Source: Actinoplanes subtropicus
Lineage (GTDB): Bacteria > Actinomycetota > Actinomycetes > Mycobacteriales > Micromonosporaceae
Reading direction: 5' to 3'
Assembly (NCBI RefSeq): GCF_000721705.1
Contig: NZ_JOJL01000002.1
Span: forward strand, 524,686-588,685
DNA: 64,000 nucleotides
In this document: positions 1-64,000 of the stretch, in pieces
Numbering within the stretch: the first letter of the stretch is position 1
Layout: every line of letters begins with the position of its first letter
The notes under the pieces: model-generated
Databases searched by the model: none
What the model was told of the DNA's origin: nothing
What the model saw: only the letters and a program-made list of their open reading frames with translations
Translations under genes and position numbers: made by a program

Positions 1-1417
1 TGAGGATGGCGGCGGACCACCAGTAGGCGGTGGTGTAGCTGTGCAGCATGGATTGGACGACGGCGTTGGGTTCGGACTTGTGAGTGGTCAGGTAGTTGGT
101 GGCGGCGCTGGCGGCGAGGGTGTTGAGCAGGGCGGTGCCGATGGAGCCGCCGATCTGCTGGCTGGTGTTGAGGGTGGCCGAGGCGACTCCCGCGTCGACG
201 GCTTGGACGCCGAGGGTGCCTACGCTCATGGCTGGCCCGATGATCAGTCCGAAGCCGAGGCCGACGGTGATCAGTGGGGGCAGGATGTTGGCGGCGTAGC
301 TGCTGTCCAGGTCCAGGCGGGTCATCCAGATCATGCCCGCGGCGGCGACGATCATGCCGGCGGCGACCAGCGGTTTGGGGCCGACCCGGGGGATCAGTGT
401 GCTGGTGGCGGTGATGGAGGAGATCATCAAACCGCCGATCATGGGCAGGAACGCCAGCCCGGTCTTGACCGGGCTGTAGTGCAATGAGGTCTGCAGATAG
501 TAGGTGAGGAACAGGAATACTCCGAACATGCCGGCGCCGGAGAAGAAGACGGCCAGGAATGAGCCGGCGCGGTTGCGGTCGAGGATCACCCGTAGGGGCA
601 GCAGGGGGTTGGCCGCCCGGGTCTGCAGGAACACGAAGACGGCCAGCAGTACCCCGCCGGCGGCCAGGAAGCCCCAGCTCATCGGGTCGCTCCAGGCGTA
701 GGTCTCGGCGTTGGAGAAGCCGTAGACGAGGGCGAACATTCCGGCGGAGACGGTGATGATGCCGGGCCAGTCGAGGCGGGGGCGGGTGGCGGCCTGGCGG
801 TGGTGCAGCAGCAGGATGCCGCCGATGGTGGCGATGGCGGCGAAGGCGACGTTGACGTACAGGCACCACCGCCAGTCGAGGTATTCGGTGAGCACGCCGC
901 CGAGCAGCAGGCCGACGGCGCCGCCGGCGCCGGCGATGGCGCCGTACACGCCGAATGCTTTTCCGCGTTCGGACGGGTTGGTGAAGGTGGTGGTCAGCAG
1001 CGACAGCGCGGCGGGGGTCAGCAGGGCGCCGAAGATGCCTTGCAGGGCGCGGGCGGCGACGAGGATCTCGAAGGATCCGGCCGCACCGCCGAGGGCGGAG
1101 GCGGCGGCGAAGCCGATCAGGCCGACCAGGAAGACGCGTTTGCGGCCGAACACGTCGGCGATGCGGCCGCCGAGCAGCAGCAGGCTGCCGAAGGCGAGGG
1201 AGTACGCGGTGACGATCCATTGCCGGTTGCTGTCGGAGAAGCCGAGGTCGTGTTGGGCGCTCGGGAGCGCGATATTCACGATGGTGGAGTCGAGCACGAC
1301 CATGAGCTGGGCGATGCCGATGACACCGAGGATCAGCCACCGGCGCCGGTGGTGCGGATTGTCCGATACGGCGGCGGGAGCCTCGCTCTCGCCGGCAGTG
1401 CTGGCGGTGGCGGTCAT
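1..1417 (-). CDS. DHA2-family MFS drug exporter, 3' end beyond the window
   Basis: The gene reads leftward from ATG at 1417 and is still open at base 1, so the C-terminus is missing. The N-terminus has a short polar tail, then a first membrane helix ending in the DHA2 motif LDSTIVNIALP, followed by TAYSLAFGSLLLLGGRIADV and FGRKRVFLVG (MFS motif A). Later segments give a regular series of hydrophobic helices and a WRWCLYVN loop, as in 14-helix EmrB/QacA-type proton-coupled exporters. It is divergent from the TetR gene at 1561, with 143 bp between them that hold two GAGG-N5-CCTC dyads. Repression by that TetR is the natural inference. The substrate cannot be told from sequence. Confidence 0.9.
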   Translation of the reverse strand, partial: MTATASTAGESEAPAAVSDNPHHRRRWLILGVIGIAQLMVVLDSTIVNIALPSAQHDLGFSDSNRQWIVTAYSLAFGSLLLLGGRIADVFGRKRVFLVGLIGFAAASALGGAAGSFEILVAARALQGIFGALLTPAALSLLTTTFTNPSERGKAFGVYGAIAGAGGAVGLLLGGVLTEYLDWRWCLYVNVAFAAIATIGGILLLHHRQAATRPRLDWPGIITVSAGMFALVYGFSNAETYAWSDPMSWGFLAAGGVLLAVFVFLQTRAANPLLPLRVILDRNRAGSFLAVFFSGAGMFGVFLFLTYYLQTSLHYSPVKTGLAFLPMIGGLMISSITATSTLIPRVGPKPLVAAGMIVAAAGMIWMTRLDLDSSYAANILPPLITVGLGFGLIIGPAMSVGTLGVQAVDAGVASATLNTSQQIGGSIGTALLNTLAASAATNYLTTHKSEPNAVVQSMLHSYTTAYWWSAAIL

Positions 1418-1486
1418 GAGTACAGCCTTTCGAACGTAATCGAGAAGTGCGGCCTGGTAGAGGAACTTGAGGCCTCTATTCCAGTT

Positions 1487-1501
1487 GGAGGTAGGGCCTC
1501 C
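1487..1501. promoter_or_regulatory. Putative TetR operator 1 (GAGG-N5-CCTC dyad)
   Basis: GGAGG-TAGGG-CCTCC is a perfect 5-bp inverted repeat with a 5-bp spacer in the MFS/TetR intergenic region. The same arm and spacer geometry recurs at 1521-1543 and in front of the paralogous TetR gene at 9480-9502. Confidence 0.5.
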
Positions 1502-1520
1502 ATTTCGGCAGCGTAGCACT

Positions 1521-1554
1521 AACCGGAGGTCTGTCCTCTAGTTATTGATATGCT
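1521..1554 (+). promoter_or_regulatory. Putative TetR operator 2 and leaderless -10 box
   Basis: AACCGGAGG-TCTGT-CCTCTAGTT (1521-1543) is a 9-bp imperfect dyad (7 of 9 pairs) ending 17 bp before the ATG at 1561. TATGCT at 1549-1554 fits a TAnnnT -10 box and would start transcription at or next to the ATG, so the mRNA is probably leaderless. The paralogous gene at 9520 has the same spacing of dyad, -10 box and start codon. Confidence 0.55.
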
Positions 1555-1560
1555 GGTCAC

Positions 1561-2241
1561 ATGTCAGTCACCGGCACCGTCGGCGCGAGCGGCGCGGATC
1601 GTCCGCTGCGGCGCGACGCCGAACGCAACCGTCAGCTCATCCTGCAGACCGCTCACCGGGTGTTCGCCGACCGCGGACTCGACGTGTCCCTCGACGAGAT
1701 CGCCCAGCAGGCCGGCGTTGGCGTCGGCACCGTGTACCGGCGGTTCCCCACCAAAGAAGCGCTGGTGGAGGCACTGTTCGAACAACGGCTGCAGGCGGTC
1801 GTCGAGATCGGGCAGCAAGCACTGACCGACCCGGACCCCTGGCGCGGACTGCTCACCTTCTTCGAACGCGTCAGCGACATGTTGGCCAATGACCGCGGCC
1901 TGCGCGAGGTCACGCTCGGCACCCGATACGGACGCGAGCACGTCTCCGACTTACGCGAGAGCCTTCAGCCGATCGCCACCGAACTCGTTGCCAAAGCCCA
2001 GGCCGACGGCCGGCTCCGCGCCGACCTGTCCGCCACCGACCTTCCCCTGCTCAGCCTCATGGTCGCCGCCGTCGCGGACTACACCCACCACGCGCACCCG
2101 GACGCCTTCCGCCGCTACATCACCATCGTCATCGACGGCCTGAGCACCGGCCGCGCCGATACGACACCCCTACCGTTCGGCCCGCTGACCGACGACCAAG
2201 TCGACCAAGCCATGCGGACCTGGCACCCTCCGCGCCGGTGA
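1561..2241 (+). CDS. TetR/AcrR-family repressor (paralog of the gene at 9520)
   Basis: The product has 226 residues, a typical TetR length. After a 19-residue basic lead, the HTH region runs about 20-70, with AERNRQLILQTAHRVFADRG, LDEIAQQAGVGVGTVYRRF and PTKEALVEALFE. The rest is the variable ligand-binding and dimer domain, which gives no ligand clue. The neighbour is the divergent DHA2 exporter, so it most likely represses that pump and itself through the two dyads between them. It is about two-thirds identical by eye to the protein at 9520-10197. Its last 50 bases are duplicated at 8082-8131. No Shine-Dalgarno sequence precedes the ATG, which fits leaderless translation. Confidence 0.93.
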   Translation: MSVTGTVGASGADRPLRRDAERNRQLILQTAHRVFADRGLDVSLDEIAQQAGVGVGTVYRRFPTKEALVEALFEQRLQAVVEIGQQALTDPDPWRGLLTFFERVSDMLANDRGLREVTLGTRYGREHVSDLRESLQPIATELVAKAQADGRLRADLSATDLPLLSLMVAAVADYTHHAHPDAFRRYITIVIDGLSTGRADTTPLPFGPLTDDQVDQAMRTWHPPRR

Positions 2242-2393
2242 TTCACGGGCCACGCCTTACGTGAGTGCGAACCGGCCGCCGACGAGGCTGCTGGCATCGC
2301 GTGGTCACCGGATCATGACTGGCTTCCCTGATATGTGACGCTCCGTCACCGGGGTGGCGGCCCGGCGTCAAGCACGTCAGGGATGAACAGCGA
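2191..2393. repeat. Direct repeat copy 1 (about 203 bp; partner at 8082-8283)
   Basis: This stretch holds the last 50 bases of the tetR gene at 1561, a spacer, and the 3' tail of a transposase remnant. It recurs in the same orientation at 8082-8283 with only about half a dozen substitutions and one small shift. High identity across coding and non-coding sequence points to a recent duplication or to gene conversion. Confidence 0.9.
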
Positions 2394-2525
2394 GCCCTTT
2401 CGACCTCGATAGGTCGGGTTCTCGACCTCGTGTAGGACTCGGGTGGCCTGCACGATCGCGGTCGCCCGGCGCGGGCAGCAGCGCAGCTTGGCCAGAACCT
2501 TCCAGGTCTTGAGGGTGGCATTGGC
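2346..2525 (-). pseudogene. C-terminal remnant of an IS5-like DDE transposase
   Basis: Read leftward, about 58 codons resemble the end of IS5-superfamily (DDE_Tnp_4-like) transposases: VDANATLKTWKVLAKLRCCP followed by a region with RATAIVQATRVL, ending at a TGA at 2346. Upstream of codon VDAN the similarity stops abruptly, so the catalytic domain is gone. The last 13 codons or so recur in the repeat copy at 8082-8283. I am confident it is a gene remnant and less sure of the exact IS group. Confidence 0.6.
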
Positions 2526-2527
2526 GT

Positions 2528-2686
2528 CGACTCGAGACCATCCGGCTCGATTTGCGTCGGCAGCATTCCGCGCGTGCCGCCACGCTGCTCCAGGCGCTGG
2601 ACGAGGCATGGGACGTCATCGACGCCTCCGCCCGGCCGGGGCGGACCGAGACGTCGACGCCCTACGTGCGACCCACGCACAACTGA
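2528..2686 (+). pseudogene. 3' fragment of an unidentified gene
   Basis: An open frame of 52 codons ends at TGA 2684-2686, with strongly coding-like composition: RLETIRLDLRRQHSARAATL, then LLQALDEAWDVIDASARPGR, ending in TPYVRPTHN. It has no plausible start or ribosome site and abuts the transposase remnant, so it is probably a gene tail cut off by insertion or deletion. I do not recognise the family. The helical charged stretch could be the end of a regulatory protein. Confidence 0.35.
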
Positions 2687-2699
2687 GGCGCCGAGACTG

Positions 2700-3411
2700 A
2701 GGAGGCCGCCGGCCAACATATTCCTAGCTCAGGCAATGCTCTTCTCTAACGTGCCGAGGGCACCCCTGCGCGTTCTTCCGGCAGCGAACCCACAGCGGTG
2801 CCCTCGCGCAGCACGACAACATGCCATCTTCGCGCCGCGCGGATTAGTGAGCAGCCTCAAACGCTCCACGACCGGGCCAGGGAGCCGCCCCCGCTCAGAG
2901 ACCGGGTGACCGTTCCCATTCGCCCAATCACGGATCGCCTGATTTTTCTCCCGGCTGTTCACAGGAGCCGCAGCACGGGTGTCGCGCGTCGCCTTGCGAT
3001 CGACGCGGACCTCGCAATATTCGGCTGCATCAATAAAATTTGTGGGCGATATTTCGTGCTTTCTATCGTGGTCGGCAGCCGGGCGGATTCAAACACTTGA
3101 CGCAATGACTTGTAAACCCAGGTTCCTAGGACGGTTACAGATTGGGATGGTCCTAGGGCCGCCGCCGAGGCTGGTTATGCCTTCGGGTTGGTTCCGGCTG
3201 TTGCTGGCCTGTACCGCGCCAAAACTCCGTGCATGGTTGTGAGCTGACGTTTTGGAGATTGCTAGCGGACGCGGCGACACCGGACAGGACGACGCTCGGC
3301 GTCTGCTGTCCTCCCGAGGTGGAGCCACCACGCCGGCCGGTGTGCGGGACGGCGTTGTCCAGCCCAACGGACACTCACGCTTGACGAGTCATCACCGCTC
3401 CGTTTTACTCT
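2700..3411. other. Non-coding stretch with one inverted repeat
   Basis: No frame here looks like a real gene. The only structure I see is an 8-bp perfect inverted repeat, CCTAGGAC (3125-3132) and GTCCTAGG (3150-3157), with a 17-base loop. A short AT-richer patch lies around 3010-3070. The region sits between gene fragments and is probably decayed accessory DNA. Confidence 0.4.
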
Positions 3412-3449
3412 GTCCTGCAGAGCAGTATTGCGGTCCGAATATTCGGGAC
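3412..3449. promoter_or_regulatory. IclR-type operator pair A (GTCCT-N7-AGGAC family)
   Basis: GTCCGAATATTCGGGAC at 3433-3449 is a 17-bp dyad of the GTCCN-N7-NGGAC type. A left half-site GTCCT begins exactly 21 bp upstream, at 3412. The pair lies 34 bp before the ATG of the broken SDR at 3483, so a regulated promoter has outlived the gene it served. It may now drive the hydrolase at 3674. Confidence 0.6.
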
Positions 3450-3482
3450 AACCTGTGGTGCCTGGCGAGGAGGTCATGCGCG

Positions 3483-3570
3483 ATGAGAGACGTTGCAGAC
3501 AAGGTCGCGGTCGTTACCGGAGCGGGCGCGGCATCGGTCTCGGGATTGCACGAGCGTTCGGACTGGTTGC
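3483..3570 (+). pseudogene. N-terminal remnant of a short-chain dehydrogenase, frameshifted
   Basis: After GAGGAGG (3467-3473) an ATG at 3483 starts MRDVADKVAVVTGAG, the classic Rossmann N-terminus of an SDR. One base is then missing, and the expected continuation GIGLGIARAFG appears in the next frame up to about 3570. SDR similarity ends there. The rest of the enzyme, with the Ser-Tyr-Lys active site, is absent. The following 100 bp to the hydrolase start are of unknown origin. Confidence 0.75.
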
Positions 3571-3673
3571 CGGAGATCGAGAGGTGGCCCGCGCCCCCCA
3601 CCACCGACTTGGCGCAATCCTCGACGGTCGCCGGCGAATCGGGGCTCCGTTGACGACATCAGGGCTGGACAAC

Positions 3674-4597
3674 GTGGGCGGACTTGACGAGAAGTTGTTT
3701 CAGGCCGCGGCGATCGATCCCGAAACAGCCGGCTTCAACCTGCAACTTCGCGCGCTGCTGAAGAGCAGTCCTGGCGGTGAGGCGGGCCCCGGCGGCCTTC
3801 CGATGCCTCCCGAGGAGCCTTCGGAGCGTGCACGCACCATCCTGATCACGGGACAAGGCGGTCACGAACTGGCTCTGCGGGTCATCGCTCCGGACCGCCC
3901 CGAGGGCGTCTACCTGAACTTCCACGGCGGCGGTTTCGTCAGTGGCAGCGCAACGCAGTCGGATCAGGAACTGGAGCGGATCGCACGGAACACAGACTTC
4001 GCCTGCATCGACGTGGACTACCGGCTGGCGCCCGAGCACCCTTACCCGGCGGCCTGGGACGACGCCGAAGCCGCGGCGATGTGGCTGATCGAAAATGCCC
4101 AGTCGGAGTTCGGAACCGATGCGCTCGCGATCGGAGGAGTGTCGGCGGGCGCGACACTCGCGGCCTCCGTCCTTGTCCGGCTACGCGAGCGGCGTGGCTC
4201 CACCGGGTTCCAGGCGGCGAACCTGGTCTTCGGCAATTTCGACCTCTCGATGACCCCGAGTCAAACGCTGCTCGGCGCCGACGCGGTACCAGTTTCGTTG
4301 GACGCCATCCGAGCGTGCACCGACGCGGTCGCGCCTGAGACCGAAAAACGCCAGGACCCGGATCTGTCGCCCCTGTACGCCGATCTGCGGGATCTCCCGC
4401 CGGCGCTGTTCACGGTCGGCACCCTGGATCCGTTCCTGGACGACACGTTGTTCATGCATGCCCGCTGGATCGCAGCCGGCAACCCGGCCGAGCTGGCGGT
4501 ATACCCCGGCGGCGGGCATGTTTTCACCGCATTCCCCATCAGCCTCGCGAATCAGGCGAACGACCGCATCGAAGCCTTTCTCCGCCGGATCGGGTAA
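3674..4597 (+). CDS. HSL-type alpha/beta-hydrolase (carboxylesterase family)
   Basis: I choose GTG at 3674 because a decayed paralog at 54667 begins at the equivalent GTG. The reading frame is also open further upstream, to 3428, but that part is a broken SDR in another frame. The protein has 307 residues. It shows the hormone-sensitive-lipase hallmarks: the oxyanion motif HGGGF near residue 85, the nucleophile elbow GVSAGA near 158, an acidic residue in the VGTLDPFLDD segment and a late catalytic His in GGGHVF. A soluble esterase acting on small acyl or aryl esters is the usual role. It lies downstream of operator pair A and close to aromatic-catabolism genes, which suggests ester hydrolysis of a plant phenolic, though this is inference. 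Confidence 0.88.
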   Translation: MGGLDEKLFQAAAIDPETAGFNLQLRALLKSSPGGEAGPGGLPMPPEEPSERARTILITGQGGHELALRVIAPDRPEGVYLNFHGGGFVSGSATQSDQELERIARNTDFACIDVDYRLAPEHPYPAAWDDAEAAAMWLIENAQSEFGTDALAIGGVSAGATLAASVLVRLRERRGSTGFQAANLVFGNFDLSMTPSQTLLGADAVPVSLDAIRACTDAVAPETEKRQDPDLSPLYADLRDLPPALFTVGTLDPFLDDTLFMHARWIAAGNPAELAVYPGGGHVFTAFPISLANQANDRIEAFLRRIG

Positions 4598-4689
4598 CCC
4601 GTATCGATTCTCGACACGGGGGACCGCAGCGGGCTGGTCGACGGAGTCGAGACCAAGCCGCCGCAGGCTGGCGCTGCACGGGTGATGCG

Positions 4690-5103
4690 GCACGCCATGG
4701 GGACGTCGAAACTGGCGGTACCTGCGCCGATCCGAACGCCAGTTCCTGCATCGGGAGCAGGGCTGTCTCTGTGAGGCAGTAGCTGCGCCGGGCCAGCCGG
4801 GGGATCCGAACTGCGCCGTGTCGCCGTGGCCGCCGCGCTGCATCGCCAGCCCCAGAACGTAGCGGGCCAGCGTGGCATAGGAGCGTGCGGCCAGCTCTGG
4901 CGGGAAACCGCTGGCGAACGGAGACGGCGGCGACGCTGATGGCGGCGACGACGTCCCCGGCCTTGTCGCGCAGGGGAGCAGCCACCCCGAGGACGTCGCG
5001 GTCCAGTTCGCCGCGGCTGAGCGCGTAGCCGCGCTTACGGGTGTCCTGCAGCCGGTTCAGGATGTCCGGTTTCGTGGTCGGCGTGCGTTCGGTGAACGAC
5101 TCG
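4690..5103 (-). pseudogene. IclR regulator fragment, C-terminal half (inverted)
   Basis: On the minus strand just below 5103, residues such as FESFTERTPTTKPDILNRL, KRGYALSRGELDRDVLGVAA and DKAGDVVAAISVAA match the C-terminal ligand-binding domain of the IclR proteins encoded at 22551 and 53457. Further along the same frame a second piece, RLARRSYCLTETALLPMQEL, matches their middle. The order is scrambled and no HTH is present. The N-terminal half lies back-to-back on the plus strand starting at 5104, as expected if part of an IclR gene was inverted. Confidence 0.75.
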
Positions 5104-5520
5104 AAGTGCGCGCCGTCGAGGCCCGATCCACCGCATACCGGTACCTGCAGAGCCTGACCAGGTCGCATTTCGTCGAAGAGGCTGGGGACGGCGAATACCG
5201 GCTGGGCCGCAGAGTGCTGGAACTGGCCCGCCTGGCCCGCCGCGGCATGGGACTGTCCGCACTCGCCCGGCCAGGGATGAGGCGCCTGGCCGCCGGCACC
5301 GGCGAACCGTGTTGCTCACCCGCTTGGCGGGGGCGGGCGTCCTCTGCCTCGAACGCGAGGACGCCGATGTCCGAGTCGTACGGATCTCCTATGAACGGGG
5401 CCAGATCCTGCCGATCAACGCCGGCGCCTCAGCCTTCGTGCCGCTCGCCTGGCTGCCACAGCCCGAGGTGGACGCCATCACGCTGGTCGGCGGTCTTTCG
5501 CTGGTCGGCGGTCTTTCGTA
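5104..5520 (+). pseudogene. IclR regulator fragment, N-terminal half with frameshift
   Basis: From 5104 the plus strand encodes ARSTAYRYLQSLTRSHFVEE and RLARRGMGLSALA, equal to the second half of the IclR HTH domain and the linker. Near 5305 the frame shifts. The continuation TVLLTRLAGAGVLCLERED, then VRISYERGQILPINAGASAF, ends at 5520 after an 18-bp tandem duplication (ctggtcggcggtctttcg twice). The first HTH helix and the C-terminal domain are missing. The gene is a relic of a fourth IclR paralog. Confidence 0.8.
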
Positions 5521-5679
5521 GCGCACGCGGTCCGCACTGGAGTTGCTATCACGATATCCGGTCGTGAAGTCCCTTACCTGCTATGCGGGACACCTAACAG
5601 TTGGATTTACCCGACCCGATCCCCCGCTCGGCGGTGGAGGGCCCTTCAGATCTTGTCACCCCTACGGCTCCGCAGTAGT

Positions 5680-5717
5680 GTCCTGCTAGTAGAGACGTGA
5701 ATCCTATTTTACAGGAG
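5680..5717. promoter_or_regulatory. IclR-type operator pair B in front of Rieske operon 1
   Basis: GTCCT-GCTAGTA-GAGAC (5680-5696) and ATCCT-ATTTTAC-AGGAG (5701-5717) are two imperfect copies of the GTCCT-N7-AGGAC dyad, offset by exactly 21 bp. The AGGAG of the second copy is also the Shine-Dalgarno sequence for ATG 5723 (spacing 5), so a bound regulator would cover the start region and would be expected to repress. Confidence 0.65.
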
Positions 5718-5722
5718 CGAGC

Positions 5723-6931
5723 ATGTCCGATGTTTTCGTCAGCTCCGACCCTGGCACTGCGCCGCGCGAGCTCCGTGACGTGGTGACGGTCCGGGACAAG
5801 CTGACCCAGGGCTACCACGACGCGGTACTGGAGAAGGTCTTCCGGCCGTCCTGGTTCCTGATCGGCAACGCCAACGAGCTGCCGAAGCCGGGAAGCTTCT
5901 TCGTCCGCGATATCCCCACCTTCCGCACCTCTGTGCTGGTCAAGCGCGGCAAGGACGGGGTGATCCGGAGCTTCCACAACGTGTGCCGGCATCGCGGCAA
6001 GAAGGTCGTGCCCACCGAGTGCGGGTGGGCCGAAGGCACCTCAAGCTCGCACACCTGCTGGTTCCACGGCTGGTCCTACAGCGCCGACGGCTCGTTGCGG
6101 TCGGTTCCTGACGAGAATCAGTTTTTCAGCATGGACAAGGCGAAGAACGGGCTGGTCCCGGTACGGACCGAGGTGTGGGCGGGACTGATCTTCGTGTACT
6201 TCGGCGGCGAGGACGGGGTCGGGCTCACCGAGTGGCTGGGCGAACTCGCCGACGGATTCGAGGGCTACTACACCGAGATGGAGAAGATCGGCACCTTCTC
6301 CGCCGACGTCCGGGCCAACTGGAACATCGCGATGGACTCCTTCTCGGAGGGCTATCACACCATCTTCCTGCACCGGCGCACCCAGCCCAAGCTGGTCGGC
6401 AAGGACAACCCGATGCGCCATGCGCCCCTTATCGACGTCTACGACCGGCACGTCCGCGTCGGCACCCCGGCAAATTCCGAGTACCTGGGGCCGCCTGCCG
6501 AACGAGCCCTGTACGCGCATGGCCGCAAGCTCTCGCCCGCGGTGGAGACCGACTTCAGCCTGCTGCCGCCCGCGGTGAACCGGACGCGCTTTCAGCCGTG
6601 GTTCTTCGACATTGTCGGGCACTTCCCCAACGTCAGCATCCTCAACGGCCCGCACTGGTACAGCGTGGTCACCGTCTGGCCCATCGACCGGGAGAACACG
6701 CGGTTGCACTTCGATCTCTATGCCCGCAAGACCCGGCATGCGGGAGACCGGCTGGCCCAGGCCTACACGCGCGGGTTGCAGTACACCGTCGCCCGTGAGG
6801 ACCTGTCGGCCATGGAGGACGTACAGCGCGGCCTGGACTCGGGCGCCATCGACAGCATCAACCTCTCCCTGCAGGAGTTCAGCCTGCAGAACCGCTACGC
6901 CATCATCGACGAACTGATCGGAGCGCGGTAA
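5723..6931 (+). CDS. Rieske non-haem iron oxygenase, alpha subunit (operon 1)
   Basis: The product has 402 residues. Rieske [2Fe-2S] ligands are visible as C88-x-H90 and C112-x2-H115 (VCRHRGKKV, CWFHGWSY). The catalytic domain carries E209-x2-H212-x4-H217 (SEGYHTIFLH), so the residue bridging the two iron centres is Glu, as in carnitine oxygenase, not the usual Asp. It should hydroxylate a small organic substrate using electrons from a reductase that is not encoded here; no beta subunit is present either. The stop overlaps the start of the 115-aa gene (TAATG), so the two are probably co-translated. It is closely similar to the oxygenase at 58116. The operator pair at 5680-5717 controls it. 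The substrate is unknown; aromatic acid is a guess from context. Confidence 0.92.
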   Translation: MSDVFVSSDPGTAPRELRDVVTVRDKLTQGYHDAVLEKVFRPSWFLIGNANELPKPGSFFVRDIPTFRTSVLVKRGKDGVIRSFHNVCRHRGKKVVPTECGWAEGTSSSHTCWFHGWSYSADGSLRSVPDENQFFSMDKAKNGLVPVRTEVWAGLIFVYFGGEDGVGLTEWLGELADGFEGYYTEMEKIGTFSADVRANWNIAMDSFSEGYHTIFLHRRTQPKLVGKDNPMRHAPLIDVYDRHVRVGTPANSEYLGPPAERALYAHGRKLSPAVETDFSLLPPAVNRTRFQPWFFDIVGHFPNVSILNGPHWYSVVTVWPIDRENTRLHFDLYARKTRHAGDRLAQAYTRGLQYTVAREDLSAMEDVQRGLDSGAIDSINLSLQEFSLQNRYAIIDELIGAR

Positions 6932-7278
6932 TGAAACTCCACAGCGAGCTTCCCGACGGATTCTCCGACCTTGCGCCGTTCCTGGACCGGTGGCGGCTGA
7001 TCGGCCAGCAGTCCAGGATGCGTGCGATGGCCGCCGCCGACATGCCGGAGCTGCGGACCTTCTACGACGCCGTGCTGCCGCGCATCGACGCGATCATCGC
7101 CCATCTGAACCAGTTTCCGGTGGACGACATGCCCCCCCAGGAGCGGGCGCTGTTCGACCTCGCCCTGACCTTCGCCGAGGTCGCCCACCCGGTGGACCTG
7201 GAGTGGCGGTCGGCTGACGTGAGCGACCTGTTCCCGGCCGAGCGGATCGACCTGGTCGGGCCGTCTCAAGCCTGGTGA
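6931..7278 (+). CDS. 115-aa companion protein of the Rieske oxygenase, unknown family
   Basis: I do not recognise this family. The protein has 115 residues, no cysteine, no signal peptide and no membrane segment, and looks mainly helical. The paralog at 59348 shares the order of motifs LPDGF-D, RWRL, LPRI-A, HLN-FP-D-MPP, ALF-LALTFAEV-HPVDL-W and LVGP at the same spacing. Both genes follow a Rieske oxygenase with a one-base stop/start overlap, which argues for a subunit, assembly factor or small partner acting with that enzyme. The conserved His and Asp/Glu residues could bind metal or substrate, but nothing proves this. Confidence 0.8.
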   Translation: MKLHSELPDGFSDLAPFLDRWRLIGQQSRMRAMAAADMPELRTFYDAVLPRIDAIIAHLNQFPVDDMPPQERALFDLALTFAEVAHPVDLEWRSADVSDLFPAERIDLVGPSQAW

Positions 7279-7300
7279 CCAGCCGAAGTGATGTGACGTC

Positions 7301-7477
7301 ATGAGTGACAAGTTCGGCGTGCTGACCAGAGTGGGACCGGACACTCCGGCCGGCGACCTGTTCCGGCAGATCAGGCTTCCGGTGGCCAAGTCCTCGGAGT
7401 TCGAAGCCGACGGGGAACCGATCCGGCTGATGGCACGCGGGGAGCGGCTGGTCGGCTTTCGCGACACCCAGGGCTAG
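7301..7477 (+). pseudogene. 58-codon N-terminal piece of a phthalate-dioxygenase-like Rieske protein
   Basis: ATG 7301 to TAG 7475-7477 gives 58 residues beginning MSDKFGVLTRVGPDTPAGDL and ending GERLVGFRDTQG. This is the usual N-terminus of phthalate-4,5-dioxygenase-type Rieske oxygenases, which then continue into the CPHR cluster motif. Here a stop falls just before the first cysteine ligand. A related 42-codon piece sits at the same place in operon 2 (59742). It may be a truncated gene. Alternatively it could be a retained small peptide, since both copies keep the start and the first 22 residues or so. Confidence 0.6.
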
Positions 7478-7714
7478 CCGCGCGACTGATCGTCAAGGGG
7501 GTTGCGCCGTGGAAGCCGCTTCCCGCTGCGGCCGATGAGGGGGTTGCGATCGGTGCTTGCGTCTGCCGTTCGCAACCAGCCTCGATCCGTCAGAAGGTAT
7601 TGATCCCTCGGTAATGTTTTCGGCTGACCGTTTTGTCCCTTAGGGCTCAGCGCGGACCTACTCAGTCATTTGATCTTTGATTTGTTGCTCAGACCGAGTT
7701 TCCGCGTCCGTCCA

Positions 7715-7950
7715 CAACCGATGCCGTGGTTCCGTTCGCCGTGAAAGTCGTGCGGGGCAAGGGGAACGGCCGCCCACTCGTTGTCGGTAACCTTGACCCC
7801 GGTCGGGTAGACGCCGTCGTCCAGACACGCCGACACGGTCAGCCCGGTCTCGGTCGTGGTGTGCGCGATCAGCTCCAGGATCGTCTGGTAGTCGGTCAAC
7901 GGCCGACCCGCCAGTTGATGGAGATGAACGGGAACATCTTGTGCTCTATC
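7715..7950 (-). pseudogene. C-terminal remnant of an ISAzo13-like transposase, frameshifted
   Basis: Read leftward from about 7950, IEHKMFPFISINWR is followed after a frameshift near 7905 by GRPLTDYQTILELIAHTTTE, TGLTVSACLDDGVYPTGVKV and PLAPHDFHGERN. This is the usual tail of ISAzo13-family (Rhodopirellula-type) transposases. The start, the DDE core and the IS ends are missing. Confidence 0.7.
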
Positions 7951-8081
7951 TGACCGGAAAATGACCTTGGCCACGTCGGGGTTTGGGCAGGCGGCGTCGC
8001 CGGGCCAGTGGCCGCTGAACCGGTCGGTGGTGAGGCCGGTCAGGTCGTTGCGTTCACGATGAAAATGGTTCAGTGCATGAG

Positions 8082-8283
8082 GACGACCAAGTCGACCAAG
8101 CCATGCGGACCTGGCACCCGCCGCGCCGGTGATTCACGGGCCACGCCTTACGTGAGTGCGAACCGCCCGCCGACGAGGCTGCTGGCATCGCGTGGTCACC
8201 GGATCATGACTGGCTTCCCTGACATGTGACGCACCGTCACCGGGGTGGCGGCCCGGCGTCAAGCACGTCGGGATTGAACAGCG
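8082..8283. repeat. Direct repeat copy 2, with a 3' relic of tetR
   Basis: This copy of 2191-2393 begins with the last 50 bases of a tetR gene (DDQVDQAMRTWHPPRR and its TGA at 8129-8131), continues through the same spacer and ends inside the transposase tail. It stops 9 bp from the stop codon of the GGDEF gene. No tetR body precedes it; the sequence just upstream is transposase debris. Confidence 0.9.
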
Positions 8284-8291
8284 CCTGCCGA

Positions 8292-9377
8292 TCATGGTCG
8301 GACAGGGTGCTTGTCCCGATACATCGCCACATCCGCGGCCGCGGTCAGCTGTTCGACGCCGGCCGGATTCCCGGACGCTCTGCAGGCCACGCCGATGCTG
8401 ACACCCACCTGCACCACCTCTGCTCCGACGTCGACGGGCTGGCAGATACTGGCTCGTAGTCGTTGCGCCAAGACTTCGGCGGCCGCCGCGTCGGCGTCCG
8501 GCAGCAAAACGATGAACTCGTCCCCACCGAGCCGGCCCGGCATGTCGGTACCGCGCAGCAGACCCTTCATCCGCCGGCCCGTCTGGATGAGTACCGCGTC
8601 GCCCGCGGCGTGGCCGAGTGAGTCGTTGACCTGTTTGAAGCCGTCGAGGTCGAGCAGCAGCACCGCCATACCGCGGCCGTCGAGGCTTGCGGCGTACCGC
8701 TCTACTGATGAACGGTTCGGCAGGCCGGTGAGCGCATCATGACCGGCCTGATGCTCCAGCTGCTGGTGAGCCTGCTGAAGCTGGGCGACCTGCCGGGCCG
8801 AGGCATTGGATTGGGCACCGCACAGGGCGGCCACGATCAAGATGACCGGAATGGCGACTGGTGTCGTCCCTCCCTCGGTCAGGAGCCGAGCGGACGTCAA
8901 TATCCCTGCCAACACCACGCCCGCGGCGATGGCCCCGACGACGAGGGTGCTGCGCAGGAGTAGCCGCTGGGCGGCGACCACGACCGGAATGATCACCAGC
9001 GGCCAGGCAATCTGGTCGCCGTGCATTTCGAGCCAGAGAACGCCGCCACAGGTCGCGGCCGTGTCGACGGCAACTTGCAGGATGCCGTAGAGGCGATAGC
9101 GCGGCCCGTCCGGTCTGGCGAAGTTGATCACGGTCAGGGCGCAGGTACCGGTCATTATCAGGACGTTGATCGCACAGATGGCGGGTAGCCATGACGGCTG
9201 TGGCCCGCGCCCCGGATCCATCAGGCTCACGAGAAAGGCCAGGTTGCCGCCGGCGCCCGCAGCGCGACAGACGAGGTTGGCCAACTCGATCGTTTGCCGC
9301 CGCCGAAAATGCGGATCCGCTCTGAACTTCACACCTGCGACGATCGGTCTCTCCGCGACCCGGATGAGGCGTCCCAC
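8292..9377 (-). CDS. Membrane-bound diguanylate cyclase (GGDEF)
   Basis: The protein has 361 residues. Roughly residues 30-195 form about six hydrophobic helices without a recognisable named sensor domain. A short coiled linker (QVAQLQQAHQQLEHQA) leads to a GGDEF domain that starts with HDALTGLPNRSSVERY. The active-site motif is intact as RLGGDEFIVLLPD. An RGTD placed five residues before it matches the RxxD inhibitory I-site, so product feedback is likely. No EAL or PAS domain is seen. The gene probably makes cyclic di-GMP in response to a membrane signal. The C-terminus (AMYRDKHPVRP) is short and lies next to repeat copy 2, so the last few residues may have been replaced by insertion of that debris. 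Confidence 0.92.
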   Translation of the reverse strand: MGRLIRVAERPIVAGVKFRADPHFRRRQTIELANLVCRAAGAGGNLAFLVSLMDPGRGPQPSWLPAICAINVLIMTGTCALTVINFARPDGPRYRLYGILQVAVDTAATCGGVLWLEMHGDQIAWPLVIIPVVVAAQRLLLRSTLVVGAIAAGVVLAGILTSARLLTEGGTTPVAIPVILIVAALCGAQSNASARQVAQLQQAHQQLEHQAGHDALTGLPNRSSVERYAASLDGRGMAVLLLDLDGFKQVNDSLGHAAGDAVLIQTGRRMKGLLRGTDMPGRLGGDEFIVLLPDADAAAAEVLAQRLRASICQPVDVGAEVVQVGVSIGVACRASGNPAGVEQLTAAADVAMYRDKHPVRP

Positions 9378-9479
9378 GGGTTCCGTTCGGGAGCGAATCC
9401 GGAGTCCGGTCGCCGGCTGGTTACTTCGGGCGCGGCCGGCCCGGCCGTGCGGTGGCCTCCGATCCCATGGTAGATCGCT

Positions 9480-9513
9480 AACTGGAGGCGTTGCCTCAAG
9501 TTGGTGATAGCCT
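9480..9513 (+). promoter_or_regulatory. Putative TetR operator 3 and leaderless -10 box
   Basis: AACTGGAGG-CGTTG-CCTCAAGTT (9480-9502) is a 9-bp dyad with 8 of 9 pairs matching. TAGCCT at 9508-9513 fits a TAnnnT -10 box six bases before ATG 9520. Arm sequence, spacer and all distances match operator 2 of the paralog at 1561. Confidence 0.6.
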
Positions 9514-9519
9514 GATCAC

Positions 9520-10197
9520 ATGACCCTTACCGGCACTGGCCGCGACCGCGCGGATCGGCCGCTGCGGCGCGACGCGGAACGCAACCGTCAGCGGATACTG
9601 CGGACCGCTCACCGGGTGTTCGCCGAACGCGGACTCGACGTGTCCCTCGACGAGATCGCCCAGCGCGCCGATGTCGGCGTCGGCACTGTCTACCGGCGGT
9701 TTCCCACCAAAGAAGCGTTGGTGGAGGAGCTTTTCGAACGACGACTACAGGAGGTCGTCGAGATCGGGCAGCAAGCACTGGCCGATCCGGACCCATGGCG
9801 CGGACTGATCACTTTCATCGACGGTGCGTGCGCCCAGCAGGCCGGCGACCGCGGGCTGCGCGAGGTCATGCTCGGCGCTCGGTACGGAAACGACCGGGTG
9901 GCACGCGTACGTGACAGCTTTCAACCGATCGTGGCCGAACTTGTCGCCCGTGCCCACGCCGGCGGCCGGCTTCGGGCCGACTTCGCCGGAACCGACGTTC
10001 CGCTGCTCGCGGCCATGGTGAACGCTGTCGCCGACTATGCCCGCGAGGTGAATGCGGACGTCTGGCGCCGCTACCTCACCATTTTGATCGATGGCATCGC
10101 CGCCAGTCGTGTCGATGGGACGCCCCTGCCGGTCGCCCCGCTTGACGAAGATCAGGTCGATCGCGCGATGCGGTCCTGGCACCCCCACAGCCGATAG
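9520..10197 (+). CDS. TetR/AcrR-family repressor (paralog of the gene at 1561)
   Basis: The product has 225 residues. The HTH region (about 18-68) is nearly the same as in the first TetR: AERNRQRILRTAHRVFAERG, LDEIAQRADVGVGTVYRRF, PTKEALVEELFE. The C-terminal ligand domain is more diverged. There is no Shine-Dalgarno sequence; the -10 box position predicts a leaderless transcript. With near-identical recognition helices and matching operators, the two repressors probably bind each other's sites, so the exporter at 1-1417 could respond to two ligands. The divergent neighbour is the GGDEF gene, 142 bp away. Confidence 0.93.
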   Translation: MTLTGTGRDRADRPLRRDAERNRQRILRTAHRVFAERGLDVSLDEIAQRADVGVGTVYRRFPTKEALVEELFERRLQEVVEIGQQALADPDPWRGLITFIDGACAQQAGDRGLREVMLGARYGNDRVARVRDSFQPIVAELVARAHAGGRLRADFAGTDVPLLAAMVNAVADYAREVNADVWRRYLTILIDGIAASRVDGTPLPVAPLDEDQVDRAMRSWHPHSR

Positions 10198-10208
10198 CCC
10201 GGCCGGCA

Positions 10209-10225
10209 CACGGCAGGGCGCCGTG
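10209..10225 (+). terminator. Stem-loop after the TetR gene
   Basis: CACGGC-AGGGC-GCCGTG forms a perfect 6-bp stem 12 bp after the TetR stop. No U-tract follows, which is usual for GC-rich actinobacterial terminators. The remaining 200 bp to the response-regulator gene show no gene. Confidence 0.4.
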
Positions 10226-10435
10226 CCGATCCAGCCGGGCTCCGCTCCGGAGCGCCGGTGGTGGTGGCGGGCGTTCGTGCCGACGACCAGGATGGCTCGA
10301 GTCGTGACTTGGCCGCGTCGTCCAGCCGCAATGCCGCCCGGACCTGCGGCGCGGCGACCCCGTTACGATGGAGGCGCTGGTGATCCGCATTTCGCGTGCG
10401 CCGTGTCGTGCGAGCGCCGATGGAAAGGGCACCCG

Positions 10436-11203
10436 ATGATGGCAGGGCCGCATGCGGTGGCGCCGCCGGCGAGGGGGACCCGCCGCCGCATCCTCGTCAT
10501 CGAGGATGATCCGGGCATCCGGACGATGCTGGGCTCGATCTTGCGCCACTCCGGATACGAGACCGAGTGCACGTCGACGGGTCAGGAGGCGCTGGTCTCG
10601 GTGGATGAGTTCCGCCCCGACCTGATGGTCGTCGATGTCATGCTTCCGGACATTGATGGATTGGAGATTGCTCGGGTCCTGCGCACCTTGGGTGTGGCGA
10701 TCCCAATCGTTTTCTTGACGGCCCGCACCGATGAGGAAGACGTCGTCGCCGGCCTGCGTTCCGGCGGCGACGACTATGTCACCAAGCCGTTCAATGTCGA
10801 CGAGTTGCTGCTGCGTATTCGCGCAATTCTCGGTCGGCTGCATCCCGGAGATCCGATCGGCGAGGATGATCAGGCCGACATGTTGGGCTTTGCCGATCTG
10901 TTCCTCGACAGGCGGACGGGCGAGGTGCGGCGAGCCGGGCGGATAGTCTCGCTGACGCCCACCGAGTTCAAGCTGCTCGCCTTCCTGATGACCCACCCGA
11001 AGCAGGCCGTGAGCAAAAGGGTCATCGTCGAGACCGTCTGGGGCGGTGAGTTCGCCGGTGGCATCCGCATCGTCGACACGTACATGAAGTCACTACGCCG
11101 CAAGGTCGATTGCTTCTTCCCGCCGTTGCTGCACAGTGTCCGTGGCGTCGGCTACTGCCTGCGCCTGCCTCCCGCTGAGGACGCGCCGGGGTCACCGGGA
11201 TGA
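10436..11203 (+). CDS. OmpR-family response regulator
   Basis: I choose ATG 10436 because GGAAAGGG lies 6-7 bp upstream; the open frame extends further but without coding similarity. The protein has 255 residues. The receiver domain (about 17-130) has the acidic pocket E23-D24-D25, phospho-acceptor D67 (VVDVMLPDIDG), T95 and K117. A winged-helix DNA-binding domain follows (LTPTEFKLLAFLM, VDTYMKSLRRKV, HSVRGVGYCLRL). Its stop overlaps the kinase start as ATGA, so the two form a two-component operon. The likely target is the efflux operon that converges on it at 12739-20150 or its own promoter. Which signal it serves is unknown. Confidence 0.93.
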   Translation: MMAGPHAVAPPARGTRRRILVIEDDPGIRTMLGSILRHSGYETECTSTGQEALVSVDEFRPDLMVVDVMLPDIDGLEIARVLRTLGVAIPIVFLTARTDEEDVVAGLRSGGDDYVTKPFNVDELLLRIRAILGRLHPGDPIGEDDQADMLGFADLFLDRRTGEVRRAGRIVSLTPTEFKLLAFLMTHPKQAVSKRVIVETVWGGEFAGGIRIVDTYMKSLRRKVDCFFPPLLHSVRGVGYCLRLPPAEDAPGSPG

Positions 11204-12729
11204 TCGCTCGTCGTCTTGCGTGGCCGGCGCGCCCGAAGTCGTTGCGCGCTCGCCTGGTGTGGGGCGCCGCGGTGCTGTGTACGGCGGCGGTCTTGACCGT
11301 TCAGATCATCGGCGTGCTGGTGCTTCGTTCCTGGCTACTGGGCCAGGTGGATCAGCAACTGGCCGGATTTCCGACGCCGACACCGGCCCTCGCCGCTCTG
11401 CCACCGCCGGCCGTGACGGCGACCGGCTCGATCGTTCTGCCCTCCGACTTCCGGTTGACCATCTACGACCACGCCGGGCGGCGCACGCCGGCCATCGGCG
11501 CCGGCTCTCCGCCGGGGCCGCGCCTCCCCGAGGAGATTGTGGGAACGACGTTGCCTCGTGGCACACCGATGACGGTCGAGGCTGTCACCGGCGACGGCCA
11601 CTGGCGGGTGAAACGGGGGGACGGACCAGACGGGTCGACGTACGTCGTGGCGCTCCCGCTGGACACGTTCGACGGCGCGACGTCGAAGCTCATGTGGCTC
11701 AACGCCGTGGTCCTCGTGGTCACCGCCGTCGCACTCATCGTCCTCAGCCGGTGGGTCGTCGGGCTGGGATTGCGGCCGCTGAGCAGCATGGAGGAGACGG
11801 CCCGGGACATCGCGGCCGGCGATTCCGACCTGCGCGTCCGGGACACCGACCAACGCACCGAGGTCGGTCGCCTCGGCACCGTGCTCAACACCATGCTCGA
11901 CCGGATCCACGAGGCGCTGCGGGAACGTGAACGCTCGGAGGAGCGGCTACGGCGTTTCGTCTCCGACGCGGGACATGAACTGCGCACGCCGCTGACGACC
12001 ATCCAGGGCTTTGCCCAGCTGGCGCTGCGCCGCCGCGAGTCGCCCGCGGCGGAACTCGACGAGGCGGACCGGCTCATCGCCCAGAACGCCGAGCGGATGA
12101 GCCTGCTGGTCAACGATCTGCTGCTGCTCGCCAAGCTCGACCGGGAGCCGGTCTACCGCCGGGAGCCGGTCGACCTGCTGGCCCTGGCCGCGGAGACGGT
12201 CAGCGCGGTGGCGCCCCAGCTGGATGGACGCCCGCTGAGGCTTGGCCCGTTGCTCAGCGTCGACGATCTGGAACCGGTCGAGACGATCGGTGATCCGCTC
12301 CGGCTGCGCCAGGTCGCGGACAACCTGCTGGCGAACGCTCTCATGCACACGCCATCCGAGGCCGTCATCGAGGTACGCGTCGGCACGGCCCGATCCGGAA
12401 CTGCCGTCGGCGGCACCGACCGGCCCGGACGGGCCAGCGCTCTTCCACCCCTGCCCGACGGCGTCGTCGTGCACATTCTCGAGGTGGCCGACCATGGCCC
12501 GGGCTTGACCAGCGCGGAGGCCGCCAAGGTCTTCGAGCGGTTCTATCGCGTCGACCGGTCACGCACGCGCGATCAGGGCGGATCGGGACTGGGGCTCGCC
12601 ATCGCGACCGCCATCGCCGAACGGCATGGCGGTCGCGTCGAGGTCGACACCGCGCCCGGAAACGGCTGCACCTTCCGCCTGGTGTTACCCGCGGTGGACG
12701 GTGGGCAGTCCGGTATGGACGGTGCCTGA
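11200..12729 (+). CDS. Sensor histidine kinase (HAMP-HisKA-HATPase), partner of the regulator at 10436
   Basis: The product has 509 residues. Membrane helices at about 19-42 and 165-188 flank an extracytoplasmic domain of about 120 residues. HAMP follows (GLRPLSSMEETARDIAAGD). The HisKA box is SDAGHELRTPLTTIQGF with phospho-His259. The ATPase domain has an N-box (DNLLANALMHTP), a G1 box (VADHGPGL) and a G2 box (GGSGLGLAIA). The extracytoplasmic domain is rich in Pro and Ala, and its ligand is unknown. The layout closely resembles the kinase at 16549, so the two pairs are probably duplicated sensory modules for envelope or drug stress. It converges on the gene at 12739 with 9 bp between stops. 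Confidence 0.93.
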   Translation: MIARRLAWPARPKSLRARLVWGAAVLCTAAVLTVQIIGVLVLRSWLLGQVDQQLAGFPTPTPALAALPPPAVTATGSIVLPSDFRLTIYDHAGRRTPAIGAGSPPGPRLPEEIVGTTLPRGTPMTVEAVTGDGHWRVKRGDGPDGSTYVVALPLDTFDGATSKLMWLNAVVLVVTAVALIVLSRWVVGLGLRPLSSMEETARDIAAGDSDLRVRDTDQRTEVGRLGTVLNTMLDRIHEALRERERSEERLRRFVSDAGHELRTPLTTIQGFAQLALRRRESPAAELDEADRLIAQNAERMSLLVNDLLLLAKLDREPVYRREPVDLLALAAETVSAVAPQLDGRPLRLGPLLSVDDLEPVETIGDPLRLRQVADNLLANALMHTPSEAVIEVRVGTARSGTAVGGTDRPGRASALPPLPDGVVVHILEVADHGPGLTSAEAAKVFERFYRVDRSRTRDQGGSGLGLAIATAIAERHGGRVEVDTAPGNGCTFRLVLPAVDGGQSGMDGA

Positions 12730-12738
12730 GCGCGCCGC

Positions 12739-13332
12739 CTAATCCGACTTGGTGATCTTGGTAGCGGCGACCGTGCCGTCGGAGCCCGTCGTGCCGTCCA
12801 CCGTCACGGTGGAGCCGGTTTTCAGGTCCTTGACAGAGCCCTTCTTGGGGATCTGGACGGCTGTGCCGGTGCCGGTTTTGACGGTGATCGTCTGGCCGTC
12901 CGTGGTCACGATGTAGACGGTGTTCCCGTCGATGAGTTTCACCTTCCCGGTGGTGCCGCCGCCGGTCCCCTGGCTGCCGGTGTCCGTCTGCTGTCCGGTG
13001 CCGGTGCCCGTGGGGAACCCGCCCGGAATGCCGCTGGCGCCGATCTGCGGGAAGCCGCTGCCCAGGCCGGCGAAGGGGTTGCTCTGCGCGGAGGTCGAGC
13101 TTTCACCCCACCGTTTCTGGACCTGCGTGCCGCCGACGAACCCGGCGACGAGCAGGGCGAGGACGCCGAGCGCGATGGTGGTGCGGGTGACGATGCGCCG
13201 CGGTGCCCGTTCTGCCAGTTGATCAGAGAGGTCGTCGGCGAACGGGTCGCCGTCGAGGTCGACGTGGTCGGTTGAGCCGCGGTCGGAGACCTCGGCGGTG
13301 TCGTCATCGGCGGGGCGGCCGTGTGTCGTCAT
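12739..13332 (-). CDS. Single-pass membrane protein, last gene of the efflux operon
   Basis: The protein has 197 residues. It has an acidic cytoplasmic N-terminus (1-47), one membrane helix at about 48-68 and an extracytoplasmic region. The region between 75 and 130 is Gly/Ser/Thr-rich and low in complexity. The C-terminal 65 residues look like a small beta domain, with KLIDGNTVYIVTTDGQTITV and SKVDLKTGSTVTV-like strands, similar to DUF5666-type or OB-like extracellular domains. It starts 9 bp after the MacB-like permease stop, so it belongs to the same leftward operon. I cannot assign a biochemical role; a pump accessory or wall-facing chaperone is possible. Confidence 0.8.
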   Translation of the reverse strand: MTTHGRPADDDTAEVSDRGSTDHVDLDGDPFADDLSDQLAERAPRRIVTRTTIALGVLALLVAGFVGGTQVQKRWGESSTSAQSNPFAGLGSGFPQIGASGIPGGFPTGTGTGQQTDTGSQGTGGGTTGKVKLIDGNTVYIVTTDGQTITVKTGTGTAVQIPKKGSVKDLKTGSTVTVDGTTGSDGTVAATKITKSD

Positions 13333-13340
13333 GATGGATC

Positions 13341-14570
13341 CTATTCGTAGCGAAGGGCTTCGATGGGGCGGAGAGAGGCGGCCCGGCTTGCCGGATAGCT
13401 GCCGAAGAACAGGCCAATGACGAGGGACACGCCCACGGCCAGGAAAATCGAGTAACCCGCGAGGACCGGCCTGATGCCGACGATCGTGAATTGGCTGCCG
13501 ACCACACCGACGACGACGCCGAGCAGACCTCCGAGCAGGCTCAGCACGGTGGCTTCCACGAGAAACTGGGTGAGCACCACGCGTTTGGGCGCACCGAGCG
13601 CTTTGCGGATGCCGATCTCCCGGGTCCGTTCGGTGACGCTCACGAGCATGATGTTGGTGATGCCGATGCCGCCGACCAGCAGGCTGATTCCGGCGACCGC
13701 GCCGAGCAGCACGGTAAAGGTGTCCGAGGTGGATTGAGTGGTGGACAGCAGTTGCGAGGCGGTGCGTACCGAGAACGGCTCGTCCGTGGGATCGGACACC
13801 TTCAGCTTGTTGTTCAGGATCGCGGTGACCTCGTTCTGCGCGTCGGTCACCGTGTTCTCGTCGGTGGCCTCGACGATGATCTGGCTGAGCGCGCCGTATC
13901 CGGTGATCGACTCCTGGACCGCGGTGATCGGCGCGATCGCCACGTCGTTCTGGTCCATGAAACCCGAACTGTCCTTGCTCTTCAGCACCCCGACCACGGT
14001 GAAGAGGTTTCCGTTGACGGTGATCTGCTTGTTGACCGCGTTCACGCTGCCGAACAGGTCGTCGGCGACGGTCTTTCCGAGGACCGCCACCTTGCGGCCC
14101 TGGTTGACGTCCTGCCGGGTGAATCCGGTACCGGAGGCGAGCGAGTAACTCTCGGCGCTGAGGTAGCTCGGAAAAGTACCGACGAACTGGCTGATGCTGT
14201 GACTGCTCCCCGCGTACGTGGCGTTCTGGGAACTGCCGCTCGCCACCGGCGAGACCGACTTGACATGCGGCGCGCTCTGCGGATCCTCGAGCGCGGAGGC
14301 GACGTCCAGGGTCAGTGACGTGTCCTGAGTCTTGGTCGTGCTGCTGGTGTCGGTACCACCGAACAGGCCACTGCCGCTGCTGACGGTCAGGGTGGTGGTG
14401 CCCAGGGCGGAGATCTGCGACTGGACGGACTTCGCCGAGCCGTTGCCGACGGCCACGAGAATGATGACCGCAGCGACGCCGATCATCATGCCGAGGACGG
14501 TCAATGCGGAGCGCAGCTTGTTGGCTGACACCCCACGGATGGCGAACCGGATGGTTTCGAAGGTGTTCAC
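13341..14570 (-). CDS. MacB-like ABC exporter permease (FtsX domain)
   Basis: The product has 409 residues. It has an N-terminal cytoplasmic start (FETIRFAIRGVSANKLRSAL), a first membrane helix (about 20-42), and a large extracytoplasmic MacB periplasmic-core domain (about 45-270). Three helices follow in the FtsX domain, with the conserved GGIGITNIMLVSVTERTREI GxRKALGA region near 315-340. It overlaps the ATPase gene by 4 bp (ATGA). With that ATPase and the adaptor it would form a MacA-MacB-like mechanotransmission exporter for peptides, lipids or antibiotics. In a Gram-positive cell there is no outer-membrane channel, so the adaptor probably acts as an extracellular funnel. Confidence 0.92.
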   Translation of the reverse strand: MNTFETIRFAIRGVSANKLRSALTVLGMMIGVAAVIILVAVGNGSAKSVQSQISALGTTTLTVSSGSGLFGGTDTSSTTKTQDTSLTLDVASALEDPQSAPHVKSVSPVASGSSQNATYAGSSHSISQFVGTFPSYLSAESYSLASGTGFTRQDVNQGRKVAVLGKTVADDLFGSVNAVNKQITVNGNLFTVVGVLKSKDSSGFMDQNDVAIAPITAVQESITGYGALSQIIVEATDENTVTDAQNEVTAILNNKLKVSDPTDEPFSVRTASQLLSTTQSTSDTFTVLLGAVAGISLLVGGIGITNIMLVSVTERTREIGIRKALGAPKRVVLTQFLVEATVLSLLGGLLGVVVGVVGSQFTIVGIRPVLAGYSIFLAVGVSLVIGLFFGSYPASRAASLRPIEALRYE

Positions 14571-15298
14571 CGGAGTACCGCCCGCTCGTGGTCGTTGATC
14601 GGCCGCTGCCGGACGTCCTCGACGATGGCGCCGTCGACGAGCCGGATCAGGCGCTTGGTGTGTGCGGCCACGTCGGGTTCATGGGTGATCAGCACGATCG
14701 TGCGTCCGGATCGGTTGAGCCGGTCGAGCACACTGAGGACGTCGGCGGTGGACTGTGTGTCGAGGTTGCCGGTCGGCTCGTCCGCGAGCACCAGCGCCGG
14801 CGCGGTGACCAGCGCCCTGGCCACCGCGACCCGCTGCTGCTGGCCGCCGGAGAGCTGATTGGGCTCGTGGCCGGCCCGCTGGGCCAAGCCCACCAGGTCG
14901 AGGGCGGCCCGGGCGCGACGACGACGTTCGCGCGCCTTCAGACCGGCGTACGCGAGCGGCAGCTCCACATTGGCGAGCGCGCTGGTTCGCGGGATGAGGT
15001 TGAACGACTGGAACACGAATCCGATGCGCCGGTTGCGGACCAGCGCGAGCTGGTTGTCGGAGAGCCGGCTCACGTCCACACCGTCGAGCAGGTATCTGCC
15101 CGAGGTAGGGATGTCAAGGCAGCCCAAAATGTTCATCAAGGTCGACTTGCCGGAGCCCGACGACCCCATGATGGCCACGTAGTCGCCCCGCTCCACCGTC
15201 AGGGACGCGCCACGTAGCGCATGGACGGTGGCCTCGCCCTGGCCGTAGGTCTTGACCAGTTTCCGGACATCCAGTACCGGATGAAGATGTTCGCTCAT
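14567..15298 (-). CDS. MacB/LolD-type ABC exporter ATPase
   Basis: I prefer ATG 15298 (MSEHLHPVLDVRKLVKTYG) because GGGAGA lies 6 bp upstream; GTG at 15313, overlapping the adaptor stop, is an alternative. The protein has 243 residues with Walker A GSSGSGKST, the Q-loop, signature LSGGQQQRVAVARAL, Walker B LVLADEPTGNLD and the H-switch LITHEPDVA. The sequence clusters with the MacB, LolD and FtsE ATPases that pair with FtsX-type permeases, here the next gene. It powers export by transmitting ATP-driven motion to the extracytoplasmic domains and does not form an importer. Confidence 0.93.
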   Translation of the reverse strand: MSEHLHPVLDVRKLVKTYGQGEATVHALRGASLTVERGDYVAIMGSSGSGKSTLMNILGCLDIPTSGRYLLDGVDVSRLSDNQLALVRNRRIGFVFQSFNLIPRTSALANVELPLAYAGLKARERRRRARAALDLVGLAQRAGHEPNQLSGGQQQRVAVARALVTAPALVLADEPTGNLDTQSTADVLSVLDRLNRSGRTIVLITHEPDVAAHTKRLIRLVDGAIVEDVRQRPINDHERAVLR

Positions 15299-15309
15299 CG
15301 TCGTCTCCC

Positions 15310-16518
15310 TCACCGGCCGCCGAGGCCGCCGCCAAGGCTGCCCCCACCGGGGAAGCCTCCGGCCGGGAAGTTCGGGATGCCGCCGCTGCCACTGGCCGAC
15401 GTCTGCTGCTGCAACACCACGGTCTGACCGGCGGTCAGGCCGGACTTGATCTCGTAGTACGAGTCGCCGGCCACACCGACCTGGACCGTCGCCGTTTGCG
15501 TCTGGTCGCCGCTTCGGGTCTGGACCGTGTAGAGACCGCCGGCGGCACGGACCGCGGCGGTGGGAACACGCAGGACATTGCCGGCCGATGCGGTGGTCAC
15601 CTTGACGGCGACGGTCTGGCCGATGCGGGCCCCTTTGGGCACCGAGGTGATGGTGACGGTCACCTGATAGGAGTTGACGTTGTTGGAGGTCGTCGCCGTG
15701 GGTGAGATCAATTTGACCTTGCCCGTGGCGGTCGCGCCGGACAGCGCCGACCAGGTGACCGAGACTGGCTGGCCGACCTTGAGCTTGGTCGCGTCCGCCT
15801 CCGCGAAATCGGCTGTCGCCTGGATCCGAGACACGTCGGCGAGTTGGACGAAACCGCTGCTCGTGGACGACGTCGAGGAGGTGCTGGAGGTACTACTCGC
15901 CGAACCGGTGGCGGACCCGCCGGTCGAGCCGCTCCCGGATGCCGCGCTGGAGTTGCCGACCGTGCCGTTGACGGCGGTCACGGTGCCCGCCATCGTGGCC
16001 TTGAGAACGGTGCCGTCCAGCGCCTTCTGGTCGGAATTGACTGTCGTCCGGGCGGAGGTGACCTGCGACTCGGCGCTGGAGATGGTGGCCGAGTCGGAGC
16101 TGTCGTCGTCGTTGACGCGGTCGAGGGCGTCTTCGGCCGCCTGGAGATTGGCCTTCGCGGTGGCGAGGTTGTCCTCGGCCGAGGACGGATCGACCTTCGC
16201 GAGCACCTGGCCCTTCTTGACCACGTCACCGACCTTCACGTCGATCTCGGTGACCGTCCCGCTGGTGACGAAGCTGAGGTTGGCGGTATTGGCGCTGCTC
16301 ACGCTGCCGGAGGCGGACACGCTTTGGGTCACCGCGCCGGTCGTGACCGTGGCCGTTTGCTGAGTTGCCGTATCGGAGGCGGGCGCATCGCTGACCGTCA
16401 CCGTCCGGTAGGCCCAACCCCCACCGGCGAGAACGAACAAGCCGAGCGCCACGTTCAGCGCCAGAGTCGGCCGGCTCGGAAGCGATTTATACGATATTCG
16501 CATGTTATGTATCCTCAC
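15310..16518 (-). CDS. MacA/HlyD-like membrane fusion protein
   Basis: The product has 402 residues. A short basic start is followed by one membrane helix (about 18-38), a split lipoyl-like domain (GTVTEIDVKVGDVVKKGQVL), a helical hairpin of about 45 residues rich in Ala and Ser (AEDNLATAKANLQAAEDALD) and the returning beta-barrel. A Gly/Ser/Thr-rich spacer lies between 190 and 230. The C-terminus is Gly/Pro-rich (GGFPGGGSLGGG). It is followed directly by the MacB-like ATPase, so it is the adaptor of that exporter. ATG 16503 is an alternative start five codons in. Confidence 0.9.
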   Translation of the reverse strand: MRIHNMRISYKSLPSRPTLALNVALGLFVLAGGGWAYRTVTVSDAPASDTATQQTATVTTGAVTQSVSASGSVSSANTANLSFVTSGTVTEIDVKVGDVVKKGQVLAKVDPSSAEDNLATAKANLQAAEDALDRVNDDDSSDSATISSAESQVTSARTTVNSDQKALDGTVLKATMAGTVTAVNGTVGNSSAASGSGSTGGSATGSASSTSSTSSTSSTSSGFVQLADVSRIQATADFAEADATKLKVGQPVSVTWSALSGATATGKVKLISPTATTSNNVNSYQVTVTITSVPKGARIGQTVAVKVTTASAGNVLRVPTAAVRAAGGLYTVQTRSGDQTQTATVQVGVAGDSYYEIKSGLTAGQTVVLQQQTSASGSGGIPNFPAGGFPGGGSLGGGLGGR

Positions 16519-16548
16519 TGAGCGTACTGGAAACCGGCCTCGGGTTGG

Positions 16549-18093
16549 CTAAGAGCCGGCTTGGAGTTGTGGGTGGAGCACCTCGGCGGACCGGTTCAGC
16601 GGCAGCAGCACCCGGAACCGGGCGCCCCGAGCGGGAGCCGTCCACAGTTGAACCGCGCCGCCGTGCGCGGTCACGATCGCGGCGACGATGGCCAGGCCGA
16701 GACCGGCTCCGCCGCCTCGGCCGCGGGCCCGGCTGTGGTCGGCGCGGTACAGCCGCTCGAAGACCCGGGACGCGTCCGCGGCGTCGATGCCGGGGCCGGC
16801 GTCGGCCACGTCGACCACGGCGTACGACTCACCCGGTTGCGGCCGGTGCCCCACCTCGGCCACCGGCGCCGGGCTGTCCGCCGGCGTGGTGCTGCCCACC
16901 CGGACGATGATCTGGGCCTCGTCGGGAGTGTGTTGCAGAGCGTTGGCCAGCAAGTTGCTGACGACCTGGCGGATGCGTTGGTCGTCGGCCCGGACCGTGA
17001 CCGGTTCGAGCCGCCCGATCCCTTCCAGCAGCACGAACCGGTGCGGCAGCCGCACGTGCGCCGCCGTCACCGCATCCGCCGCCACCTCGAGCAGGTCCAC
17101 CGGGTGCAGGGCCAGCGGGCGTTCCTCGTCCATTCGGGCCAGTAGGAGCAGGTCGTTGACGAGTAGCCGCATCCGCCCGACCTCGGCCTCGATCCGGCCC
17201 ATCGCGTCGTCGAGTGCGGGACCGGGCGGCGCGCCGCCGCGCCGGTAGAGCTCGGCGAACCCCTGAATCGAGGTGAGCGGCGTGCGGAGCTCGTGCGACG
17301 CGTCGGCGAGGAACTGCCGCATTCGCCCCTCCGAGGCGGTGCGGACCTGTAACGCGCCCTCGATCTGCGCCAGCATCACGTTCAGCGCCTGGCCGAGCCG
17401 CCCCGACTCGGTGTGTGGGTCGGCGTCCTCGACCCGCCGGGACAGGTCGCCGGCGGCGATGGCGGCGGCGGCCTGCTCCATGCGGGTGAGCGGGCGCAGC
17501 CCCACCCGCACCACCCGGGCGGCGGCGAGCGCGACGAGCAGCAGCACCACGGCGACGACCGCCGCGTCGATGGCCAGCAACTCGTTCTCGATACCGTCGA
17601 TGTACCGCAGTGAGACCGTGAGCACGTCATACCCGCTGCCGTCCGCGCGCCGGACCACGGCCACCCGCCAGATCGCGCCGTGTGGGCCGGAGATCGTGTA
17701 GGGCCGTTGCGACCGGGCGTGGTCCGCCAGGTCGGCGGCGCTGCCCATCGCCGGTGACTCGCCCGCGTCCGTGTCGGAGTCGCCCGTCGCGAGCCGTGCG
17801 CCGGCCGCGTCGAAACGCATGATCTTGATCGGCAGGCCCGAGTTCGGAGGCTGGCCGAGGACGTCCGGTGGGGGCGTCTGCGGGGCCCGCAGCGCGAGCG
17901 GGGCATCGCCGATGGCGTTGATCCGCTCGTCGACCTGCCGGACGAGTTGCCGGCGCAGAAGCAGCACGCCGGCCGCGTTGCTGACCACCAGTCCCAGCGC
18001 CGCGAGCGCGGCAATGGCGATCATCATCCGGGTGCGCAACGTGCGGTGCCGCCAATGGTGGGAGAACCTGTCCGGCAGGCGCCTAAGCGTCAT
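16549..18093 (-). CDS. Sensor histidine kinase inside the efflux operon
   Basis: The product has 514 residues. It has membrane helices at about 25-46 and 174-195, an extracytoplasmic domain of about 125 residues, HAMP (GLRPLTRMEQAAAAIAAGDL), HisKA with phospho-His267 (LADASHELRTPLTSIQGFAE) and a HATPase domain ending in GGGAGLGLAIVAAIV. The start overlaps the end of the response regulator gene by 11 bp, so they are translated together. Placed between two adaptor genes of the same operon, the pair most likely senses the pump's substrate or membrane damage and autoregulates the operon. Confidence 0.93.
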   Translation of the reverse strand: MTLRRLPDRFSHHWRHRTLRTRMMIAIAALAALGLVVSNAAGVLLLRRQLVRQVDERINAIGDAPLALRAPQTPPPDVLGQPPNSGLPIKIMRFDAAGARLATGDSDTDAGESPAMGSAADLADHARSQRPYTISGPHGAIWRVAVVRRADGSGYDVLTVSLRYIDGIENELLAIDAAVVAVVLLLVALAAARVVRVGLRPLTRMEQAAAAIAAGDLSRRVEDADPHTESGRLGQALNVMLAQIEGALQVRTASEGRMRQFLADASHELRTPLTSIQGFAELYRRGGAPPGPALDDAMGRIEAEVGRMRLLVNDLLLLARMDEERPLALHPVDLLEVAADAVTAAHVRLPHRFVLLEGIGRLEPVTVRADDQRIRQVVSNLLANALQHTPDEAQIIVRVGSTTPADSPAPVAEVGHRPQPGESYAVVDVADAGPGIDAADASRVFERLYRADHSRARGRGGGAGLGLAIVAAIVTAHGGAVQLWTAPARGARFRVLLPLNRSAEVLHPQLQAGS

Positions 18094-18805
18094 CGGTGAG
18101 GGCCAGCCGGAGCGCGTAGCCGAAACCGCGCACGGTGTGAATCAGCTGCGGCTCGGTCTGATCGATCTTCTTGCGCAGGTAATAGACGTACGACTCCACG
18201 ATCTGGCCGTCGCCGCCGAAATCGTAGTTCCAGACGTCGGAGAGGATCTGCGCCTTGCTGACCGCCCGGCCGGCGTTGCTCAGCAGGTATCGCAGCAGGT
18301 TGAACTCGGTCGGCGACAGCTCCACCCGGCGGCCGGCCCGGCGGACCTCGTGCGCGTGCTCGTCCATCTCCAGGTCTGCGTAGCGCAGCACACCGCCGGC
18401 ATCGTCGGGTTGTTCGAGGTCGCCCCGGCGGAGCAGCGCGCGGATGCGCAGAATGACCTCCTCCAGGCTGAACGGTTTGCTCACGTAGTCGTCACCGCCG
18501 GCGGACAGGCCGGAAATCCGGTCCTCCACGGCGTCCCGGGCGCTCAGAAACAGCACCCGAACCGGGCTGCCGGCTCCTCGCAGCCGCTGTGCCACCTCGA
18601 AACCGTTGAGGTCTGGCAACAACACGTCCAGCACGATGAGGTCGGGCCGGAACTCCTCGGCGATCGTCAACGCCTCCTCGCCGGAGGTGGCGATGCGGGT
18701 CTGCAGGCCGGCCAGGCGCAGGGCGGCAGTCAGCAGGGCGCCGATGTTGGGCTCGTCGTCGACGACGAGGACCCGGGCCCCCAGCAGGCCGGACTCATCC
18801 GCCAC
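18083..18805 (-). CDS. OmpR-family response regulator inside the efflux operon
   Basis: The product has 240 residues, the standard length. The receiver has VVDDEPN, phospho-acceptor D60 (IVLDVLLPDLNG), SAR and K110 (YVSKPF). The winged-helix domain has LSPTEFNLLRYLLSNAGRAV, VESYVYYLRKKI and HTVRGFGYALRL. It overlaps the upstream adaptor gene and the downstream kinase gene by 11 bp each. Its DNA site should lie in the 161-bp region 20151-20311 between this operon and the divergent lipoprotein gene. Confidence 0.93.
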   Translation of the reverse strand: MADESGLLGARVLVVDDEPNIGALLTAALRLAGLQTRIATSGEEALTIAEEFRPDLIVLDVLLPDLNGFEVAQRLRGAGSPVRVLFLSARDAVEDRISGLSAGGDDYVSKPFSLEEVILRIRALLRRGDLEQPDDAGGVLRYADLEMDEHAHEVRRAGRRVELSPTEFNLLRYLLSNAGRAVSKAQILSDVWNYDFGGDGQIVESYVYYLRKKIDQTEPQLIHTVRGFGYALRLALTDDA

Positions 18806-20150
18806 CGGAAACCACCACCTTGTCGCCCTCGGACAGCCCCGACCTGATTTCGGTGTATTGGTCGCCGCTGAGTCCGATCCGAACCGAGCGCTGCTCGGTG
18901 CGGCCGTGGGCGCTCACCGTCACGGTTGCCGTCGATCCGGGTCCGATCGTCACCGCCGTGGAGGCCACGTACAGCACGTTCGCGGCCGAACCGGTGGTCA
19001 CGACCACGTTCGCGCTCTGCCCGTACAGCAGGTCGGCCGGCGGGTCGTCGAACGCGATCATCACGCTGTACTGCACCAGCTGGCCCGAGGACGTGCCGCT
19101 CGGCGAGATCTGCGAAACCTTCCCGCTGAGTGTTTCCGTGCGGCTGCCCAGGGTGATCGTTGCCTTCTGGCCGACGGCCAGCGACGCGACGTCCGCCTCG
19201 GAGAACTCCGCCTGTACCTGCGTGTCGGAGACATCGCCGATGGTGATGAAGGCCGAGCTGCCCGGCGACTCCGATGTCCCCGCGGTGCCGTTGACCGACA
19301 GCACCCGCCCGTCGATAGGCGCGGTGATGACCGTGCCCGCCAGATTCGACTCGGCCTGCTCCAGTTGGAGCTGGGCGTTGTTCAGTGACTGTTCCGCGGA
19401 GTAGACGCTGTCCGTACCGCTGCCCGCCCGCGCACCGGAACCGGCCTGGGTGCCGGCGCAGGTACCGGTGCCGCCGGTGGGCCCGGCGCCCGGTGTCGTC
19501 GGCATCGTCCCGCCCGGGGCCGGCTGCGACGCGATCGCCGACGACCGGGGTGGCGCCGACGGCACGGTCGAGGCCGGCGGTGACGCTGTCGATGTGGGGG
19601 AGCCGGTCGGCGAGGCGGTCGGCGACGGTGTCGATGTCGGGGATGCGGACGTCCGGTACGCGGCGGCCACCTGGCACCCACTGGTGCTGGTGCCGGCGGT
19701 GGCCGATGCCGTGCTCTTGGCCTGGGAGAGGGTGTTCTCCGCGTTCGTCACGCTCGACTGGGCGGAGGAGACCGCGTCCCGCTGATCCGTGTCGTCGATG
19801 CGGGCGAGGACCTTGCCGGCGGTCACCATGTCACCAGGCTGGACCGCGATCGTCGTGACCGTGCCGGACACGGTGAAGCTCAATCCGCGTGTGTCGGTCG
19901 CCTCGACCGTCCCGGCTGCCGCCGCGGACACGGTGACCGTACCCCGCCCCACCTGTACCAACGACTGTTCGGCGATTCCCCCGGCCATCCGGTCCCGATG
20001 GAGGTAGGCGAACGAGCCCATCGCCAGCAGTGCCACTACGGCCACCGCGACGCTTCCCCACAGAACCGGGCCGCGTCGCGCCATCGCCGGTGGCGCATGA
20101 AGCCGGAATCTCATGTCGGCGGAGTCTGCCTCATCGCTTCTTCCGAACAT
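18795..20150 (-). CDS. HlyD-like membrane fusion protein with a long Ser/Thr/Pro insert
   Basis: The product has 451 residues, first gene of the seven-gene leftward operon. A membrane helix lies at about 29-50. The lipoyl half-motifs are GTVTTIAVQPGDMVTAGKVL and ITAPIDGRVLSVNG. The helical hairpin that usually joins them is interrupted by roughly 100 residues (about 148-247) of Ser/Thr/Pro/Gly-rich sequence with two cysteines, C159 and C231, which could pair outside the cell. The C-terminal beta domains are normal. It is a second adaptor for a system with one ATPase and one permease. It may act alone as a sensor or wall-spanning element; that is conjecture. ATG 20114 is an alternative start. 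Confidence 0.87.
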   Translation of the reverse strand: MFGRSDEADSADMRFRLHAPPAMARRGPVLWGSVAVAVVALLAMGSFAYLHRDRMAGGIAEQSLVQVGRGTVTVSAAAAGTVEATDTRGLSFTVSGTVTTIAVQPGDMVTAGKVLARIDDTDQRDAVSSAQSSVTNAENTLSQAKSTASATAGTSTSGCQVAAAYRTSASPTSTPSPTASPTGSPTSTASPPASTVPSAPPRSSAIASQPAPGGTMPTTPGAGPTGGTGTCAGTQAGSGARAGSGTDSVYSAEQSLNNAQLQLEQAESNLAGTVITAPIDGRVLSVNGTAGTSESPGSSAFITIGDVSDTQVQAEFSEADVASLAVGQKATITLGSRTETLSGKVSQISPSGTSSGQLVQYSVMIAFDDPPADLLYGQSANVVVTTGSAANVLYVASTAVTIGPGSTATVTVSAHGRTEQRSVRIGLSGDQYTEIRSGLSEGDKVVVSGGG

Positions 20151-20311
20151 ATCGGCATCAGCTAGAAATCGCCTTGGAGATTGTTCCTCACACCATTCCC
20201 AGCGGTCTTTGACCTACATCTGAGGTACGACGAGATGCGCGAGCCCTAGTATCGATGCCTTGTTGTGCTTCGATCCGAATCAGCCGACTCGCAAAGGGCA
20301 GGGTCCGAACG

Positions 20312-20833
20312 GTGAAAATCTGGACACGCGTGGTCACAGCGGCGCTGTGCATCGCCTCCGCGGCGGCATTCACCGCTGCCTGCGGAGACGATTCGGATAA
20401 TGGCTCGTCCAGTTCGACGGGCGGTGGCAATTCGGGGAACGGCGGCGGTTTCCAGGCTTTTCAGAGTTGCCTGAGCAAAAATGGTGTCGAAATGACGATG
20501 CCGTCCGGGATGCCCGGTGGCGGGTTCCCGTCCGGTGCGCCGGGAGCGCCGCCGTCCGGAATGCCCGGTGGCGGCATGCTCCAGAAGCCGGCCGGGGTCG
20601 ATGACGCCACCTGGCAGAAGGCTCAGGCCGCCTGTGCGTCGGTCATGCCGAGTTTCGGCCCCGGCATGACGCAGGACAACGGGGCGATCAGCGCTTACCT
20701 CAACTGCTTGTCGAACCACGGCGTGAGCGCGTCGGCTCAGCCGCAGGCTCTCAACACGGCCGACCCGACCGTATCGGCCGCGCAGCAGGCATGCGTTGCG
20801 CTACGTCCCAGCGGCATGCCGTCCGGCGGCTAG
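20312..20833 (+). CDS. Secreted lipoprotein with two Cys-Leu-Asn-Gly-type repeats
   Basis: I choose GTG 20312, which gives a signal peptide (VKIWTRVVTAALCIASAAAF) and a lipobox TAAC with lipid-modified C24, and which follows GGGCAGGG. The mature part begins with a Ser/Gly/Asn-rich tether. Two similar units follow: QSCLSKNGVEM with AACASVMPS, and LNCLSNHGVSA with QACVALRPS. They are linked by a Gly/Met/Pro-rich segment with repeated SGMPGGG. Four cysteines could form two disulphides. Such proteins are seen near efflux genes in actinomycetes, but no function is established to my knowledge. It is divergent from the efflux operon and upstream of a DHA2 exporter. Confidence 0.85.
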   Translation: MKIWTRVVTAALCIASAAAFTAACGDDSDNGSSSSTGGGNSGNGGGFQAFQSCLSKNGVEMTMPSGMPGGGFPSGAPGAPPSGMPGGGMLQKPAGVDDATWQKAQAACASVMPSFGPGMTQDNGAISAYLNCLSNHGVSASAQPQALNTADPTVSAAQQACVALRPSGMPSGG

Positions 20834-22543
<1,710 letters not shown>

Positions 22544-22550
22544 CGGCGGA

Positions 22551-23333
22551 TCAGCTGGCAACCATGGCCAGACGGTCACTGATCTCACCGGCGGTGGCCA
22601 GCAGCCGGGCCACTATCTCGGCCTCGGCGGCGGCGTCCACCCGCGACTCGAGCGCGACGACGCTGACGGCGGCGACCACCTGGCCGCGCTCATCGCGTAC
22701 CGGAGCGGCGATACCCACGACGTCCGGGTCCAGCTCGGCCCGGGTGATCGAGTAACCGGCCCGCCGGATCTCCTCCAGCCGCCGCATGACGGCGTCCACC
22801 TCGGTGAGCGTGGAGGAGGTGAACCGGCGCAGTTCGACCGCGTCCAGCAGCCGCCGGGCCTCCTCGGGTGGGCTCCAGGCGAGCAGCACCAACGCCGACG
22901 CGCCCGCGTTGATCGGCAGCGAGCTGCCGCGTTCGTAGGAGATCCGCACGGCCCGGATGTCCGCCTCGGCGCGGTCGACACACACCACCAGATCACCGGT
23001 GCGGCGGGTCAGCAGCACGGTCTCCCCGACCGCCTCGGCCAATGCCGTCATCTGCGGCATGGCCGCCTCGGAGAGACCATAGCTGCGCCGGGCGAGCCTG
23101 CCGAGCTCCAGCACGCCCAGGCCGAGCCGGTACCCGCTCTCGGGGGCTTCCTCCAGGAACCGGCTGGTCACCAGGCTCTGCAGGTATCGGTACGCGGTGG
23201 AACGGGCCACGCCGAGCCGCTCGGCTACGGCGTTGCCGGAGATGACCGGCTGGGTCTCGGTGAACATCATGAGGATGTCCAGCGCACGGTCCGCCGTCGA
23301 GTTGCGTTCGCGGTAACCGCTGGGCAGAGACAT
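22551..23333 (-). CDS. IclR-family regulator, last gene of the ring-processing operon
   Basis: The start is taken at ATG 23333 (MSLPSGYRERN), matching the start of the paralog at 54245; ATG 23345 is possible. The protein has 260 residues. The HTH (about 8-70) contains STADRALDILMMFTETQPVI and RLGVARSTAYRYLQSLV. The C-terminal GAF-like effector domain has RISYERGSSLPINAGASALV and ELDPDVVGIAAPVRDERGQV. It is about two-thirds identical by eye to the protein at 53457. It follows the FAH-family gene by 17 bp, so it is co-transcribed with the operon it probably controls through the 27639-27676 sites. The effector is probably a pathway aromatic acid. Confidence 0.93.
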   Translation of the reverse strand: MSLPSGYRERNSTADRALDILMMFTETQPVISGNAVAERLGVARSTAYRYLQSLVTSRFLEEAPESGYRLGLGVLELGRLARRSYGLSEAAMPQMTALAEAVGETVLLTRRTGDLVVCVDRAEADIRAVRISYERGSSLPINAGASALVLLAWSPPEEARRLLDAVELRRFTSSTLTEVDAVMRRLEEIRRAGYSITRAELDPDVVGIAAPVRDERGQVVAAVSVVALESRVDAAAEAEIVARLLATAGEISDRLAMVAS

Positions 23334-23350
23334 GGGTGACAACATACCGT

Positions 23351-24184
23351 CTATCGGTCTTTGACCACGACGTTGCGTAGCTCGCCGATGCCTTCGACGG
23401 TGGTGACCAACTCCTGCCCGGGCTGCAGGAACACCTCGGGGTCTCGCCCGGCGCCGACGCCGCCCGGCGTGCCGGTGCAGATCAGATCGCCGGGCTGCAG
23501 GGTGATGATCCGGCTGACGTACGCGATGATGGCGGCCACGTCGAAGAGCAGGTCCGCTGTCGTGGACTTCTGCATGGTGCGGCCGTCGACGGCGCAGCTG
23601 ATGGCCAGACCGGCGCCACCGGCGGGCAGCTCGTCGGGGGTGACGAGGGCCGGCCCGACCGGCGTGGTGGCCTCGAAGGTCTTGCCGGAGAGGAACTCGC
23701 GGGTGCGGTGCTGCCAGTCGCGGACGGTCACGTCGTTGACCACGGTGTAGCCGGCGACGTGGTCGAGTGCGCGCTCGCGCGGCACGTGGCGGCCGGGCCG
23801 GCCGATCACCACCCCGAGCTCGGCCTCCCAGTCCAGCTGGTCGCTGACCGCGGGCGCGTGGATCGGGTCGCGGGCGCCGACGAGCGCGCCGTCGTACTTG
23901 GCGAACAGGGTCGGGTACTCGGGAGTGGGCCGGCCCATCTCGGCGATGTGGGTGGCGTAGTTCAAGCCCAGGCAGATGATCTTGTTGGGGTGGGGGACGA
24001 CGGGCGCGAGCGATGCGCCGGCGAGGGGTATCCGTTCGCCGGTGGCCGCGGCGGCCCGGGCCGGCCAGTCGTCGCCGGTGGTGAGCAAGGCAACCACGTC
24101 GGCGTGCGGTAGCAGCACGAGACCGTCGCCGTCCTGCCGGGCGGCGACGGTCCGGTTGCCGATCCGGACGGTGCTGAGCCTCAT
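23351..24184 (-). CDS. Fumarylacetoacetate hydrolase-family protein
   Basis: The product has 277 residues. A small N-terminal domain precedes the FAH fold, which begins at about 67 (NKIICLGLNYATHIAEMG). Metal-ligand motifs are visible: DWEAELGVVIG (E120, E122) and VVNDVTVRDWQHRT. LICTGTPGGVGAGR closes the active site. Relatives hydrolyse or isomerise C-C bonds in ring-cleavage products (acylpyruvases, 2-hydroxyhepta-2,4-dienedioate isomerase, 4-oxalocrotonate decarboxylase). Its start overlaps the flavin hydroxylase stop (ATGA). It likely acts after the VOC protein in the same operon, but the exact reaction cannot be read from sequence. Confidence 0.9.
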   Translation of the reverse strand: MRLSTVRIGNRTVAARQDGDGLVLLPHADVVALLTTGDDWPARAAAATGERIPLAGASLAPVVPHPNKIICLGLNYATHIAEMGRPTPEYPTLFAKYDGALVGARDPIHAPAVSDQLDWEAELGVVIGRPGRHVPRERALDHVAGYTVVNDVTVRDWQHRTREFLSGKTFEATTPVGPALVTPDELPAGGAGLAISCAVDGRTMQKSTTADLLFDVAAIIAYVSRIITLQPGDLICTGTPGGVGAGRDPEVFLQPGQELVTTVEGIGELRNVVVKDR

Positions 24185-25794
24185 GGGCGTACTCCTTCGG
24201 TTGACGGTGCGGTGGTGTCCGCCGCCCGGACCGCGCGCAGGGCCGCGCCGATCCGCTCGGCCTGCGCGGGCGGGAAAACCGCCGCGACCAGGCGGTCGGG
24301 ACGAACGAGGAGGAACTGGCCGGCCAGATCGCCGAAGAGCGCCTGCAGCCGCCCGTCGGCGTCCGCGACACCGGCGCGGCCGGCTCGCCGCCGGGGAGCA
24401 CGGTCGTCGAGGGCAACGTCGACCTCGACGACCTCGGGCAGCCCGGCCAGCCCGGCGGCGAGCCAGCCGTCGTCGGCCACATCCACGCCGAGCAGGCTCC
24501 ACCGCGCGCCGAGCACGTCGTCCAGGCGGGCCGGCGTGAGTTCCGGCCCGAACAGCACCCGAGGCTGCGGCAGCAGCGTGCCGACCAGGAGATGGGCCCG
24601 GCCATCCAGCCGCACCACCGCGCCGGAGCTGATCGGGGTGCGTGGCCGGAAGCGCATCTCGGTGAAGTAGCGGCGCCCGCGCCGGGTACGCATCGCGCCG
24701 CGGACGGCCAGATCGCGCAGCCACGCCCGGCGCCGGTCGGTGGTCATGACGATGCGGCCGAGACGCACCGACAAGTCGATCATGGCGCGGGCGTGCGGGC
24801 GGCGCTCGGCGTCGTAGGTGTCCAGCAGTGTGTCGCCGGCCCGGCCGTCGAGCGCCTCGGCCAGCTTCCAGCTCAGGTTGGCCGCGTCCCGCAGGCCGGA
24901 GTTGAGGCCCTGCCCGGCGAACGGCGGCATCATGTGCGCGGCGTCGCCGAGCAGGAAGCAGCGCCGGTCGCGCAGCCGGTCGGCGAGCAGCGCGTGGAAC
25001 CGGTACGCGACGGCGCGCTCGACCTGGCCCGGCGAGATGTCCCGATAGCGCAGCAGCAGCTCGCGCAGCAACTCGAACGGTGGTCGCTCCCCGGGCTCGC
25101 ACTCGCCGGGCCGCAGCAGGAACTCGTAGCGGCACCGGCGGTCGCGGCCGGGCACGACCACGTGCGGCCGGCGCGGATCGCCGTAATGCATCCCGAACCG
25201 CTGGTCGTGCGGATCCTCAACGGTGTCGGCGACCAGCCACACCTCGGGGAAGCTGCGTCCCTGCATCGGAATGCCGAGCAATTCGCGGACCGTGCTGCGA
25301 CCGCCGTCGCAACCGAGCACGTACGCCACATCGACCGTCTCGGGTCGCTCGTCGCCGGCGCGCAGCTCCACCCGTACCCGATCGGGTTTCTGCTCGAGTC
25401 CCGTCAGACGTGTCCCGAAACGCTGAACGACCCCGGCGAAGCGGTGCAACTCGGCGTGCAGCACCCGCTCGAGGTCGGGCTGCGCGAACGGGTTCTTGAA
25501 CGGGTGACCGAAGCGGTGGTCGCCAGCGCCCCGGGCATGCACGAGCGGGCGGCCGCCGATGCCGAAGTACCGGGTGCCGGTGCCCGGGACGATGATCGGG
25601 TAGATCGCCTTGTCGAGGCCGGCGAGTTGAAGGATGCGCAGGGACTCGTCGTCGAGGCTGATCGCCTTGGCCTCGTCGCTGGTGGTGGCGTTCTGCTCCA
25701 CCAGCAGCACCTGGACGCCCATCGAACCCAGCAGGGCCGCGGCGGTGAGGCCGGTGGGACCGGCGCCGACCACCAGTACCGGAAGGTGCGCCAC
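24181..25794 (-). CDS. FAD-dependent aromatic hydroxylase (MhpA/PheA-like)
   Basis: GTG 25794 lies two bases after the VOC stop and gives 537 residues. The FAD Rossmann motif is VVGAGPTGLTAAALLG. The segment AKAISLDDESLRILQLAGLD is typical of 3-(3-hydroxyphenyl)propionate hydroxylase-like enzymes. The DG motif (VLGCDGGRSTVRELLGIP) and the GD motif (LLGDAAHMMPPFAGQGLNSG) are intact, as is a C-terminal thioredoxin-like domain. It should use NAD(P)H and oxygen to hydroxylate a phenolic ring ortho to the OH, giving a catechol for ring cleavage. The gene is in an operon with a VOC and an FAH-family gene, so the three probably form a hydroxylation and meta-cleavage branch. Confidence 0.92.
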   Translation of the reverse strand: MAHLPVLVVGAGPTGLTAAALLGSMGVQVLLVEQNATTSDEAKAISLDDESLRILQLAGLDKAIYPIIVPGTGTRYFGIGGRPLVHARGAGDHRFGHPFKNPFAQPDLERVLHAELHRFAGVVQRFGTRLTGLEQKPDRVRVELRAGDERPETVDVAYVLGCDGGRSTVRELLGIPMQGRSFPEVWLVADTVEDPHDQRFGMHYGDPRRPHVVVPGRDRRCRYEFLLRPGECEPGERPPFELLRELLLRYRDISPGQVERAVAYRFHALLADRLRDRRCFLLGDAAHMMPPFAGQGLNSGLRDAANLSWKLAEALDGRAGDTLLDTYDAERRPHARAMIDLSVRLGRIVMTTDRRRAWLRDLAVRGAMRTRRGRRYFTEMRFRPRTPISSGAVVRLDGRAHLLVGTLLPQPRVLFGPELTPARLDDVLGARWSLLGVDVADDGWLAAGLAGLPEVVEVDVALDDRAPRRRAGRAGVADADGRLQALFGDLAGQFLLVRPDRLVAAVFPPAQAERIGAALRAVRAADTTAPSTEGVRP

Positions 25795-25795
25795 G

Positions 25796-26290
25796 CTACT
25801 GGACCGGCTGGTAGGCCGGGCCGCCGTCGTCCAGCAGCCGTTCGGCCTCGGCAAGCACGGCGGCCGGGTCCTGGTCGAGGTTGATGGTCTTGCGGAACGG
25901 CTGCCGGATGTCACGCTCCACGCGCAGGTAGACCTCGTTGCGGTTGCCCTCCGGGTCGAAGAAGTAGATACCGATCGCGTTGCCGTGGGTGACCTCCTGC
26001 TGAACGGCGATGCCTTCGGCGCGGAACCGGCGGTGGTACTCGAGGATGGTCTCGATCGAGTCGACCCGCCAGGAGACCTGGTGGGTGAGCTTGGACCCCG
26101 GCGGCGCGGTGCGGCCCTTCTGCAGCACGAACTCGTGGTGCTCCTGCTCCGGGCACGAGGAGAAGAAGACGATGCCGAGTTCCTCGTCCTCGTCGGTGAC
26201 GGTGAGTCCCAGCACCCGCTCGTAGAAGTCGCGCATCTTCGCCAGGTCGGTGACCCAGAATCCGGTGTGGCCCAGTCCGGTGATTGCCAT
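25796..26290 (-). CDS. VOC-fold protein, possible extradiol ring-cleavage dioxygenase
   Basis: The product has 164 residues, with one pair of beta-alpha-beta-beta-beta modules. Candidate metal ligands are in the standard VOC places: H8 (GHTGFWV), H70 (THQVSWRV) and E119 (NRNEVYL). FFDPEGNRNEVYL is the typical extradiol or glyoxalase signature. The C-terminal 35 residues are an extra helical tail. Its place between an NTF2-like protein and a flavin hydroxylase favours a catechol-type dioxygenase role over glyoxalase. AGGAG lies about 7 bp before the ATG. Confidence 0.88.
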   Translation of the reverse strand: MAITGLGHTGFWVTDLAKMRDFYERVLGLTVTDEDEELGIVFFSSCPEQEHHEFVLQKGRTAPPGSKLTHQVSWRVDSIETILEYHRRFRAEGIAVQQEVTHGNAIGIYFFDPEGNRNEVYLRVERDIRQPFRKTINLDQDPAAVLAEAERLLDDGGPAYQPVQ

Positions 26291-26305
26291 GTCGTCTCCT
26301 AGTTC

Positions 26306-26875
26306 TCAGTCGATCAGGGGGTTGAGGATCTCGGCGGCCATGGCCGCGGTGACGACCTGGTCGGGGCGCAGCTTCTCGATGGTCCGGCTGGCGCTGTCCT
26401 CGTAGATGTGCTCGCCGAGGAGCAGGCACCGGTCGTCGTAGGGCCAGAAGGAGGCCACATAGTGGGTCAGCAGGTACCACGCGTCGGGATCATCGATGTC
26501 CTCGCCCTGGGCGGCCAGGACGTGCCCGGGGAGGTAGTTGCCGAACAGCGACTCGATCGCCAGGCCCCAGTCCGCGACCGCGATCCGGTCCTCGATCGGA
26601 CCGAAGACGTTGAGCCCCTGCTCGGCGATCTCGCCGTAGAACGCGCCGATCTCGTCGAGCCCGGTCAGGTGCGTCGACTTGCCGTTCTCGTTGATCCGGT
26701 AGAACGGCCGAGCCACCACCATCGACGGCGTGAGGATCTCTCGCCAGCGGCCGGCGACCTCCAGCAGGGCGTGCCGGCGGAAGTTGGTGAGGATCGCCCG
26801 GTGCCGCGGGTTGTCGGTGCGGGCCAGCAGCTCATCGGGGGCTTTCACCACATCTCGTACGTCAAATGTGCGCAC
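26306..26875 (-). CDS. SnoaL/NTF2-like protein of the catabolic operon
   Basis: GTG 26875 overlaps the end of the SDR gene and follows GGAG. The product has 189 residues with an alpha+beta composition and no membrane segment. The middle resembles NTF2/SnoaL cone folds (STHLTGLDEIGAFYGEIAEQ, FGPIEDRIAVADWGLAIESL), seen in small isomerases, lyases and in hydroxylase beta subunits. Many conserved His, Asp and Tyr residues line the predicted cavity (LLTHYVASFWPYDDRCLLLG). Its substrate is unknown. In this operon it could be an isomerase or dehydratase for a pathway intermediate. Confidence 0.75.
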   Translation of the reverse strand: MRTFDVRDVVKAPDELLARTDNPRHRAILTNFRRHALLEVAGRWREILTPSMVVARPFYRINENGKSTHLTGLDEIGAFYGEIAEQGLNVFGPIEDRIAVADWGLAIESLFGNYLPGHVLAAQGEDIDDPDAWYLLTHYVASFWPYDDRCLLLGEHIYEDSASRTIEKLRPDQVVTAAMAAEILNPLID

Positions 26876-27623
26876 TCATGCTCCTTGAAGCGACCGGATC
26901 GACGATGTCGAGACCGCCGTCGACCACCAGGACGGCGCCGGTCAGGTAGCTGGCCTCGGCGCTGAGGAGGAAGACCACGGCGGAGGCCAACTCGTCCGGT
27001 GTGCCCATCCGGCCCAGCGGGCTGCGGGCGTGCAGGGTTTCCGGATCAGGTTGGGACGCTTGCATCGGCGTATCGATGAGGCCGGGCGCGACCACGTTGA
27101 CCCGCACGCCGTTCGCGGCGCCGGCGAGCGCGGCGCTGCGGGCCAGCCCGATCGCGGCGTGCTTGGACGCGACGTACGGCGCGATGGTCGCGCTCGGCCG
27201 GAGGCCGGCCAGCGAGGACGTGACGACGACGGACCCGCCGCCGCCCTGGGCGGCGAACTGGGCCAGCGCGGCACGCAGGCCGAGGAAGACGCTGCGCTGG
27301 TTGACCTCGACGGTGTGGTCGTAGTCGGCGACGTCGAGGTCGGCGAAGCTCGCATGCGGGCCGGAGACGCCGGCGTTGAGGTGCACGCAGTCGACCCGGC
27401 CGAAACGATCGACCGCGGCGGCCATGAACGCCTCGACGCCCTCCGGGCGGGAGACGTCCGCAGTCACCGCCAACGTCTCGCCCGGCAGCCGGGCCGGCGC
27501 GATGAACTCGCGATCCACCAGGACCACGCGCATGCCCTCCACGCTCAGACGGCGGGCGACGGCCGCACCGATCCCGCTGCCGGCGCCGGTGACCACTCCC
27601 ACCCCGCCGGAAAGTCCCCGCAT
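26862..27623 (-). CDS. Short-chain dehydrogenase/reductase, first gene of the leftward catabolic operon
   Basis: ATG 27623 follows AAGGAGGG with 5 bp spacing and gives 253 residues; a start eight codons earlier lacks a ribosome site. It has the cofactor motif TGAGSGIG, the NAG motif (LNAGVSG), catalytic Ser in VTSSLAG and YVASK. The end carries the usual PG-motif and LTGAVLVVDGG. Likely an NAD(P)-dependent alcohol, diol or ketone oxidoreductase on a pathway intermediate. Operator pair C lies immediately upstream, next to the ribosome site. Confidence 0.92.
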   Translation of the reverse strand: MRGLSGGVGVVTGAGSGIGAAVARRLSVEGMRVVLVDREFIAPARLPGETLAVTADVSRPEGVEAFMAAAVDRFGRVDCVHLNAGVSGPHASFADLDVADYDHTVEVNQRSVFLGLRAALAQFAAQGGGGSVVVTSSLAGLRPSATIAPYVASKHAAIGLARSAALAGAANGVRVNVVAPGLIDTPMQASQPDPETLHARSPLGRMGTPDELASAVVFLLSAEASYLTGAVLVVDGGLDIVDPVASRSMSAHI

Positions 27624-27638
27624 GAAGACCCTCCTTAC

Positions 27639-27676
27639 GTCCTGCAAACTAGGACTAGCGTCCTGTAAAAGGGGAC
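27639..27676. promoter_or_regulatory. IclR-type operator pair C between two divergent catabolic operons
   Basis: GTCCT-GCAAACT-AGGAC (27639-27655) is a perfect copy of the dyad, and GTCCT-GTAAAAG-GGGAC (27660-27676) has one mismatch. They are offset by exactly 21 bp. The pair lies 15 bp from the SDR start on the left and 55 bp from the importer start on the right, so one regulator can switch both operons. Confidence 0.75.
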
Positions 27677-27731
27677 TGTACGCTCGCCGAAACCTACCGT
27701 CAACGTGACGTCAAACATCGCGGGAGTACCC

Positions 27732-29210
27732 ATGAGCGGTCAGCTGGCAGTCCGTGACCTGCACAAACGTTTTGGTGGCGTGCAGGCGCTGGGCGGGGTC
27801 GACCTGCTCGTCGCGCCGGGCGAGGCGGTCGCCGTGATCGGGCCGAACGGGGCCGGCAAGAGCACGCTGCTCAAGACGATCGCCGGCGGCCACCGGCCGG
27901 ACCGGGGCGAGGTCTGGCTGGGGCCCGATCGGCTCGACCGGCTGCCGCCGCACCGGATCACTCGCAGCGGCGTCGCCCTGGCACACCAGGTGCCCAGGCC
28001 GTTCCCCCAACTCACGGTGCGCGACAACGTACGGGTCGCGGCGATGGCACGCGGTCACGGCGCCACCGTCGAACAGGTCCTGACGCTGTGTGAACTCGAC
28101 ACCAAGGCCGACCGCCCGGCCGCCTCCCTCGCGGTCCTCGATCTCAAACGCCTCGAGGTGGCCCGCGCCCTCGCGACCGATCCCACCGTGCTGATGCTCG
28201 ACGAGGTGGCCGCCGGCCTGGCCGGGCGTGAGCTCGACGAGGCCATCGCGCTCATCCGCCGGATCCACGCGACCGGACGCAGCCTGCTGCTCGTCGAGCA
28301 CATCGAGCGCGTGGTCCGCGAGATCGTGGGCCGGGTCCTCGTCCTGGACTGGGGCAAGCCGATCGCCGAGGGCACCCCGGACGAGATCGCCCGCGACAAC
28401 CGGGTACGCGAGGTCTATCTGGGTGACGGCTCAGCGACGACGTCGTCCCGCCGCCCGGCGCCGCCGCCCGCGTCGGAGCCGTTGCTTGCGGTGCACGGAC
28501 TCACCGCCGGCTACGGCGACCTGGTGGCGTTGCGCGACGTCTCGCTCGACGTCCGCCCCGGCGAGATCGTCGCTGTGCTCGGCGCGAACGGCGCCGGAAA
28601 GTCCACCCTGTGCGGATCGATCATGGGCGCGGTGCGGGTCCGCGGCGGCAGCGTGCGGGTCGGCGGGACCGAGATCACCACCGCGCCGCCGTACCGCCGG
28701 GCCGGCCTCGGCATGGCTTACTGCCCGGAGGGACGTCGCGTCTTCGCCGAGCTCACGGTCCGCGAAAACCTTCAGCTCGGCGCACCGCTCCGGCTGGCCC
28801 CCCAACAACTGCGCGAGCGCCTTGCCGAGGTGTACGACATCTTCCCGGTGCTGGCCGAGCGAGGAGCCCAGCTGGCCGGCACCCTCTCCGGCGGGCAGCA
28901 GCAGATGCTCGCCGTCGGCCGGGCGCTGATGAGCCGTCCCCGGCTGCTGATCTGCGACGAGATCTCCCTGGGCCTGGCACCGGTCGCCGTCGACACCCTC
29001 TATCGGGCACTCACCCAGATCAACGACCGCGGCGTGGCGATCCTGCTCGTCGAGCAGAACGTCCACCGCTGCCTCGCCCTGGCCGACCGCGCGTGCGTGC
29101 TGTCCCGGGGCCGGCTGTCCTACGCCGGACCGGCGGCGGACCTGCTGCACGACGACCGGCTCGACGAGGCGTATTTCGGCACGTCGGACGACCACGAAAC
29201 CACTACGTAG
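27732..29210 (+). CDS. Fused LivG-LivF-type ABC ATPase of a HAAT importer
   Basis: ATG 27732 has GGAG six bases upstream and gives 492 residues; an in-frame GTG at 27705 is less likely. Two complete ABC domains lie in one chain. Domain 1 (about 5-235): Walker A GPNGAGKST, Walker B TVLMLDEVAAGL, H-loop LLVEHIERV, but its signature reads SLAVLDLKRLEVARAL, without the LSGGQ core. A Pro/Ala/Ser linker (SSRRPAPPPASEP) leads to domain 2 (about 252-485): GANGAGKST, intact LSGGQQQMLAVGRAL, Walker B LLICDEISLGL. LivG and LivF are normally separate proteins. The binding protein and both permeases follow directly. Confidence 0.92.
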   Translation: MSGQLAVRDLHKRFGGVQALGGVDLLVAPGEAVAVIGPNGAGKSTLLKTIAGGHRPDRGEVWLGPDRLDRLPPHRITRSGVALAHQVPRPFPQLTVRDNVRVAAMARGHGATVEQVLTLCELDTKADRPAASLAVLDLKRLEVARALATDPTVLMLDEVAAGLAGRELDEAIALIRRIHATGRSLLLVEHIERVVREIVGRVLVLDWGKPIAEGTPDEIARDNRVREVYLGDGSATTSSRRPAPPPASEPLLAVHGLTAGYGDLVALRDVSLDVRPGEIVAVLGANGAGKSTLCGSIMGAVRVRGGSVRVGGTEITTAPPYRRAGLGMAYCPEGRRVFAELTVRENLQLGAPLRLAPQQLRERLAEVYDIFPVLAERGAQLAGTLSGGQQQMLAVGRALMSRPRLLICDEISLGLAPVAVDTLYRALTQINDRGVAILLVEQNVHRCLALADRACVLSRGRLSYAGPAADLLHDDRLDEAYFGTSDDHETTT

Positions 29211-29223
29211 CTAGGGGCACAAG

Positions 29224-30405
29224 ATGATTCGAAGGATCGTGGCGACCGCACTGGCCGTCACCACCACCGTCGGCCTGACCGCGTGCGGCAGCAACTCCTC
29301 GTCCGAGGGGAGCACGGACGCCGTTGTCATCGGCGCGAGCATGATGCTCAGCGGCCAGACCAACCTGGAAACCATTCGCGACGGCTACCAGTGGGCGGTC
29401 GACGAGGCCAACGCCGCCGGCGGCATCGACGTCGGTGGCGCCAAACGCAAAGTCACCCTGAAGATTCTCGACAACCGCGGTGACACCAACACCATGGTCC
29501 AGCAGGTCAGAAGTCTTGCCCTGCAGGACAAAGCGGCGGCCCTGCTCGGCTCCTGCTGCCAGCAGAACATCGACATGTCCGCGCAAGCGGACTCCTTGAA
29601 GACTCCGCTGGTCATGGGCGCCCTGCCGATCGAGCTCCGGCCGGACGGCAAGGGCTACGTCTGGGACTCGTTCCAGTCGCTCGTCGACGGTGCGGGCGGC
29701 TTCTTCCAGGTTGCCGCCACGGCCGGCACCAACAAGAAGATCCTGCTCATCACCAACAACGACAGCCAGGGCAAATCCACCGCCGACCTCTACAAAGGGC
29801 TCGCCGGCAAGGCCGGCTTCACCGTCGCCGTCAGCACCGACGCGCCGGCCGGCACCACCGACTACTCCGACGCCATCGGCAAGGCCAAGGCGGCGGGCGC
29901 CGAGGTGGTCATCGCCTCAATGACACCTCCGGACTGCTTCGCCATGTGGAAGCAGATGAAGGCGCTCGCCTACACCCCCAAACTCGCGATCGGCCTGCAG
30001 TGCGCGCAGACACCCGGCTGGGCCTCGCTGGGCGCGGTGGGCGCCGGCACGCTCGTCCAGATGTCCTGGATCCGCACCTCCGGACTGCCCAAGGCCGACG
30101 AAGTGGTCTCGAAGTACTCCGCGAAGTATCCGAACGACAACGACCTCTCCTCGGTCGCGCTCGGCTACCACGAGGCCACCATCCTGCTCGCCGCGATCAC
30201 CAAGGCCGGTTCCACCGACCACGAGAAGGTCAACGCGGCGATCGGGCAGACCGACCTCAGCTCGGCCTTGGGCAAGGTGAGCTTCGCCGGTGGCAAGAGC
30301 GCCACACCGAGCTTCGTCGGGCAGTGGAACGCCGACGGGACCATCACCCAGGTCTGGCCCAAGCAGGGCGCGTCCGCACTCAAGTCGCTGTCCGGACTGG
30401 CCTGA
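29224..30405 (+). CDS. Substrate-binding lipoprotein of the Liv-type importer
   Basis: The product has 393 residues. Signal peptide with lipobox LTAC, lipid-modified C21. The mature protein is a two-lobe periplasmic-binding protein of the branched-chain amino acid or aromatic-ligand type (Peripla_BP_6): VIGASMMLSGQTNLETIRDG, AGGIDVGGAKRKVTL, TPLVMGALPIELRP. It captures the ligand outside the cell and delivers it to LivH/LivM. Homologs with aromatic acids or phenylpropanoids as ligands are common in catabolic clusters, and the neighbours here suggest such a ligand. The stop overlaps the LivH start (TGATG). Confidence 0.92.
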   Translation: MIRRIVATALAVTTTVGLTACGSNSSSEGSTDAVVIGASMMLSGQTNLETIRDGYQWAVDEANAAGGIDVGGAKRKVTLKILDNRGDTNTMVQQVRSLALQDKAAALLGSCCQQNIDMSAQADSLKTPLVMGALPIELRPDGKGYVWDSFQSLVDGAGGFFQVAATAGTNKKILLITNNDSQGKSTADLYKGLAGKAGFTVAVSTDAPAGTTDYSDAIGKAKAAGAEVVIASMTPPDCFAMWKQMKALAYTPKLAIGLQCAQTPGWASLGAVGAGTLVQMSWIRTSGLPKADEVVSKYSAKYPNDNDLSSVALGYHEATILLAAITKAGSTDHEKVNAAIGQTDLSSALGKVSFAGGKSATPSFVGQWNADGTITQVWPKQGASALKSLSGLA

Positions 30406-31268
30406 TGTCCGCCGACGTCCTGGTCGCGGGCCTGCTCTCCGGTGGGCTGTACGCCCTGATCGGCCTGGGTATCTCGCTGGTCTTCGGCGTGCTGAAGGTG
30501 ATGAATCTGATGCACGGCGAGCTGGTCCTCGGCGGGGCCTACCTGGCCGCTCTGCTGGTCGGGTCGGCCGGCTTCGACCCGCTGGTCGCGCTGCCGTTCG
30601 CCATGCTCGGCGTAGCGCTGATCGCCTACCCGCTGCAGCGCTATCTGCTGACCGGCCTGCTGCGGGCCAACGGCAGCGCCCCGATGGTGGCTACCTTCGG
30701 GCTGTCGCTGGTGGCGCAGGCAGCGCTGCAGGCGGCATTCGGCACGGACCCGCGGGCGCTGTCCGCGCCGTACGCCCAAGCGGGCTTCACCGTGCTCGGC
30801 GTCCGCGTCCAGGCCGTCTACGCCATCTCGTTCGCGCTCACCGTGGTGCTCTGCGGCGTCACCCATCTGGTTCTCAGCCGCACCCGGGCGGGCAGCGCGG
30901 TGCGCGCCGCCGCAGCCGATCCGACGACCGCGTCGATGCTCGGCATCAACGTCGGCCGGGTCTATGCGCTGACGCTGGCCGGCTCCGCGGCGTTGGCCGC
31001 GGCCGCCGGGGTGATGACCGGCGTGGCCCAGAGCTTCACCCCGAGCGCCGGCCTGCCCCTGCTGCTCACCGGATTCGCCGTGATGGCGCTGGCCGGCATC
31101 GGCAGCGTCGGCGGCGTGCTCCTCGGCGGCATCACCCTCGGCCTGCTCCAGTCGCTCAGCACCGCCTATTTCGGCGGCGGATGGCGCAACTTCGTCGTCT
31201 ACACCGTCTTCTTCCTCGCCCTCTCGTTCCGCCCCACCGGCCTGTTCCGACGGGTGGCGCACGCATGA
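30405..31268 (+). CDS. LivH-type ABC importer permease
   Basis: ATG 30405 shares two bases with the binding-protein stop and gives 287 residues. About eight hydrophobic helices. Family landmarks are GLLSGGLYALIGLGISLVFG at the N-terminus, MNLMHGELVLGGAY, and the coupling-helix region RTRAGSAVRAAAADPTTASM LGIN. Together with LivM it forms the membrane channel of the importer powered by the fused ATPase. The end overlaps LivM as ATGA. Confidence 0.93.
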   Translation: MSADVLVAGLLSGGLYALIGLGISLVFGVLKVMNLMHGELVLGGAYLAALLVGSAGFDPLVALPFAMLGVALIAYPLQRYLLTGLLRANGSAPMVATFGLSLVAQAALQAAFGTDPRALSAPYAQAGFTVLGVRVQAVYAISFALTVVLCGVTHLVLSRTRAGSAVRAAAADPTTASMLGINVGRVYALTLAGSAALAAAAGVMTGVAQSFTPSAGLPLLLTGFAVMALAGIGSVGGVLLGGITLGLLQSLSTAYFGGGWRNFVVYTVFFLALSFRPTGLFRRVAHA

Positions 31269-32236
31269 CGGGCCGCAAGGACGCCACCACCGCCGGCGCG
31301 GCATTGCTGGTCGCCGCCGTTGTCGGCCTCGCGGTCGCGCCCGGGCTCGAGCCGGGTGTCCAGGACCTCGGCACCACGTTGCTCGTTTATCTCACCGTGG
31401 CGCAGGCGTGGAACATCCTGGCCGGTTTCGCCGGGCAGGTGTCGCTCGGCGCGGCGGCGTTCGTGGCGACCGGCGCCTACACCGCGGGCCTGGCGCTGGC
31501 GCACACCTCGATCGGCTGGGCCGCCGCGGTGGCGTTGGCCGGCGCCATCGCCGGGCTGATCGCGGCGATGCTGGCCGTGCCCCTGCTGCGCCTTCGTGGT
31601 GACTACTTCACCATCGGCACTCTGGCCGCCTCGATCGCGGTACAAGCCCTGCTCACCAACTGGAACTGGGCGGGCGGGGCCAGCGGACTGACCCTGCCGA
31701 TCGATCGGATTCCCGCCGGCACGACCCTGCTCCGGCTCGCCGTGGTGGTCGCCGCCGCCGCCATGGGGTTGACCGCCTACGTCCGGTACAGCGCCTTCGG
31801 CCTGCGCCTGGGCGCGCTACGCGACAACGAGCCGGCCGCCGCCGGCCTGGGCGTCGCCGTGTACGGCCACCGGTTCGCCACCTGGGTCGGCTCCAGCGTG
31901 CTGACCGGAATGGCGGGCGCGGTTGTCGCCTACCAGTACGTCGCCGTCTCGCCGTCCGGCGTGGCCAGCGTCAACTGGAGCCTCGACGCCGTGCTCATGG
32001 CACTCGTCGGCGGCGCCGGCTCCCTGATCGGCCCGGTGCTCGGGACGACGATCGTCTACTACGGGCTCACCCGGATGCTCGAGGACTTCCAGGTGCTCTC
32101 CCTGCTGGTCGAAGGGACCCTGCTGGTGCTGATCGTGAGGTTCGCGCCGGCCGGGGTGTTGGCTCTGCTCACTAGGGCGGCCCGGCCGCTGCGGAGGGCC
32201 GCCACCCTCCCGGCGGCCGGGACCGAGCCGGCATGA
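31265..32236 (+). CDS. LivM-type ABC importer permease
   Basis: The product has 323 residues and about nine to ten hydrophobic helices. Landmarks: WNILAGFAGQVSLGAAAFVA (LivM signature), LRGDYFTIGTLAASIAVQAL, and the coupling helix SAFGLRLGALRDNEPAAAGL GV. C-terminal Arg/Ala-rich cytoplasmic tail. Its stop overlaps the SDR start at 32233 (ATGA). It completes an importer of fused ATPase, binding protein and two permeases. Confidence 0.93.
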   Translation: MTGRKDATTAGAALLVAAVVGLAVAPGLEPGVQDLGTTLLVYLTVAQAWNILAGFAGQVSLGAAAFVATGAYTAGLALAHTSIGWAAAVALAGAIAGLIAAMLAVPLLRLRGDYFTIGTLAASIAVQALLTNWNWAGGASGLTLPIDRIPAGTTLLRLAVVVAAAAMGLTAYVRYSAFGLRLGALRDNEPAAAGLGVAVYGHRFATWVGSSVLTGMAGAVVAYQYVAVSPSGVASVNWSLDAVLMALVGGAGSLIGPVLGTTIVYYGLTRMLEDFQVLSLLVEGTLLVLIVRFAPAGVLALLTRAARPLRRAATLPAAGTEPA

Positions 32237-33030
32237 ACGCCGAGCTCGCCGGGAAGGTCGCGCTGGTCACCGGCGGCGGCAGCGGCATCGGTGCGGCCAC
32301 CGCCGCTCTGCTCCGCCGCCTCGGGGCCGAGGTGGTCGTCCTCGGCCCGGACGCCGCGGCGCTGCGGGACATCTGCTCCGCCACCGGCGCGGTGGCGGTG
32401 ACCGGCGACGCCGCCCAGCCGGCCGACTGCGACGCCGCGGTCGCCGTCGCCCTCCAGCGCTGGGGACGGCTCGACACGCTGATCGGCTGTGCCGGCGTGG
32501 GAACCTTCGGCACCGTGCTCGACACCGGCGAGACGGACTGGCACCGCTCGCTGCGGGCCAACCTGGACACCGCGTACGTCGCCGCGCGCAGCTGCCTGCC
32601 ACAGCTGATCCGCACCACCGGGACCATCGTGCTGGTCTCCTCACTCGCCGGGCGGCTGGGGGCGCCAGGCTCGGCCGCATATGTCACGGCGAAACACGCG
32701 GTGATCGGCCTGGTCCGGTCGCTGGCCGCCGACTTCGGCCCGCACGGGGTACGCGCCAACGCCGTCTGCCCAGCGTTGGTGCGCACGCCGATGGCCGACG
32801 CCGTCCTGGACACCCTCGGCCCCGGCCATAGCTACGAGAACGCCGCCGCGCTCTACCCGCTGCGCCGCCCCGCCGAACCCGACCAGATCGCCGAGGTCAT
32901 CGCCTTCCTCGCCGGGCCACGCTCGGCGGTCGTCACCGGCGCCGTACTGATGGCCGACTGTGGCGTCTCCGCCGTCGACATGAGCCTTACCGCATTGACC
33001 GACTCTGCCACCGATGGGAAACAGCCATGA
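32233..33030 (+). CDS. Short-chain dehydrogenase/reductase in the uptake operon
   Basis: The product has 265 residues. Cofactor motif TGGGSGIG, then the active site Ser in VSSLAG and YVTAKHA (Tyr-x3-Lys), and the LFGPH/GVRANAVCPA segment of classical SDRs. The C-terminus TGAVLMADCGVSAVDM replaces the more usual VVDGG. It lies between the importer and the aldehyde dehydrogenase, overlapping both neighbours by 4 bp. Likely role: NAD(P)-dependent oxidation of an alcohol or diol. The first 150 bp are duplicated as a broken copy at 63208. Confidence 0.92.
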   Translation: MNAELAGKVALVTGGGSGIGAATAALLRRLGAEVVVLGPDAAALRDICSATGAVAVTGDAAQPADCDAAVAVALQRWGRLDTLIGCAGVGTFGTVLDTGETDWHRSLRANLDTAYVAARSCLPQLIRTTGTIVLVSSLAGRLGAPGSAAYVTAKHAVIGLVRSLAADFGPHGVRANAVCPALVRTPMADAVLDTLGPGHSYENAAALYPLRRPAEPDQIAEVIAFLAGPRSAVVTGAVLMADCGVSAVDMSLTALTDSATDGKQP

Positions 33031-34490
33031 GCTTGCTCGACAGCGACACGTGGACGAACCGGATCTTCACCGGGGAGTGGGCCCAAGGCTCCGGCGAACC
33101 CCGCGACGTCGTCGAACCGGCCACCGGCGCCGTACTCGGCCGGATCGGCACGGCCACGCCGGACGACGTGCACAAGGGCGCCGAGCGCGCGGCACAGGCG
33201 CAACGGGACTGGGCGGCACTGCCGTACGACCGGCGGGCCGCCGTCCTGCGCCGTGCCGCCGGCCTGTTCGAGCGGCACCAGACCGAGATCGAGAACTGGT
33301 TGATGCGCGAATCCGGCGCGATCCGGCCGTTCGCGCAGTTGCAGGTGGTCAACGGGGGAGTCGAGGAGTGCTACGAGGCCGCCGCGCTCGCCGCGGCGCC
33401 GTACGGGGAGGTGCTCCGCTCACAGCAGCACCGCTTCTCGTTCGCCCGCCGCCTTCCCGTCGGTGTCGTCGGGGTCGTCGCCCCGTTCAATGTACCGATC
33501 ATCCTCGCCATGCGGGCCGTGGCCCCGGCGCTGGCACTGGGCAACGCGGTGATCCTCAAGCCCGACCCGCGCACCGCGGTCTCCGGCGGCGTGGCCATCG
33601 CCCGCGTCTTCGAGGAGGCCGGCCTGCCCGCCGGCCTGCTGCACGTGCTGCCGGGGGGCGCCGAGGTGGGCGCCGCGGTGGTGGCCGACCCGCTCATCCC
33701 GGTCATCGCGTTCACCGGCTCCACCGAGGGCGGCCGGGCCATCGCGACCGCGGCGGCCGCCCGGCTCAAACGGGTCCACCTCGAGCTGGGCGGCAACTCC
33801 GCGCTCGTGATCATGGATGATGCCGACCTGGAGAGGGCCGTCTCGGCCGGCGCCTGGGGATCGTTCGTGCACGCCGGGCAGATCTGCATGGCCAGCAGCC
33901 GCCACCTGGTGCACGCCTCGATCGCCGACGACTACGCCGAACTGCTCGCCGGGCACGCCGACCGGCTGACGGTCGGCGATCCCACCGGGGAGAACGTCGC
34001 GCTCGGGCCGGTCATCGACCGTGGGCAGCGTGACCGCATCCACCGCCTGGTCACCGACACCGTCGACGCCGGGGCCCGGCTGGCCGCGGGCGGCACCTAC
34101 GACGATCTGTTCTACCGCCCCACCGTGCTCGCCGACGTGCCGGTCACCGCCCGCGCCTACGCCGAGGAGATCTTCGGCCCGGTCGCTCCGGTGACGACGT
34201 TCCGCAACCTCGACGAGGCCGCCCGCCTGGCCGCCGGGACGCCCTACGGGCTGTCGCTGGGCATCCTGACCCGGGATCCGATGAAAGGACTCGCGCTGGC
34301 CGAGCGGATCCCCAGCGGCCTGGTCCACATCAACGACCAGACCGTCAACGACGAACCCGCCGCCCCGTTCGGCGGCGTCGGCGATTCCGGCAACGGCGCC
34401 CGGCACGGCGGCAATGCGGCCAACCTGGAGGCGTTCACCGAGCAGCAATGGGTGACCCTGCGCGGCGACCTGCCCACGTACCCGTTCTGA
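33027..34490 (+). CDS. Aldehyde dehydrogenase (benzaldehyde/vanillin-dehydrogenase-like)
   Basis: The product has 487 residues, a full-length ALDH. Catalytic C287 in HAGQICMASS and general base E253 in LELGGNSAL are intact; NAD contact motifs PFNVPI and FTGSTEGG are present. The Q-I-C-M-A-S variant and the short N-terminus resemble benzaldehyde and vanillin dehydrogenases. It overlaps the SDR by 4 bp and precedes the carotenoid-oxygenase-family gene by 18 bp. The natural reading is that the oxygenase produces an aromatic aldehyde and this enzyme oxidises it to the acid. Confidence 0.92.
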   Translation: MSLLDSDTWTNRIFTGEWAQGSGEPRDVVEPATGAVLGRIGTATPDDVHKGAERAAQAQRDWAALPYDRRAAVLRRAAGLFERHQTEIENWLMRESGAIRPFAQLQVVNGGVEECYEAAALAAAPYGEVLRSQQHRFSFARRLPVGVVGVVAPFNVPIILAMRAVAPALALGNAVILKPDPRTAVSGGVAIARVFEEAGLPAGLLHVLPGGAEVGAAVVADPLIPVIAFTGSTEGGRAIATAAAARLKRVHLELGGNSALVIMDDADLERAVSAGAWGSFVHAGQICMASSRHLVHASIADDYAELLAGHADRLTVGDPTGENVALGPVIDRGQRDRIHRLVTDTVDAGARLAAGGTYDDLFYRPTVLADVPVTARAYAEEIFGPVAPVTTFRNLDEAARLAAGTPYGLSLGILTRDPMKGLALAERIPSGLVHINDQTVNDEPAAPFGGVGDSGNGARHGGNAANLEAFTEQQWVTLRGDLPTYPF

Positions 34491-34508
34491 CACGTCGAGG
34501 AGAAACTG

Positions 34509-35993
34509 ATGATCAACAGCTATCCCGCCGGGGCGCCGGATGCGCGTCCGTGGCCTACGGCGAACAAATTCCTCAACGGGCCGTTCGCGCCCTGGGCGGC
34601 CGAGGACGACGCGTACGACCTGGACGTGGCCGGACAGATCCCGGCCGACCTGGCCGGTGCGCTGTTCCGGGTCTCCGCCAACCCGAGGTTCCAGCCCCGC
34701 AACACCGACCGCTACCACTGGTGGGAGGGCGACGGCATGGTCTGCGGCGTCTACCTGCGCGACGGCAAGGCCGCGTACCGCAGCCGCTGGGTCGAGACGG
34801 CGTCGATGCGGGTCGAGGTGGGGGCCGGGGAGGCGATCTACAGCGGGTTCGTCAACGGCGGCACGGCGGGCCGGCTGCCCGAGGGCGCCCCGCCGGCGAA
34901 GAACGTCGCCAACACCAACGTGGGTCTGTTCGACGACCACCTGATCGTCTACTACGAGGGCGGCCTGCCCCACCACCTGCACCCGGAGACCTTGGAAACC
35001 CTGGGCACGTACAATTTCCACGGCGGCATCGACGTGCTGTGCACCGCCCACTTCAAGATCGACCCCGACTCCGGTGACATGCTGTTCTTCGCGGCGACCG
35101 GACCGGTCGTCACCTGGTACCGGGCCGACGCGAAGACCGGACACGTCATCGACTCGCACGCCGTCGACATCGGCGTACCCGTGCTCATGCACGACTTCGC
35201 GATGAGCGAGACCTACGCGATCTTCTTCGTCACACCGGCGCAGTTCCGCCTCGATCTGGTCGGCCAGGGCCGCCCCGGCGTGGTCTGGGACGAGAGCGCC
35301 ACCCCCGACGGCGTACGCATCGTCCTGCTGGACCGCCGCACCCACCAGGTCACCTGGCACGACGTCGGCGGACAGTTCGCCAACACACACTTCTTCAACG
35401 CCTACGAGCAGGCCGGCGAATTGATCATCGACGGCCATCGGATCACCCGTCTCGGCACCCCCACCGGCCGGCTCGACGCGCCGCTCGGCTCGCACGAGTG
35501 GTTCCCGCCCGCGCTTCCCTACCGGTGGCGCATCGACCTGCGTACCGGCCGGGCGAGCGAGGAACCGGTCAGCGGCATCGCCGGCGAGTTCCCCCGGATC
35601 AACGACGCGTACACCGGCCGCCGGCACCGCTACGGTTACTTCGTCACCACCCGGGGCCTGGCCGCCGACACCATGACCGACGGCCTGGCCCGGCACGACT
35701 ACCTGCTGGACACGACGACTGTCGTGGAGGGCCCGGATGGGCTGACCAATCCCAGCGAACCGGTCTTCGTCGCTCGAGCGGCCGCCCGCGCCGAGGAGGA
35801 CGGCTACCTGCTCACCATCTGGTGGAACCGGGCGACCGACCGCAGCGAACTGCTCATCCACGACGCCGCCGACCTGCGCCGGGAACCACTGGCCCGGGTC
35901 AAGCTGCCCGCCCGGATCCCGTTCGGTTTCCACGGCAACTGGGCCGACCGCGCTGCCTTGGAGGCTGCCGTCGCGGCACACCGCCCGGCGTGA
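34509..35993 (+). CDS. Carotenoid-oxygenase-family enzyme (lignostilbene-dioxygenase-like)
   Basis: The product has 494 residues. All four iron-binding histidines of the seven-bladed propeller are visible: H181 (TAHFKIDP), H228 (MHDFAM), H294 (THFFNAYE) and H475 (FHGNWA). The N-terminus FLNGPFAPWAAEDDAYDLDV and YHWWEGDGMV are family signatures. Relatives cleave C=C bonds in apocarotenoids or stilbenes with oxygen, giving two aldehydes. No carotenoid biosynthesis gene is present here, and an aromatic aldehyde dehydrogenase is adjacent. Stilbene- or isoeugenol-type cleavage is therefore more likely. It ends the rightward operon starting at 27732. Its paralog is at 56418. Confidence 0.92.
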   Translation: MINSYPAGAPDARPWPTANKFLNGPFAPWAAEDDAYDLDVAGQIPADLAGALFRVSANPRFQPRNTDRYHWWEGDGMVCGVYLRDGKAAYRSRWVETASMRVEVGAGEAIYSGFVNGGTAGRLPEGAPPAKNVANTNVGLFDDHLIVYYEGGLPHHLHPETLETLGTYNFHGGIDVLCTAHFKIDPDSGDMLFFAATGPVVTWYRADAKTGHVIDSHAVDIGVPVLMHDFAMSETYAIFFVTPAQFRLDLVGQGRPGVVWDESATPDGVRIVLLDRRTHQVTWHDVGGQFANTHFFNAYEQAGELIIDGHRITRLGTPTGRLDAPLGSHEWFPPALPYRWRIDLRTGRASEEPVSGIAGEFPRINDAYTGRRHRYGYFVTTRGLAADTMTDGLARHDYLLDTTTVVEGPDGLTNPSEPVFVARAAARAEEDGYLLTIWWNRATDRSELLIHDAADLRREPLARVKLPARIPFGFHGNWADRAALEAAVAAHRPA

Positions 35994-36115
35994 CGCTACT
36001 TCGTCCGCCGTACGCGGCGTCGGGCGGCTACCACGGCCGGACGACGCCGCGACCGCGCGCCGGCCAGTACCGTGGTTCCCGTGATCACGCCGCTGTTTTC
36101 CCTGGTCATCGCCGC

Positions 36116-37312
36116 ATGGTGAGTCCTGCCGACCGTCTGCGCCGGTGGGCGTCGCGGCATCCGGTCAGCGTGGACGCCCTGTTGGCCGCGCTGCTCGTGG
36201 GAGCGTCGAGCCTCGCGATCGTCGTCGGACCGGGCCGCGCCCAGGGACGGCCGCTCACCGTGGCCGACGCGGCGGCCATCGTCATCGCGGTCGTCGCCAT
36301 CACCCTGCGGCGGCGCCTGCCCCGCGGCACGCTGTTCGCCGTCGTCGCCGCCCAGGTGGCGCATCTCGGCTTCACCGGCGAGATCCACCCACTGCTGGTC
36401 CTCACCGAGGGCCTGGCCGCGTACACGATGGCGCTGTCCACCGACCGGCGCACCACCTGGCGGCTCGCGGCCGGTTGCGCGGCGGCCCTCTACCTCGGCA
36501 ACACTCTGCTGCTGCACCGAAGTTACTGGCCCGCGGAGGTCGTACCCATGCTGGCCTTCGTCGGCATGGCGACGGCTGTCGGGGACGCCACCCGTAGCCG
36601 GAAGGCCTACCTCGCCGAGGTGGAGGAGCGAGCCCGCCGCGCCGAGCAGACCCGGGAGGAGGAAGCCCAGCGACGGGTCATCCAGGAGCGGCTGCGCATC
36701 GCGCGAGAGCTGCACGACGTCATCGCACACCACATCGCGGTGATCAACGTACAGGCCAACGCCGCCAACCACCTGCTCGACCGGCGGCCCAGCCAGGTCC
36801 GCCCGGCCCTCGACCACATCCGCCAGGCCGGCGACACCGTTCTGCAGGAACTCGCCTCGATCATCGGGGTGCTCCGCCAGTCCGACGACGCGGACAGCAC
36901 CACCGAACCCGCCCGCGGCCTGGCCCGGCTGCCCGAACTGCTGGACGCGGCGGCGGCGGCCGGCCTGACGGTTCACTACCAGCAGACCGGCGCTCCGCGG
37001 CAACTACCCGCTCTGGTCGATCTTGCTGCCTACCGCATCGTGCAGGAGGCGTTGACCAACGCGCACAAGCACGGCCGGGGCGTCGCCGGGCTGACCATCG
37101 CCTACACGCCGACCGGCGTCGGCATCAACGTCGTCAACTCCATCGCCGCCGGCGTCTCCACCGCCGGATCCGGCTACGGCCTGGTCGGCATGCGGGAACG
37201 CGCCGCCGCGGCCGAGGGCAGGTTCGACGCGTACGCGAGCCCCGATGGAAGGTTCACCGTGCACGCCGTGCTGCCCGCCCGCCACACACCCGCTCTCGAG
37301 GAGTCCCGATGA
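36116..37312 (+). CDS. NarL-type sensor histidine kinase (HPK7)
   Basis: The product has 398 residues. The N-terminal half has about four to five membrane helices (20-40, 52-65, 72-85, 95-106, 118-150), followed by a coiled segment rich in Glu and Arg. The HisKA_3 domain has phospho-His200 in RIARELHDVIAHHIAVINVQ. The ATPase domain has the HPK7-type N-box VQEALTNAHKHG and the G-box GSGYGLVGMRERAAA. GTG 36119 is an alternative start. It overlaps the response regulator gene (ATGA) and sits just upstream of an RND pump gene, which is a likely target. There is no clear operator of the IclR kind in front. Confidence 0.9.
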   Translation: MVSPADRLRRWASRHPVSVDALLAALLVGASSLAIVVGPGRAQGRPLTVADAAAIVIAVVAITLRRRLPRGTLFAVVAAQVAHLGFTGEIHPLLVLTEGLAAYTMALSTDRRTTWRLAAGCAAALYLGNTLLLHRSYWPAEVVPMLAFVGMATAVGDATRSRKAYLAEVEERARRAEQTREEEAQRRVIQERLRIARELHDVIAHHIAVINVQANAANHLLDRRPSQVRPALDHIRQAGDTVLQELASIIGVLRQSDDADSTTEPARGLARLPELLDAAAAAGLTVHYQQTGAPRQLPALVDLAAYRIVQEALTNAHKHGRGVAGLTIAYTPTGVGINVVNSIAAGVSTAGSGYGLVGMRERAAAAEGRFDAYASPDGRFTVHAVLPARHTPALEESR

Positions 37313-38016
37313 CGATCCGTGTGCTGCTCGCCGACGACCAGGCACTGATCCGCGCCGGCTATCGCATGATTCTCGACTCGGAGCCGGACATCGAGATCGT
37401 CGGTGAGGCGATCGACGGGCGCGAGGCGGTCAGCCTCGCCCGGTCGGCGCGCGCCGACGTGGTCCTCATGGACATCCGGATGCCCGGCGTGGACGGGCTC
37501 GAGGCGACCCGGCGCATCGCCGCCGACGACGACCTGGCGGGCGTGCGCATCCTGGTTCTCACCACGTTCGAGAACGACGACAACGTCATGCTCGCGGTTC
37601 GGGCCGGCGCCAGCGGTTTCCTCGGCAAGAACGTCGGCTCGGAGGAGCTGATCCACGCGGTGCGGGTGGTGGCCGCCGGTGACGCGATGCTGTCTCCGAA
37701 GGCGGCCCGCGGGTTGTTCAGCCACCTGCGCAGCCAGCCGGAAACCCCGACGGCGACGCCGGTGTCGCTCGAAACGCTGACGGACCGGGAACGCGAGTTG
37801 GTCGTGCTGGTGGCACGCGGGCTGTCGAACGACGAGATCGCCGAGCGGCTGGTCCTGTCCCCGCTGACCGTCAAGACGCACGTCAACCGGGCGATGACCA
37901 AGCTGGGCGTGCGCGACCGGGCGCAGTTGGTGGTGGTGGCCTACCAGAGCGGCCTGGTCCTGGCTCCGGACGTCGTTCGCGGTACGGCAGCCCCACATCT
38001 ACCACGGTTGGAGTAG
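37309..38016 (+). CDS. NarL/FixJ-family response regulator (LuxR HTH)
   Basis: The product has 235 residues. Receiver: LLADDQALIRAGY, phospho-acceptor D55 (VLMDIRMPGVDG), LTTFENDD and K107 (FLGKNVG). C-terminal LuxR HTH: LTDRERELVVLVARGLSNDE and SPLTVKTHVNRAMTKLGVRD. It pairs with the kinase at 36116. The RND pump gene begins 91 bp after its stop, in the same direction and possibly the same transcript. Confidence 0.93.
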   Translation: MTIRVLLADDQALIRAGYRMILDSEPDIEIVGEAIDGREAVSLARSARADVVLMDIRMPGVDGLEATRRIAADDDLAGVRILVLTTFENDDNVMLAVRAGASGFLGKNVGSEELIHAVRVVAAGDAMLSPKAARGLFSHLRSQPETPTATPVSLETLTDRERELVVLVARGLSNDEIAERLVLSPLTVKTHVNRAMTKLGVRDRAQLVVVAYQSGLVLAPDVVRGTAAPHLPRLE

Positions 38017-38107
38017 CCGAGCGAACTGCCGTTGGACGACGCGGGCGAGGCGCTCGGTTCAGAGACTGGGCACCGACCGACCAACAACGTCCCGAACGGG
38101 GTCGCCC

Positions 38108-41100
38108 GTGTCCTTCCTGTCCCGCATCAGCCTGGCGAATCGAAAACTGGTGGCCCTGGTCGCCGTGATCGTGGTCGCCTTCGGCGTGTATGCGACCAGT
38201 TCGCTCAAGCAGCAGCTGCTGCCCGATCTGTCGTTCCCGGCAGTCACCGTGGTGGCCGCCTACCCCGGCGCCGCACCGGAGGTAGTGGAGGAGCAGGTCA
38301 CCGTCCCGATCGAGAACGCCGTCAAGGATCTGGACGGCGTCGAGAGCACCACCTCGACCTCGAAGCAAGGCTCGGTCACGGTCCTGCTCTCGTTCAACTT
38401 CGACACCGACATCGACACCGCCTCCTCGGACGTGCAGCAGGCACTGTCGAAGATCACCTCGTCGCTGCCGTCGGGCGTCGACCCGCAGGTGCTCACCGGC
38501 AGCACGAGCGATCAGCCGACCATCGTGCTGGCCGCCACCTCCGACAGCGGCCAGCGAGCCCTGGCCGCCGACCTGGACGACAAGGTCGTGCCCGAGTTGC
38601 AGGCGGTGGACGGGGTCAACGACGTCTCCATCTCCGGCACCCGCGACCAGGTGGTCACCGTGACGCCGGACGACGAAAAGCTGACCGCACACGGACTGAC
38701 CAGCCAGTCGGTCATCAACGCGCTCAGCTCGCTGACCGGCACCTCCTCGGCGGGATCGATCACCGCGAGCGGGAAAGACCTCAGCCTCGCCGTGGGCGAG
38801 CCGGTCTCCTCGTTGCAACAGATCAAGGACCTGTGGTTGACCCCGGCCGCGGCCTCCACCGGTGGCGCCTCCACCCAGGGAACCGCGACGGGCACGCCCG
38901 CCGGGCCGTCTGCCGGCTCGGCCGCCGGGCGGGGCGCCACGTCGTCCACCGGAGCCGGGACCTCCGACCCGGTGCAGCTGTCCGACGTCGCTACTGTGCA
39001 GCTGACCGACGCGGCGACCACCTCGATCACCCGAACCGACGGCAAACCAAGCCTCGGCATCTCGATCACGATGGACCACGACGGCAGCTCCTCCTCCATC
39101 TCCGACGACGTCCGCGCCAAGCTGCCCGACCTCGAGAAGTCGTTGGGCAACAACGCGAAACTCACCGTCGTGTCGGACAACGGACCCCAGGTCAAAGATT
39201 CGGTTGACGGCCTGGTGGAGGAGGGCGCCCTCGGCCTGGTCATGGCGATCCTGGTCATCGTGCTGTTCCTGCGCTCCGCGCGGTCCACCCTCGTCACCGC
39301 GGTATCGATCCCGTTGTCGCTGCTCATCGCCCTCGGCGTGCTCTGGTTGCGCGACTATTCGCTGAACATCCTTACCCTGGGCGGCCTCACCATCGCCGTC
39401 GGCCGGGTGGTCGACGACTCGATCGTGGTTCTGGAGAACATCAAACGCCATCTCGGGTACGGCGAGGAGAGGCGCACCGCGATCATCACGGCAGTCCGCG
39501 AGGTCGCCACGGCGGTCACCTCCTCGACCCTCACCACGGTCGCGGTCTTCCTGCCGATCGCCTTCGTCAGCGGCTTCGTCGGCGAGCTGTTCGGCTCGTT
39601 TTCGATCACGGTCGCGGTCGCCATGGTCGCCTCGCTTCTGGTGTCGCTGACGATCGTCCCGGTGCTGGCCTACTGGTTCCTGAAGGCGCCCAGGGACGCC
39701 GCGGGCGTGCCGCCGGAGGTCTACCGGGCCCAGGTCGAGGAGAAGGAGCGGCACGGGCTGCTGCCCCGGATCTACCTGCCGGTGATCACCTGGGCGGTCC
39801 GGCGCCACAAGACCGTGCTCGCCCTGGCGGTCGCGCTGTTGGTCGGCTCGGTGGGCCTCGCCGGCACGCTGAAGACCAGCTTCATCGGCGACTCCGGCCA
39901 GGACAGCCTGCGGGTCAGCCAGGAACTGCCGGCCGGCACCGACCTGGCTACGACCGATGCCGCCGCCGAGGAGGCGGAGAAAGCCCTCGCCGGGATCGCC
40001 GGCATCGACTCGTACCAGGTGGTGATCGGCTCCTCCGGTGGCTTCTTCGGCTCGACCAGCGGCGCCAACACCGTCTCCTTCACCGTCGAACTGGCCGACG
40101 GCGCCGACGCGAACACTGTCAAGGAGAGCCTGCGCGCCCGGCTCGGCACGCTCAGCGGGGCTGGGAAGTTCACCGTGAGCAACGGCAGCGGCTTCGGCGC
40201 GAGCAGCGACATCGAAGTGTCCGTCAAAGCCGGTGACGACACCACCCTGGCCAAGGCCACCCAGCAGATCCAGCAGGCGATCGCGCAGGCCGGCGACGTC
40301 ACGGACGTCCGCAGCGACCTCAGCGAAAGCGCCCCGCAGATCAGCATCGTCGCCAAGGGTGAGACCGCCGCCCGCTACGGCGTGACTGAGTCGGCCATCA
40401 CCTCGGCGCTGCGCCAGGCGGTGCAGGGCGCCACGATGGCCCAGGTGACCCTCGACGGCGTCCAGCACGACGTCATCGTGAAGACTACCAGCACCGCACC
40501 GGACAGCCTTGCCAAGGTCAAGGCACTTACCATCGGTACCTCCGCCGGCCAGGTCCGGCTCGACAAGCTCGCCACCGTCACTCAGGTGAACGGCCCGGTC
40601 CAGCGCACCCGCGTCGACGGCGCCCGGACCAACACCGTCACCGCCACCCCCGTCGGCGACGACACCGGCGCGGCCAGCACCGCCGTACGCACCGCCCTGA
40701 ACGACCTCAGCCTCCCGGCCGGCGCGAGCTATGAGATCGGCGGCGTCACCGCCGACCAGGGCGACGCGTTCTCCCAGCTCATCCTGGCCATGCTGGTCGC
40801 CGTGGCGCTGGTCTTCCTGGTCCTGGTCGCGGTCTTCCGCAGCATCCGGCAGACGTTCATCCTGCTCGTCAGCATCCCGTTCGCCTTCACCGGCGCCTTC
40901 CTCCTGCTGCTGGTGACCGACACCCCGCTCGGCGTCGCCGCCCTCATCGGCATCCTCATGCTCATCGGCATCGTGGTCACCAACGCCGTCGTCCTGATGG
41001 ACCTGGTCAATCAGTACCGCACACAAGGCATGGGCGTCACCGAGGCCGTCGTCGAGGGTGGCCGGCGCCGGCTGCGGCCCATCCTGATGACCGCCCTCGC

Positions 41101-41347
41101 CACGATCTTCGCACTGCTGCCGATGGCGCTGGGCATCACCGGCGCCGGCGGCTTCATCTCCAAACCGCTCGCCGTCGTGGTGATCGGCGGCCTGATCACC
41201 TCGACAATGCTGACCCTCGTACTGATCCCGGTCCTCTACACCATGGTCGAGACCCGCCGGGAGAAGCGCGCGGCCCGCAGGCTCCGCCCCGACCCTGATC
41301 CGGACGACATCCCGTCGGCCGACTCTGAGCCGGTGCCGGTGACCTGA
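38108..41347 (+). CDS. RND-superfamily efflux pump (HAE1-like)
   Basis: GTG 38108 gives 1079 residues, full length for an RND pump. N-terminus FLSRISLANRKLVALVAVIV with the first membrane helix, then the porter domain (SFPAVTVVAAYPGAAPEVVE). Helices 2-6 include AVGRVVDDSIVVLENIKRHL, with the acidic pair of the proton relay. The second half repeats this pattern and ends with ITGAGGFISKPLAVVVIGGL. A Gly/Ala/Thr-rich insert lies near 250-290. Typical Gram-negative pumps need an adaptor and outer-membrane channel; neither is next to this gene. The pump follows a NarL-type pair. Substrate unknown. Confidence 0.93.
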   Translation: MSFLSRISLANRKLVALVAVIVVAFGVYATSSLKQQLLPDLSFPAVTVVAAYPGAAPEVVEEQVTVPIENAVKDLDGVESTTSTSKQGSVTVLLSFNFDTDIDTASSDVQQALSKITSSLPSGVDPQVLTGSTSDQPTIVLAATSDSGQRALAADLDDKVVPELQAVDGVNDVSISGTRDQVVTVTPDDEKLTAHGLTSQSVINALSSLTGTSSAGSITASGKDLSLAVGEPVSSLQQIKDLWLTPAAASTGGASTQGTATGTPAGPSAGSAAGRGATSSTGAGTSDPVQLSDVATVQLTDAATTSITRTDGKPSLGISITMDHDGSSSSISDDVRAKLPDLEKSLGNNAKLTVVSDNGPQVKDSVDGLVEEGALGLVMAILVIVLFLRSARSTLVTAVSIPLSLLIALGVLWLRDYSLNILTLGGLTIAVGRVVDDSIVVLENIKRHLGYGEERRTAIITAVREVATAVTSSTLTTVAVFLPIAFVSGFVGELFGSFSITVAVAMVASLLVSLTIVPVLAYWFLKAPRDAAGVPPEVYRAQVEEKERHGLLPRIYLPVITWAVRRHKTVLALAVALLVGSVGLAGTLKTSFIGDSGQDSLRVSQELPAGTDLATTDAAAEEAEKALAGIAGIDSYQVVIGSSGGFFGSTSGANTVSFTVELADGADANTVKESLRARLGTLSGAGKFTVSNGSGFGASSDIEVSVKAGDDTTLAKATQQIQQAIAQAGDVTDVRSDLSESAPQISIVAKGETAARYGVTESAITSALRQAVQGATMAQVTLDGVQHDVIVKTTSTAPDSLAKVKALTIGTSAGQVRLDKLATVTQVNGPVQRTRVDGARTNTVTATPVGDDTGAASTAVRTALNDLSLPAGASYEIGGVTADQGDAFSQLILAMLVAVALVFLVLVAVFRSIRQTFILLVSIPFAFTGAFLLLLVTDTPLGVAALIGILMLIGIVVTNAVVLMDLVNQYRTQGMGVTEAVVEGGRRRLRPILMTALATIFALLPMALGITGAGGFISKPLAVVVIGGLITSTMLTLVLIPVLYTMVETRREKRAARRLRPDPDPDDIPSADSEPVPVT

Positions 41348-41456
41348 CCGACAGCCGATTCCGGCCGGCGTGATGCTGCCTCCGTCACGCCGGCCGGTTC
41401 GGCTCCCCGCGCCGGTCATGCGCGGCTCGCCGCCGCCGGGCCTGGGCCGGCCGTCC

Positions 41457-41583
41457 GCGCCTCGCGCTGCGCGCTCAACTGACCGGCAGGCGACGCCGTC
41501 CGGGGCGGGCGGGGCGCCCGCGCCTCGCGCTGCGCGCTCAACTGACCGGCAGACAACGCCGCCCCGGGGCGGGCCGGGCGCCC
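41457..41583. repeat. Tandem direct repeat, two units of about 63 bp
   Basis: Units 41457-41519 and 41520-41583 both read gcgcctcgcgctgcgcgctc followed by aactgaccggcag and a GC-rich tail ending in gcgccc. They differ at a handful of bases. The array lies between the RND gene and a gene-fragment chimera. Confidence 0.85.
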
Positions 41584-41591
41584 GCGGGCCC

Positions 41592-42060
41592 TCAGCCGGT
41601 CGACTCGGCGCGGATCTGCGCGCAGGTCGTCAGCCGTGCGCGGGCCAGTTCCTCCGCCCGCCCGTGGAACCGCTGGGCGGGTATCGGCACGCTGACCGCC
41701 ATCGGCGACGGGTCGTGCGGGTCGACCACCGCGGCGACCGCGCAGATGCCGTCGGTGTGCTCCTCCCGGTCGAAGTCCACCCCGTCCCGGCCGATCCGGT
41801 CGAGCAGGCCCTCGCCGTACAACCGCAGGCAGGCGTCGAGGTGGCCGGTGCCGTAGATCTCCAACTCGGGCTTGACGTCCAGGTCGCGCATGCGGGCGGC
41901 CAGCCGGCGTACGCCCGCGGGCGGGTTGCGGAACTCGCCCGGACCGAAGCTCATGCTGCACGGGTTGAGCTTCGCCATCCGGGGGCGCAGCTCGACCAGC
42001 TTTTCGCGGTCGGCGAGGTCGACGTCCGCCAACCCGAAGCCGCCCCGGACGCTCGCACCG
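41592..42060 (-). pseudogene. In-frame chimera of a BKACE (DUF849) fragment and an IclR C-terminus
   Basis: Read leftward, one frame first encodes LRPRMAKLNPCSMSFGPGEF and RNPPAGVRRLAARMRDLDVK, then PELEIYGTGHLDACLRLYGE. This is an internal piece of beta-keto acid cleavage enzymes (BKACE/DUF849). After GLLDRIG it continues as VDFDREEHTDGICAVAAVVD and MAVSVPIPAQRFHGRAEELA, the last part of an IclR effector domain, ending at 41592. Neither half is a complete domain and no credible start precedes them. It is a deletion fusion of two dead genes. Confidence 0.7.
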
Positions 42061-42426
42061 TGGCCCATTCCACGCTCAATGGCCTGTTCCTCGGCTCGGG
42101 GCGGTGGCCCTGCTCGTCGGGGATCGGAGTCACCAACGCCGTCATCTCCGTGGGTCCGGATGCAGCACACCGAGGCCTTCCCTTGGCTGAGGCAATCGCG
42201 TACTCGTTCGCGAGCGGCAGGTCGCCGAAGTCGAACGTCGGCCGGCTGCGGCCTCGAGAGGTTCGATCGAGCGGAACGGCCGGGCGGCTGGCCGATTGTC
42301 GGCTTTGTCGCCCGGCCGTGGTGGTCCGGTTTCTTGCTGTCGTCACGGTGCGAGGGTGGTGGTGGTCGAGCAGCCGGTGCGGTGCCGGCATCTCGGTCGT
42401 CGGTAGTCACGACCGGCTTGCCGGGT
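42061..42426. other. Stretch without a recognisable gene
   Basis: Several open frames cross it, but none has coding similarity I recognise. A leftward piece reading FDFGDLPLANEY resembles the start of zinc-binding C-methyltransferases, too short to trust. The stretch is probably debris between the chimera and the ABC-2 permease gene. Confidence 0.35.
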
Positions 42427-43242
42427 TCATACGTCGGAGCGCTTGAGGCGCCAGGCGGCGCCGCCGGTGACGGCGGCGAGGTAGCCGAGGAAGACTGCCA
42501 GGCCGGCGGCGGGGGTGAGGGAGCCGGATGCGTGGGTGACTGCGGTGATGGCACTGGTGACGTTGGAGGGCAGGTATTGCAGCACGTTGCTCCAGCTGTC
42601 CGGGAGCAGGAGCTCGACGACGCCGGTGAGCAGGAACAGGACGCCGAACAGGGCGGTGATCGCTGCGGGGGTGGAGCGCAGCAGGGCGCCGAGGGCGATG
42701 CCGAGGATGCCGGAGCCGGTCAGGACGACGGCGGTGCCGATGACGGCGCGGATCACGCCGGTGTCGCCCCAGGAGGCGCCGGCGTCGCCGATGAGGGCTT
42801 GGCCGGCGGTGAAGGTGATGGCGGCGGCGGCCAGGGAGATCGTGAAGACCACGCCGGCGAAGACGGCGATCTTGGCCCAGAGGACGGGGAGGCGTTTGGG
42901 GACGGCGGACAGGGTGGAGCGGATCTGGCCGGTGCCGTATTCGCCGGACATGAACAGGACGCCGAGGGCGCCGAAGGCGAGTTGGGCGAAGGTCATGCCG
43001 GTCAGGCTGGCCGATACGGGGTCGGTGGCGCCGTTTTGGCCGGGGTTGGTGCTGGCTTGGCCGGTGTAGACGGATGCGGCGATCAGGCCGACGCCGACGA
43101 GCAGGGCGACGGCGACGGCGAGCGTGGTGATGGTCGAGCGCAGCGACCAGAATTTGATCCATTCGCTTCTGACGACTCGGGCCGGGGTGACGCGCCGGTG
43201 GGGGACGAGGGCGTGGGCAGGGGCGGGGGCGAGGGTGCTCAT
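42427..43242 (-). CDS. ABC-2-type exporter permease
   Basis: ATG 43242 overlaps the ATPase stop (ATGA) and gives 271 residues. N-terminal cytoplasmic segment with RVVRSEWIKFWSLRSTITTL, the usual lead to helix 1, then six hydrophobic helices. FMSGEYGTGQIRSTLSAVPK is the family loop. With the ATPase it forms a two-gene DrrAB/bacitracin-type exporter. The substrate is unknown. No regulator is adjacent. Confidence 0.9.
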   Translation of the reverse strand: MSTLAPAPAHALVPHRRVTPARVVRSEWIKFWSLRSTITTLAVAVALLVGVGLIAASVYTGQASTNPGQNGATDPVSASLTGMTFAQLAFGALGVLFMSGEYGTGQIRSTLSAVPKRLPVLWAKIAVFAGVVFTISLAAAAITFTAGQALIGDAGASWGDTGVIRAVIGTAVVLTGSGILGIALGALLRSTPAAITALFGVLFLLTGVVELLLPDSWSNVLQYLPSNVTSAITAVTHASGSLTPAAGLAVFLGYLAAVTGGAAWRLKRSDV

Positions 43243-44159
43243 CGGGTGGCTCCGGTCAGGGTGGCGTGGTATTCGACGGTGTCTTTGGTCAGTTCCATGA
43301 AGGCTTCCTCGAGGGAGGGCCGCACGGTGGTCAGTTCGTGCAGCGTGATTCCGGCGCGGGCGGCGATCTCGCCGATCTCGGCGGCGGGCCGGCCGGTGAT
43401 CTCGAGGACGCCGGGTTCGGCGCTGAGGGTCGTCACGTCGGGTCCGGAGACCAGGCTGCGCAGTTGGCTGGTGTGGGGGGAGCGGACGCGGACGCTGTCG
43501 CGGGCGGCCTGGTCGATGAATTCGTTCATCGAGACGTCGGCGATCAGCCGGCCCTTGCCGATGACGATGAGGTGTTCGGCGGTCAGCGCCATCTCGCTCA
43601 TCAGGTGGGAGGAGACGAAGACGGTCCGGCCCCGGGCGGCGAGGTCGCGCATCAGGTTGCGGATCCAGAGCACGCCCTCGGGGTCGAGGCCGTTGGTCGG
43701 TTCGTCGAGGATGACGATCTGCGGGTCGGCGAGCAGGGCGGAGGCGATGCCGAGGCGCTGGCCCATGCCGAGGGAGAAGCCGCCGACCCGCTTGCGGGCG
43801 ACCTGGCGTAGTCCGACGAGGTCGATCACTTCGTTGACCCGGGCGGAGGGCACGCCGGTGGTGGCGGCGAGGGCGAGCAGGTGGTGGTAGGCGGAGCGGC
43901 CGGTGTGTACGGCCTTGGCGTCGAGCAGGGCGCCGGCCTGATACAGCGGGTCGGGGTGGTCGGCGAAGGGACGGCCGTTGACGGTGGCGGTGCCCGAGGT
44001 CGGCCGGTCGAGGCCGAGGATCATGCGCATGGTGGTGGACTTGCCCGCGCCGTTCGGGCCGAGGAATCCGGTCACGATGCCCGGCTTGACGGTGAAGGTG
44101 AGCCCGTCGACCGCGGTCTTGTCGCCGTATCGCTTGGTGAGTTCCTGTACTTCGATCAT
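43239..44159 (-). CDS. ABC exporter ATPase (DrrA/BcrA-like)
   Basis: The product has 306 residues. Walker A GPNGAGKST, signature FSLGMGQRLGIASALL (LSGGQ variant), Walker B IVILDEPTNGLDPEG, H-loop VSSHLMSEM. A C-terminal extension of about 85 residues ends in LEEAFMELTKDTVEYHATL, as in DrrA and BcrA. It partners with the permease that overlaps its stop. Export of a lipophilic antibiotic or peptide is the usual role. Confidence 0.92.
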   Translation of the reverse strand: MIEVQELTKRYGDKTAVDGLTFTVKPGIVTGFLGPNGAGKSTTMRMILGLDRPTSGTATVNGRPFADHPDPLYQAGALLDAKAVHTGRSAYHHLLALAATTGVPSARVNEVIDLVGLRQVARKRVGGFSLGMGQRLGIASALLADPQIVILDEPTNGLDPEGVLWIRNLMRDLAARGRTVFVSSHLMSEMALTAEHLIVIGKGRLIADVSMNEFIDQAARDSVRVRSPHTSQLRSLVSGPDVTTLSAEPGVLEITGRPAAEIGEIAARAGITLHELTTVRPSLEEAFMELTKDTVEYHATLTGATR

Positions 44160-44414
44160 GCATCAACTATCGGCAACGGCGGGCATCTCCCGCGTCGTCC
44201 ACGTGCAGACAGTCTGGCTACCACCGTTGCGGTAGCCAGGCCCCGCGGATACTCGACCCGGACGAGGGCTTCGGTCCGGATGGTGCCGGGTAGGTCGTGG
44301 TTGCTGATGTGGCCGAGGTGTCCGTCGGGGCGGATGAGCAGCACGGTGTCTCCGGCCAGGCCGTACGCGCGGCGGAAGGTACCGGCGGGGTCGGTGGGTC
44401 CGCCGGTGCCCATG
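44156..44414 (-). pseudogene. C-terminal remnant of an FAD aromatic hydroxylase
   Basis: Leftward frame from about 44414 encodes TDPAGTFRRAYGLAGDTVLL IRPDGHLGHI, matching the thioredoxin-like tail of the intact hydroxylase at 45851 (TDTAGTFRRGYGL, LLIIRPDGYLAQIA). The rest of the enzyme is missing and the end is unrelated. It lies just beyond the amidohydrolase, so part of this operon was once repeated. Confidence 0.7.
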
Positions 44415-44429
44415 TGGAGCTGGTCCGAT

Positions 44430-45854
44430 TCAGAGCTCCTGATTGCCGCCGTGGATGGTGGCTGAGTGTGCCGAACGTCCTTGGTGGAGTAGGCGGTGGC
44501 GCACGACGAGCCCGACGACGCGTTGCCGCAAACCGGGCAGCGGTCCGGGCTGGCGGAGTCGGTGCAGCAGGCGCTCGCTCGACTGCTGGAGTCTTTCTTG
44601 CACCATGTCGGTGTGGGCATCGAGCAGGCCGTGTTCGCGTTTGCGCCATCGTCCGGCGATCATGACTGATTCGATGTTGCCGACACCGGCGTGCAGTGCG
44701 GCGGCGCTCGGGTCAGGACCGGGCCACAGGTTCAGGGCGCGGATGTCGATGACGGCAAGATCGGCTTGCATGCCCGGTTCGATGCGCCCGACTCGGTCGG
44801 CGAGCCCGAGCGCGCGTGCTCCTTCGACGGTTGCCCAGCTCAGCGCTTGTTTGCTCGTGACGGTCGCGGTCATCGAGAAGGCGCCGGTTCTGGTGCGGTG
44901 GCGGTCGTGGTCGAGACCACGTTGGTGGGCCAGGGCGATGCGGGCGGCGGTGAGCATGTCGCCGGGCAGGACGGCATCGGTGTCGGTGCCGAGAGAGGGC
45001 GCGGCACCGAGCGGAAGTAGCTGTGCGGTGACGGGCGTGCCGTGGCCTTGGCCGAGTTCGTTCTCGGGTGTGGAGGTGAAGCTGGCGCCGGCGTCGGTGA
45101 GGGCCCGGATCCGGTCGTCGGGCAGGCCGGAGCCGTGTACGACGTTGGTCAACGGCCCGATCAGCCCGGCGGCGTGCGCCGCCTCCCAGCCGTCCTCGGG
45201 GCCTCCCATGCTCTGATGCGTGGAGACGACCAGGCCGCGCTGCTGTGCGGCGCGCATGTCGCGGACCACGACTTCAGGCCGTGACAACTGTGGCCCGCGG
45301 ATCGCCATGCCGACGGTGATCAAGGGCTGCGCGTGGGCTGGCCCGTTGAGCAGCCGGTCGACTTCTTCCACGGCGTGGGTCGTGCCCCGGTTGCCGTACG
45401 GGGTGCCGTGCAGGAAGACCGCCCGGATTCCGGAGTCAAGCAGCCCGGTGATCGCGGCATCGGTGTGTGCGGGCGTGGGATTGTTGTGGCACCAGTCGCC
45501 GAGGGTGGTGGTGCCACAGTTGATCTGGTTGAGCGCGCCGGCGAGGGTACCGATGTGCATGTCGTCGAGCCGGTAGTGCCGGGCGATGCCGTAGTGGATG
45601 TTGGCGAGGTATTCGGCGAGTGTCCAATCCGCGCCGACGCCGCGCAATGCGGCTTGCCAGGTGTGCAGATGTGCGTTGACCAGGCCGGGGATGATGATGC
45701 GCCCGGTGAGGTCGATGGTCTCGTCGACGGGGCCGAGGTTCTGACCGATCCCGGCGATCGTGTCGCCGTCGATGAGGAGGTCGGCGTGCTCGCTGTCGGG
45801 CCGGTGCCGGCCCATGGTGATCACCTGCGCGCCGCGTAGCAGCGTCCGGCTCAT
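44430..45854 (-). CDS. Amidohydrolase-family deaminase or hydrolase (TrzN/AtzA-SsnA type)
   Basis: ATG 45854 overlaps the FAD hydroxylase stop (ATGA) and gives 474 residues. N-terminal beta-sandwich, then metal ligands H62-x-H64 (VNAHLHTWQA), later His in STHQSMGG and VVHGSGLPD, and the metal Asp in GTDTDAVLPGD. Catalytic Glu candidate in the family position is less clear. Such enzymes deaminate purines, pterins or melamine, or act as chlorohydrolases. Its neighbours, a flavin hydroxylase and alpha/beta hydrolases, suggest an N-heterocyclic or amide-containing aromatic substrate. I cannot be specific. Confidence 0.88.
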   Translation of the reverse strand: MSRTLLRGAQVITMGRHRPDSEHADLLIDGDTIAGIGQNLGPVDETIDLTGRIIIPGLVNAHLHTWQAALRGVGADWTLAEYLANIHYGIARHYRLDDMHIGTLAGALNQINCGTTTLGDWCHNNPTPAHTDAAITGLLDSGIRAVFLHGTPYGNRGTTHAVEEVDRLLNGPAHAQPLITVGMAIRGPQLSRPEVVVRDMRAAQQRGLVVSTHQSMGGPEDGWEAAHAAGLIGPLTNVVHGSGLPDDRIRALTDAGASFTSTPENELGQGHGTPVTAQLLPLGAAPSLGTDTDAVLPGDMLTAARIALAHQRGLDHDRHRTRTGAFSMTATVTSKQALSWATVEGARALGLADRVGRIEPGMQADLAVIDIRALNLWPGPDPSAAALHAGVGNIESVMIAGRWRKREHGLLDAHTDMVQERLQQSSERLLHRLRQPGPLPGLRQRVVGLVVRHRLLHQGRSAHSATIHGGNQEL

Positions 45855-47401
45855 GCGTGTGTCCTCGGCTGTTCCGATGGTGTCATCGGGCTGATCGCCG
45901 CGGCGGCTGCGTCGGCGACGTCGGCGGTGGCGATCTGGGCGAGGTAGCCGTCGGGACGGATGATCAGCAGGGCGTCCTGGGTCAGGCCGTAGCCGCGGCG
46001 GAAGGTGCCGGCGGTGTCGGTGAGGGTGTGGTCGGCGTGTGCGGTGCCGTCGATCACGATCCGGGTGAGGCCGGCCCCGGAGTTCGGCCACCGGAGTCGG
46101 TCCAGGGCTGTGGCGGCGCTGGTTCCGTACGCGATCGCGGTGAAGTGCGGCCCTCGGAACGTGTCGAACAGTCGTACGGTCCGGCCAGTGGTGTCGCGCA
46201 GTTCGGCGTCGGGAGCGCGGTCGCCGGCGCGCAGGGTGGTGGTGGCCGGTGGGGTGGCCGGGGCCAGGGGCCCGCCGAAGTAGCTGAGGGACAGTTGTTG
46301 TTCGTCCTTGCCGCGGCGCAGGCTCGACGGGTCGAGTTTGGCGATGCCCTGGTATTTCTTGGTGGACAGGCCGAGCACGTTCGCGGCGATGGGTTGCCGT
46401 TCGGCTTCGTAGCTGTCCAGCAGGTGCTCGTCGGCGCCGGCCAGGACCTGGGCGAGTTTCCAGCCGAGGTTGTAGGCGTCCTGGATGCCGGTGTTCAGGC
46501 CCTGTGCGCCGGCCGGGGTGTGCACGTGCGCGGCGTCGCCGGCGATGAACACCCGCCCGCTGCGGTAGGCCTCGGCGAGGCGGATGTTGGGCCGGAATAC
46601 CGAGCGCCATTGCAATTCGCGCAGCCGGACCCGGGAGTTTCGGATGTGCGCCTGGATCCGTCGGTTGATCGGGGCCTCGCCGTCGGGGGCGTCCTCGCCG
46701 GGCGCGAGGCGGACCATCCATTGGAAAAGGTCGCTGTGTGGCAGAGGGCAGGCCCCGACGAACCGGCCGCGGGCCGCGGGCCAGACGTGCCAGCGGTCGC
46801 GGGACAGGCCGGTGGTGACGGCGTCGACGATGAGCAGCCGGTCCTGCTCGTCGGTGCTGCCGATGAACGGGATTCCGAGGAGTTTGCGGACGGTGCTGGC
46901 TCCACCTTCGGCGCCGACGAGGTAGCGGGCGGTGATCTGTTCGGTGCCGGCGGGCGTGGTGACGGTGGCCGTGACCGAGGTGGCGTCCTGGGTCAGCCCG
47001 GTGAGCTCGTGGCCGAACTGGACCTGTTGGCCGAGCTGGGCGAGCCGGTTGTGCAGGGCCCGGTCGGTGCGGTACTGCGGGATCAGCCGGGTGTTCGGGA
47101 GCGGTACGTCCGGGCTGCGATCGCGGTGACGGAACATCCGCCACGGCACAGTGACGGGGCCCAGATGGATCCCGAGCAAGGGGTAGTCGCCGCTGCCGGC
47201 GAGGATCTCGTCGAGCGCGCCCAGGTCGTCGAGAACCTCCAGGGTGCGCGGTTGCAGTCCCTTGGCGCGGGAGCCGTCGAAGGGGTGCGCGGCCTTGTCG
47301 ACGATGCGGACGGTCAGTCCACGGCGGGCCAGGTCGATCGCGAGTGCCGAGCCGGTCGGGCCGGCGCCGGCGATCAGGACGTCGACGGTTTCCTGCGTCA
47401 T
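45851..47401 (-). CDS. FAD-dependent aromatic hydroxylase (rifampicin-monooxygenase-like class)
   Basis: The product has 516 residues. FAD motif IAGAGPTGSALAIDLARRG, DG motif LVGAEGGASTVRKLLGIPF, GD motif FIAGDAAHVHTPAGAQGLNT. A C-terminal thioredoxin-like domain contains RPDGYLAQIA. The class includes phenol hydroxylases, polyketide hydroxylases and antibiotic-inactivating monooxygenases. The gene overlaps the hydrolase at 47398 and the amidohydrolase at 45854 by 4 bp each, so all three are one operon. Role in aromatic catabolism or drug modification is open. Confidence 0.92.
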   Translation of the reverse strand: MTQETVDVLIAGAGPTGSALAIDLARRGLTVRIVDKAAHPFDGSRAKGLQPRTLEVLDDLGALDEILAGSGDYPLLGIHLGPVTVPWRMFRHRDRSPDVPLPNTRLIPQYRTDRALHNRLAQLGQQVQFGHELTGLTQDATSVTATVTTPAGTEQITARYLVGAEGGASTVRKLLGIPFIGSTDEQDRLLIVDAVTTGLSRDRWHVWPAARGRFVGACPLPHSDLFQWMVRLAPGEDAPDGEAPINRRIQAHIRNSRVRLRELQWRSVFRPNIRLAEAYRSGRVFIAGDAAHVHTPAGAQGLNTGIQDAYNLGWKLAQVLAGADEHLLDSYEAERQPIAANVLGLSTKKYQGIAKLDPSSLRRGKDEQQLSLSYFGGPLAPATPPATTTLRAGDRAPDAELRDTTGRTVRLFDTFRGPHFTAIAYGTSAATALDRLRWPNSGAGLTRIVIDGTAHADHTLTDTAGTFRRGYGLTQDALLIIRPDGYLAQIATADVADAAAAAISPMTPSEQPRTHA

Positions 47402-48237
47402 GGGCCGATCCTCTCCGGGTGGGATGCTGCGAACGCGACGAACAGGTCGGCTACCTCGCGGGGGCGTTCGAACGGGGCCATGTGGCCGCTCTGGTCGATG
47501 AGGTGGAAGACCTCGGGTTCGAGCAGCGTGCGCGCGAGTTCGAGTTGGTCGGCCGGTATGACCTGGTCCTCGCTGCCCCAGGCCAGCATGGTGGGCAGTT
47601 CGGAGCCGCGGGCTTGTTGGTATAGGTCGGTGCGGCCGGCCATCCGGAGGTCGCGCAACGTGGCCAGCAAGGCGTACATCGAGCCTTCGAACCGATAGGC
47701 GTCCAGAACCATCGCGGCGAGCTGCTCGGCCTGATGCGGGTCGCGAACGTTGTGGCCGAGGTGTTGACGGAGCATTCGGTGCCCTAACCGCCTGCCCACC
47801 GCGCGGGCGACGCGGTCGTGGCGCAGTGGCCAGGCGGGCAATGCGGGTCGCTCGGCCAGGCCGGCGGGCGCGATCAGGGTCAGTGTCCTGGCGGCGGACG
47901 GGCGCCGGCCGAGATGGGCCATGGCCACGACGGCGCCCAAGGACGTTGCGACGAGGTGCTGGGGGAGCGACACGTCGAGGGCGTCCGTCAAGTCGACGAG
48001 CTGACGGACGAACAGCGCCTCGTCGTAGCGGGCCTGCACACGGTCCGAGTAGCCCCGGCCGTAGGCGCTATAGGCGAGTGTGCGGAATCCTCGGTCGCGT
48101 AGTTCGGCGGCGAAGCCGTCCCAATAGAACAAGGGAACGGTGAGGCCGCCGACCAGCACGACGACCTCGCCGCCGTCGGGGCCGCTCAATTCGTAATGTG
48201 TGACGCCGTCGGACAACGGGACGAAGGCGCCCCGCAA
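47398..48237 (-). CDS. Alpha/beta-hydrolase fold enzyme
   Basis: The product has 279 residues. Oxyanion segment VVLVGGLTVPLFYWDGF, nucleophile elbow ATSLGAVVAM (Ser in T-S-L-G-A), acidic residue in LAWGSEDQVIP and catalytic His in LIDQSGHMAPFERP. Fits C-C hydrolase, esterase or lipase-like enzymes with a lid domain. First gene of the operon leading to the flavin hydroxylase and amidohydrolase. The elbow Thr-Ser-Leu-Gly-Ala lacks the usual Gly before Ser. Confidence 0.9.
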   Translation of the reverse strand: MRGAFVPLSDGVTHYELSGPDGGEVVVLVGGLTVPLFYWDGFAAELRDRGFRTLAYSAYGRGYSDRVQARYDEALFVRQLVDLTDALDVSLPQHLVATSLGAVVAMAHLGRRPSAARTLTLIAPAGLAERPALPAWPLRHDRVARAVGRRLGHRMLRQHLGHNVRDPHQAEQLAAMVLDAYRFEGSMYALLATLRDLRMAGRTDLYQQARGSELPTMLAWGSEDQVIPADQLELARTLLEPEVFHLIDQSGHMAPFERPREVADLFVAFAASHPERIGP

Positions 48238-48293
48238 TCCTCACCGCGTCGCCGCGTCGAGCCGGCGGTCCTCGCCGGGAGTGGCGAAATACC

Positions 48294-49133
48294 TCATACC
48301 CCGTCCCCTCGTCGAACTTTGGCCGGCCTCAGGAACTGGGAGATGGCATCGGCGACCCAGCGCGGGTCCTCCTCGGGCAGCAGGTGTCCACCGTCGGGGT
48401 GAACGAGTTCCCGGCTGCCGGCTATGTCCCGAGCGAAGTGCTGCCCGTCGATGCCGGAGCTGCGCAGCAGCAGCGTTGGCGCCGACACACGCGGGATTTC
48501 CGCGCTGCGGTCGCGTTGATCGGTGTTTGCCACGTCGACGAATGCCGACCGATTGCCGGGGCGGCCGATCAGCTGATACGCCCGGTCGACCATGGCGTCG
48601 GTGACTATGGCGGACCGGGGGCCGACTGCCGAGCGCAGGTTACGTTCGATGGCCCGGCGTGGCATCCATCGGCGCAGTACCAGCCGCAGCAGCGGGTTGC
48701 GTACCAGGCGCAGACCGGCGGGCAGGGTCTTTTCCGGTTATCCTGTGGCGTTGATCAACACGAGGGCGGTGACCAGCCGTGGCTGGTCGAGCGCGAGATT
48801 CCAGGCGATGTTGCCGCCGAGTGAGTTCCCCGCCACCGCCGCGCCGGTGACGCCGACGGTGGACAGGAACCTCGCGACGATCGTGCTGAAGGTGCTGATG
48901 TGGTAGTCGCGGTGGGGGTGGGGTCCGGTCAGCCCGAACCCCGGCAGGTCGGGGCGGATGACGTCGAACGAGGGGACGAGAAGATCTGCGACGGCCTCGA
49001 AGCCGTGCAACGAGGAGCCACTGCCGTGCAGCAGAACGACCGTGGGCCCACTGCCGGCGCGCTTGTAATGCACCCGGAGGTCGTCCACGTCGGCGAACCG
49101 GGAATCGTCTTGAGGACTGCACCAGGGGAACAT
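48294..49133 (-). pseudogene. Alpha/beta-hydrolase interrupted by one in-frame stop codon
   Basis: From ATG 49133 the frame runs to TGA 48294 with the family's normal length of 280 codons. Codon 132 (48738-48740) is TAA. Both sides look intact and stay in the same frame: upstream VVLLHGSGSSLHGFEAVADL and the nucleophile elbow VAGNSLGGNI, downstream PEKTLPAGLRLVRNP, then LLLRSSGIDGQHFA and the catalytic His in HPDGGHLLPEED. Related proteins usually have Tyr or another residue here, so a single TAC to TAA change explains it. It is divergent from the TetR gene at 49194 and shares its operator. Confidence 0.85.
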
Positions 49134-49136
49134 AAT

Positions 49137-49151
49137 GGCAACAGTGTTGCC
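49137..49151. promoter_or_regulatory. Putative TetR operator (perfect 15-bp palindrome)
   Basis: GGCAACAGTGTTGCC has perfect 7-bp arms around one central base. It lies in the 60 bp between the divergent hydrolase (start 49133) and TetR (start 49194) genes, where a TetR repressor of both would be expected to bind. Confidence 0.7.
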
Positions 49152-49193
49152 GATATCGGAGCGGTCCGTCAAGGGTGGGTCATACTTGCCGGC

Positions 49194-49850
49194 GTGACGA
49201 AAGCTTCCGGCCGGCGCCCGGCCGGCCGACCCGCGGTGCCGCTGGACCGGATCCTCGACATGGCGCTGCTGATCCTCGATGAGCACGGAGCGGACGCTCT
49301 CTCGATGCGGACTCTGGCGCAGCGCCTGGATTCCAGCACGGCGACGCTGTACCGGCACTTCGCCGGGCGGCCGGACCTGATCGCGCAGGTGATCGACCGG
49401 ATGTTCGGCAAGATAGACGTGGATCCGGGCGAACTCGGCACCGTGGGCTGGTCGCAGGCGTGCCGGCAGGTCGCGCATCAGATGTTCGACGTGCTGCGCC
49501 GGCACGGGAACGTCGCGCATCTGCTGGTGGAACAGGTGCCGGTGGGGCCCAACGCGATGGTGCTGCGGGAGCGTCTCGTGGCGATCCTGCTCGACGGGGG
49601 ATTCCCCCCGCCGCTGGCGGCACGCTCGTACGCGACGGTGGCGCGCTTCGTACTCGCGTTCGCGCTGCAGCCGGGCGATCCCGGAGCCCTCGAGGGGGAC
49701 AGGGCGGCGTCCGTCAGCCTTCACACGGTGGATCCCGCACGGTTTCCGGCCACAACGGCAGTCGCGGACTGGATGCCCGTGCCGGTCGAGGAAGAGTTCG
49801 CGTTCGGGCTCGACCTGTTGCTGCGGGGTCTCGCCACGGAGAGCCGGTGA
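49194..49850 (+). CDS. TetR-family regulator
   Basis: GTG 49194 gives 218 residues; CATACT at 49181-49186 is a plausible -10 box only 7 bp upstream, so the mRNA may be leaderless. The HTH region (about 15-65) has LDMALLILDEHGADALSMRT and LAQRLDSSTATLYRHFAGRP. The C-terminal domain has no recognisable ligand signature. It is divergent from the interrupted hydrolase and upstream of the P450 gene. It probably represses the hydrolase and itself; control of the P450 gene is possible but a stem-loop lies between. Confidence 0.9.
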   Translation: MTKASGRRPAGRPAVPLDRILDMALLILDEHGADALSMRTLAQRLDSSTATLYRHFAGRPDLIAQVIDRMFGKIDVDPGELGTVGWSQACRQVAHQMFDVLRRHGNVAHLLVEQVPVGPNAMVLRERLVAILLDGGFPPPLAARSYATVARFVLAFALQPGDPGALEGDRAASVSLHTVDPARFPATTAVADWMPVPVEEEFAFGLDLLLRGLATESR

Positions 49851-49861
49851 CCGCCGGCCGA

Positions 49862-49888
49862 GCGGTCGGCGTCAACTCGCCCGACCGC
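49862..49888 (+). terminator. Stem-loop terminator after the TetR gene
   Basis: GCGGTCGG (49862-49869) and CCGACCGC (49881-49888) form a perfect 8-bp stem with an 11-base loop, beginning 11 bp after the TetR stop. A weaker outer pairing GGCCG/CGGCC extends it. No U-tract follows. Confidence 0.55.
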
Positions 49889-50106
49889 CTCCGGCCGTTC
49901 TTCGCTTGACATTCCCCGCCTCTTCCACGGATACGAACGCGCCGCCAACGACGCACGGATAGGATTTCGGTACCCCATGGGTGGCGATTGCCGCGGATTT
50001 GTTCCGCTCAACGAGCGATCGGCCGGATCCCGACCGTGATTGTCGGCTTTCAACGAATTCCGGTATCCGGCCCGCCGGCGTGGGGACATGCGCGAAAGGA
50101 ACTCGG

Positions 50107-53100
50107 ATGACTGCCGTTCCCGGTCCCGCTTCCAAGCCGATAATCCGCAACCTCGACGCGATCGATCGTGAGCGGCCTCTCCAGGGCATGATGAGCCTCG
50201 CTGAAAGGTACGGCGAGCTGTTCCGGCTCGAGCTGCCCGGCCAGGCGCGGCTGCTCGTGGTGAGCAGCCAGCGCATCGTCGACGAGATCTGCGACGAGTC
50301 GCGATTCGACAAGCGGGTCCAGGGGCCGGTGCGGGAGGTCCGGGCCTTCGCCGGGGACGGTCTGTTCACCGGGCATACCGAGGAAGAGAACTGGGGCCGG
50401 GCCCATCGCATCCTGATGCCCGCCTTCTCCGCGGTCGCGTTGCACGGCATGTTCGACGGGATGTCCGACATCGCCGAACAACTCATGCTCAAGTGGCAGC
50501 GCGTAGGCCCGGAAGCGAATGTCGACGTGGTCCATGACTTCACCCGGCTGACGTTCGACACGATCGCGCTGTGCTCCTTCTCGTACCGTTTCAACAGCTT
50601 CTACTCCGAGTCGATGCACCCCTTCGTCGATGCGATGGTCAGCGCGCTGCAGGAGTCCGGTGGCCGGGCCCGGCGACTGGCGTTGCAGAACCGGCTCATG
50701 CTGAACCAGCAGCGCCGCTACGACGAGGACATCAGGGTCATGCACAAGGTGGCCGACGAACTCGTCCGGCATCGCCGGGAGCATCCCCTGCCCGAGGGGC
50801 AGCGTGACATTCTCGACACGATGCTGTCGGCGAGAGACCCGCAGACCGGCGCGGCGCTGCCCGACGAGAACGTCCGCTACCAGCTGGTGACCTTTTTGAT
50901 CGCCGGGCACGAGACGACTTCCGGCCTGCTGAGCTTCGCGGTGCACGCCCTGCTCCGGAATCCCGAGGTGCTGGCCACCGCTCGCGCTCAGGTCGAGGAG
51001 GTGCTCGGCGATCGCTTCCCGGCCTACCCGGACATCCCGAAGCTGACCTATCTCAACCAGGTTCTTCTCGAGACCCTGCGGCTGTGGCCGACGGCTCCGG
51101 CGTTCGCCGTCTACCCGTACGAGCCGACCACGATCGGCGACGGGGTGGCGGTCACCCCCGACGACACGATCGTCATTCTTTCCCCTTCACTGCACCGCGA
51201 TCCGGCGGTCTGGGTGAACCCCGAGGTCTTCGATCCCGACCGGTTCGGGCTCGACCGGGCGCGGGAGTTGCCGCCCAACGCCTGGAAGCCGTTCGGCAAC
51301 GGTCAGCGCTCCTGCATCGGGCGTGGCTTCGCCTTGCTGGAGGCGCAGCTGGTCCTGGCCCTGCTGGTGCAGAACTTCGACTTCCGGTTCGCTGATCCCG
51401 GCTACCAGCTGAAGATCAAGGAGACCCTGACCTGGAAGCCGGAGGGCCTACAGGTCCGCATGCGGGCCCTGCGCGATCGGCCGATCAGCCGCAACGCGGC
51501 TGCGCCCTCGGCGCCACCGGCCAGCCGCCTCGCCTCCACGACGCGAACAGTCCAGACGCACGGCACAGCGGTGCAGGTGCTGTTCGGCTCGAACGCCGGA
51601 ACCAGCGAGGCCTTCGCCCGGCAGATCGCCGCCCGGGCGACCGCACTGGGGTACGCCCCGACGGTCGCATCGCTGGACGACGGCGTCGATGCCGTACGGC
51701 GTGACGGTGCCCTCATCGTGGTGACCGCATCCTACGAGGGGCAACCGCCGGACAACGCCAGGAGGTTCGTCTCCTGGTTGCAGAATCAATTGGCCGGTGC
51801 GTTCGCCGGTGTGCGCTATGCGGTGTTCGGGTGTGGCAACAGCGATTGGGCCCGTACTTACCAGCGGATCCCGACGCTCGTCGACGACGAGCTGAGCCGC
51901 GCGGGAGCGACCAGGCTCGTCACTCGCGGCGCGGCCGACACCCGAGGAGACTTCTTCGGTGACTTCGAGGCGTGGCAAGACGCGTTGTGGCCGGCGACCG
52001 GCACCGTGCTGGGCGTCCCATCCGTCGCGACCGACGCGGTCTCGACCGGCATCCAGGTGGAGATCGTCGGCGCGGGCCGCGAACCGCTGCTGCGCGCCGA
52101 TGACCTCGGGTACGGCACGGTCGTGGTCAACCGTGAGCTGGTCGACATGACCCGGCCCGGTGCCCGCTCCAAGCGCCACCTCGAGATCGCGCTGCCGGAG
52201 GGCCGGACCTACCGCACCGGCGACTACCTGGCGGTGCTGCCGCTGAACCCCTCGGCCGTCGTCGACCGGGCGTTGGCCCGCTTCGATCTGGCCTACGACA
52301 CCCGCCTGCGGATCACGGCCACCGGACCGAACCCGAACCTGCCAACCGACCAGCCGATCGCCGCCGGCGAGCTGTTCGCAAGCCACCTGGAGCTGTCTCG
52401 GCCGGCCGGGCGGCGCCACGTGGAGCACCTGGCCGAGGCAACCGACTGCCCACCGGAGAAGCAGGCCCTCACCGCGCTCGCGTCGCCCGACCGCTACGAG
52501 AGCGAGGTCCTGGACAAACGGCTGTCCGCCCTCGACCTGCTCGAGATGTACCCGTCGGTGCGGTTGCCGTTGGGCAGCTACCTGTCGATGCTCACCCCGC
52601 TGTCGCCCCGCCAGTATTCGATCTCGTCCTCGCCGTTGTGGAGTCCCGACCACGTCACCCTCACCGTCGCCCACGTGGATGCCCCGGCGCTGTCCGGTTC
52701 GGGCAGGTACGAGGGGGTGGCCTCGACCTTCCTCGCCCACTCGCGCCCCGGCACCCGGGTGCCGGTCACCGTCCGTCCGTCGAACATCGCGTTCCACCCG
52801 CCGGAAGACCTCGCCACGCCGGTTGTCATGATCTGCGCGGGCACCGGCCTGGCTCCCTTCCGCGGGTTCCTGCAGGACCGCGCACTGCGCGCCCAGCAGC
52901 AGCAGGCCGAGCCCGCACGGGCGCTGCTGTTCTTCGGCTGTGACGCGCCGGACGTCGACCTGCTCTACCCCGACGAACTGCGGGCCTGGCAGGAACAGGG
53001 GATCGTCAGCATCCGCGCCGCGTTCTCCGAGGCACCCGAGGACGGTCCCGACGGACCGGTGCGTTTCGTTCAGGACCGGCTCTGGGCCGACCGGGACGAC

Positions 53101-53292
53101 GTCGCGGACCTCGTCCGCCGGGGCGCGACCGTCTATGTGTGCGGCGACGGTCGCCGCATGGCCCCTGCAGTCCACCAGACCTGCGTACGCATCTACGCCG
53201 AACACATGAAAGCCAGCCTGGACGAGGCCGAGGCCTGGATGGACGAGATGGAGCGCGCGCACGGTCGTTACGTCTCCGATGTCTTTGCCTGA
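50107..53292 (+). CDS. Self-sufficient P450-reductase fusion (CYP102/P450-BM3-like)
   Basis: ATG 50107 follows AAAGGAA and gives 1061 residues, close to the 1049 of P450-BM3. P450 domain (1-470): substrate-channel segment AGDGLFT with F87 as in BM3, I-helix AGHETTSGLL (266-275), ExxR (E322-R325) and haem-binding FGNGQRSCIGRGFA with C403. FMN domain from about 487: VLFGSNAGTSEAFARQIA. FAD/NADPH domain: RQYSISSSP, ICAGTGLAPFRGFLQ, YVCGDGRRMAP. It should oxidise fatty-acid-like or other lipophilic substrates without partner proteins. The BM3 residue Y51 of the Arg47/Tyr51 carboxylate clamp has no Tyr counterpart here (region GQARLLVVSS), so substrate preference may differ. Confidence 0.95.
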   Translation: MTAVPGPASKPIIRNLDAIDRERPLQGMMSLAERYGELFRLELPGQARLLVVSSQRIVDEICDESRFDKRVQGPVREVRAFAGDGLFTGHTEEENWGRAHRILMPAFSAVALHGMFDGMSDIAEQLMLKWQRVGPEANVDVVHDFTRLTFDTIALCSFSYRFNSFYSESMHPFVDAMVSALQESGGRARRLALQNRLMLNQQRRYDEDIRVMHKVADELVRHRREHPLPEGQRDILDTMLSARDPQTGAALPDENVRYQLVTFLIAGHETTSGLLSFAVHALLRNPEVLATARAQVEEVLGDRFPAYPDIPKLTYLNQVLLETLRLWPTAPAFAVYPYEPTTIGDGVAVTPDDTIVILSPSLHRDPAVWVNPEVFDPDRFGLDRARELPPNAWKPFGNGQRSCIGRGFALLEAQLVLALLVQNFDFRFADPGYQLKIKETLTWKPEGLQVRMRALRDRPISRNAAAPSAPPASRLASTTRTVQTHGTAVQVLFGSNAGTSEAFARQIAARATALGYAPTVASLDDGVDAVRRDGALIVVTASYEGQPPDNARRFVSWLQNQLAGAFAGVRYAVFGCGNSDWARTYQRIPTLVDDELSRAGATRLVTRGAADTRGDFFGDFEAWQDALWPATGTVLGVPSVATDAVSTGIQVEIVGAGREPLLRADDLGYGTVVVNRELVDMTRPGARSKRHLEIALPEGRTYRTGDYLAVLPLNPSAVVDRALARFDLAYDTRLRITATGPNPNLPTDQPIAAGELFASHLELSRPAGRRHVEHLAEATDCPPEKQALTALASPDRYESEVLDKRLSALDLLEMYPSVRLPLGSYLSMLTPLSPRQYSISSSPLWSPDHVTLTVAHVDAPALSGSGRYEGVASTFLAHSRPGTRVPVTVRPSNIAFHPPEDLATPVVMICAGTGLAPFRGFLQDRALRAQQQQAEPARALLFFGCDAPDVDLLYPDELRAWQEQGIVSIRAAFSEAPEDGPDGPVRFVQDRLWADRDDVADLVRRGATVYVCGDGRRMAPAVHQTCVRIYAEHMKASLDEAEAWMDEMERAHGRYVSDVFA

Positions 53293-53456
53293 CGGCAAGC
53301 GACTGGTGCCGACCCGGGCCGGCACCGGATCAGCCTTTGGAGCGCCGACCGATCACGCAGCCGCGGCCGCCGGGGGCATGGCGGCGGGCAGGCCGAAGCG
53401 ATGGTACGTGCGCCTCCGGCGAGCGCGCACCGGTCGGGGTGGCCCCGGCGTCGCTG

Positions 53457-54245
53457 TCAGCCCGTGACGCTGATCATCCGGCTGCTGATTTCCTGTGCCG
53501 TCTCCCGGACCTTGCGGGCGAACTCCGCCTCGGCCTCGGGGAACACGCGGGAGGCCAGGGCCGCGATACTCACCGCCGCGATCACCTGTTGCCGCTCGTC
53601 GCGGACGGGGGCGGCGATGCCCAACACTTCGGGGTCGAGCTCGCCGCGGGTGACGGAGTAGCCGGCACGCCGGATGTGGTCGAGCCGCTGCATGAGGATG
53701 TCGACGTTCGTGAGGGTGGCGGAGGTGAATTGGTGCAGGTCCGCGGATTCCAGTAGTTGCCGGGCCTGCTCCTCGGGCAGCCATGCCAGCAGGACGAGAG
53801 CCGACGCGCCGGCGTTCAGGGGGAGTGTGCTGCCCCGCTCGTAGGAGATGCGCACGGCACGGGTTCCCGCTTCGGCCAGGTCGACGCATACGACCAGCTC
53901 TCCGGTTCGCCTGGTGAGCAGGACCGTCTCATGCACGTCCGCGGCAAGCGCCGTCATCGCCGGGAGCGCGATCTCGGAAAGCCCATAGCTCCGTCGTGCC
54001 AGCCGGGCGATCTCCATGACGCGTAGCCCGAGACGGAATCCTCCACCCGGTGCTTCCTCCAGAAAGCGGCTGCTCACGAGGCTCTGTAGGTAGCGGTAGG
54101 CCGTCGAGCGCGCTACACCGAGTCGCTCGGCGACCGCGCTGCCGGAAACGACGAGCTGCGCGTCGGTGAACATGAGAAGGATGTCCAGCGCCCGGTCGGC
54201 CGTGGAGTTGCGCTCGCGATAACTGGGGGACGTAGCTCCTGACAT
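53457..54245 (-). CDS. IclR-family regulator of the second catabolic block
   Basis: The product has 262 residues from ATG 54245. HTH (about 8-72): STADRALDILLMFTDAQLVV and RLGVARSTAYRYLQSLVSSR. The recognition segment ARSTAYRYLQSLV is identical to that of the IclR at 22551 and of the relic at 5104, which suggests a shared DNA site. Effector domain: VRISYERGSTLPLNAGASAL and ELDPEVLGIAAPVRDERQQV. The nearest candidate sites are the GTCCT-N7-AGGAC dyads at 54504-54541, 57887 and 58074. The effector is unknown. Confidence 0.93.
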   Translation of the reverse strand: MSGATSPSYRERNSTADRALDILLMFTDAQLVVSGSAVAERLGVARSTAYRYLQSLVSSRFLEEAPGGGFRLGLRVMEIARLARRSYGLSEIALPAMTALAADVHETVLLTRRTGELVVCVDLAEAGTRAVRISYERGSTLPLNAGASALVLLAWLPEEQARQLLESADLHQFTSATLTNVDILMQRLDHIRRAGYSVTRGELDPEVLGIAAPVRDERQQVIAAVSIAALASRVFPEAEAEFARKVRETAQEISSRMISVTG

Positions 54246-54503
54246 GTGAGACACCGTACCGGGTGGCGGCCGTCTTGGGCACGGAGGCGCCTTGGATGAC
54301 GAATTCGTGGCGCTCCTGCGCGCGAGGCGATGCCAGGCTCCGCGGTCACGGTCAAGCCTGCCCGGTGCTCCGGCTCCATCGCGGCCGCCGTGCGCCGTAA
54401 CGGCTTCTTCACGCCGCGGCATCAAACCTCACTTGCCGGGCTGACGGATCCGTTCGGCGCGGGGAGACGACACTTGACGAGGCGGCGGCCGCCGGTGATT
54501 ATT

Positions 54504-54541
54504 GTTTCGTATATCGAGACAGTGGTCCTGAATATCAGGAC
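54504..54541. promoter_or_regulatory. IclR-type operator pair D
   Basis: GTTTC-GTATATC-GAGAC (54504-54520, weak) and GTCCT-GAATATC-AGGAC (54525-54541, perfect; outer bases extend it to GGTCCTGAATATCAGGACC) are offset by 21 bp. Downstream lie a 44-codon frame (ATG 54543, starting MMKLGFFGA) that I cannot assign, and the broken hydrolase at 54667. Confidence 0.7.
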
Positions 54542-54666
54542 CATGATGAAGCTCGGCTTCTTTGGCGCGTCGCGTCGGCATCTGGCACCGCGCGGGCGCC
54601 TCGGACTTCTCGGCAGTCACCAGCGTTGGGAGGCCGCGATCACATTGTCCGGGACGGATCATGTGA

Positions 54667-54960
54667 GTGGGGCTTGATGGGTCGTTGTTCAAGGTGGAAG
54701 CGATCGCACCCGAATCCGCGGAGTTCAACTCGCGGCTTCGTGAGCTCCCCAAGAATGTGCCCGGGGTGGGCCGCGGCCTTCCCGTGCCGCCCACGGCGCC
54801 TTCCGACCGTGCGCGCACCGTCCGGATAAGGGACGGGACGGTCACGAGTTGGCTCTGCGGGCCATCGCACCGGACCGCCCCAGAGGCGTGTACCTGCACT
54901 TTCACGGCGGCGGATTCGTCGGAGGCAGCGCGGCGAATTCCGGGCCCGCCGCTGGAGTAC
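54667..54960 (+). pseudogene. Truncated, frameshifted HSL-type hydrolase
   Basis: GTG 54667 starts a paralog of the hydrolase at 3674: GLDGSLFKVEAIAPESAEFN and RLRELPKNVPGVG match it in order. Near 54840 the frame shifts by one base; the continuation GHELALRAIAPDRP and VYLHFHGGGFVGGSAANS appears in another frame. Similarity ends at about 54960, just after the oxyanion motif HGGGF. The catalytic Ser and His are absent. Operator pair D lies 126 bp upstream. Confidence 0.85.
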
Positions 54961-55096
54961 GGTCCGCGTGACCACGTTCACCCGACGTGGTAGAGAGCTG
55001 GCTGCTCGGCGACGACGAGATCCGTACCTGACGGGTGACGGTTCGCACGCACGACATGCGCGCCCCGCTGCCCGCGGTACCTCGCCGTCTCTCGTG

Positions 55097-56197
55097 TTAC
55101 CAAGGCCTCGGCGGCTGTCGTGCAGGGGAAGTGTGGCCGGTCTCCTGGACGGTGGGCTCGGCGGAGGTGTAGAGGACATGCGGCACCATGCTGAGGGCGA
55201 CCGCTCGACAGTAGCCGTCGGCAATCCACACGCCGAGCGCCACCACGACGAAGGGGGTGCCAACGACGCCGAGGATATCCAGGACTACGATCACGATCAC
55301 CACCGCGGTAGCGGGGTTGAACATGACGAACGTCAAGGTGTCCCGGACGGTCTGCCAGTTGGGGACAGGCGTTTGCCTCCGGCGTATCGCCAGGCCTGAT
55401 ATGGCGAACAGCGCTACGACCGCGCCCGCTTCCAGCACTGCGTTGAAGCGTACATCCGCGGAGCTGAGTCGGGTAAAGCCGGACCAGGCGATCAGGCTCA
55501 CGGCGATCAGGCCCAGGCCCATCGCCAGGACGACGCGCAGGCTCGGCTTATGGTGCCCGGCCCGGCCGGCATTCACTGCGAACGTGCCGGTGCCGGCTGG
55601 CAGCAACCGTGCCGACAGGGCAAGAACCACGATCCCTAGGCCTGCGCCCATGGCCGTCAGGAGACGCCAACCGTGCTGGACCGGCACTGCGCCCGTCGCA
55701 GTTTGCGTGATGATTCCCGCGATCGGCATGCCGATCAGCGCGAAGATCAGCGTCCGCCTGGCTCGCGTGGCGACATCCGCCCGCGCGCGGTTGGCTCGGG
55801 CGGCGGCGTCGTGCAGGAAGCTCAGGATCAGTGGGTAGGCGGCGCCCATGCCGATCCCCGCGATCATTCTGAGGAGTCCCAGTTGCCAGGGGGCGGTGGC
55901 GAGCGCGCTGACGCCGGACCAGAGCGTGAGCCACAGGATCGCGGCCAGGGTTGCCGGTCGGCGCCCGAAACGGCGGGCCAAGGGCGCAGCCGCGGCGGTG
56001 CCTGCCAGGATCCCCAGGAACACCGTGCTTCCGATCAGGCCCGCCCCGCCCGGCGACAGATGCCAGCCGGGCTCGGCGAGCAAGGAGCGGAGAAAGTTGG
56101 GGAACGCGACGATTTGGTAACTCTGGGCGATCACGAGGACCGTTACGACCGGAATCAGGCCGCGGCTTACCGGGGGTGTGACGGTGTCGGACGACAC
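55097..56197 (-). CDS. MFS-type transporter, shortened
   Basis: I take GTG 56197 as start (366 residues); ATG 56302 would add a poorly conserved lead. The first six helices look like an MFS transporter: VTVLVIAQSYQIVAFPNFLR, GLIGSTVFLGILAGTAAAAP with LARRFGRRPA (motif A), IAGIGMGAAYPLILSFLHDA. The second half has fewer helices than normal and a short hydrophilic end, so it is about 50-80 residues shorter than typical 12-helix transporters. It may be a degenerate aromatic-acid/H+ symporter-like carrier. It is in the second catabolic block, but no operator dyad is visible in front of it. Confidence 0.7.
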   Translation of the reverse strand: MSSDTVTPPVSRGLIPVVTVLVIAQSYQIVAFPNFLRSLLAEPGWHLSPGGAGLIGSTVFLGILAGTAAAAPLARRFGRRPATLAAILWLTLWSGVSALATAPWQLGLLRMIAGIGMGAAYPLILSFLHDAAARANRARADVATRARRTLIFALIGMPIAGIITQTATGAVPVQHGWRLLTAMGAGLGIVVLALSARLLPAGTGTFAVNAGRAGHHKPSLRVVLAMGLGLIAVSLIAWSGFTRLSSADVRFNAVLEAGAVVALFAISGLAIRRRQTPVPNWQTVRDTLTFVMFNPATAVVIVIVVLDILGVVGTPFVVVALGVWIADGYCRAVALSMVPHVLYTSAEPTVQETGHTSPARQPPRPW

Positions 56198-56417
56198 GCC
56201 GGGCCTCCAGATGGCGAACGAAGGCCAGGGACCGGCAAGGGCGCGGACCCGGGCCACGGTGAGGAGATGTCTCGGGGTCGGCGGCGTGCCGCATGCCGGC
56301 AAGCCGCGGGTAGGGAGATCGGTGCTGCCGGGTTCCCGCGGACGAGTGGCCGAGCGTGGGAGCGCGCTGGTCGACGGGGTGCTCCGGCACCCCGTCGACC
56401 AAGGGATTGTCGAGGAC

Positions 56418-57857
56418 TCAGGCGCCGCGGACCGCGGCGTCGAGTTCGGCTGCGTCCGACCAGTTGCCGTGGAAGCCCATGGGTACCCGGTGGTTGAGCT
56501 TGATCCGGGCGATCGGCGTGCCCGCGAAGTCCTGGACCTCCTGAACGATGACCTCGCTGCGGTCGGTGGCGGGGTCCCACCAGATCGACAGCAGCCAGCC
56601 GTCGTCCTCGGCCGTGGCTCCGGGGCGGGGCACGAACACCGGTTCGCCGGGAGAGGTCAGTACACCGTCGAGTGTCTGCATCGACGTCTTGCCCGTCTGG
56701 TAGTCGTGCTTTGCCAGGCCGTCGGTGAACCAGTCGCCGGCTCCGCGCGTCGTCGTGTAGTAGCCGTACCGATGGGACAGGCCGGTTCGCTGGTCGTTGA
56801 TCCGAGGGAACTCTCCCTGGATGTCAGTGACCTCACTGTCCGTCGTCTTGCCGGTGGCGAGGTCGAGTTCCCAGCGCCAGGGTGTGGTGACGACCTTCTT
56901 GAACCACCAGTTCCAGTCCCCGCCCGGCGGCGGTGACTCCAGCTCCTTCAGGGTGGGGCCGAACTTGTCGACCCGGTGCCCGTCGACGACGATCTTCGTG
57001 CCGTCCTGGTAGGCGTTGAGGAAGTGGGTGATGGCGAACGCGTCGGGGGCGTCGAACCATGTCACCTTGCCCGTCCTGCGATGCAGGACAGCCCACCGGC
57101 ACGTCTCCACCGTCTCCGGCTCCCAGATCGTCGACGGCCGGCCGGAGAAGATGTTCTCCATGCGGACCATCGACGGGTTGACCAGGAAGAGCGCGTAGTC
57201 GGTGGTGACGACGTAGTCATGGGTGAAGGTGGGGACCCCCAGGTCGATCGAGTGGCGGTCGAGGACCTTTCCGTGGCGGTCGGCTCGATACCACGTGACC
57301 GTGCCGTCGATGTTGCCGAAGGTGAGAAAGTCCCCGTTCGTCGGATCGATCTTGTGGTGGGCGGTCAGCGGCCCGGCGAGTCCGCCGCCGAAGTCGTACA
57401 GCTGGCTGACCGTCTCAAGGGTGTCCGGTCGCAGGTCGCGCGGAAGGCCGCCCTCGCAGAAGACCAGCAGGCGGTTGTCGTAGAGCTGCACGTTCGTGTT
57501 GCCGGGGTTCTTCGGGAACTTGCCGGGTGGCAAAGGGGTGGTCCGGCCGTTCATGAAACCGCCGTAGATCGCCCGGCCCAGTTCCATCTCGTCCTTCAGG
57601 CCGTCGGTCTCCACGTAGCGGTTGCGGTAGGTCGCCCGGCCGTCGCGCAGGAACAGGGCTTGGATCATGCCGTCCCCGTCGAACCAGTGATACCGGCTCG
57701 GGTCCTCCGGGCGGTAGAGCTGGCTGACGCTGGTCCGGTACAGAGCACCGTTCAGCCCGTCCGGGAGCCGGCCCTCTATCTCCAGGTCGAACGCCTCGCC
57801 CTGCTCGCGCCAGGGTGCGTACGGCCCGTTGAGGAACATGTTACTGGGGTCCCACAT
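56418..57857 (-). CDS. Carotenoid-oxygenase-family enzyme, second copy
   Basis: The product has 479 residues, with AAGGAGGG six bases before ATG 57857. Four iron-binding histidines: H167 (TAHHKIDP), H213 (FTHDYVV), H278 (THFLNAYQ) and H463 (FHGNWS). The N-terminus MFLNGPYAPWREQGEAFDLE and YHWFDGDGMI match the paralog at 34509, so the two form a subfamily. Expected to cleave a C=C bond of an apocarotenoid- or stilbene-like substrate. A perfect operator dyad lies 29 bp upstream of its start, and the divergent neighbour is Rieske operon 2. Different substrates or one substrate's two isomers could explain two copies. Confidence 0.92.
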   Translation of the reverse strand: MWDPSNMFLNGPYAPWREQGEAFDLEIEGRLPDGLNGALYRTSVSQLYRPEDPSRYHWFDGDGMIQALFLRDGRATYRNRYVETDGLKDEMELGRAIYGGFMNGRTTPLPPGKFPKNPGNTNVQLYDNRLLVFCEGGLPRDLRPDTLETVSQLYDFGGGLAGPLTAHHKIDPTNGDFLTFGNIDGTVTWYRADRHGKVLDRHSIDLGVPTFTHDYVVTTDYALFLVNPSMVRMENIFSGRPSTIWEPETVETCRWAVLHRRTGKVTWFDAPDAFAITHFLNAYQDGTKIVVDGHRVDKFGPTLKELESPPPGGDWNWWFKKVVTTPWRWELDLATGKTTDSEVTDIQGEFPRINDQRTGLSHRYGYYTTTRGAGDWFTDGLAKHDYQTGKTSMQTLDGVLTSPGEPVFVPRPGATAEDDGWLLSIWWDPATDRSEVIVQEVQDFAGTPIARIKLNHRVPMGFHGNWSDAAELDAAVRGA

Positions 57858-57886
57858 GGACGCCCTCCTTGCGGTTGACCTATCGT

Positions 57887-57903
57887 GTCCTAGTAATCAG
57901 GAC
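57887..57903. promoter_or_regulatory. IclR-type operator E1, in front of the second cleavage oxygenase
   Basis: GTCCT-AGTAATC-AGGAC is a perfect copy of the 17-bp dyad, 29 bp from the start of the leftward gene. A weaker right half with AT-rich core (GATATTC-AGGAT) ends at 57925. The rest of the 258-bp divergent region shows no gene. Confidence 0.7.
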
Positions 57904-58073
57904 ATCGTAATGCGATATTCAGGATATGGTAACGCTGCCTTCGGAAAAGTACAGCCGCTTCCGGGGTGGTCGAGCATGGCATCGGCCTGGGCCAAGTGCG
58001 GAAATGGGCCAACTATGCGCAGCTGACTGCCACTTTGGCCGTCAGCTTGCGACGGGTCTAATCGTAACGTACT

Positions 58074-58111
58074 GTCCCTTATTACAGGACTGCCGTCCTA
58101 ACTTATGGAGG
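58074..58111. promoter_or_regulatory. IclR-type operator pair E2, in front of Rieske operon 2
   Basis: GTCCC-TTATTAC-AGGAC (58074-58090, one mismatch) is followed exactly 21 bp later by a left half GTCCT (58095-58099). The right half of that second unit falls on GGAGG (58107-58111), the ribosome site of GTG 58116. This is the same arrangement as in front of Rieske operon 1. Confidence 0.7.
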
Positions 58112-58115
58112 TATC

Positions 58116-59348
58116 GTGTCTGAAGCCGCCGTCAGTTCTGCTTCCCCGTCCGCCGGCGCGCCCCCGCAAGGGCCCAACCCGTTCGCCGGCCTGAGGGATG
58201 TCGTGTCGGTCCCGGACAAACTGACGCAGGAGTATCACGACGCCGTCGTTGAGAACGTCTTCCGTCCGTCCTGGTTCCTCGTCGGAAACGCCAACGACCT
58301 TCCGAAGCCCGGTAGTTACGTCGTCCAGGACATTCCTACCTTCAATACCTCGGTGCTGATCCAGCGTGGCCGGGACGGCGAGGTGCGCGCGTTCCACAAC
58401 GTGTGCCGGCACCGCGCCAAGAAGGTGATACCGACGGACTGCGGTTACGCCGAGGGGACGTCGTCCGCGCACACCTGCTGGCTCCACGGCTGGTCGTACA
58501 CCGGCGAAGGAAGACTGCGTTCGGTGCCCGACGAGCAGCAGTTCCGCTCCGTCGACAAGTCCCTTCTCGGGTTGATGCCGATCCACGTCGAGGTCCGATA
58601 CGGGCTGATCTTCGCCAACTTCAGCGACCATCCCGAGTCGCTCGACAACTGGCTGGGGGATCTCGCCGAGGGCTTCGACGACTACTACAGCGAGATGGAG
58701 AAGACGAGCTGCTTCTCCATCGACGTCCGGGCCAACTGGAACGTCGCCATGGACGCCTTCTCGGAGGGGTACCACACCGTCTTCCTGCATCGGCGGACCC
58801 AGCCGAAGCTGGCCGGCAAGAGCAACCCGATGCGGCACAAGCCCGTGATCGACATCTACGACCGCCACATCCGCTCCAGCAACCCGTCCAACCCCGACTA
58901 CGTCAGCCCACCGGTCGAGGGTGCCCTGTACGAGCTCGGGCGCAAGCAGACCCCGGCGATCGAGACCGACTTCTCCATGCTGCCGCCGGCGGTGAACCGC
59001 ACCCGCTACCACCCCTGGTTCTTCGACATCGTGTGGCAGTTCCCCAATGTCGCCATCCTCAACGGCTCGCACTGGTACAGCACCGTCACCGTCTGGCCGA
59101 TCGACCGCAACCACACCCGCGTCGTCTTCGACACGTTCGCCCGCAAGGCCCGGCACGCCGGCGACCGCCTGGCCCAGGCGTACAGCCGGGCCCTGCAGTA
59201 CACGGTGGCCCGGGAGGACCTGTTCGCCATGGAGGACGTGCAGCGGGGCCTCGAGTCGGGTGCGGTCCGCGACATCTATCTCTCGATGCAGGAGTTCGCA
59301 CTCCAGCACCGGTACGGACTCATCGACGAACTGATCGGAGCCAAGTGA
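58116..59348 (+). CDS. Rieske non-haem iron oxygenase, alpha subunit (operon 2)
   Basis: GTG 58116 follows GGAGG by 4 bp and gives 410 residues. Rieske ligands C97-x-H99 and C121-x2-H124; iron site with E217-x2-H220-x4-H225 (SEGYHTVFLH), again with Glu in place of the common bridging Asp. About three-quarters identical by eye to the enzyme at 5723, so the two may act on related substrates. The stop overlaps the companion gene by one base (TGATG). No reductase, ferredoxin or beta subunit is encoded nearby, so electrons must come from a shared partner. Confidence 0.92.
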   Translation: MSEAAVSSASPSAGAPPQGPNPFAGLRDVVSVPDKLTQEYHDAVVENVFRPSWFLVGNANDLPKPGSYVVQDIPTFNTSVLIQRGRDGEVRAFHNVCRHRAKKVIPTDCGYAEGTSSAHTCWLHGWSYTGEGRLRSVPDEQQFRSVDKSLLGLMPIHVEVRYGLIFANFSDHPESLDNWLGDLAEGFDDYYSEMEKTSCFSIDVRANWNVAMDAFSEGYHTVFLHRRTQPKLAGKSNPMRHKPVIDIYDRHIRSSNPSNPDYVSPPVEGALYELGRKQTPAIETDFSMLPPAVNRTRYHPWFFDIVWQFPNVAILNGSHWYSTVTVWPIDRNHTRVVFDTFARKARHAGDRLAQAYSRALQYTVAREDLFAMEDVQRGLESGAVRDIYLSMQEFALQHRYGLIDELIGAK

Positions 59349-59701
59349 TGGAGCACTCCGCCGACGTGGGACTACCCGATGGCTTCGCCGACTTGGAGCG
59401 CTTCCTGGAACGATGGCGCCTGCGCGACGCCCAGGAACGGATGGAGGCGATGGTTGCCGCCGACATCGAGGACCTGCGTGAGCTGTCCGCAGCCATGCTG
59501 CCCCGTATCGAGGCCGTGGTGAGTCATCTCAACACCTTCCCCCTCGACGAAATGCCCCCACGGGAGCAGGCACTCTTCGAGCTGGCCCTGACCTTCGCCG
59601 AGGTCGTCCACCCGGTCGACCTCGGCTGGGAGTCAAGTGAAGTCAGCGAACTGTACCCGCTGGACAAGATGAACCTGGTCGGGCCTGCCCGCACCTGGTG
59701 A
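59348..59701 (+). CDS. 117-aa companion protein of the Rieske oxygenase, unknown family
   Basis: Paralog of the 115-aa protein at 6931: same position, same one-base overlap with the oxygenase gene, no cysteine, no signal peptide. Shared segments include LPDGFADLERFLERWRL, HLNTFPLDEMPPREQALFEL and ALTFAEVVHPVDLGW. Two copies kept beside two oxygenases indicate a selected partnership. I know no described function. A structural subunit or a protein that gates electron transfer are possibilities. Confidence 0.8.
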   Translation: MEHSADVGLPDGFADLERFLERWRLRDAQERMEAMVAADIEDLRELSAAMLPRIEAVVSHLNTFPLDEMPPREQALFELALTFAEVVHPVDLGWESSEVSELYPLDKMNLVGPARTW

Positions 59702-59741
59702 GCAGGCGAAGCAACGACGCCGTACAGAGATGGATCGCTCT

Positions 59742-59870
59742 ATGACTGACTCCTTCGCCGCGCTGACGCACGTCAGTCCCGGCCGTCCGACTGAAGAATT
59801 CCTCCGCCAGTTCTTCGAGCAGCGTTCGGCCTTGGGCGGCGCTCGTGTTCCCGAGGGGGTGATGGTGTGA
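59742..59870 (+). CDS. 42-codon frame related to a truncated Rieske N-terminus
   Basis: ATG 59742 to TGA 59868-59870. The start MTDSFAALTHVSPGRPTEEF is related to the 58-codon piece at 7301 and to the N-termini of phthalate-dioxygenase-like proteins; the last 20 residues are not. The stop overlaps the start of the M24 gene as GTGA, so its translation could drive that gene. It may be a remnant that survived because it couples translation. Confidence 0.5.
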   Translation: MTDSFAALTHVSPGRPTEEFLRQFFEQRSALGGARVPEGVMV

Positions 59871-61102
59871 CGGTGAAGGAGTATCCCGTCCTGCCGTTCG
59901 CCGCCCGGGAGCTGCGCTGGCAGCGTACCCGTGCCTTCATGCGAGACAAGGAGCTCGATTGTCTTCTTGTCTTCGGGCTCAAGGGCCGCGAACGGTACGA
60001 GGGTTACCTTGCCAACGAGGTGCTCGACGGTGTGGTCGTCTTCTTCGCCGACCGCGACCCCATCCACCTCACCTGGACCCATCACCGCTACACCCGTCGC
60101 CTGGCGGAGAACATGCGGGAAGTCCGCTTCTGGATCGACGATGTACGCGTCGGTCCGTTCGGCCGCGGCGTGGTCCAGGCACTCACCGAGGAAGGACTGA
60201 CGTCGAGTCGCGTCGGCGTGGTCGGTTTGACGGGTAGCTCGGCGGGGGAGATGGAGGGCCTGATCACTTATATGATGTGGGACTACGTCCTGAAGAACCT
60301 GCCCCAGGCTGAATTCGCGGACGTCTCCCTCGACTTCGCCCAGACGATGCTGCCCAAGACACCGCAGGAACTGGAACTGGTCCGCTTCGCCGCCCAGGCG
60401 GCCGAGGAGGCGTGCCAGACCATGCTGGAGATCACCCGGCCCGGTATCCGCGAGGCCGAGATCTACGCGGCCGTCGTGGAGGTCCTGCACCGCAACTCGT
60501 GCGCCACCACGTACCCCCACATCATCATGAGCGTCGGTGCCGACGACCCCGGCTGGGCGCCGCCGTACTGGACCTATGCCGGCGGTCCGTCCCGGACAGT
60601 CCGGCCCGGCGACCTGGTCCAGGCCGAGATCATGTCGTGCTACGGCGGATTCGAGGCCCAGGTCCAGATGTCCGTCGCCATCGAGCCGGTGCCGTCGGTG
60701 CTGCACAAGCTCCACGACGTCGCACGGGGCTGCTACGACGCCGGCCTTCAAGCCCTGCGTCCCGGAGCAACCTTCCTCGATCTGGCCCGGGCCATGAGCG
60801 AGCCTCTGCTGGCGGCCGGCCATTACAACATGACACCGCTGGTGCACAGTCTCGCTCCCGCGGCCTTCGCGGGGCACATCGCGCTGAATCCAGGGCAGAT
60901 TCCCGGCCAGGACACCCGCCGTGTCTTCCGCACCATCGAGCCGATCACCGACCTGGAACTCGTGCCCGGCATGGCGTTCGCTTTCGAACCCAACGCCTGC
61001 ACAGGACAGCACCGGGTCAACATCGGCGGCACCGTCGTCGTCGGCGAGAGCGGACCGGAGGAGTTCAACGCCGTTCCCTGCCGCATGCACGTCGTGCCCT
61101 GA
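59867..61102 (+). CDS. Creatinase/M24-fold hydrolase with altered metal site
   Basis: The product has 411 residues from GTG 59867. An N-terminal creatinase-like domain (1-155) precedes a pita-bread fold (165-405). The metal-binding Asp pair of aminopeptidases is not conserved: the positions read Glu254 (QAEIMSCYGG) and Gln265 (EAQVQMSV). The usual His and Glu segments are also weak. It therefore resembles metal-independent creatinase-like hydrolases more than Xaa-Pro peptidases. It is translationally coupled to the short gene before it, in Rieske operon 2. It could hydrolyse an N-acyl or ureido intermediate; this is a guess. Confidence 0.85.
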   Translation: MTVKEYPVLPFAARELRWQRTRAFMRDKELDCLLVFGLKGRERYEGYLANEVLDGVVVFFADRDPIHLTWTHHRYTRRLAENMREVRFWIDDVRVGPFGRGVVQALTEEGLTSSRVGVVGLTGSSAGEMEGLITYMMWDYVLKNLPQAEFADVSLDFAQTMLPKTPQELELVRFAAQAAEEACQTMLEITRPGIREAEIYAAVVEVLHRNSCATTYPHIIMSVGADDPGWAPPYWTYAGGPSRTVRPGDLVQAEIMSCYGGFEAQVQMSVAIEPVPSVLHKLHDVARGCYDAGLQALRPGATFLDLARAMSEPLLAAGHYNMTPLVHSLAPAAFAGHIALNPGQIPGQDTRRVFRTIEPITDLELVPGMAFAFEPNACTGQHRVNIGGTVVVGESGPEEFNAVPCRMHVVP

Positions 61103-61206
61103 CGAAACCGAGACCTCACTCCGTCCGCAGCATTCGCTGTCCCCCCAGCCGCCATGATCCTTCCATTCCGGACGGCGCCAGCCACCACCGCAGTACAGGA
61201 GACACC

Positions 61207-62619
61207 GTGCCCGAACAGAAATACCCGATGACTGTGGACGGCAAGGACGTCCACGCCGGCGACACCTTCGGGGTGTGCAACCCCGCCACCGGCCAGGTCT
61301 TCGCTCAGGCGCCCGACTGCTCACCGGCCCAACTGGACGACGCGTTGCGAGCGGCCGCCGACGCCTTCCCACTGTGGCGCGACGACATCAGCGCTCGCCG
61401 CAGCATCCTGCTCGCGGCGGCCGCACGGATCGAGGAGTGCACCGAGGAGCTTGCCACCCTGCTCACCCTCGAGCAGGGCAAGCCCTTGGCCGACGCCCAA
61501 TTCGAGATTCAGGTGGTCGCGCTGATCCTGCGCAGCACGGCCACCCTCGACGTGCCCCGGGAAGTAATCCTGGACGACGACGACCAGCGGATCGAGGTGC
61601 TGCACCAACCCGTGGGCGTTGTCGCGGCGATCACCCCGTGGAACGTTCCGCTCGCCCTGGCCGCCATGAAATACGCGCCCGCGCTGTTGGCCGGCAACAC
61701 GGTGGTCCTGAAACCGTCGCCCTTCACCCCGCTGTCGTCGCTCGCGCTCGGAGCCGTTCTCCGCGACGTGCTGCCGCCGGGCGTGCTGAACGTCATCAGC
61801 GGACGGGACCCGCTGGGTGCACAGCTCGCCGAACACACCGTAACCCGCAAGGTGTCGTTCACGGGTTCGGTCGCCACCGGAAAGCGAGTTGCCGCCGCCG
61901 CAGCGCCCGACCTCAAGCGCATCACCCTGGAGCTGGGCGGGAACGACGCGGCCATTCTCCTCGACGATTTCGACCTCGACACCCACGTGGACCGCCTGTT
62001 CTGGGGAGCGTTCGCCAACTGCGGGCAGGTGTGCGCAGCGGTCAAACGCGTCTATGTACCACGCGGCCGATACACCGAGGTGGTCGACGCCCTGGCCGAC
62101 CGGGCACGGTCGGTAGAAGTCGGCGACGGCATGCGGCCCGGCGTCCAAATGGGACCGCTCGCCAACGCGCCGCAGTTCGACCGGGTCCAGGAGCTGGTGG
62201 CGGAGGCCCTGGCCGGTGGCGCCACGGCGGCCGCCGGTGGCCGGCGCCTGGACGGTGACGGCTACTTCTTCGAGCCGACCATCCTGAGGGATCTCGACGA
62301 CGGCGTACGCATCGTCGACGAGGAGCAGTTCGGACCGGCTCTGCCGGTGATCCCCTACGACGACGTCGAGGACGCGCTCGCGCGGGCGAACCGCACCCAC
62401 TTCGGGCTCGACGGCTCGGTGTGGAGCGCGGATCCGGAGCGGGCCGCGGTGTTGGCGGCCCGGCTGGAATGTGGCACCTCCTGGGTCAACACGCACGCCA
62501 TGCCGACACCGGGCGTGCCCTTCGGCGGGCACAAATGGAGTGGCATCGGCGTCGCCGGCGGACTGGCCGGTCTGTTGTCGTACACCGAGACCAAGGTGCT
62601 GCACGTCGTGCGCGGCTGA
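61207..62619 (+). CDS. Aldehyde dehydrogenase family protein
   Basis: GTG 61207 follows AGGAG and gives 470 residues. Catalytic C276 (NCGQVCAAVK) and base E242 (LELGGNDAAI) are intact; PWNVPL and FTGSVATGK mark the NAD fold. The motif order fits medium-length aldehyde/semialdehyde dehydrogenases. It is 104 bp after the M24 gene in the same direction, so it may belong to operon 2. Likely substrate is an aldehyde from double-bond cleavage or ring opening. Confidence 0.92.
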   Translation: MPEQKYPMTVDGKDVHAGDTFGVCNPATGQVFAQAPDCSPAQLDDALRAAADAFPLWRDDISARRSILLAAAARIEECTEELATLLTLEQGKPLADAQFEIQVVALILRSTATLDVPREVILDDDDQRIEVLHQPVGVVAAITPWNVPLALAAMKYAPALLAGNTVVLKPSPFTPLSSLALGAVLRDVLPPGVLNVISGRDPLGAQLAEHTVTRKVSFTGSVATGKRVAAAAAPDLKRITLELGGNDAAILLDDFDLDTHVDRLFWGAFANCGQVCAAVKRVYVPRGRYTEVVDALADRARSVEVGDGMRPGVQMGPLANAPQFDRVQELVAEALAGGATAAAGGRRLDGDGYFFEPTILRDLDDGVRIVDEEQFGPALPVIPYDDVEDALARANRTHFGLDGSVWSADPERAAVLAARLECGTSWVNTHAMPTPGVPFGGHKWSGIGVAGGLAGLLSYTETKVLHVVRG

Positions 62620-62849
62620 GTCAGCCGACGGCCGGGACACCGTGGTACCGGACGGCCAACTCCGGACCCCGCGCTCCCTGCGGGTAGTCCGGCATGATCG
62701 AGGACGGCCTCGCGCGCATCGCCGATCCGCCGTCACGCCGGCGCGACGCGTTGCTGCGTACGCATGGCCTGCGATTCCCCCAATCGACGTGCGGCGACGA
62801 TCGGCCGCCGGCACGACAAACATCCAACCACGAACGAGGAGGCTCAAGA

Positions 62850-63152
62850 ATGAGTATCGACGGAACCTGGAACATCACCGTGAAAACCCCGATGGGAAAC
62901 CAAGAAATCCGGCTCGCGCTGCAGTCCGACGGCAAGACCCTGACCGGAACCCAGTCCACCAAGGACGAGAGCATCGACATCCAGGACGGAGTGGTCGAGG
63001 GCGACGAAGCGACCTGGAGTGCTAAAACCAGCAAGCCGATGCCCATGCAGGTCAAGTTCACCGCCAAAGTCGATGGCAACGACATCTCCGGAACCGCCAA
63101 GGCCGGCTTCTTTCCGGCCTCGCCGTTCACCGGGCACCGTTCGGACGCGTAA
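62850..63152 (+). CDS. Small beta-rich protein, 100 residues
   Basis: ATG 62850 follows GAGGAGG. The protein starts MSIDGTWNITVKTPMGNQEI and continues with alternating polar/hydrophobic strands (TLTGTQSTKDESIDIQDG, MPMQVKFTAKVDGNDISGTA). This fits a small beta-barrel of the lipocalin or DUF1579-like kind, found next to hydrolases and oxygenases in actinobacteria. No signal peptide. The end FFPASPFTGHRSDA looks normal. I would call it a small binding protein without an assigned role. Confidence 0.8.
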   Translation: MSIDGTWNITVKTPMGNQEIRLALQSDGKTLTGTQSTKDESIDIQDGVVEGDEATWSAKTSKPMPMQVKFTAKVDGNDISGTAKAGFFPASPFTGHRSDA

Positions 63153-63207
63153 CGACCACCGGCGGGGCTGCTCCACCAGAAGCACCCGGACACACTCACG
63201 AGGGCCA

Positions 63208-63370
63208 GGACCGAGCCGGCATAAACGCCGAGCTCGCCGGAAAGGTCGCGCTGGTGACCGGTGACGGCAGCGGCATAGGGGCCGCCACCACCGCTCTGCT
63301 CCTCCGCTGCCTCGGCGCCGAGACGGTCGTCCTCGGCCCGGAGGCAGCGGCGCAGCGGGACACCCGCGAG
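63208..63370 (+). pseudogene. 5' fragment of an SDR gene, duplicated from 32233
   Basis: The sequence from the AGGACCGAGCCGGCAT-like lead to about 63365 matches the start of the SDR at 32233 at most bases, including its upstream few codons. The start codon is changed from ATG to ATA. The frame reads NAELAGKVALVTGDGSGIGA, with TGGGSGIG altered to TGDGSGIG. Similarity ends after about 50 codons. A broken duplicate of the SDR 31 kb away. Confidence 0.9.
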
Positions 63371-63414
63371 TTCCCCGGATCAACGATGCCAGGCCGTGTG
63401 GTAGCAGCGGCGCC

Positions 63415-63540
63415 GCGCATCTCGTACCGGCCCACGTGACCCGACGGGGACGGACGCTTCGCCTTCCACGCCCGCAGGAACGGATCGATCAACGCCCACT
63501 TCGGATCGGTGAGATCGGTCGAGTACGCCTTACGGTCCAT
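63415..63540 (-). pseudogene. N-terminal remnant of an IS5-family transposase
   Basis: ATG 63540 starts MDRKAYSTDLTDPKWALIDP, then RPSPSGHVGRYEMR, the standard N-terminus of IS5-family (IS427-like) transposases in actinomycetes. After 42 codons the frame joins the SDR fragment. The rest of the transposase is missing. Confidence 0.85.
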
Positions 63541-63760
63541 GACCAGGCCCTACGCACCACCGGTACCCCGGTATCAGCCCGACTCCAACGTTCACGACAT
63601 CGGGCGATGACGTAACAGGCGAAAACCTCCGAACGCCCGCTCAATCTACGAAACGGCCATAAGAGTACTTATAACCCTCTGAGATCTCGGTACGCACGGC
63701 GCGTCCGTCACGGCCAGCATGCTGATCTGTCTACGGTTATCCACTGTCCTCGGCCGCCCC

Positions 63761-63906
63761 TAGGAGACCGCTGAACAATGGGCTCGGCGCCCGTGGTCGA
63801 CGTAGCGAATCACTCCAGATCGGCGGTGTTTGCGGCCGACCGGGCGACTCAGCCGTGTTTATTCGTACACGCCCCGTAGCGACGCATTTATTCGGCGGTC
63901 TCCTAG
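63761..63906. mobile_element. MITE-like element with terminal inverted repeats
   Basis: CTAGGAGACCGCTGAACAAT at 63761-63780 is repeated in inverted form at 63887-63906, with 17 of about 20 bases matching. The outer CTAG at each end (63761-63764 and 63903-63906) is a possible 4-bp target duplication, as for IS5-group elements. The interior (about 100 bp) has no gene. An IS5 transposase fragment lies 220 bp away. Confidence 0.6.
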
Positions 63907-63973
63907 TAGTGCTTTGTCATCTTTTGGGTGGTTGATGGTGACAGCTGTGGCTTGATCTTGGTGTCGTCAAGGC

Positions 63974-64000
63974 ATGGACACCGTTGCTGTGCACCGTCTC
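63974..64000 (+). CDS. Possible start of a gene cut by the window end
   Basis: ATG 63974 begins MDTVAVHRL and is open to the window edge. There is no clear ribosome site. In this debris-rich end it may be a transposase start. Too little sequence to judge. Confidence 0.2.

Follow-up and report, generated by a model that had tools for sequence, protein, structure and literature searches.

Dyads paired at 21-bp spacing as putative operators of one IclR subfamily in a catabolic island of Actinoplanes subtropicus

The 64-kb stretch of Actinoplanes subtropicus DNA analysed here (the window) contains a 17-bp dyad, GTCCT-N7-AGGAC, that is doubled at a fixed offset of 21 bp in front of catabolic genes. 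The pairs, their spacing, their co-occurrence with one type of IclR regulator and their position relative to promoter-like boxes are read from the sequence itself. We consider it very probable that they serve as operators for a single IclR subfamily, of which this DNA has two genes with one recognition helix (22551-23333 and 53457-54245), and which would repress one catabolic island.

The doubled dyad in the window and in the genome

A first-pass annotation of this DNA had placed perfect copies of the dyad at 27639, 54525 and 57887 and five pairs of units offset by 21 bp at 3412/3433, 5680/5701, 27639/27660, 54504/54525 and 58074/58095. All of these coordinates are correct, which confirms that the doubled dyad is real. 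Its suspicion that more copies may exist was also justified, as a fourth perfect copy was found at 57073, within a coding region. The candidate sites are as follows.

3412..3449, + strand: putative operator pair (units 3412-3428 and 3433-3449), esterase promoter; 4 of 20 positions mismatched
5680..5717, + strand: putative operator pair (units 5680-5696 and 5701-5717), Rieske gene; 4 of 20 mismatched
27639..27676, no strand assigned: best putative operator pair, between leftward SDR and rightward ABC-ALDH-RPE65 operons; 1 of 20 mismatched
54236..54252, no strand assigned: single unit with its centre at the start codon of iclR53 (ATG 54243-54245); 12.6 bits
54504..54541, + strand: putative operator pair before the esterase remnant, second unit perfect; 5 of 20 mismatched
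57887..57903, - strand: single perfect unit, RPE65 promoter; TTACCA-N17-TACGAT abuts the unit
58074..58111, + strand: putative operator pair, second Rieske gene; 5 of 20 mismatched

Chance levels were estimated by first-order Markov simulation (200 runs). The claim that the perfect dyad is rare by chance was borne out, with 4 units observed against 0.065 expected per window (simulated maximum 1). Pairs at 21 bp likewise exceeded expectation, both with up to five mismatches (5 versus 0.325; simulated maximum 3) and with up to four (3 versus 0.02; simulated maximum 1). The one- and two-mismatch single copies listed in the annotation are present, but several are meaningless alone, since this class is not above chance in the window (32 found versus 31.9, or 32-33, expected). 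With up to five mismatches, spacing 21 has five pairs and the other 102 spacings (17 to 119) average 0.92; at least one of these, spacing 26, also reaches five, so that spacing alone is weak evidence at this loose stringency. With up to four mismatches, three pairs lie at spacing 21 and every other spacing has at most one. Extended outward from the core, the consensus reads GTCCTG-(A/T-rich 5)-CAGGAC.

Across the 11.26-Mb genome there are eight perfect copies, six of which fall within C2:523056-582588, a 60-kb island overlapping the window (binomial 6e-13); two of these six are one coding stretch repeated in two RPE65 paralogs. A sixth 21-bp pair sits immediately upstream of the window. The genome-wide scan for loose pairs proposed by the annotation gave no enrichment (132 with up to 3 of 16 mismatches, versus 170 in the reversed control) and is uninformative. 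Matrix scans of the stretches surrounding the perfect copies C1:396585 and C22:104131 found only single units. The copy at 57073 is doubtful as an operator: it lies in the RPE65 coding frame, has six mismatches when read as a 21-bp pair, and is shared with an 83%-identical RPE65 paralog and absent from a third RPE65 copy, and it is probably coding sequence. A model built from all sites recovered in this genome exactly the six operators, on which it had been trained, and nothing else. A model built from the sites of other genomes, which is not fully independent because those sites were chosen with the own-genome matrix, returned six places at E<=10; four of these, among them the three highest-ranking, are operators of the island. 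Such genome-wide model searches, including that with R3 below, scored only 150 first-look candidates per genome, and weak sites may thus be missed.

Genes and promoter anatomy of the island

The pairs front an esterase gene, two Rieske oxygenase genes, divergent SDR and ABC operons and an esterase remnant. The claim that all sites are intergenic holds for the pairs, which lie in promoter DNA by predicted starts; the longest mechanical open reading frames, however, overlap two pairs. The genes concerned are listed below.

1561-2241 and 9520-10197: SbtR-like TetR proteins
3476..4597, + strand: alpha/beta hydrolase (Abhydrolase_3 esterase; Pfam 9.6e-49 on ORF 3428-4597)
5723..6931, + strand: Rieske ring-hydroxylating oxygenase, 71% identical to that at 58116
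23351..24187, - strand: FAA hydrolase family protein (Pfam 2.7e-69)
24181..25914, - strand: FAD-dependent hydroxylase (FAD_binding_3 5.3e-69)
25796..26290, - strand: glyoxalase/extradiol-dioxygenase-fold protein (Pfam 1.6e-17)
26862..27623, - strand: SDR oxidoreductase, opens the leftward operon (Pfam 1.8e-55)
27705..29210, + strand: fused branched-chain-type ABC ATPase, opens the rightward operon
29224-30405: substrate-binding protein, rightward operon, which also contains a permease
32233-33030: SDR, rightward operon
33027-34490: ALDH, rightward operon
34509-35993: RPE65, rightward operon
56418..57857, - strand: RPE65-family (carotenoid/lignostilbene-type) cleavage dioxygenase
58116..59348, + strand: Rieske ring-hydroxylating oxygenase

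At the 3412 pair, TTGACG is followed after 19 nt by a -10-like TACTCT that ends at the operator, and the predicted esterase ATG lies at 3476. At 5680 (TTGTCA-N17-TAGTGT) and, read leftward, at 27639 (TTGACG-N17-TACAGT), the -10-like box ends at operator base 2. The predicted SDR start codon is 15 nt from the 27639 operator, and an equivalent site is present in the relative G031. The right half-sites of the 5680 and 58074 pairs (CAGGAG and GGAGG, respectively) double positionally as the Shine-Dalgarno sequences of their Rieske genes. The 54504 pair, in addition to preceding an esterase remnant (73.5% identity with the esterase gene along 272 bp), is 258 bp upstream of iclR53.

The predicted -10 box abuts the operator at five of the seven island sites, a position that suggests repression. 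Across all genomes, a TANNNT box abuts the operator in 9 of 20 pairs, with none abutting in the other 11; counted by flank, 9 of 40 have such a box ending at operator base 0 to +2, whereas 16 equal-width control windows total five. TTG-type -35-like boxes 24-34 nt upstream occur at 7 of 44 flanks versus five over five control windows, four of the five being in the adjoining window. In both counts, related genomes and both flanks of a pair enter as independent observations; w57887 and L010:19362 are left out of the first (40 flanks) and included in the second (44). Neither the placement of the operator at the -10 box nor the additional unit at the start codon of iclR appeared in the first-pass annotation.

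The IclR paralogs and their relatives in other genomes

The two candidate regulators are IclR-family proteins of about 260 aa from their predicted starts, each with HTH_IclR and IclR_C domains.

22551..23333, - strand: IclR-family regulator, paralog 22 (IclR_C 1.6e-37, HTH_IclR 4.4e-12)
53457..54245, - strand: IclR-family regulator, paralog 53 (Pfam; 73% identical to paralog 22)

As the annotation had noted, both genes are intact and their recognition segments are identical, over 17 residues. The genome has 69 HTH_IclR matches, and among 30 loci inspected the best other recognition segment matched at 12 of 17 positions, a rough figure because of frame errors in the extracted sequence at several loci.

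The proposal that these proteins bind the motif is supported by comparison in both directions. When the genomes of 84,980 species were scanned with the motif alone, 58 loci resulted. Of these, three, all in Nocardia, adjoin iclR genes 58-59% identical to those of the window, and two of the three also carry a piece homologous to its FAD hydroxylase; in the other 55, 13 of which are Prevotella-type, no such iclR was present within the inspected stretch (up to 8 kb). In the iclR-first direction, with a matrix trained on this genome only, pairs at 21 bp scoring 20 bits or more were found in all eight ortholog regions (spacings 17-44 searched). A repeat test, planned before scanning and covering spacings 17-60, took 15 regions from 13 further genomes and found them in 14, the exception being G1154b, which lacks a 21-bp pair of 20 bits. 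In this test 31 of 51 pairs had spacing 21, and of 20 permuted matrices 18 gave no pair at that spacing and the others one or two. Pooled, 22 of 23 ortholog regions have a 21-bp pair, some pairs lying up to 18.8 kb from iclR. FAD hydroxylase homologs occur in all eight of the first regions and in 12 of the 15 later ones. The co-occurrence of motif and IclR orthologs is weaker with whole-genome models: at E<=1 the own-genome model R3 found the operator in only four of the eight iclR genomes and also matched one place each in two of 12 genomes for which no match to this iclR was listed. The R3 matches in G090 and G111, whose 3-kb loci contain no window homolog, were rejected as true sites and taken as chance.

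The single unit at the start of iclR53 has a -10-like TACGGT 7 nt upstream. Among 26 orthologs checked, 15 (iclR53 and 14 others) have a unit whose centre falls on the start codon, which suggests that iclR is leaderless and self-repressed. TANNNT lies 6-7 nt before the start in 24 of 27 genes (23 of 26 orthologs). For these counts an in-frame ATG or GTG with an upstream -10-like box was taken first, which favours a leaderless reading. The 27 genes were collected by helix match and include a non-orthologous IclR in G410 and two near-identical N. brasiliensis records; three of 29 orthologs, each failing a filter, are omitted (G1189, G1263 and the second copy in G1252), and in G1263 and G1252 a start-codon-type unit of 19.2 bits next to iclR lies outside the 15 of 26. 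A site at the regulator's own promoter is thus present at iclR53 and absent at the iclR22 start (-9.4 bits); iclR22 would instead be co-transcribed with the predicted leftward operon downstream of 27639. We give about even chances to a broader reading, in which the subfamily is unreported, GTCCYGC-ATG-TCAGGAC would unite initiator codon, transcription start and dyad in a leaderless gene, and the two one-helix paralogs would act through a common code of paired operators in a catabolic island that is still growing.

Regulatory model and relation to known IclR systems

Coincidence in palindrome-rich, high-GC DNA would account for the chance-level single copies, yet it is scarcely credible for pairs and perfect copies that exceed the simulations and for a signal that permuted matrices fail to find in the same regions. 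The pairs might instead be a repeat copied along with duplicated gene modules and non-functional as sites, given that RPE65 (77% and 48%), Rieske (71%) and esterase (remnant) genes of the island are duplicated; we regard this as very improbable, as they are found again in genomes with regulators of 53-75% identity, keep their 21-bp spacing while the inner bases differ, and have flanks that differ between genera when compared by eye. Binding by another island regulator, such as the SbtR-like TetR proteins, appears equally improbable. TetR operators are likewise dyads and both tetR genes lie within the window, but neither has a homolog above the tblastn cut-offs (E 1e-20, 38% identity) in the 11 + 15 comparison regions. 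The iclR gene is common to all of these regions, which were selected by it, whereas the three Nocardia loci were selected by motif.

An alternative that retains the same operators but makes IclR an activator or dual regulator, its inducer-bound form helping RNA polymerase, is unlikely, though clearly less so than the preceding three. Activators and dual regulators exist in the family, and GenR has a similar 5-7(5)-5 dyad (PMC8222616). At the five island sites and nine pairs noted above, however, the operator starts from the -10-like box, not upstream of the -35.

In the favoured reading, IclR as a repressor, binding, tetramer formation, repression, inducer and substrate are what we infer. One IclR dimer would bind each 17-bp dyad, and with dyads 21 bp (two turns) apart a pair of dimers would share one helix face and probably form a tetramer, a TtgV-like arrangement on DNA that the spacing suggests. 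At most island sites the operator, starting at the -10-like box, would cover the expected transcription start, and IclR most likely represses by blocking RNA polymerase, with release upon binding an aromatic pathway compound. Through the extra unit on its start codon, iclR53 probably limits its own leaderless message. The regulon would comprise one catabolic island for an aromatic substrate, perhaps stilbene- or phenylpropanoid-like.

The tandem architecture is already published for the family, which the first-pass annotation had not said. Tandem IclR sites with 18-22 nt between centres have been described in 94 orthologous groups (Suvorova and Gelfand, 2021; PMC8222616), and the two palindromes at 21 bp fall within this range and thus fit the family. 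The published sites are likewise palindromic, with a further peak of site centres between -3 and +1 relative to the start codon, and many of the regulons serve aromatic compounds and include self-regulation. The group 1 consensus in that paper, GKTYCRYW3-4RYGRAMC, agrees with the present sites in symmetry, length and A/T centre, whereas the half-site differs from GKTYCR at positions 3 and 5. GTCCTG-N5-CAGGAC is not among the motifs of that paper compared here; the supplementary tables, which cover all groups, may list it. A literature search for an IclR CAGGAC palindrome matched only work on a Thermus regulator. According to Table 1 of PMC8222616, GenR of Corynebacterium glutamicum (ATTCC-N7(5)-GGAAT) shares the 5-7(5)-5 dyad and controls aromatic genes (3-hydroxybenzoate, gentisate), but has another half-site. 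HutR of Corynebacterium resistens (GTCTGWWATWCCAGAC) and PobR (TTGTCCGATSATCGGACAR) resemble the present sites in the GTC(T/C) of their half-sites and the A/T-rich centre, and differ in serving histidine use (HutR) and in an additional third half-site box (PobR). PheR of Sphingobium (PMC13273656) is an IclR repressor with a 44-bp footprint from -21 to +23 relative to the transcription start, about the span of one pair, but its sequence is different, with no 21-bp doubled dyad seen. GylR of Streptomyces clavuligerus (PMC9732521) similarly represses its own gene and one operon, but uses an 18-bp site at glycerol genes and is a dimer in solution.

Taken together, the known rules for IclR regulators are extended rather than changed. 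The analysis provides a likely regulator and operator code for a catabolic island that is rare and scattered and that brings together Rieske oxygenases, dioxygenases of the stilbene-cleavage type and a ring-hydroxylation operon. The promoters expected to respond together can be predicted, which may aid in finding the substrate and in building an inducible sensor. With its start-codon unit, the system is also a simple example, open to testing, of how a repressor and a leaderless gene may be coupled.

Paired dyads in the window and across the genome

The first-pass annotation described a 17-bp dyad, GTCCT-N7-AGGAC (here, a unit), doubled at exactly 21 bp (a pair, or putative operator). Its coordinates for dyads and pairs were all correct on recheck, including perfect units at 27639, 54525 and 57887, and the further copies that it suspected exist, with an additional perfect dyad at 57073. 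The elements considered here are as follows.

3412, pair
5680, pair
27639, pair
54504, pair
58074, pair
C2:523873 (contig C2 of the same genome), sixth pair, just before the window start, in front of another RPE65-type gene
22551-23333, minus strand, intact IclR-family gene iclR22
53457-54245, minus strand, intact IclR-family gene iclR53

The five pairs in the window carry 1 to 5 mismatches each over 20 fixed bases, and their number exceeds chance (5 observed vs 0.325 simulated). Within this stretch, the final 64 kb of a 589-kb contig (G+C 68.8%; genome 11.26 Mb in 215 contigs, probably of an actinomycete), the expectation that a dyad of ten fixed bases should occur less than once by chance also held, with 4 perfect units vs 0.065 simulated. 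Single copies with at most two mismatches are not enriched in the window scan (32 found vs 31.9 expected). The fuller consensus is GTCCTG-N5-CAGGAC, with A/T-rich inner bases. The perfect dyad at 57073-57089 lies within an RPE65 coding frame, is identical in an 83%-identical paralog (C2:523056-523072) and is absent from a third RPE65 copy; it is either a coding coincidence or an internal site.

Six of the eight perfect units of the whole genome fall within 60 kb around the window, and a matrix scan of 100 kb of the genome outside this island detected no 21-bp pairs. A model of all pairs retrieved six places in the genome, which are the six operators on which it was trained. A model built from the sites of other genomes only also retrieved six places at E<=10, four of them island operators, including the top three (the others are C2:353351 and C17:226743), a test that is not fully independent because its training sites were picked with the own-genome matrix.

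The IclR subfamily and its putative operators in other genomes

The recognition segments of iclR22 and iclR53, reported as identical, match exactly; the proteins share 73% identity overall, and their genes are the only two places in the genome matching at E<=1e-40. The subfamily is rare, occurring in 2 of 67 genomes of the genus, 4 of 300 of the family and 6 of 397 of the order sample (own genome included in each), in the own genome alone among 396 of the phylum sample, and in 17 of 346 genomes of the family of G410, one of the comparison genomes.

We scanned eight ortholog regions of 24-120 kb with a matrix trained on the own genome only. Each of the eight contains a 21-bp pair scoring 20 bits or more, which is the top-scoring pair in seven; in G410 the top pair has a spacing of 26 and lies between neighbouring pairs. 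The scan was repeated on 15 regions from 13 further genomes, which together contain 16 iclR genes, and yielded such 21-bp pairs in 14; their distance from the iclR match ranges between 24 bp and 18.8 kb. Region G1154b has none. Among spacings of 17-60 in this set, 31 of 51 pairs lie at 21 and six at 20, and 20 permuted matrices gave no pairs at 21 in 18 cases, one in one and two in one. The whole-genome search with the own-genome pair model (E<=1) gave a weaker result than these regional scans, recovering the operator in four of the eight genomes that carry this iclR, and a single place in each of two out of 12 others.

The spacing agrees with the work of Suvorova and Gelfand (PMC8222616), who reported IclR sites in tandem at 18-22 nt in 94 groups and also describe binding by tetramers; the GTCCTG half-site was not found in the literature searched, including main-text portions of that paper.

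A scan for the pair alone in the genomes of 84,980 species returned 58 loci. Three of them (Nocardia vulneris and two N. brasiliensis records) directly adjoin an iclR 58-59% identical to those of the window, and in two of these three a fragment with homology to the FAD hydroxylase is present. In Nocardia, loci L039, L048 and L053 share a conserved TTCCAGACTGGAA palindrome between operator pair and iclR start, ~17-29 bases upstream of the start. The other 55 have no such iclR within the fetched stretch. Thirteen of them, on Prevotella-type contigs (L013, L015, L017, L021, L026, L031, L033, L044, L050, L052, L065, L067, L069), carry GTCCC-N7-GGGAC pairs 21 bp apart; in nearly all of these the 4-base linker consists only of A and T. 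They may represent a repeat element or the operator of another regulator. On a Planctomycetota contig (L027:2122-2285), GTCC-N9-GGAC units recur several times at 21-bp spacing, some of them consecutively. A nearly identical 21-bp pair occurs in two Nocardiopsis species, in reverse-complement orientation to each other (L018:1469, L070:7415), with no window homolog in either 8-kb locus.

Operator position and predicted self-control

At five of seven island sites, -35-like and -10-like boxes 17-19 bp apart precede the operator, with the -10 reaching operator base 0 to +2; the site at C2:523873 has a -10 that ends 8 bases short of the operator. At 54504 no -35/-10 combination passed the filter, and TANNNT alone does abut the operator. 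Among 20 pairs from all genomes, TANNNT ends at the operator edge in 9 of 40 flanks, vs 5 summed across 16 control windows, and 11 pairs have no abutting TANNNT. In two Rieske promoters, unit 2 deviates from the dyad in its right half-site, at the bases positioned to act as a Shine-Dalgarno sequence (CAGGAG, ending at 5717; GGAGG, ending at 58111). Where the -10 abuts the operator, unit 1 would cover the -10 end and the expected start, with unit 2 further downstream; from this arrangement we infer that IclR probably represses by occlusion.

In 15 of the 26 iclR orthologs examined (iclR53 and 14 others), the start codon is the exact centre of a unit scoring at least 9 bits; any other offset within 40 bases accounts for at most two units. 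Of the 26 orthologs, 23 have a TANNNT 6-7 nt ahead of the start (24 of 27 genes counted, one a non-ortholog), a count biased by a start choice that favoured codons with an upstream TANNNT. The gene looks leaderless, with the dyad predicted to form its own start site. An earlier study reported that IclR sites peak between positions -3 and +1 relative to the start codon (PMC8222616).

The putative regulon

Order and spacing suggest two operons: leftward, genes for an SDR, a 189-aa protein, a glyoxalase-fold protein, an FAD hydroxylase, an FAA hydrolase and iclR22; rightward, genes for a branched-chain-type ABC transporter, an SDR, an ALDH and an RPE65-family dioxygenase. An esterase, two Rieske oxygenase and two more RPE65 genes have predicted promoters of their own. 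Broken genes stand behind two operators: an esterase remnant follows the well-kept one at 54504-54541, and a Rieske remnant follows the decayed pair at C2:524047 (L010:19362-19399). The window also holds two SbtR-like TetR regulators (1561-2241 and 9520-10197), and upstream of it lies a third IclR gene, distinct from the other two, with ferredoxin-reductase-like and P450 genes after it (L010:11945-15055). Three comparison genomes (G031, G1263, G1252) also have RPE65 homologs (46-48%) no more than about 7 kb from operators. The gene content of the regulon would fit a pathway that cleaves an aromatic, perhaps stilbene-like, compound and degrades its ring.
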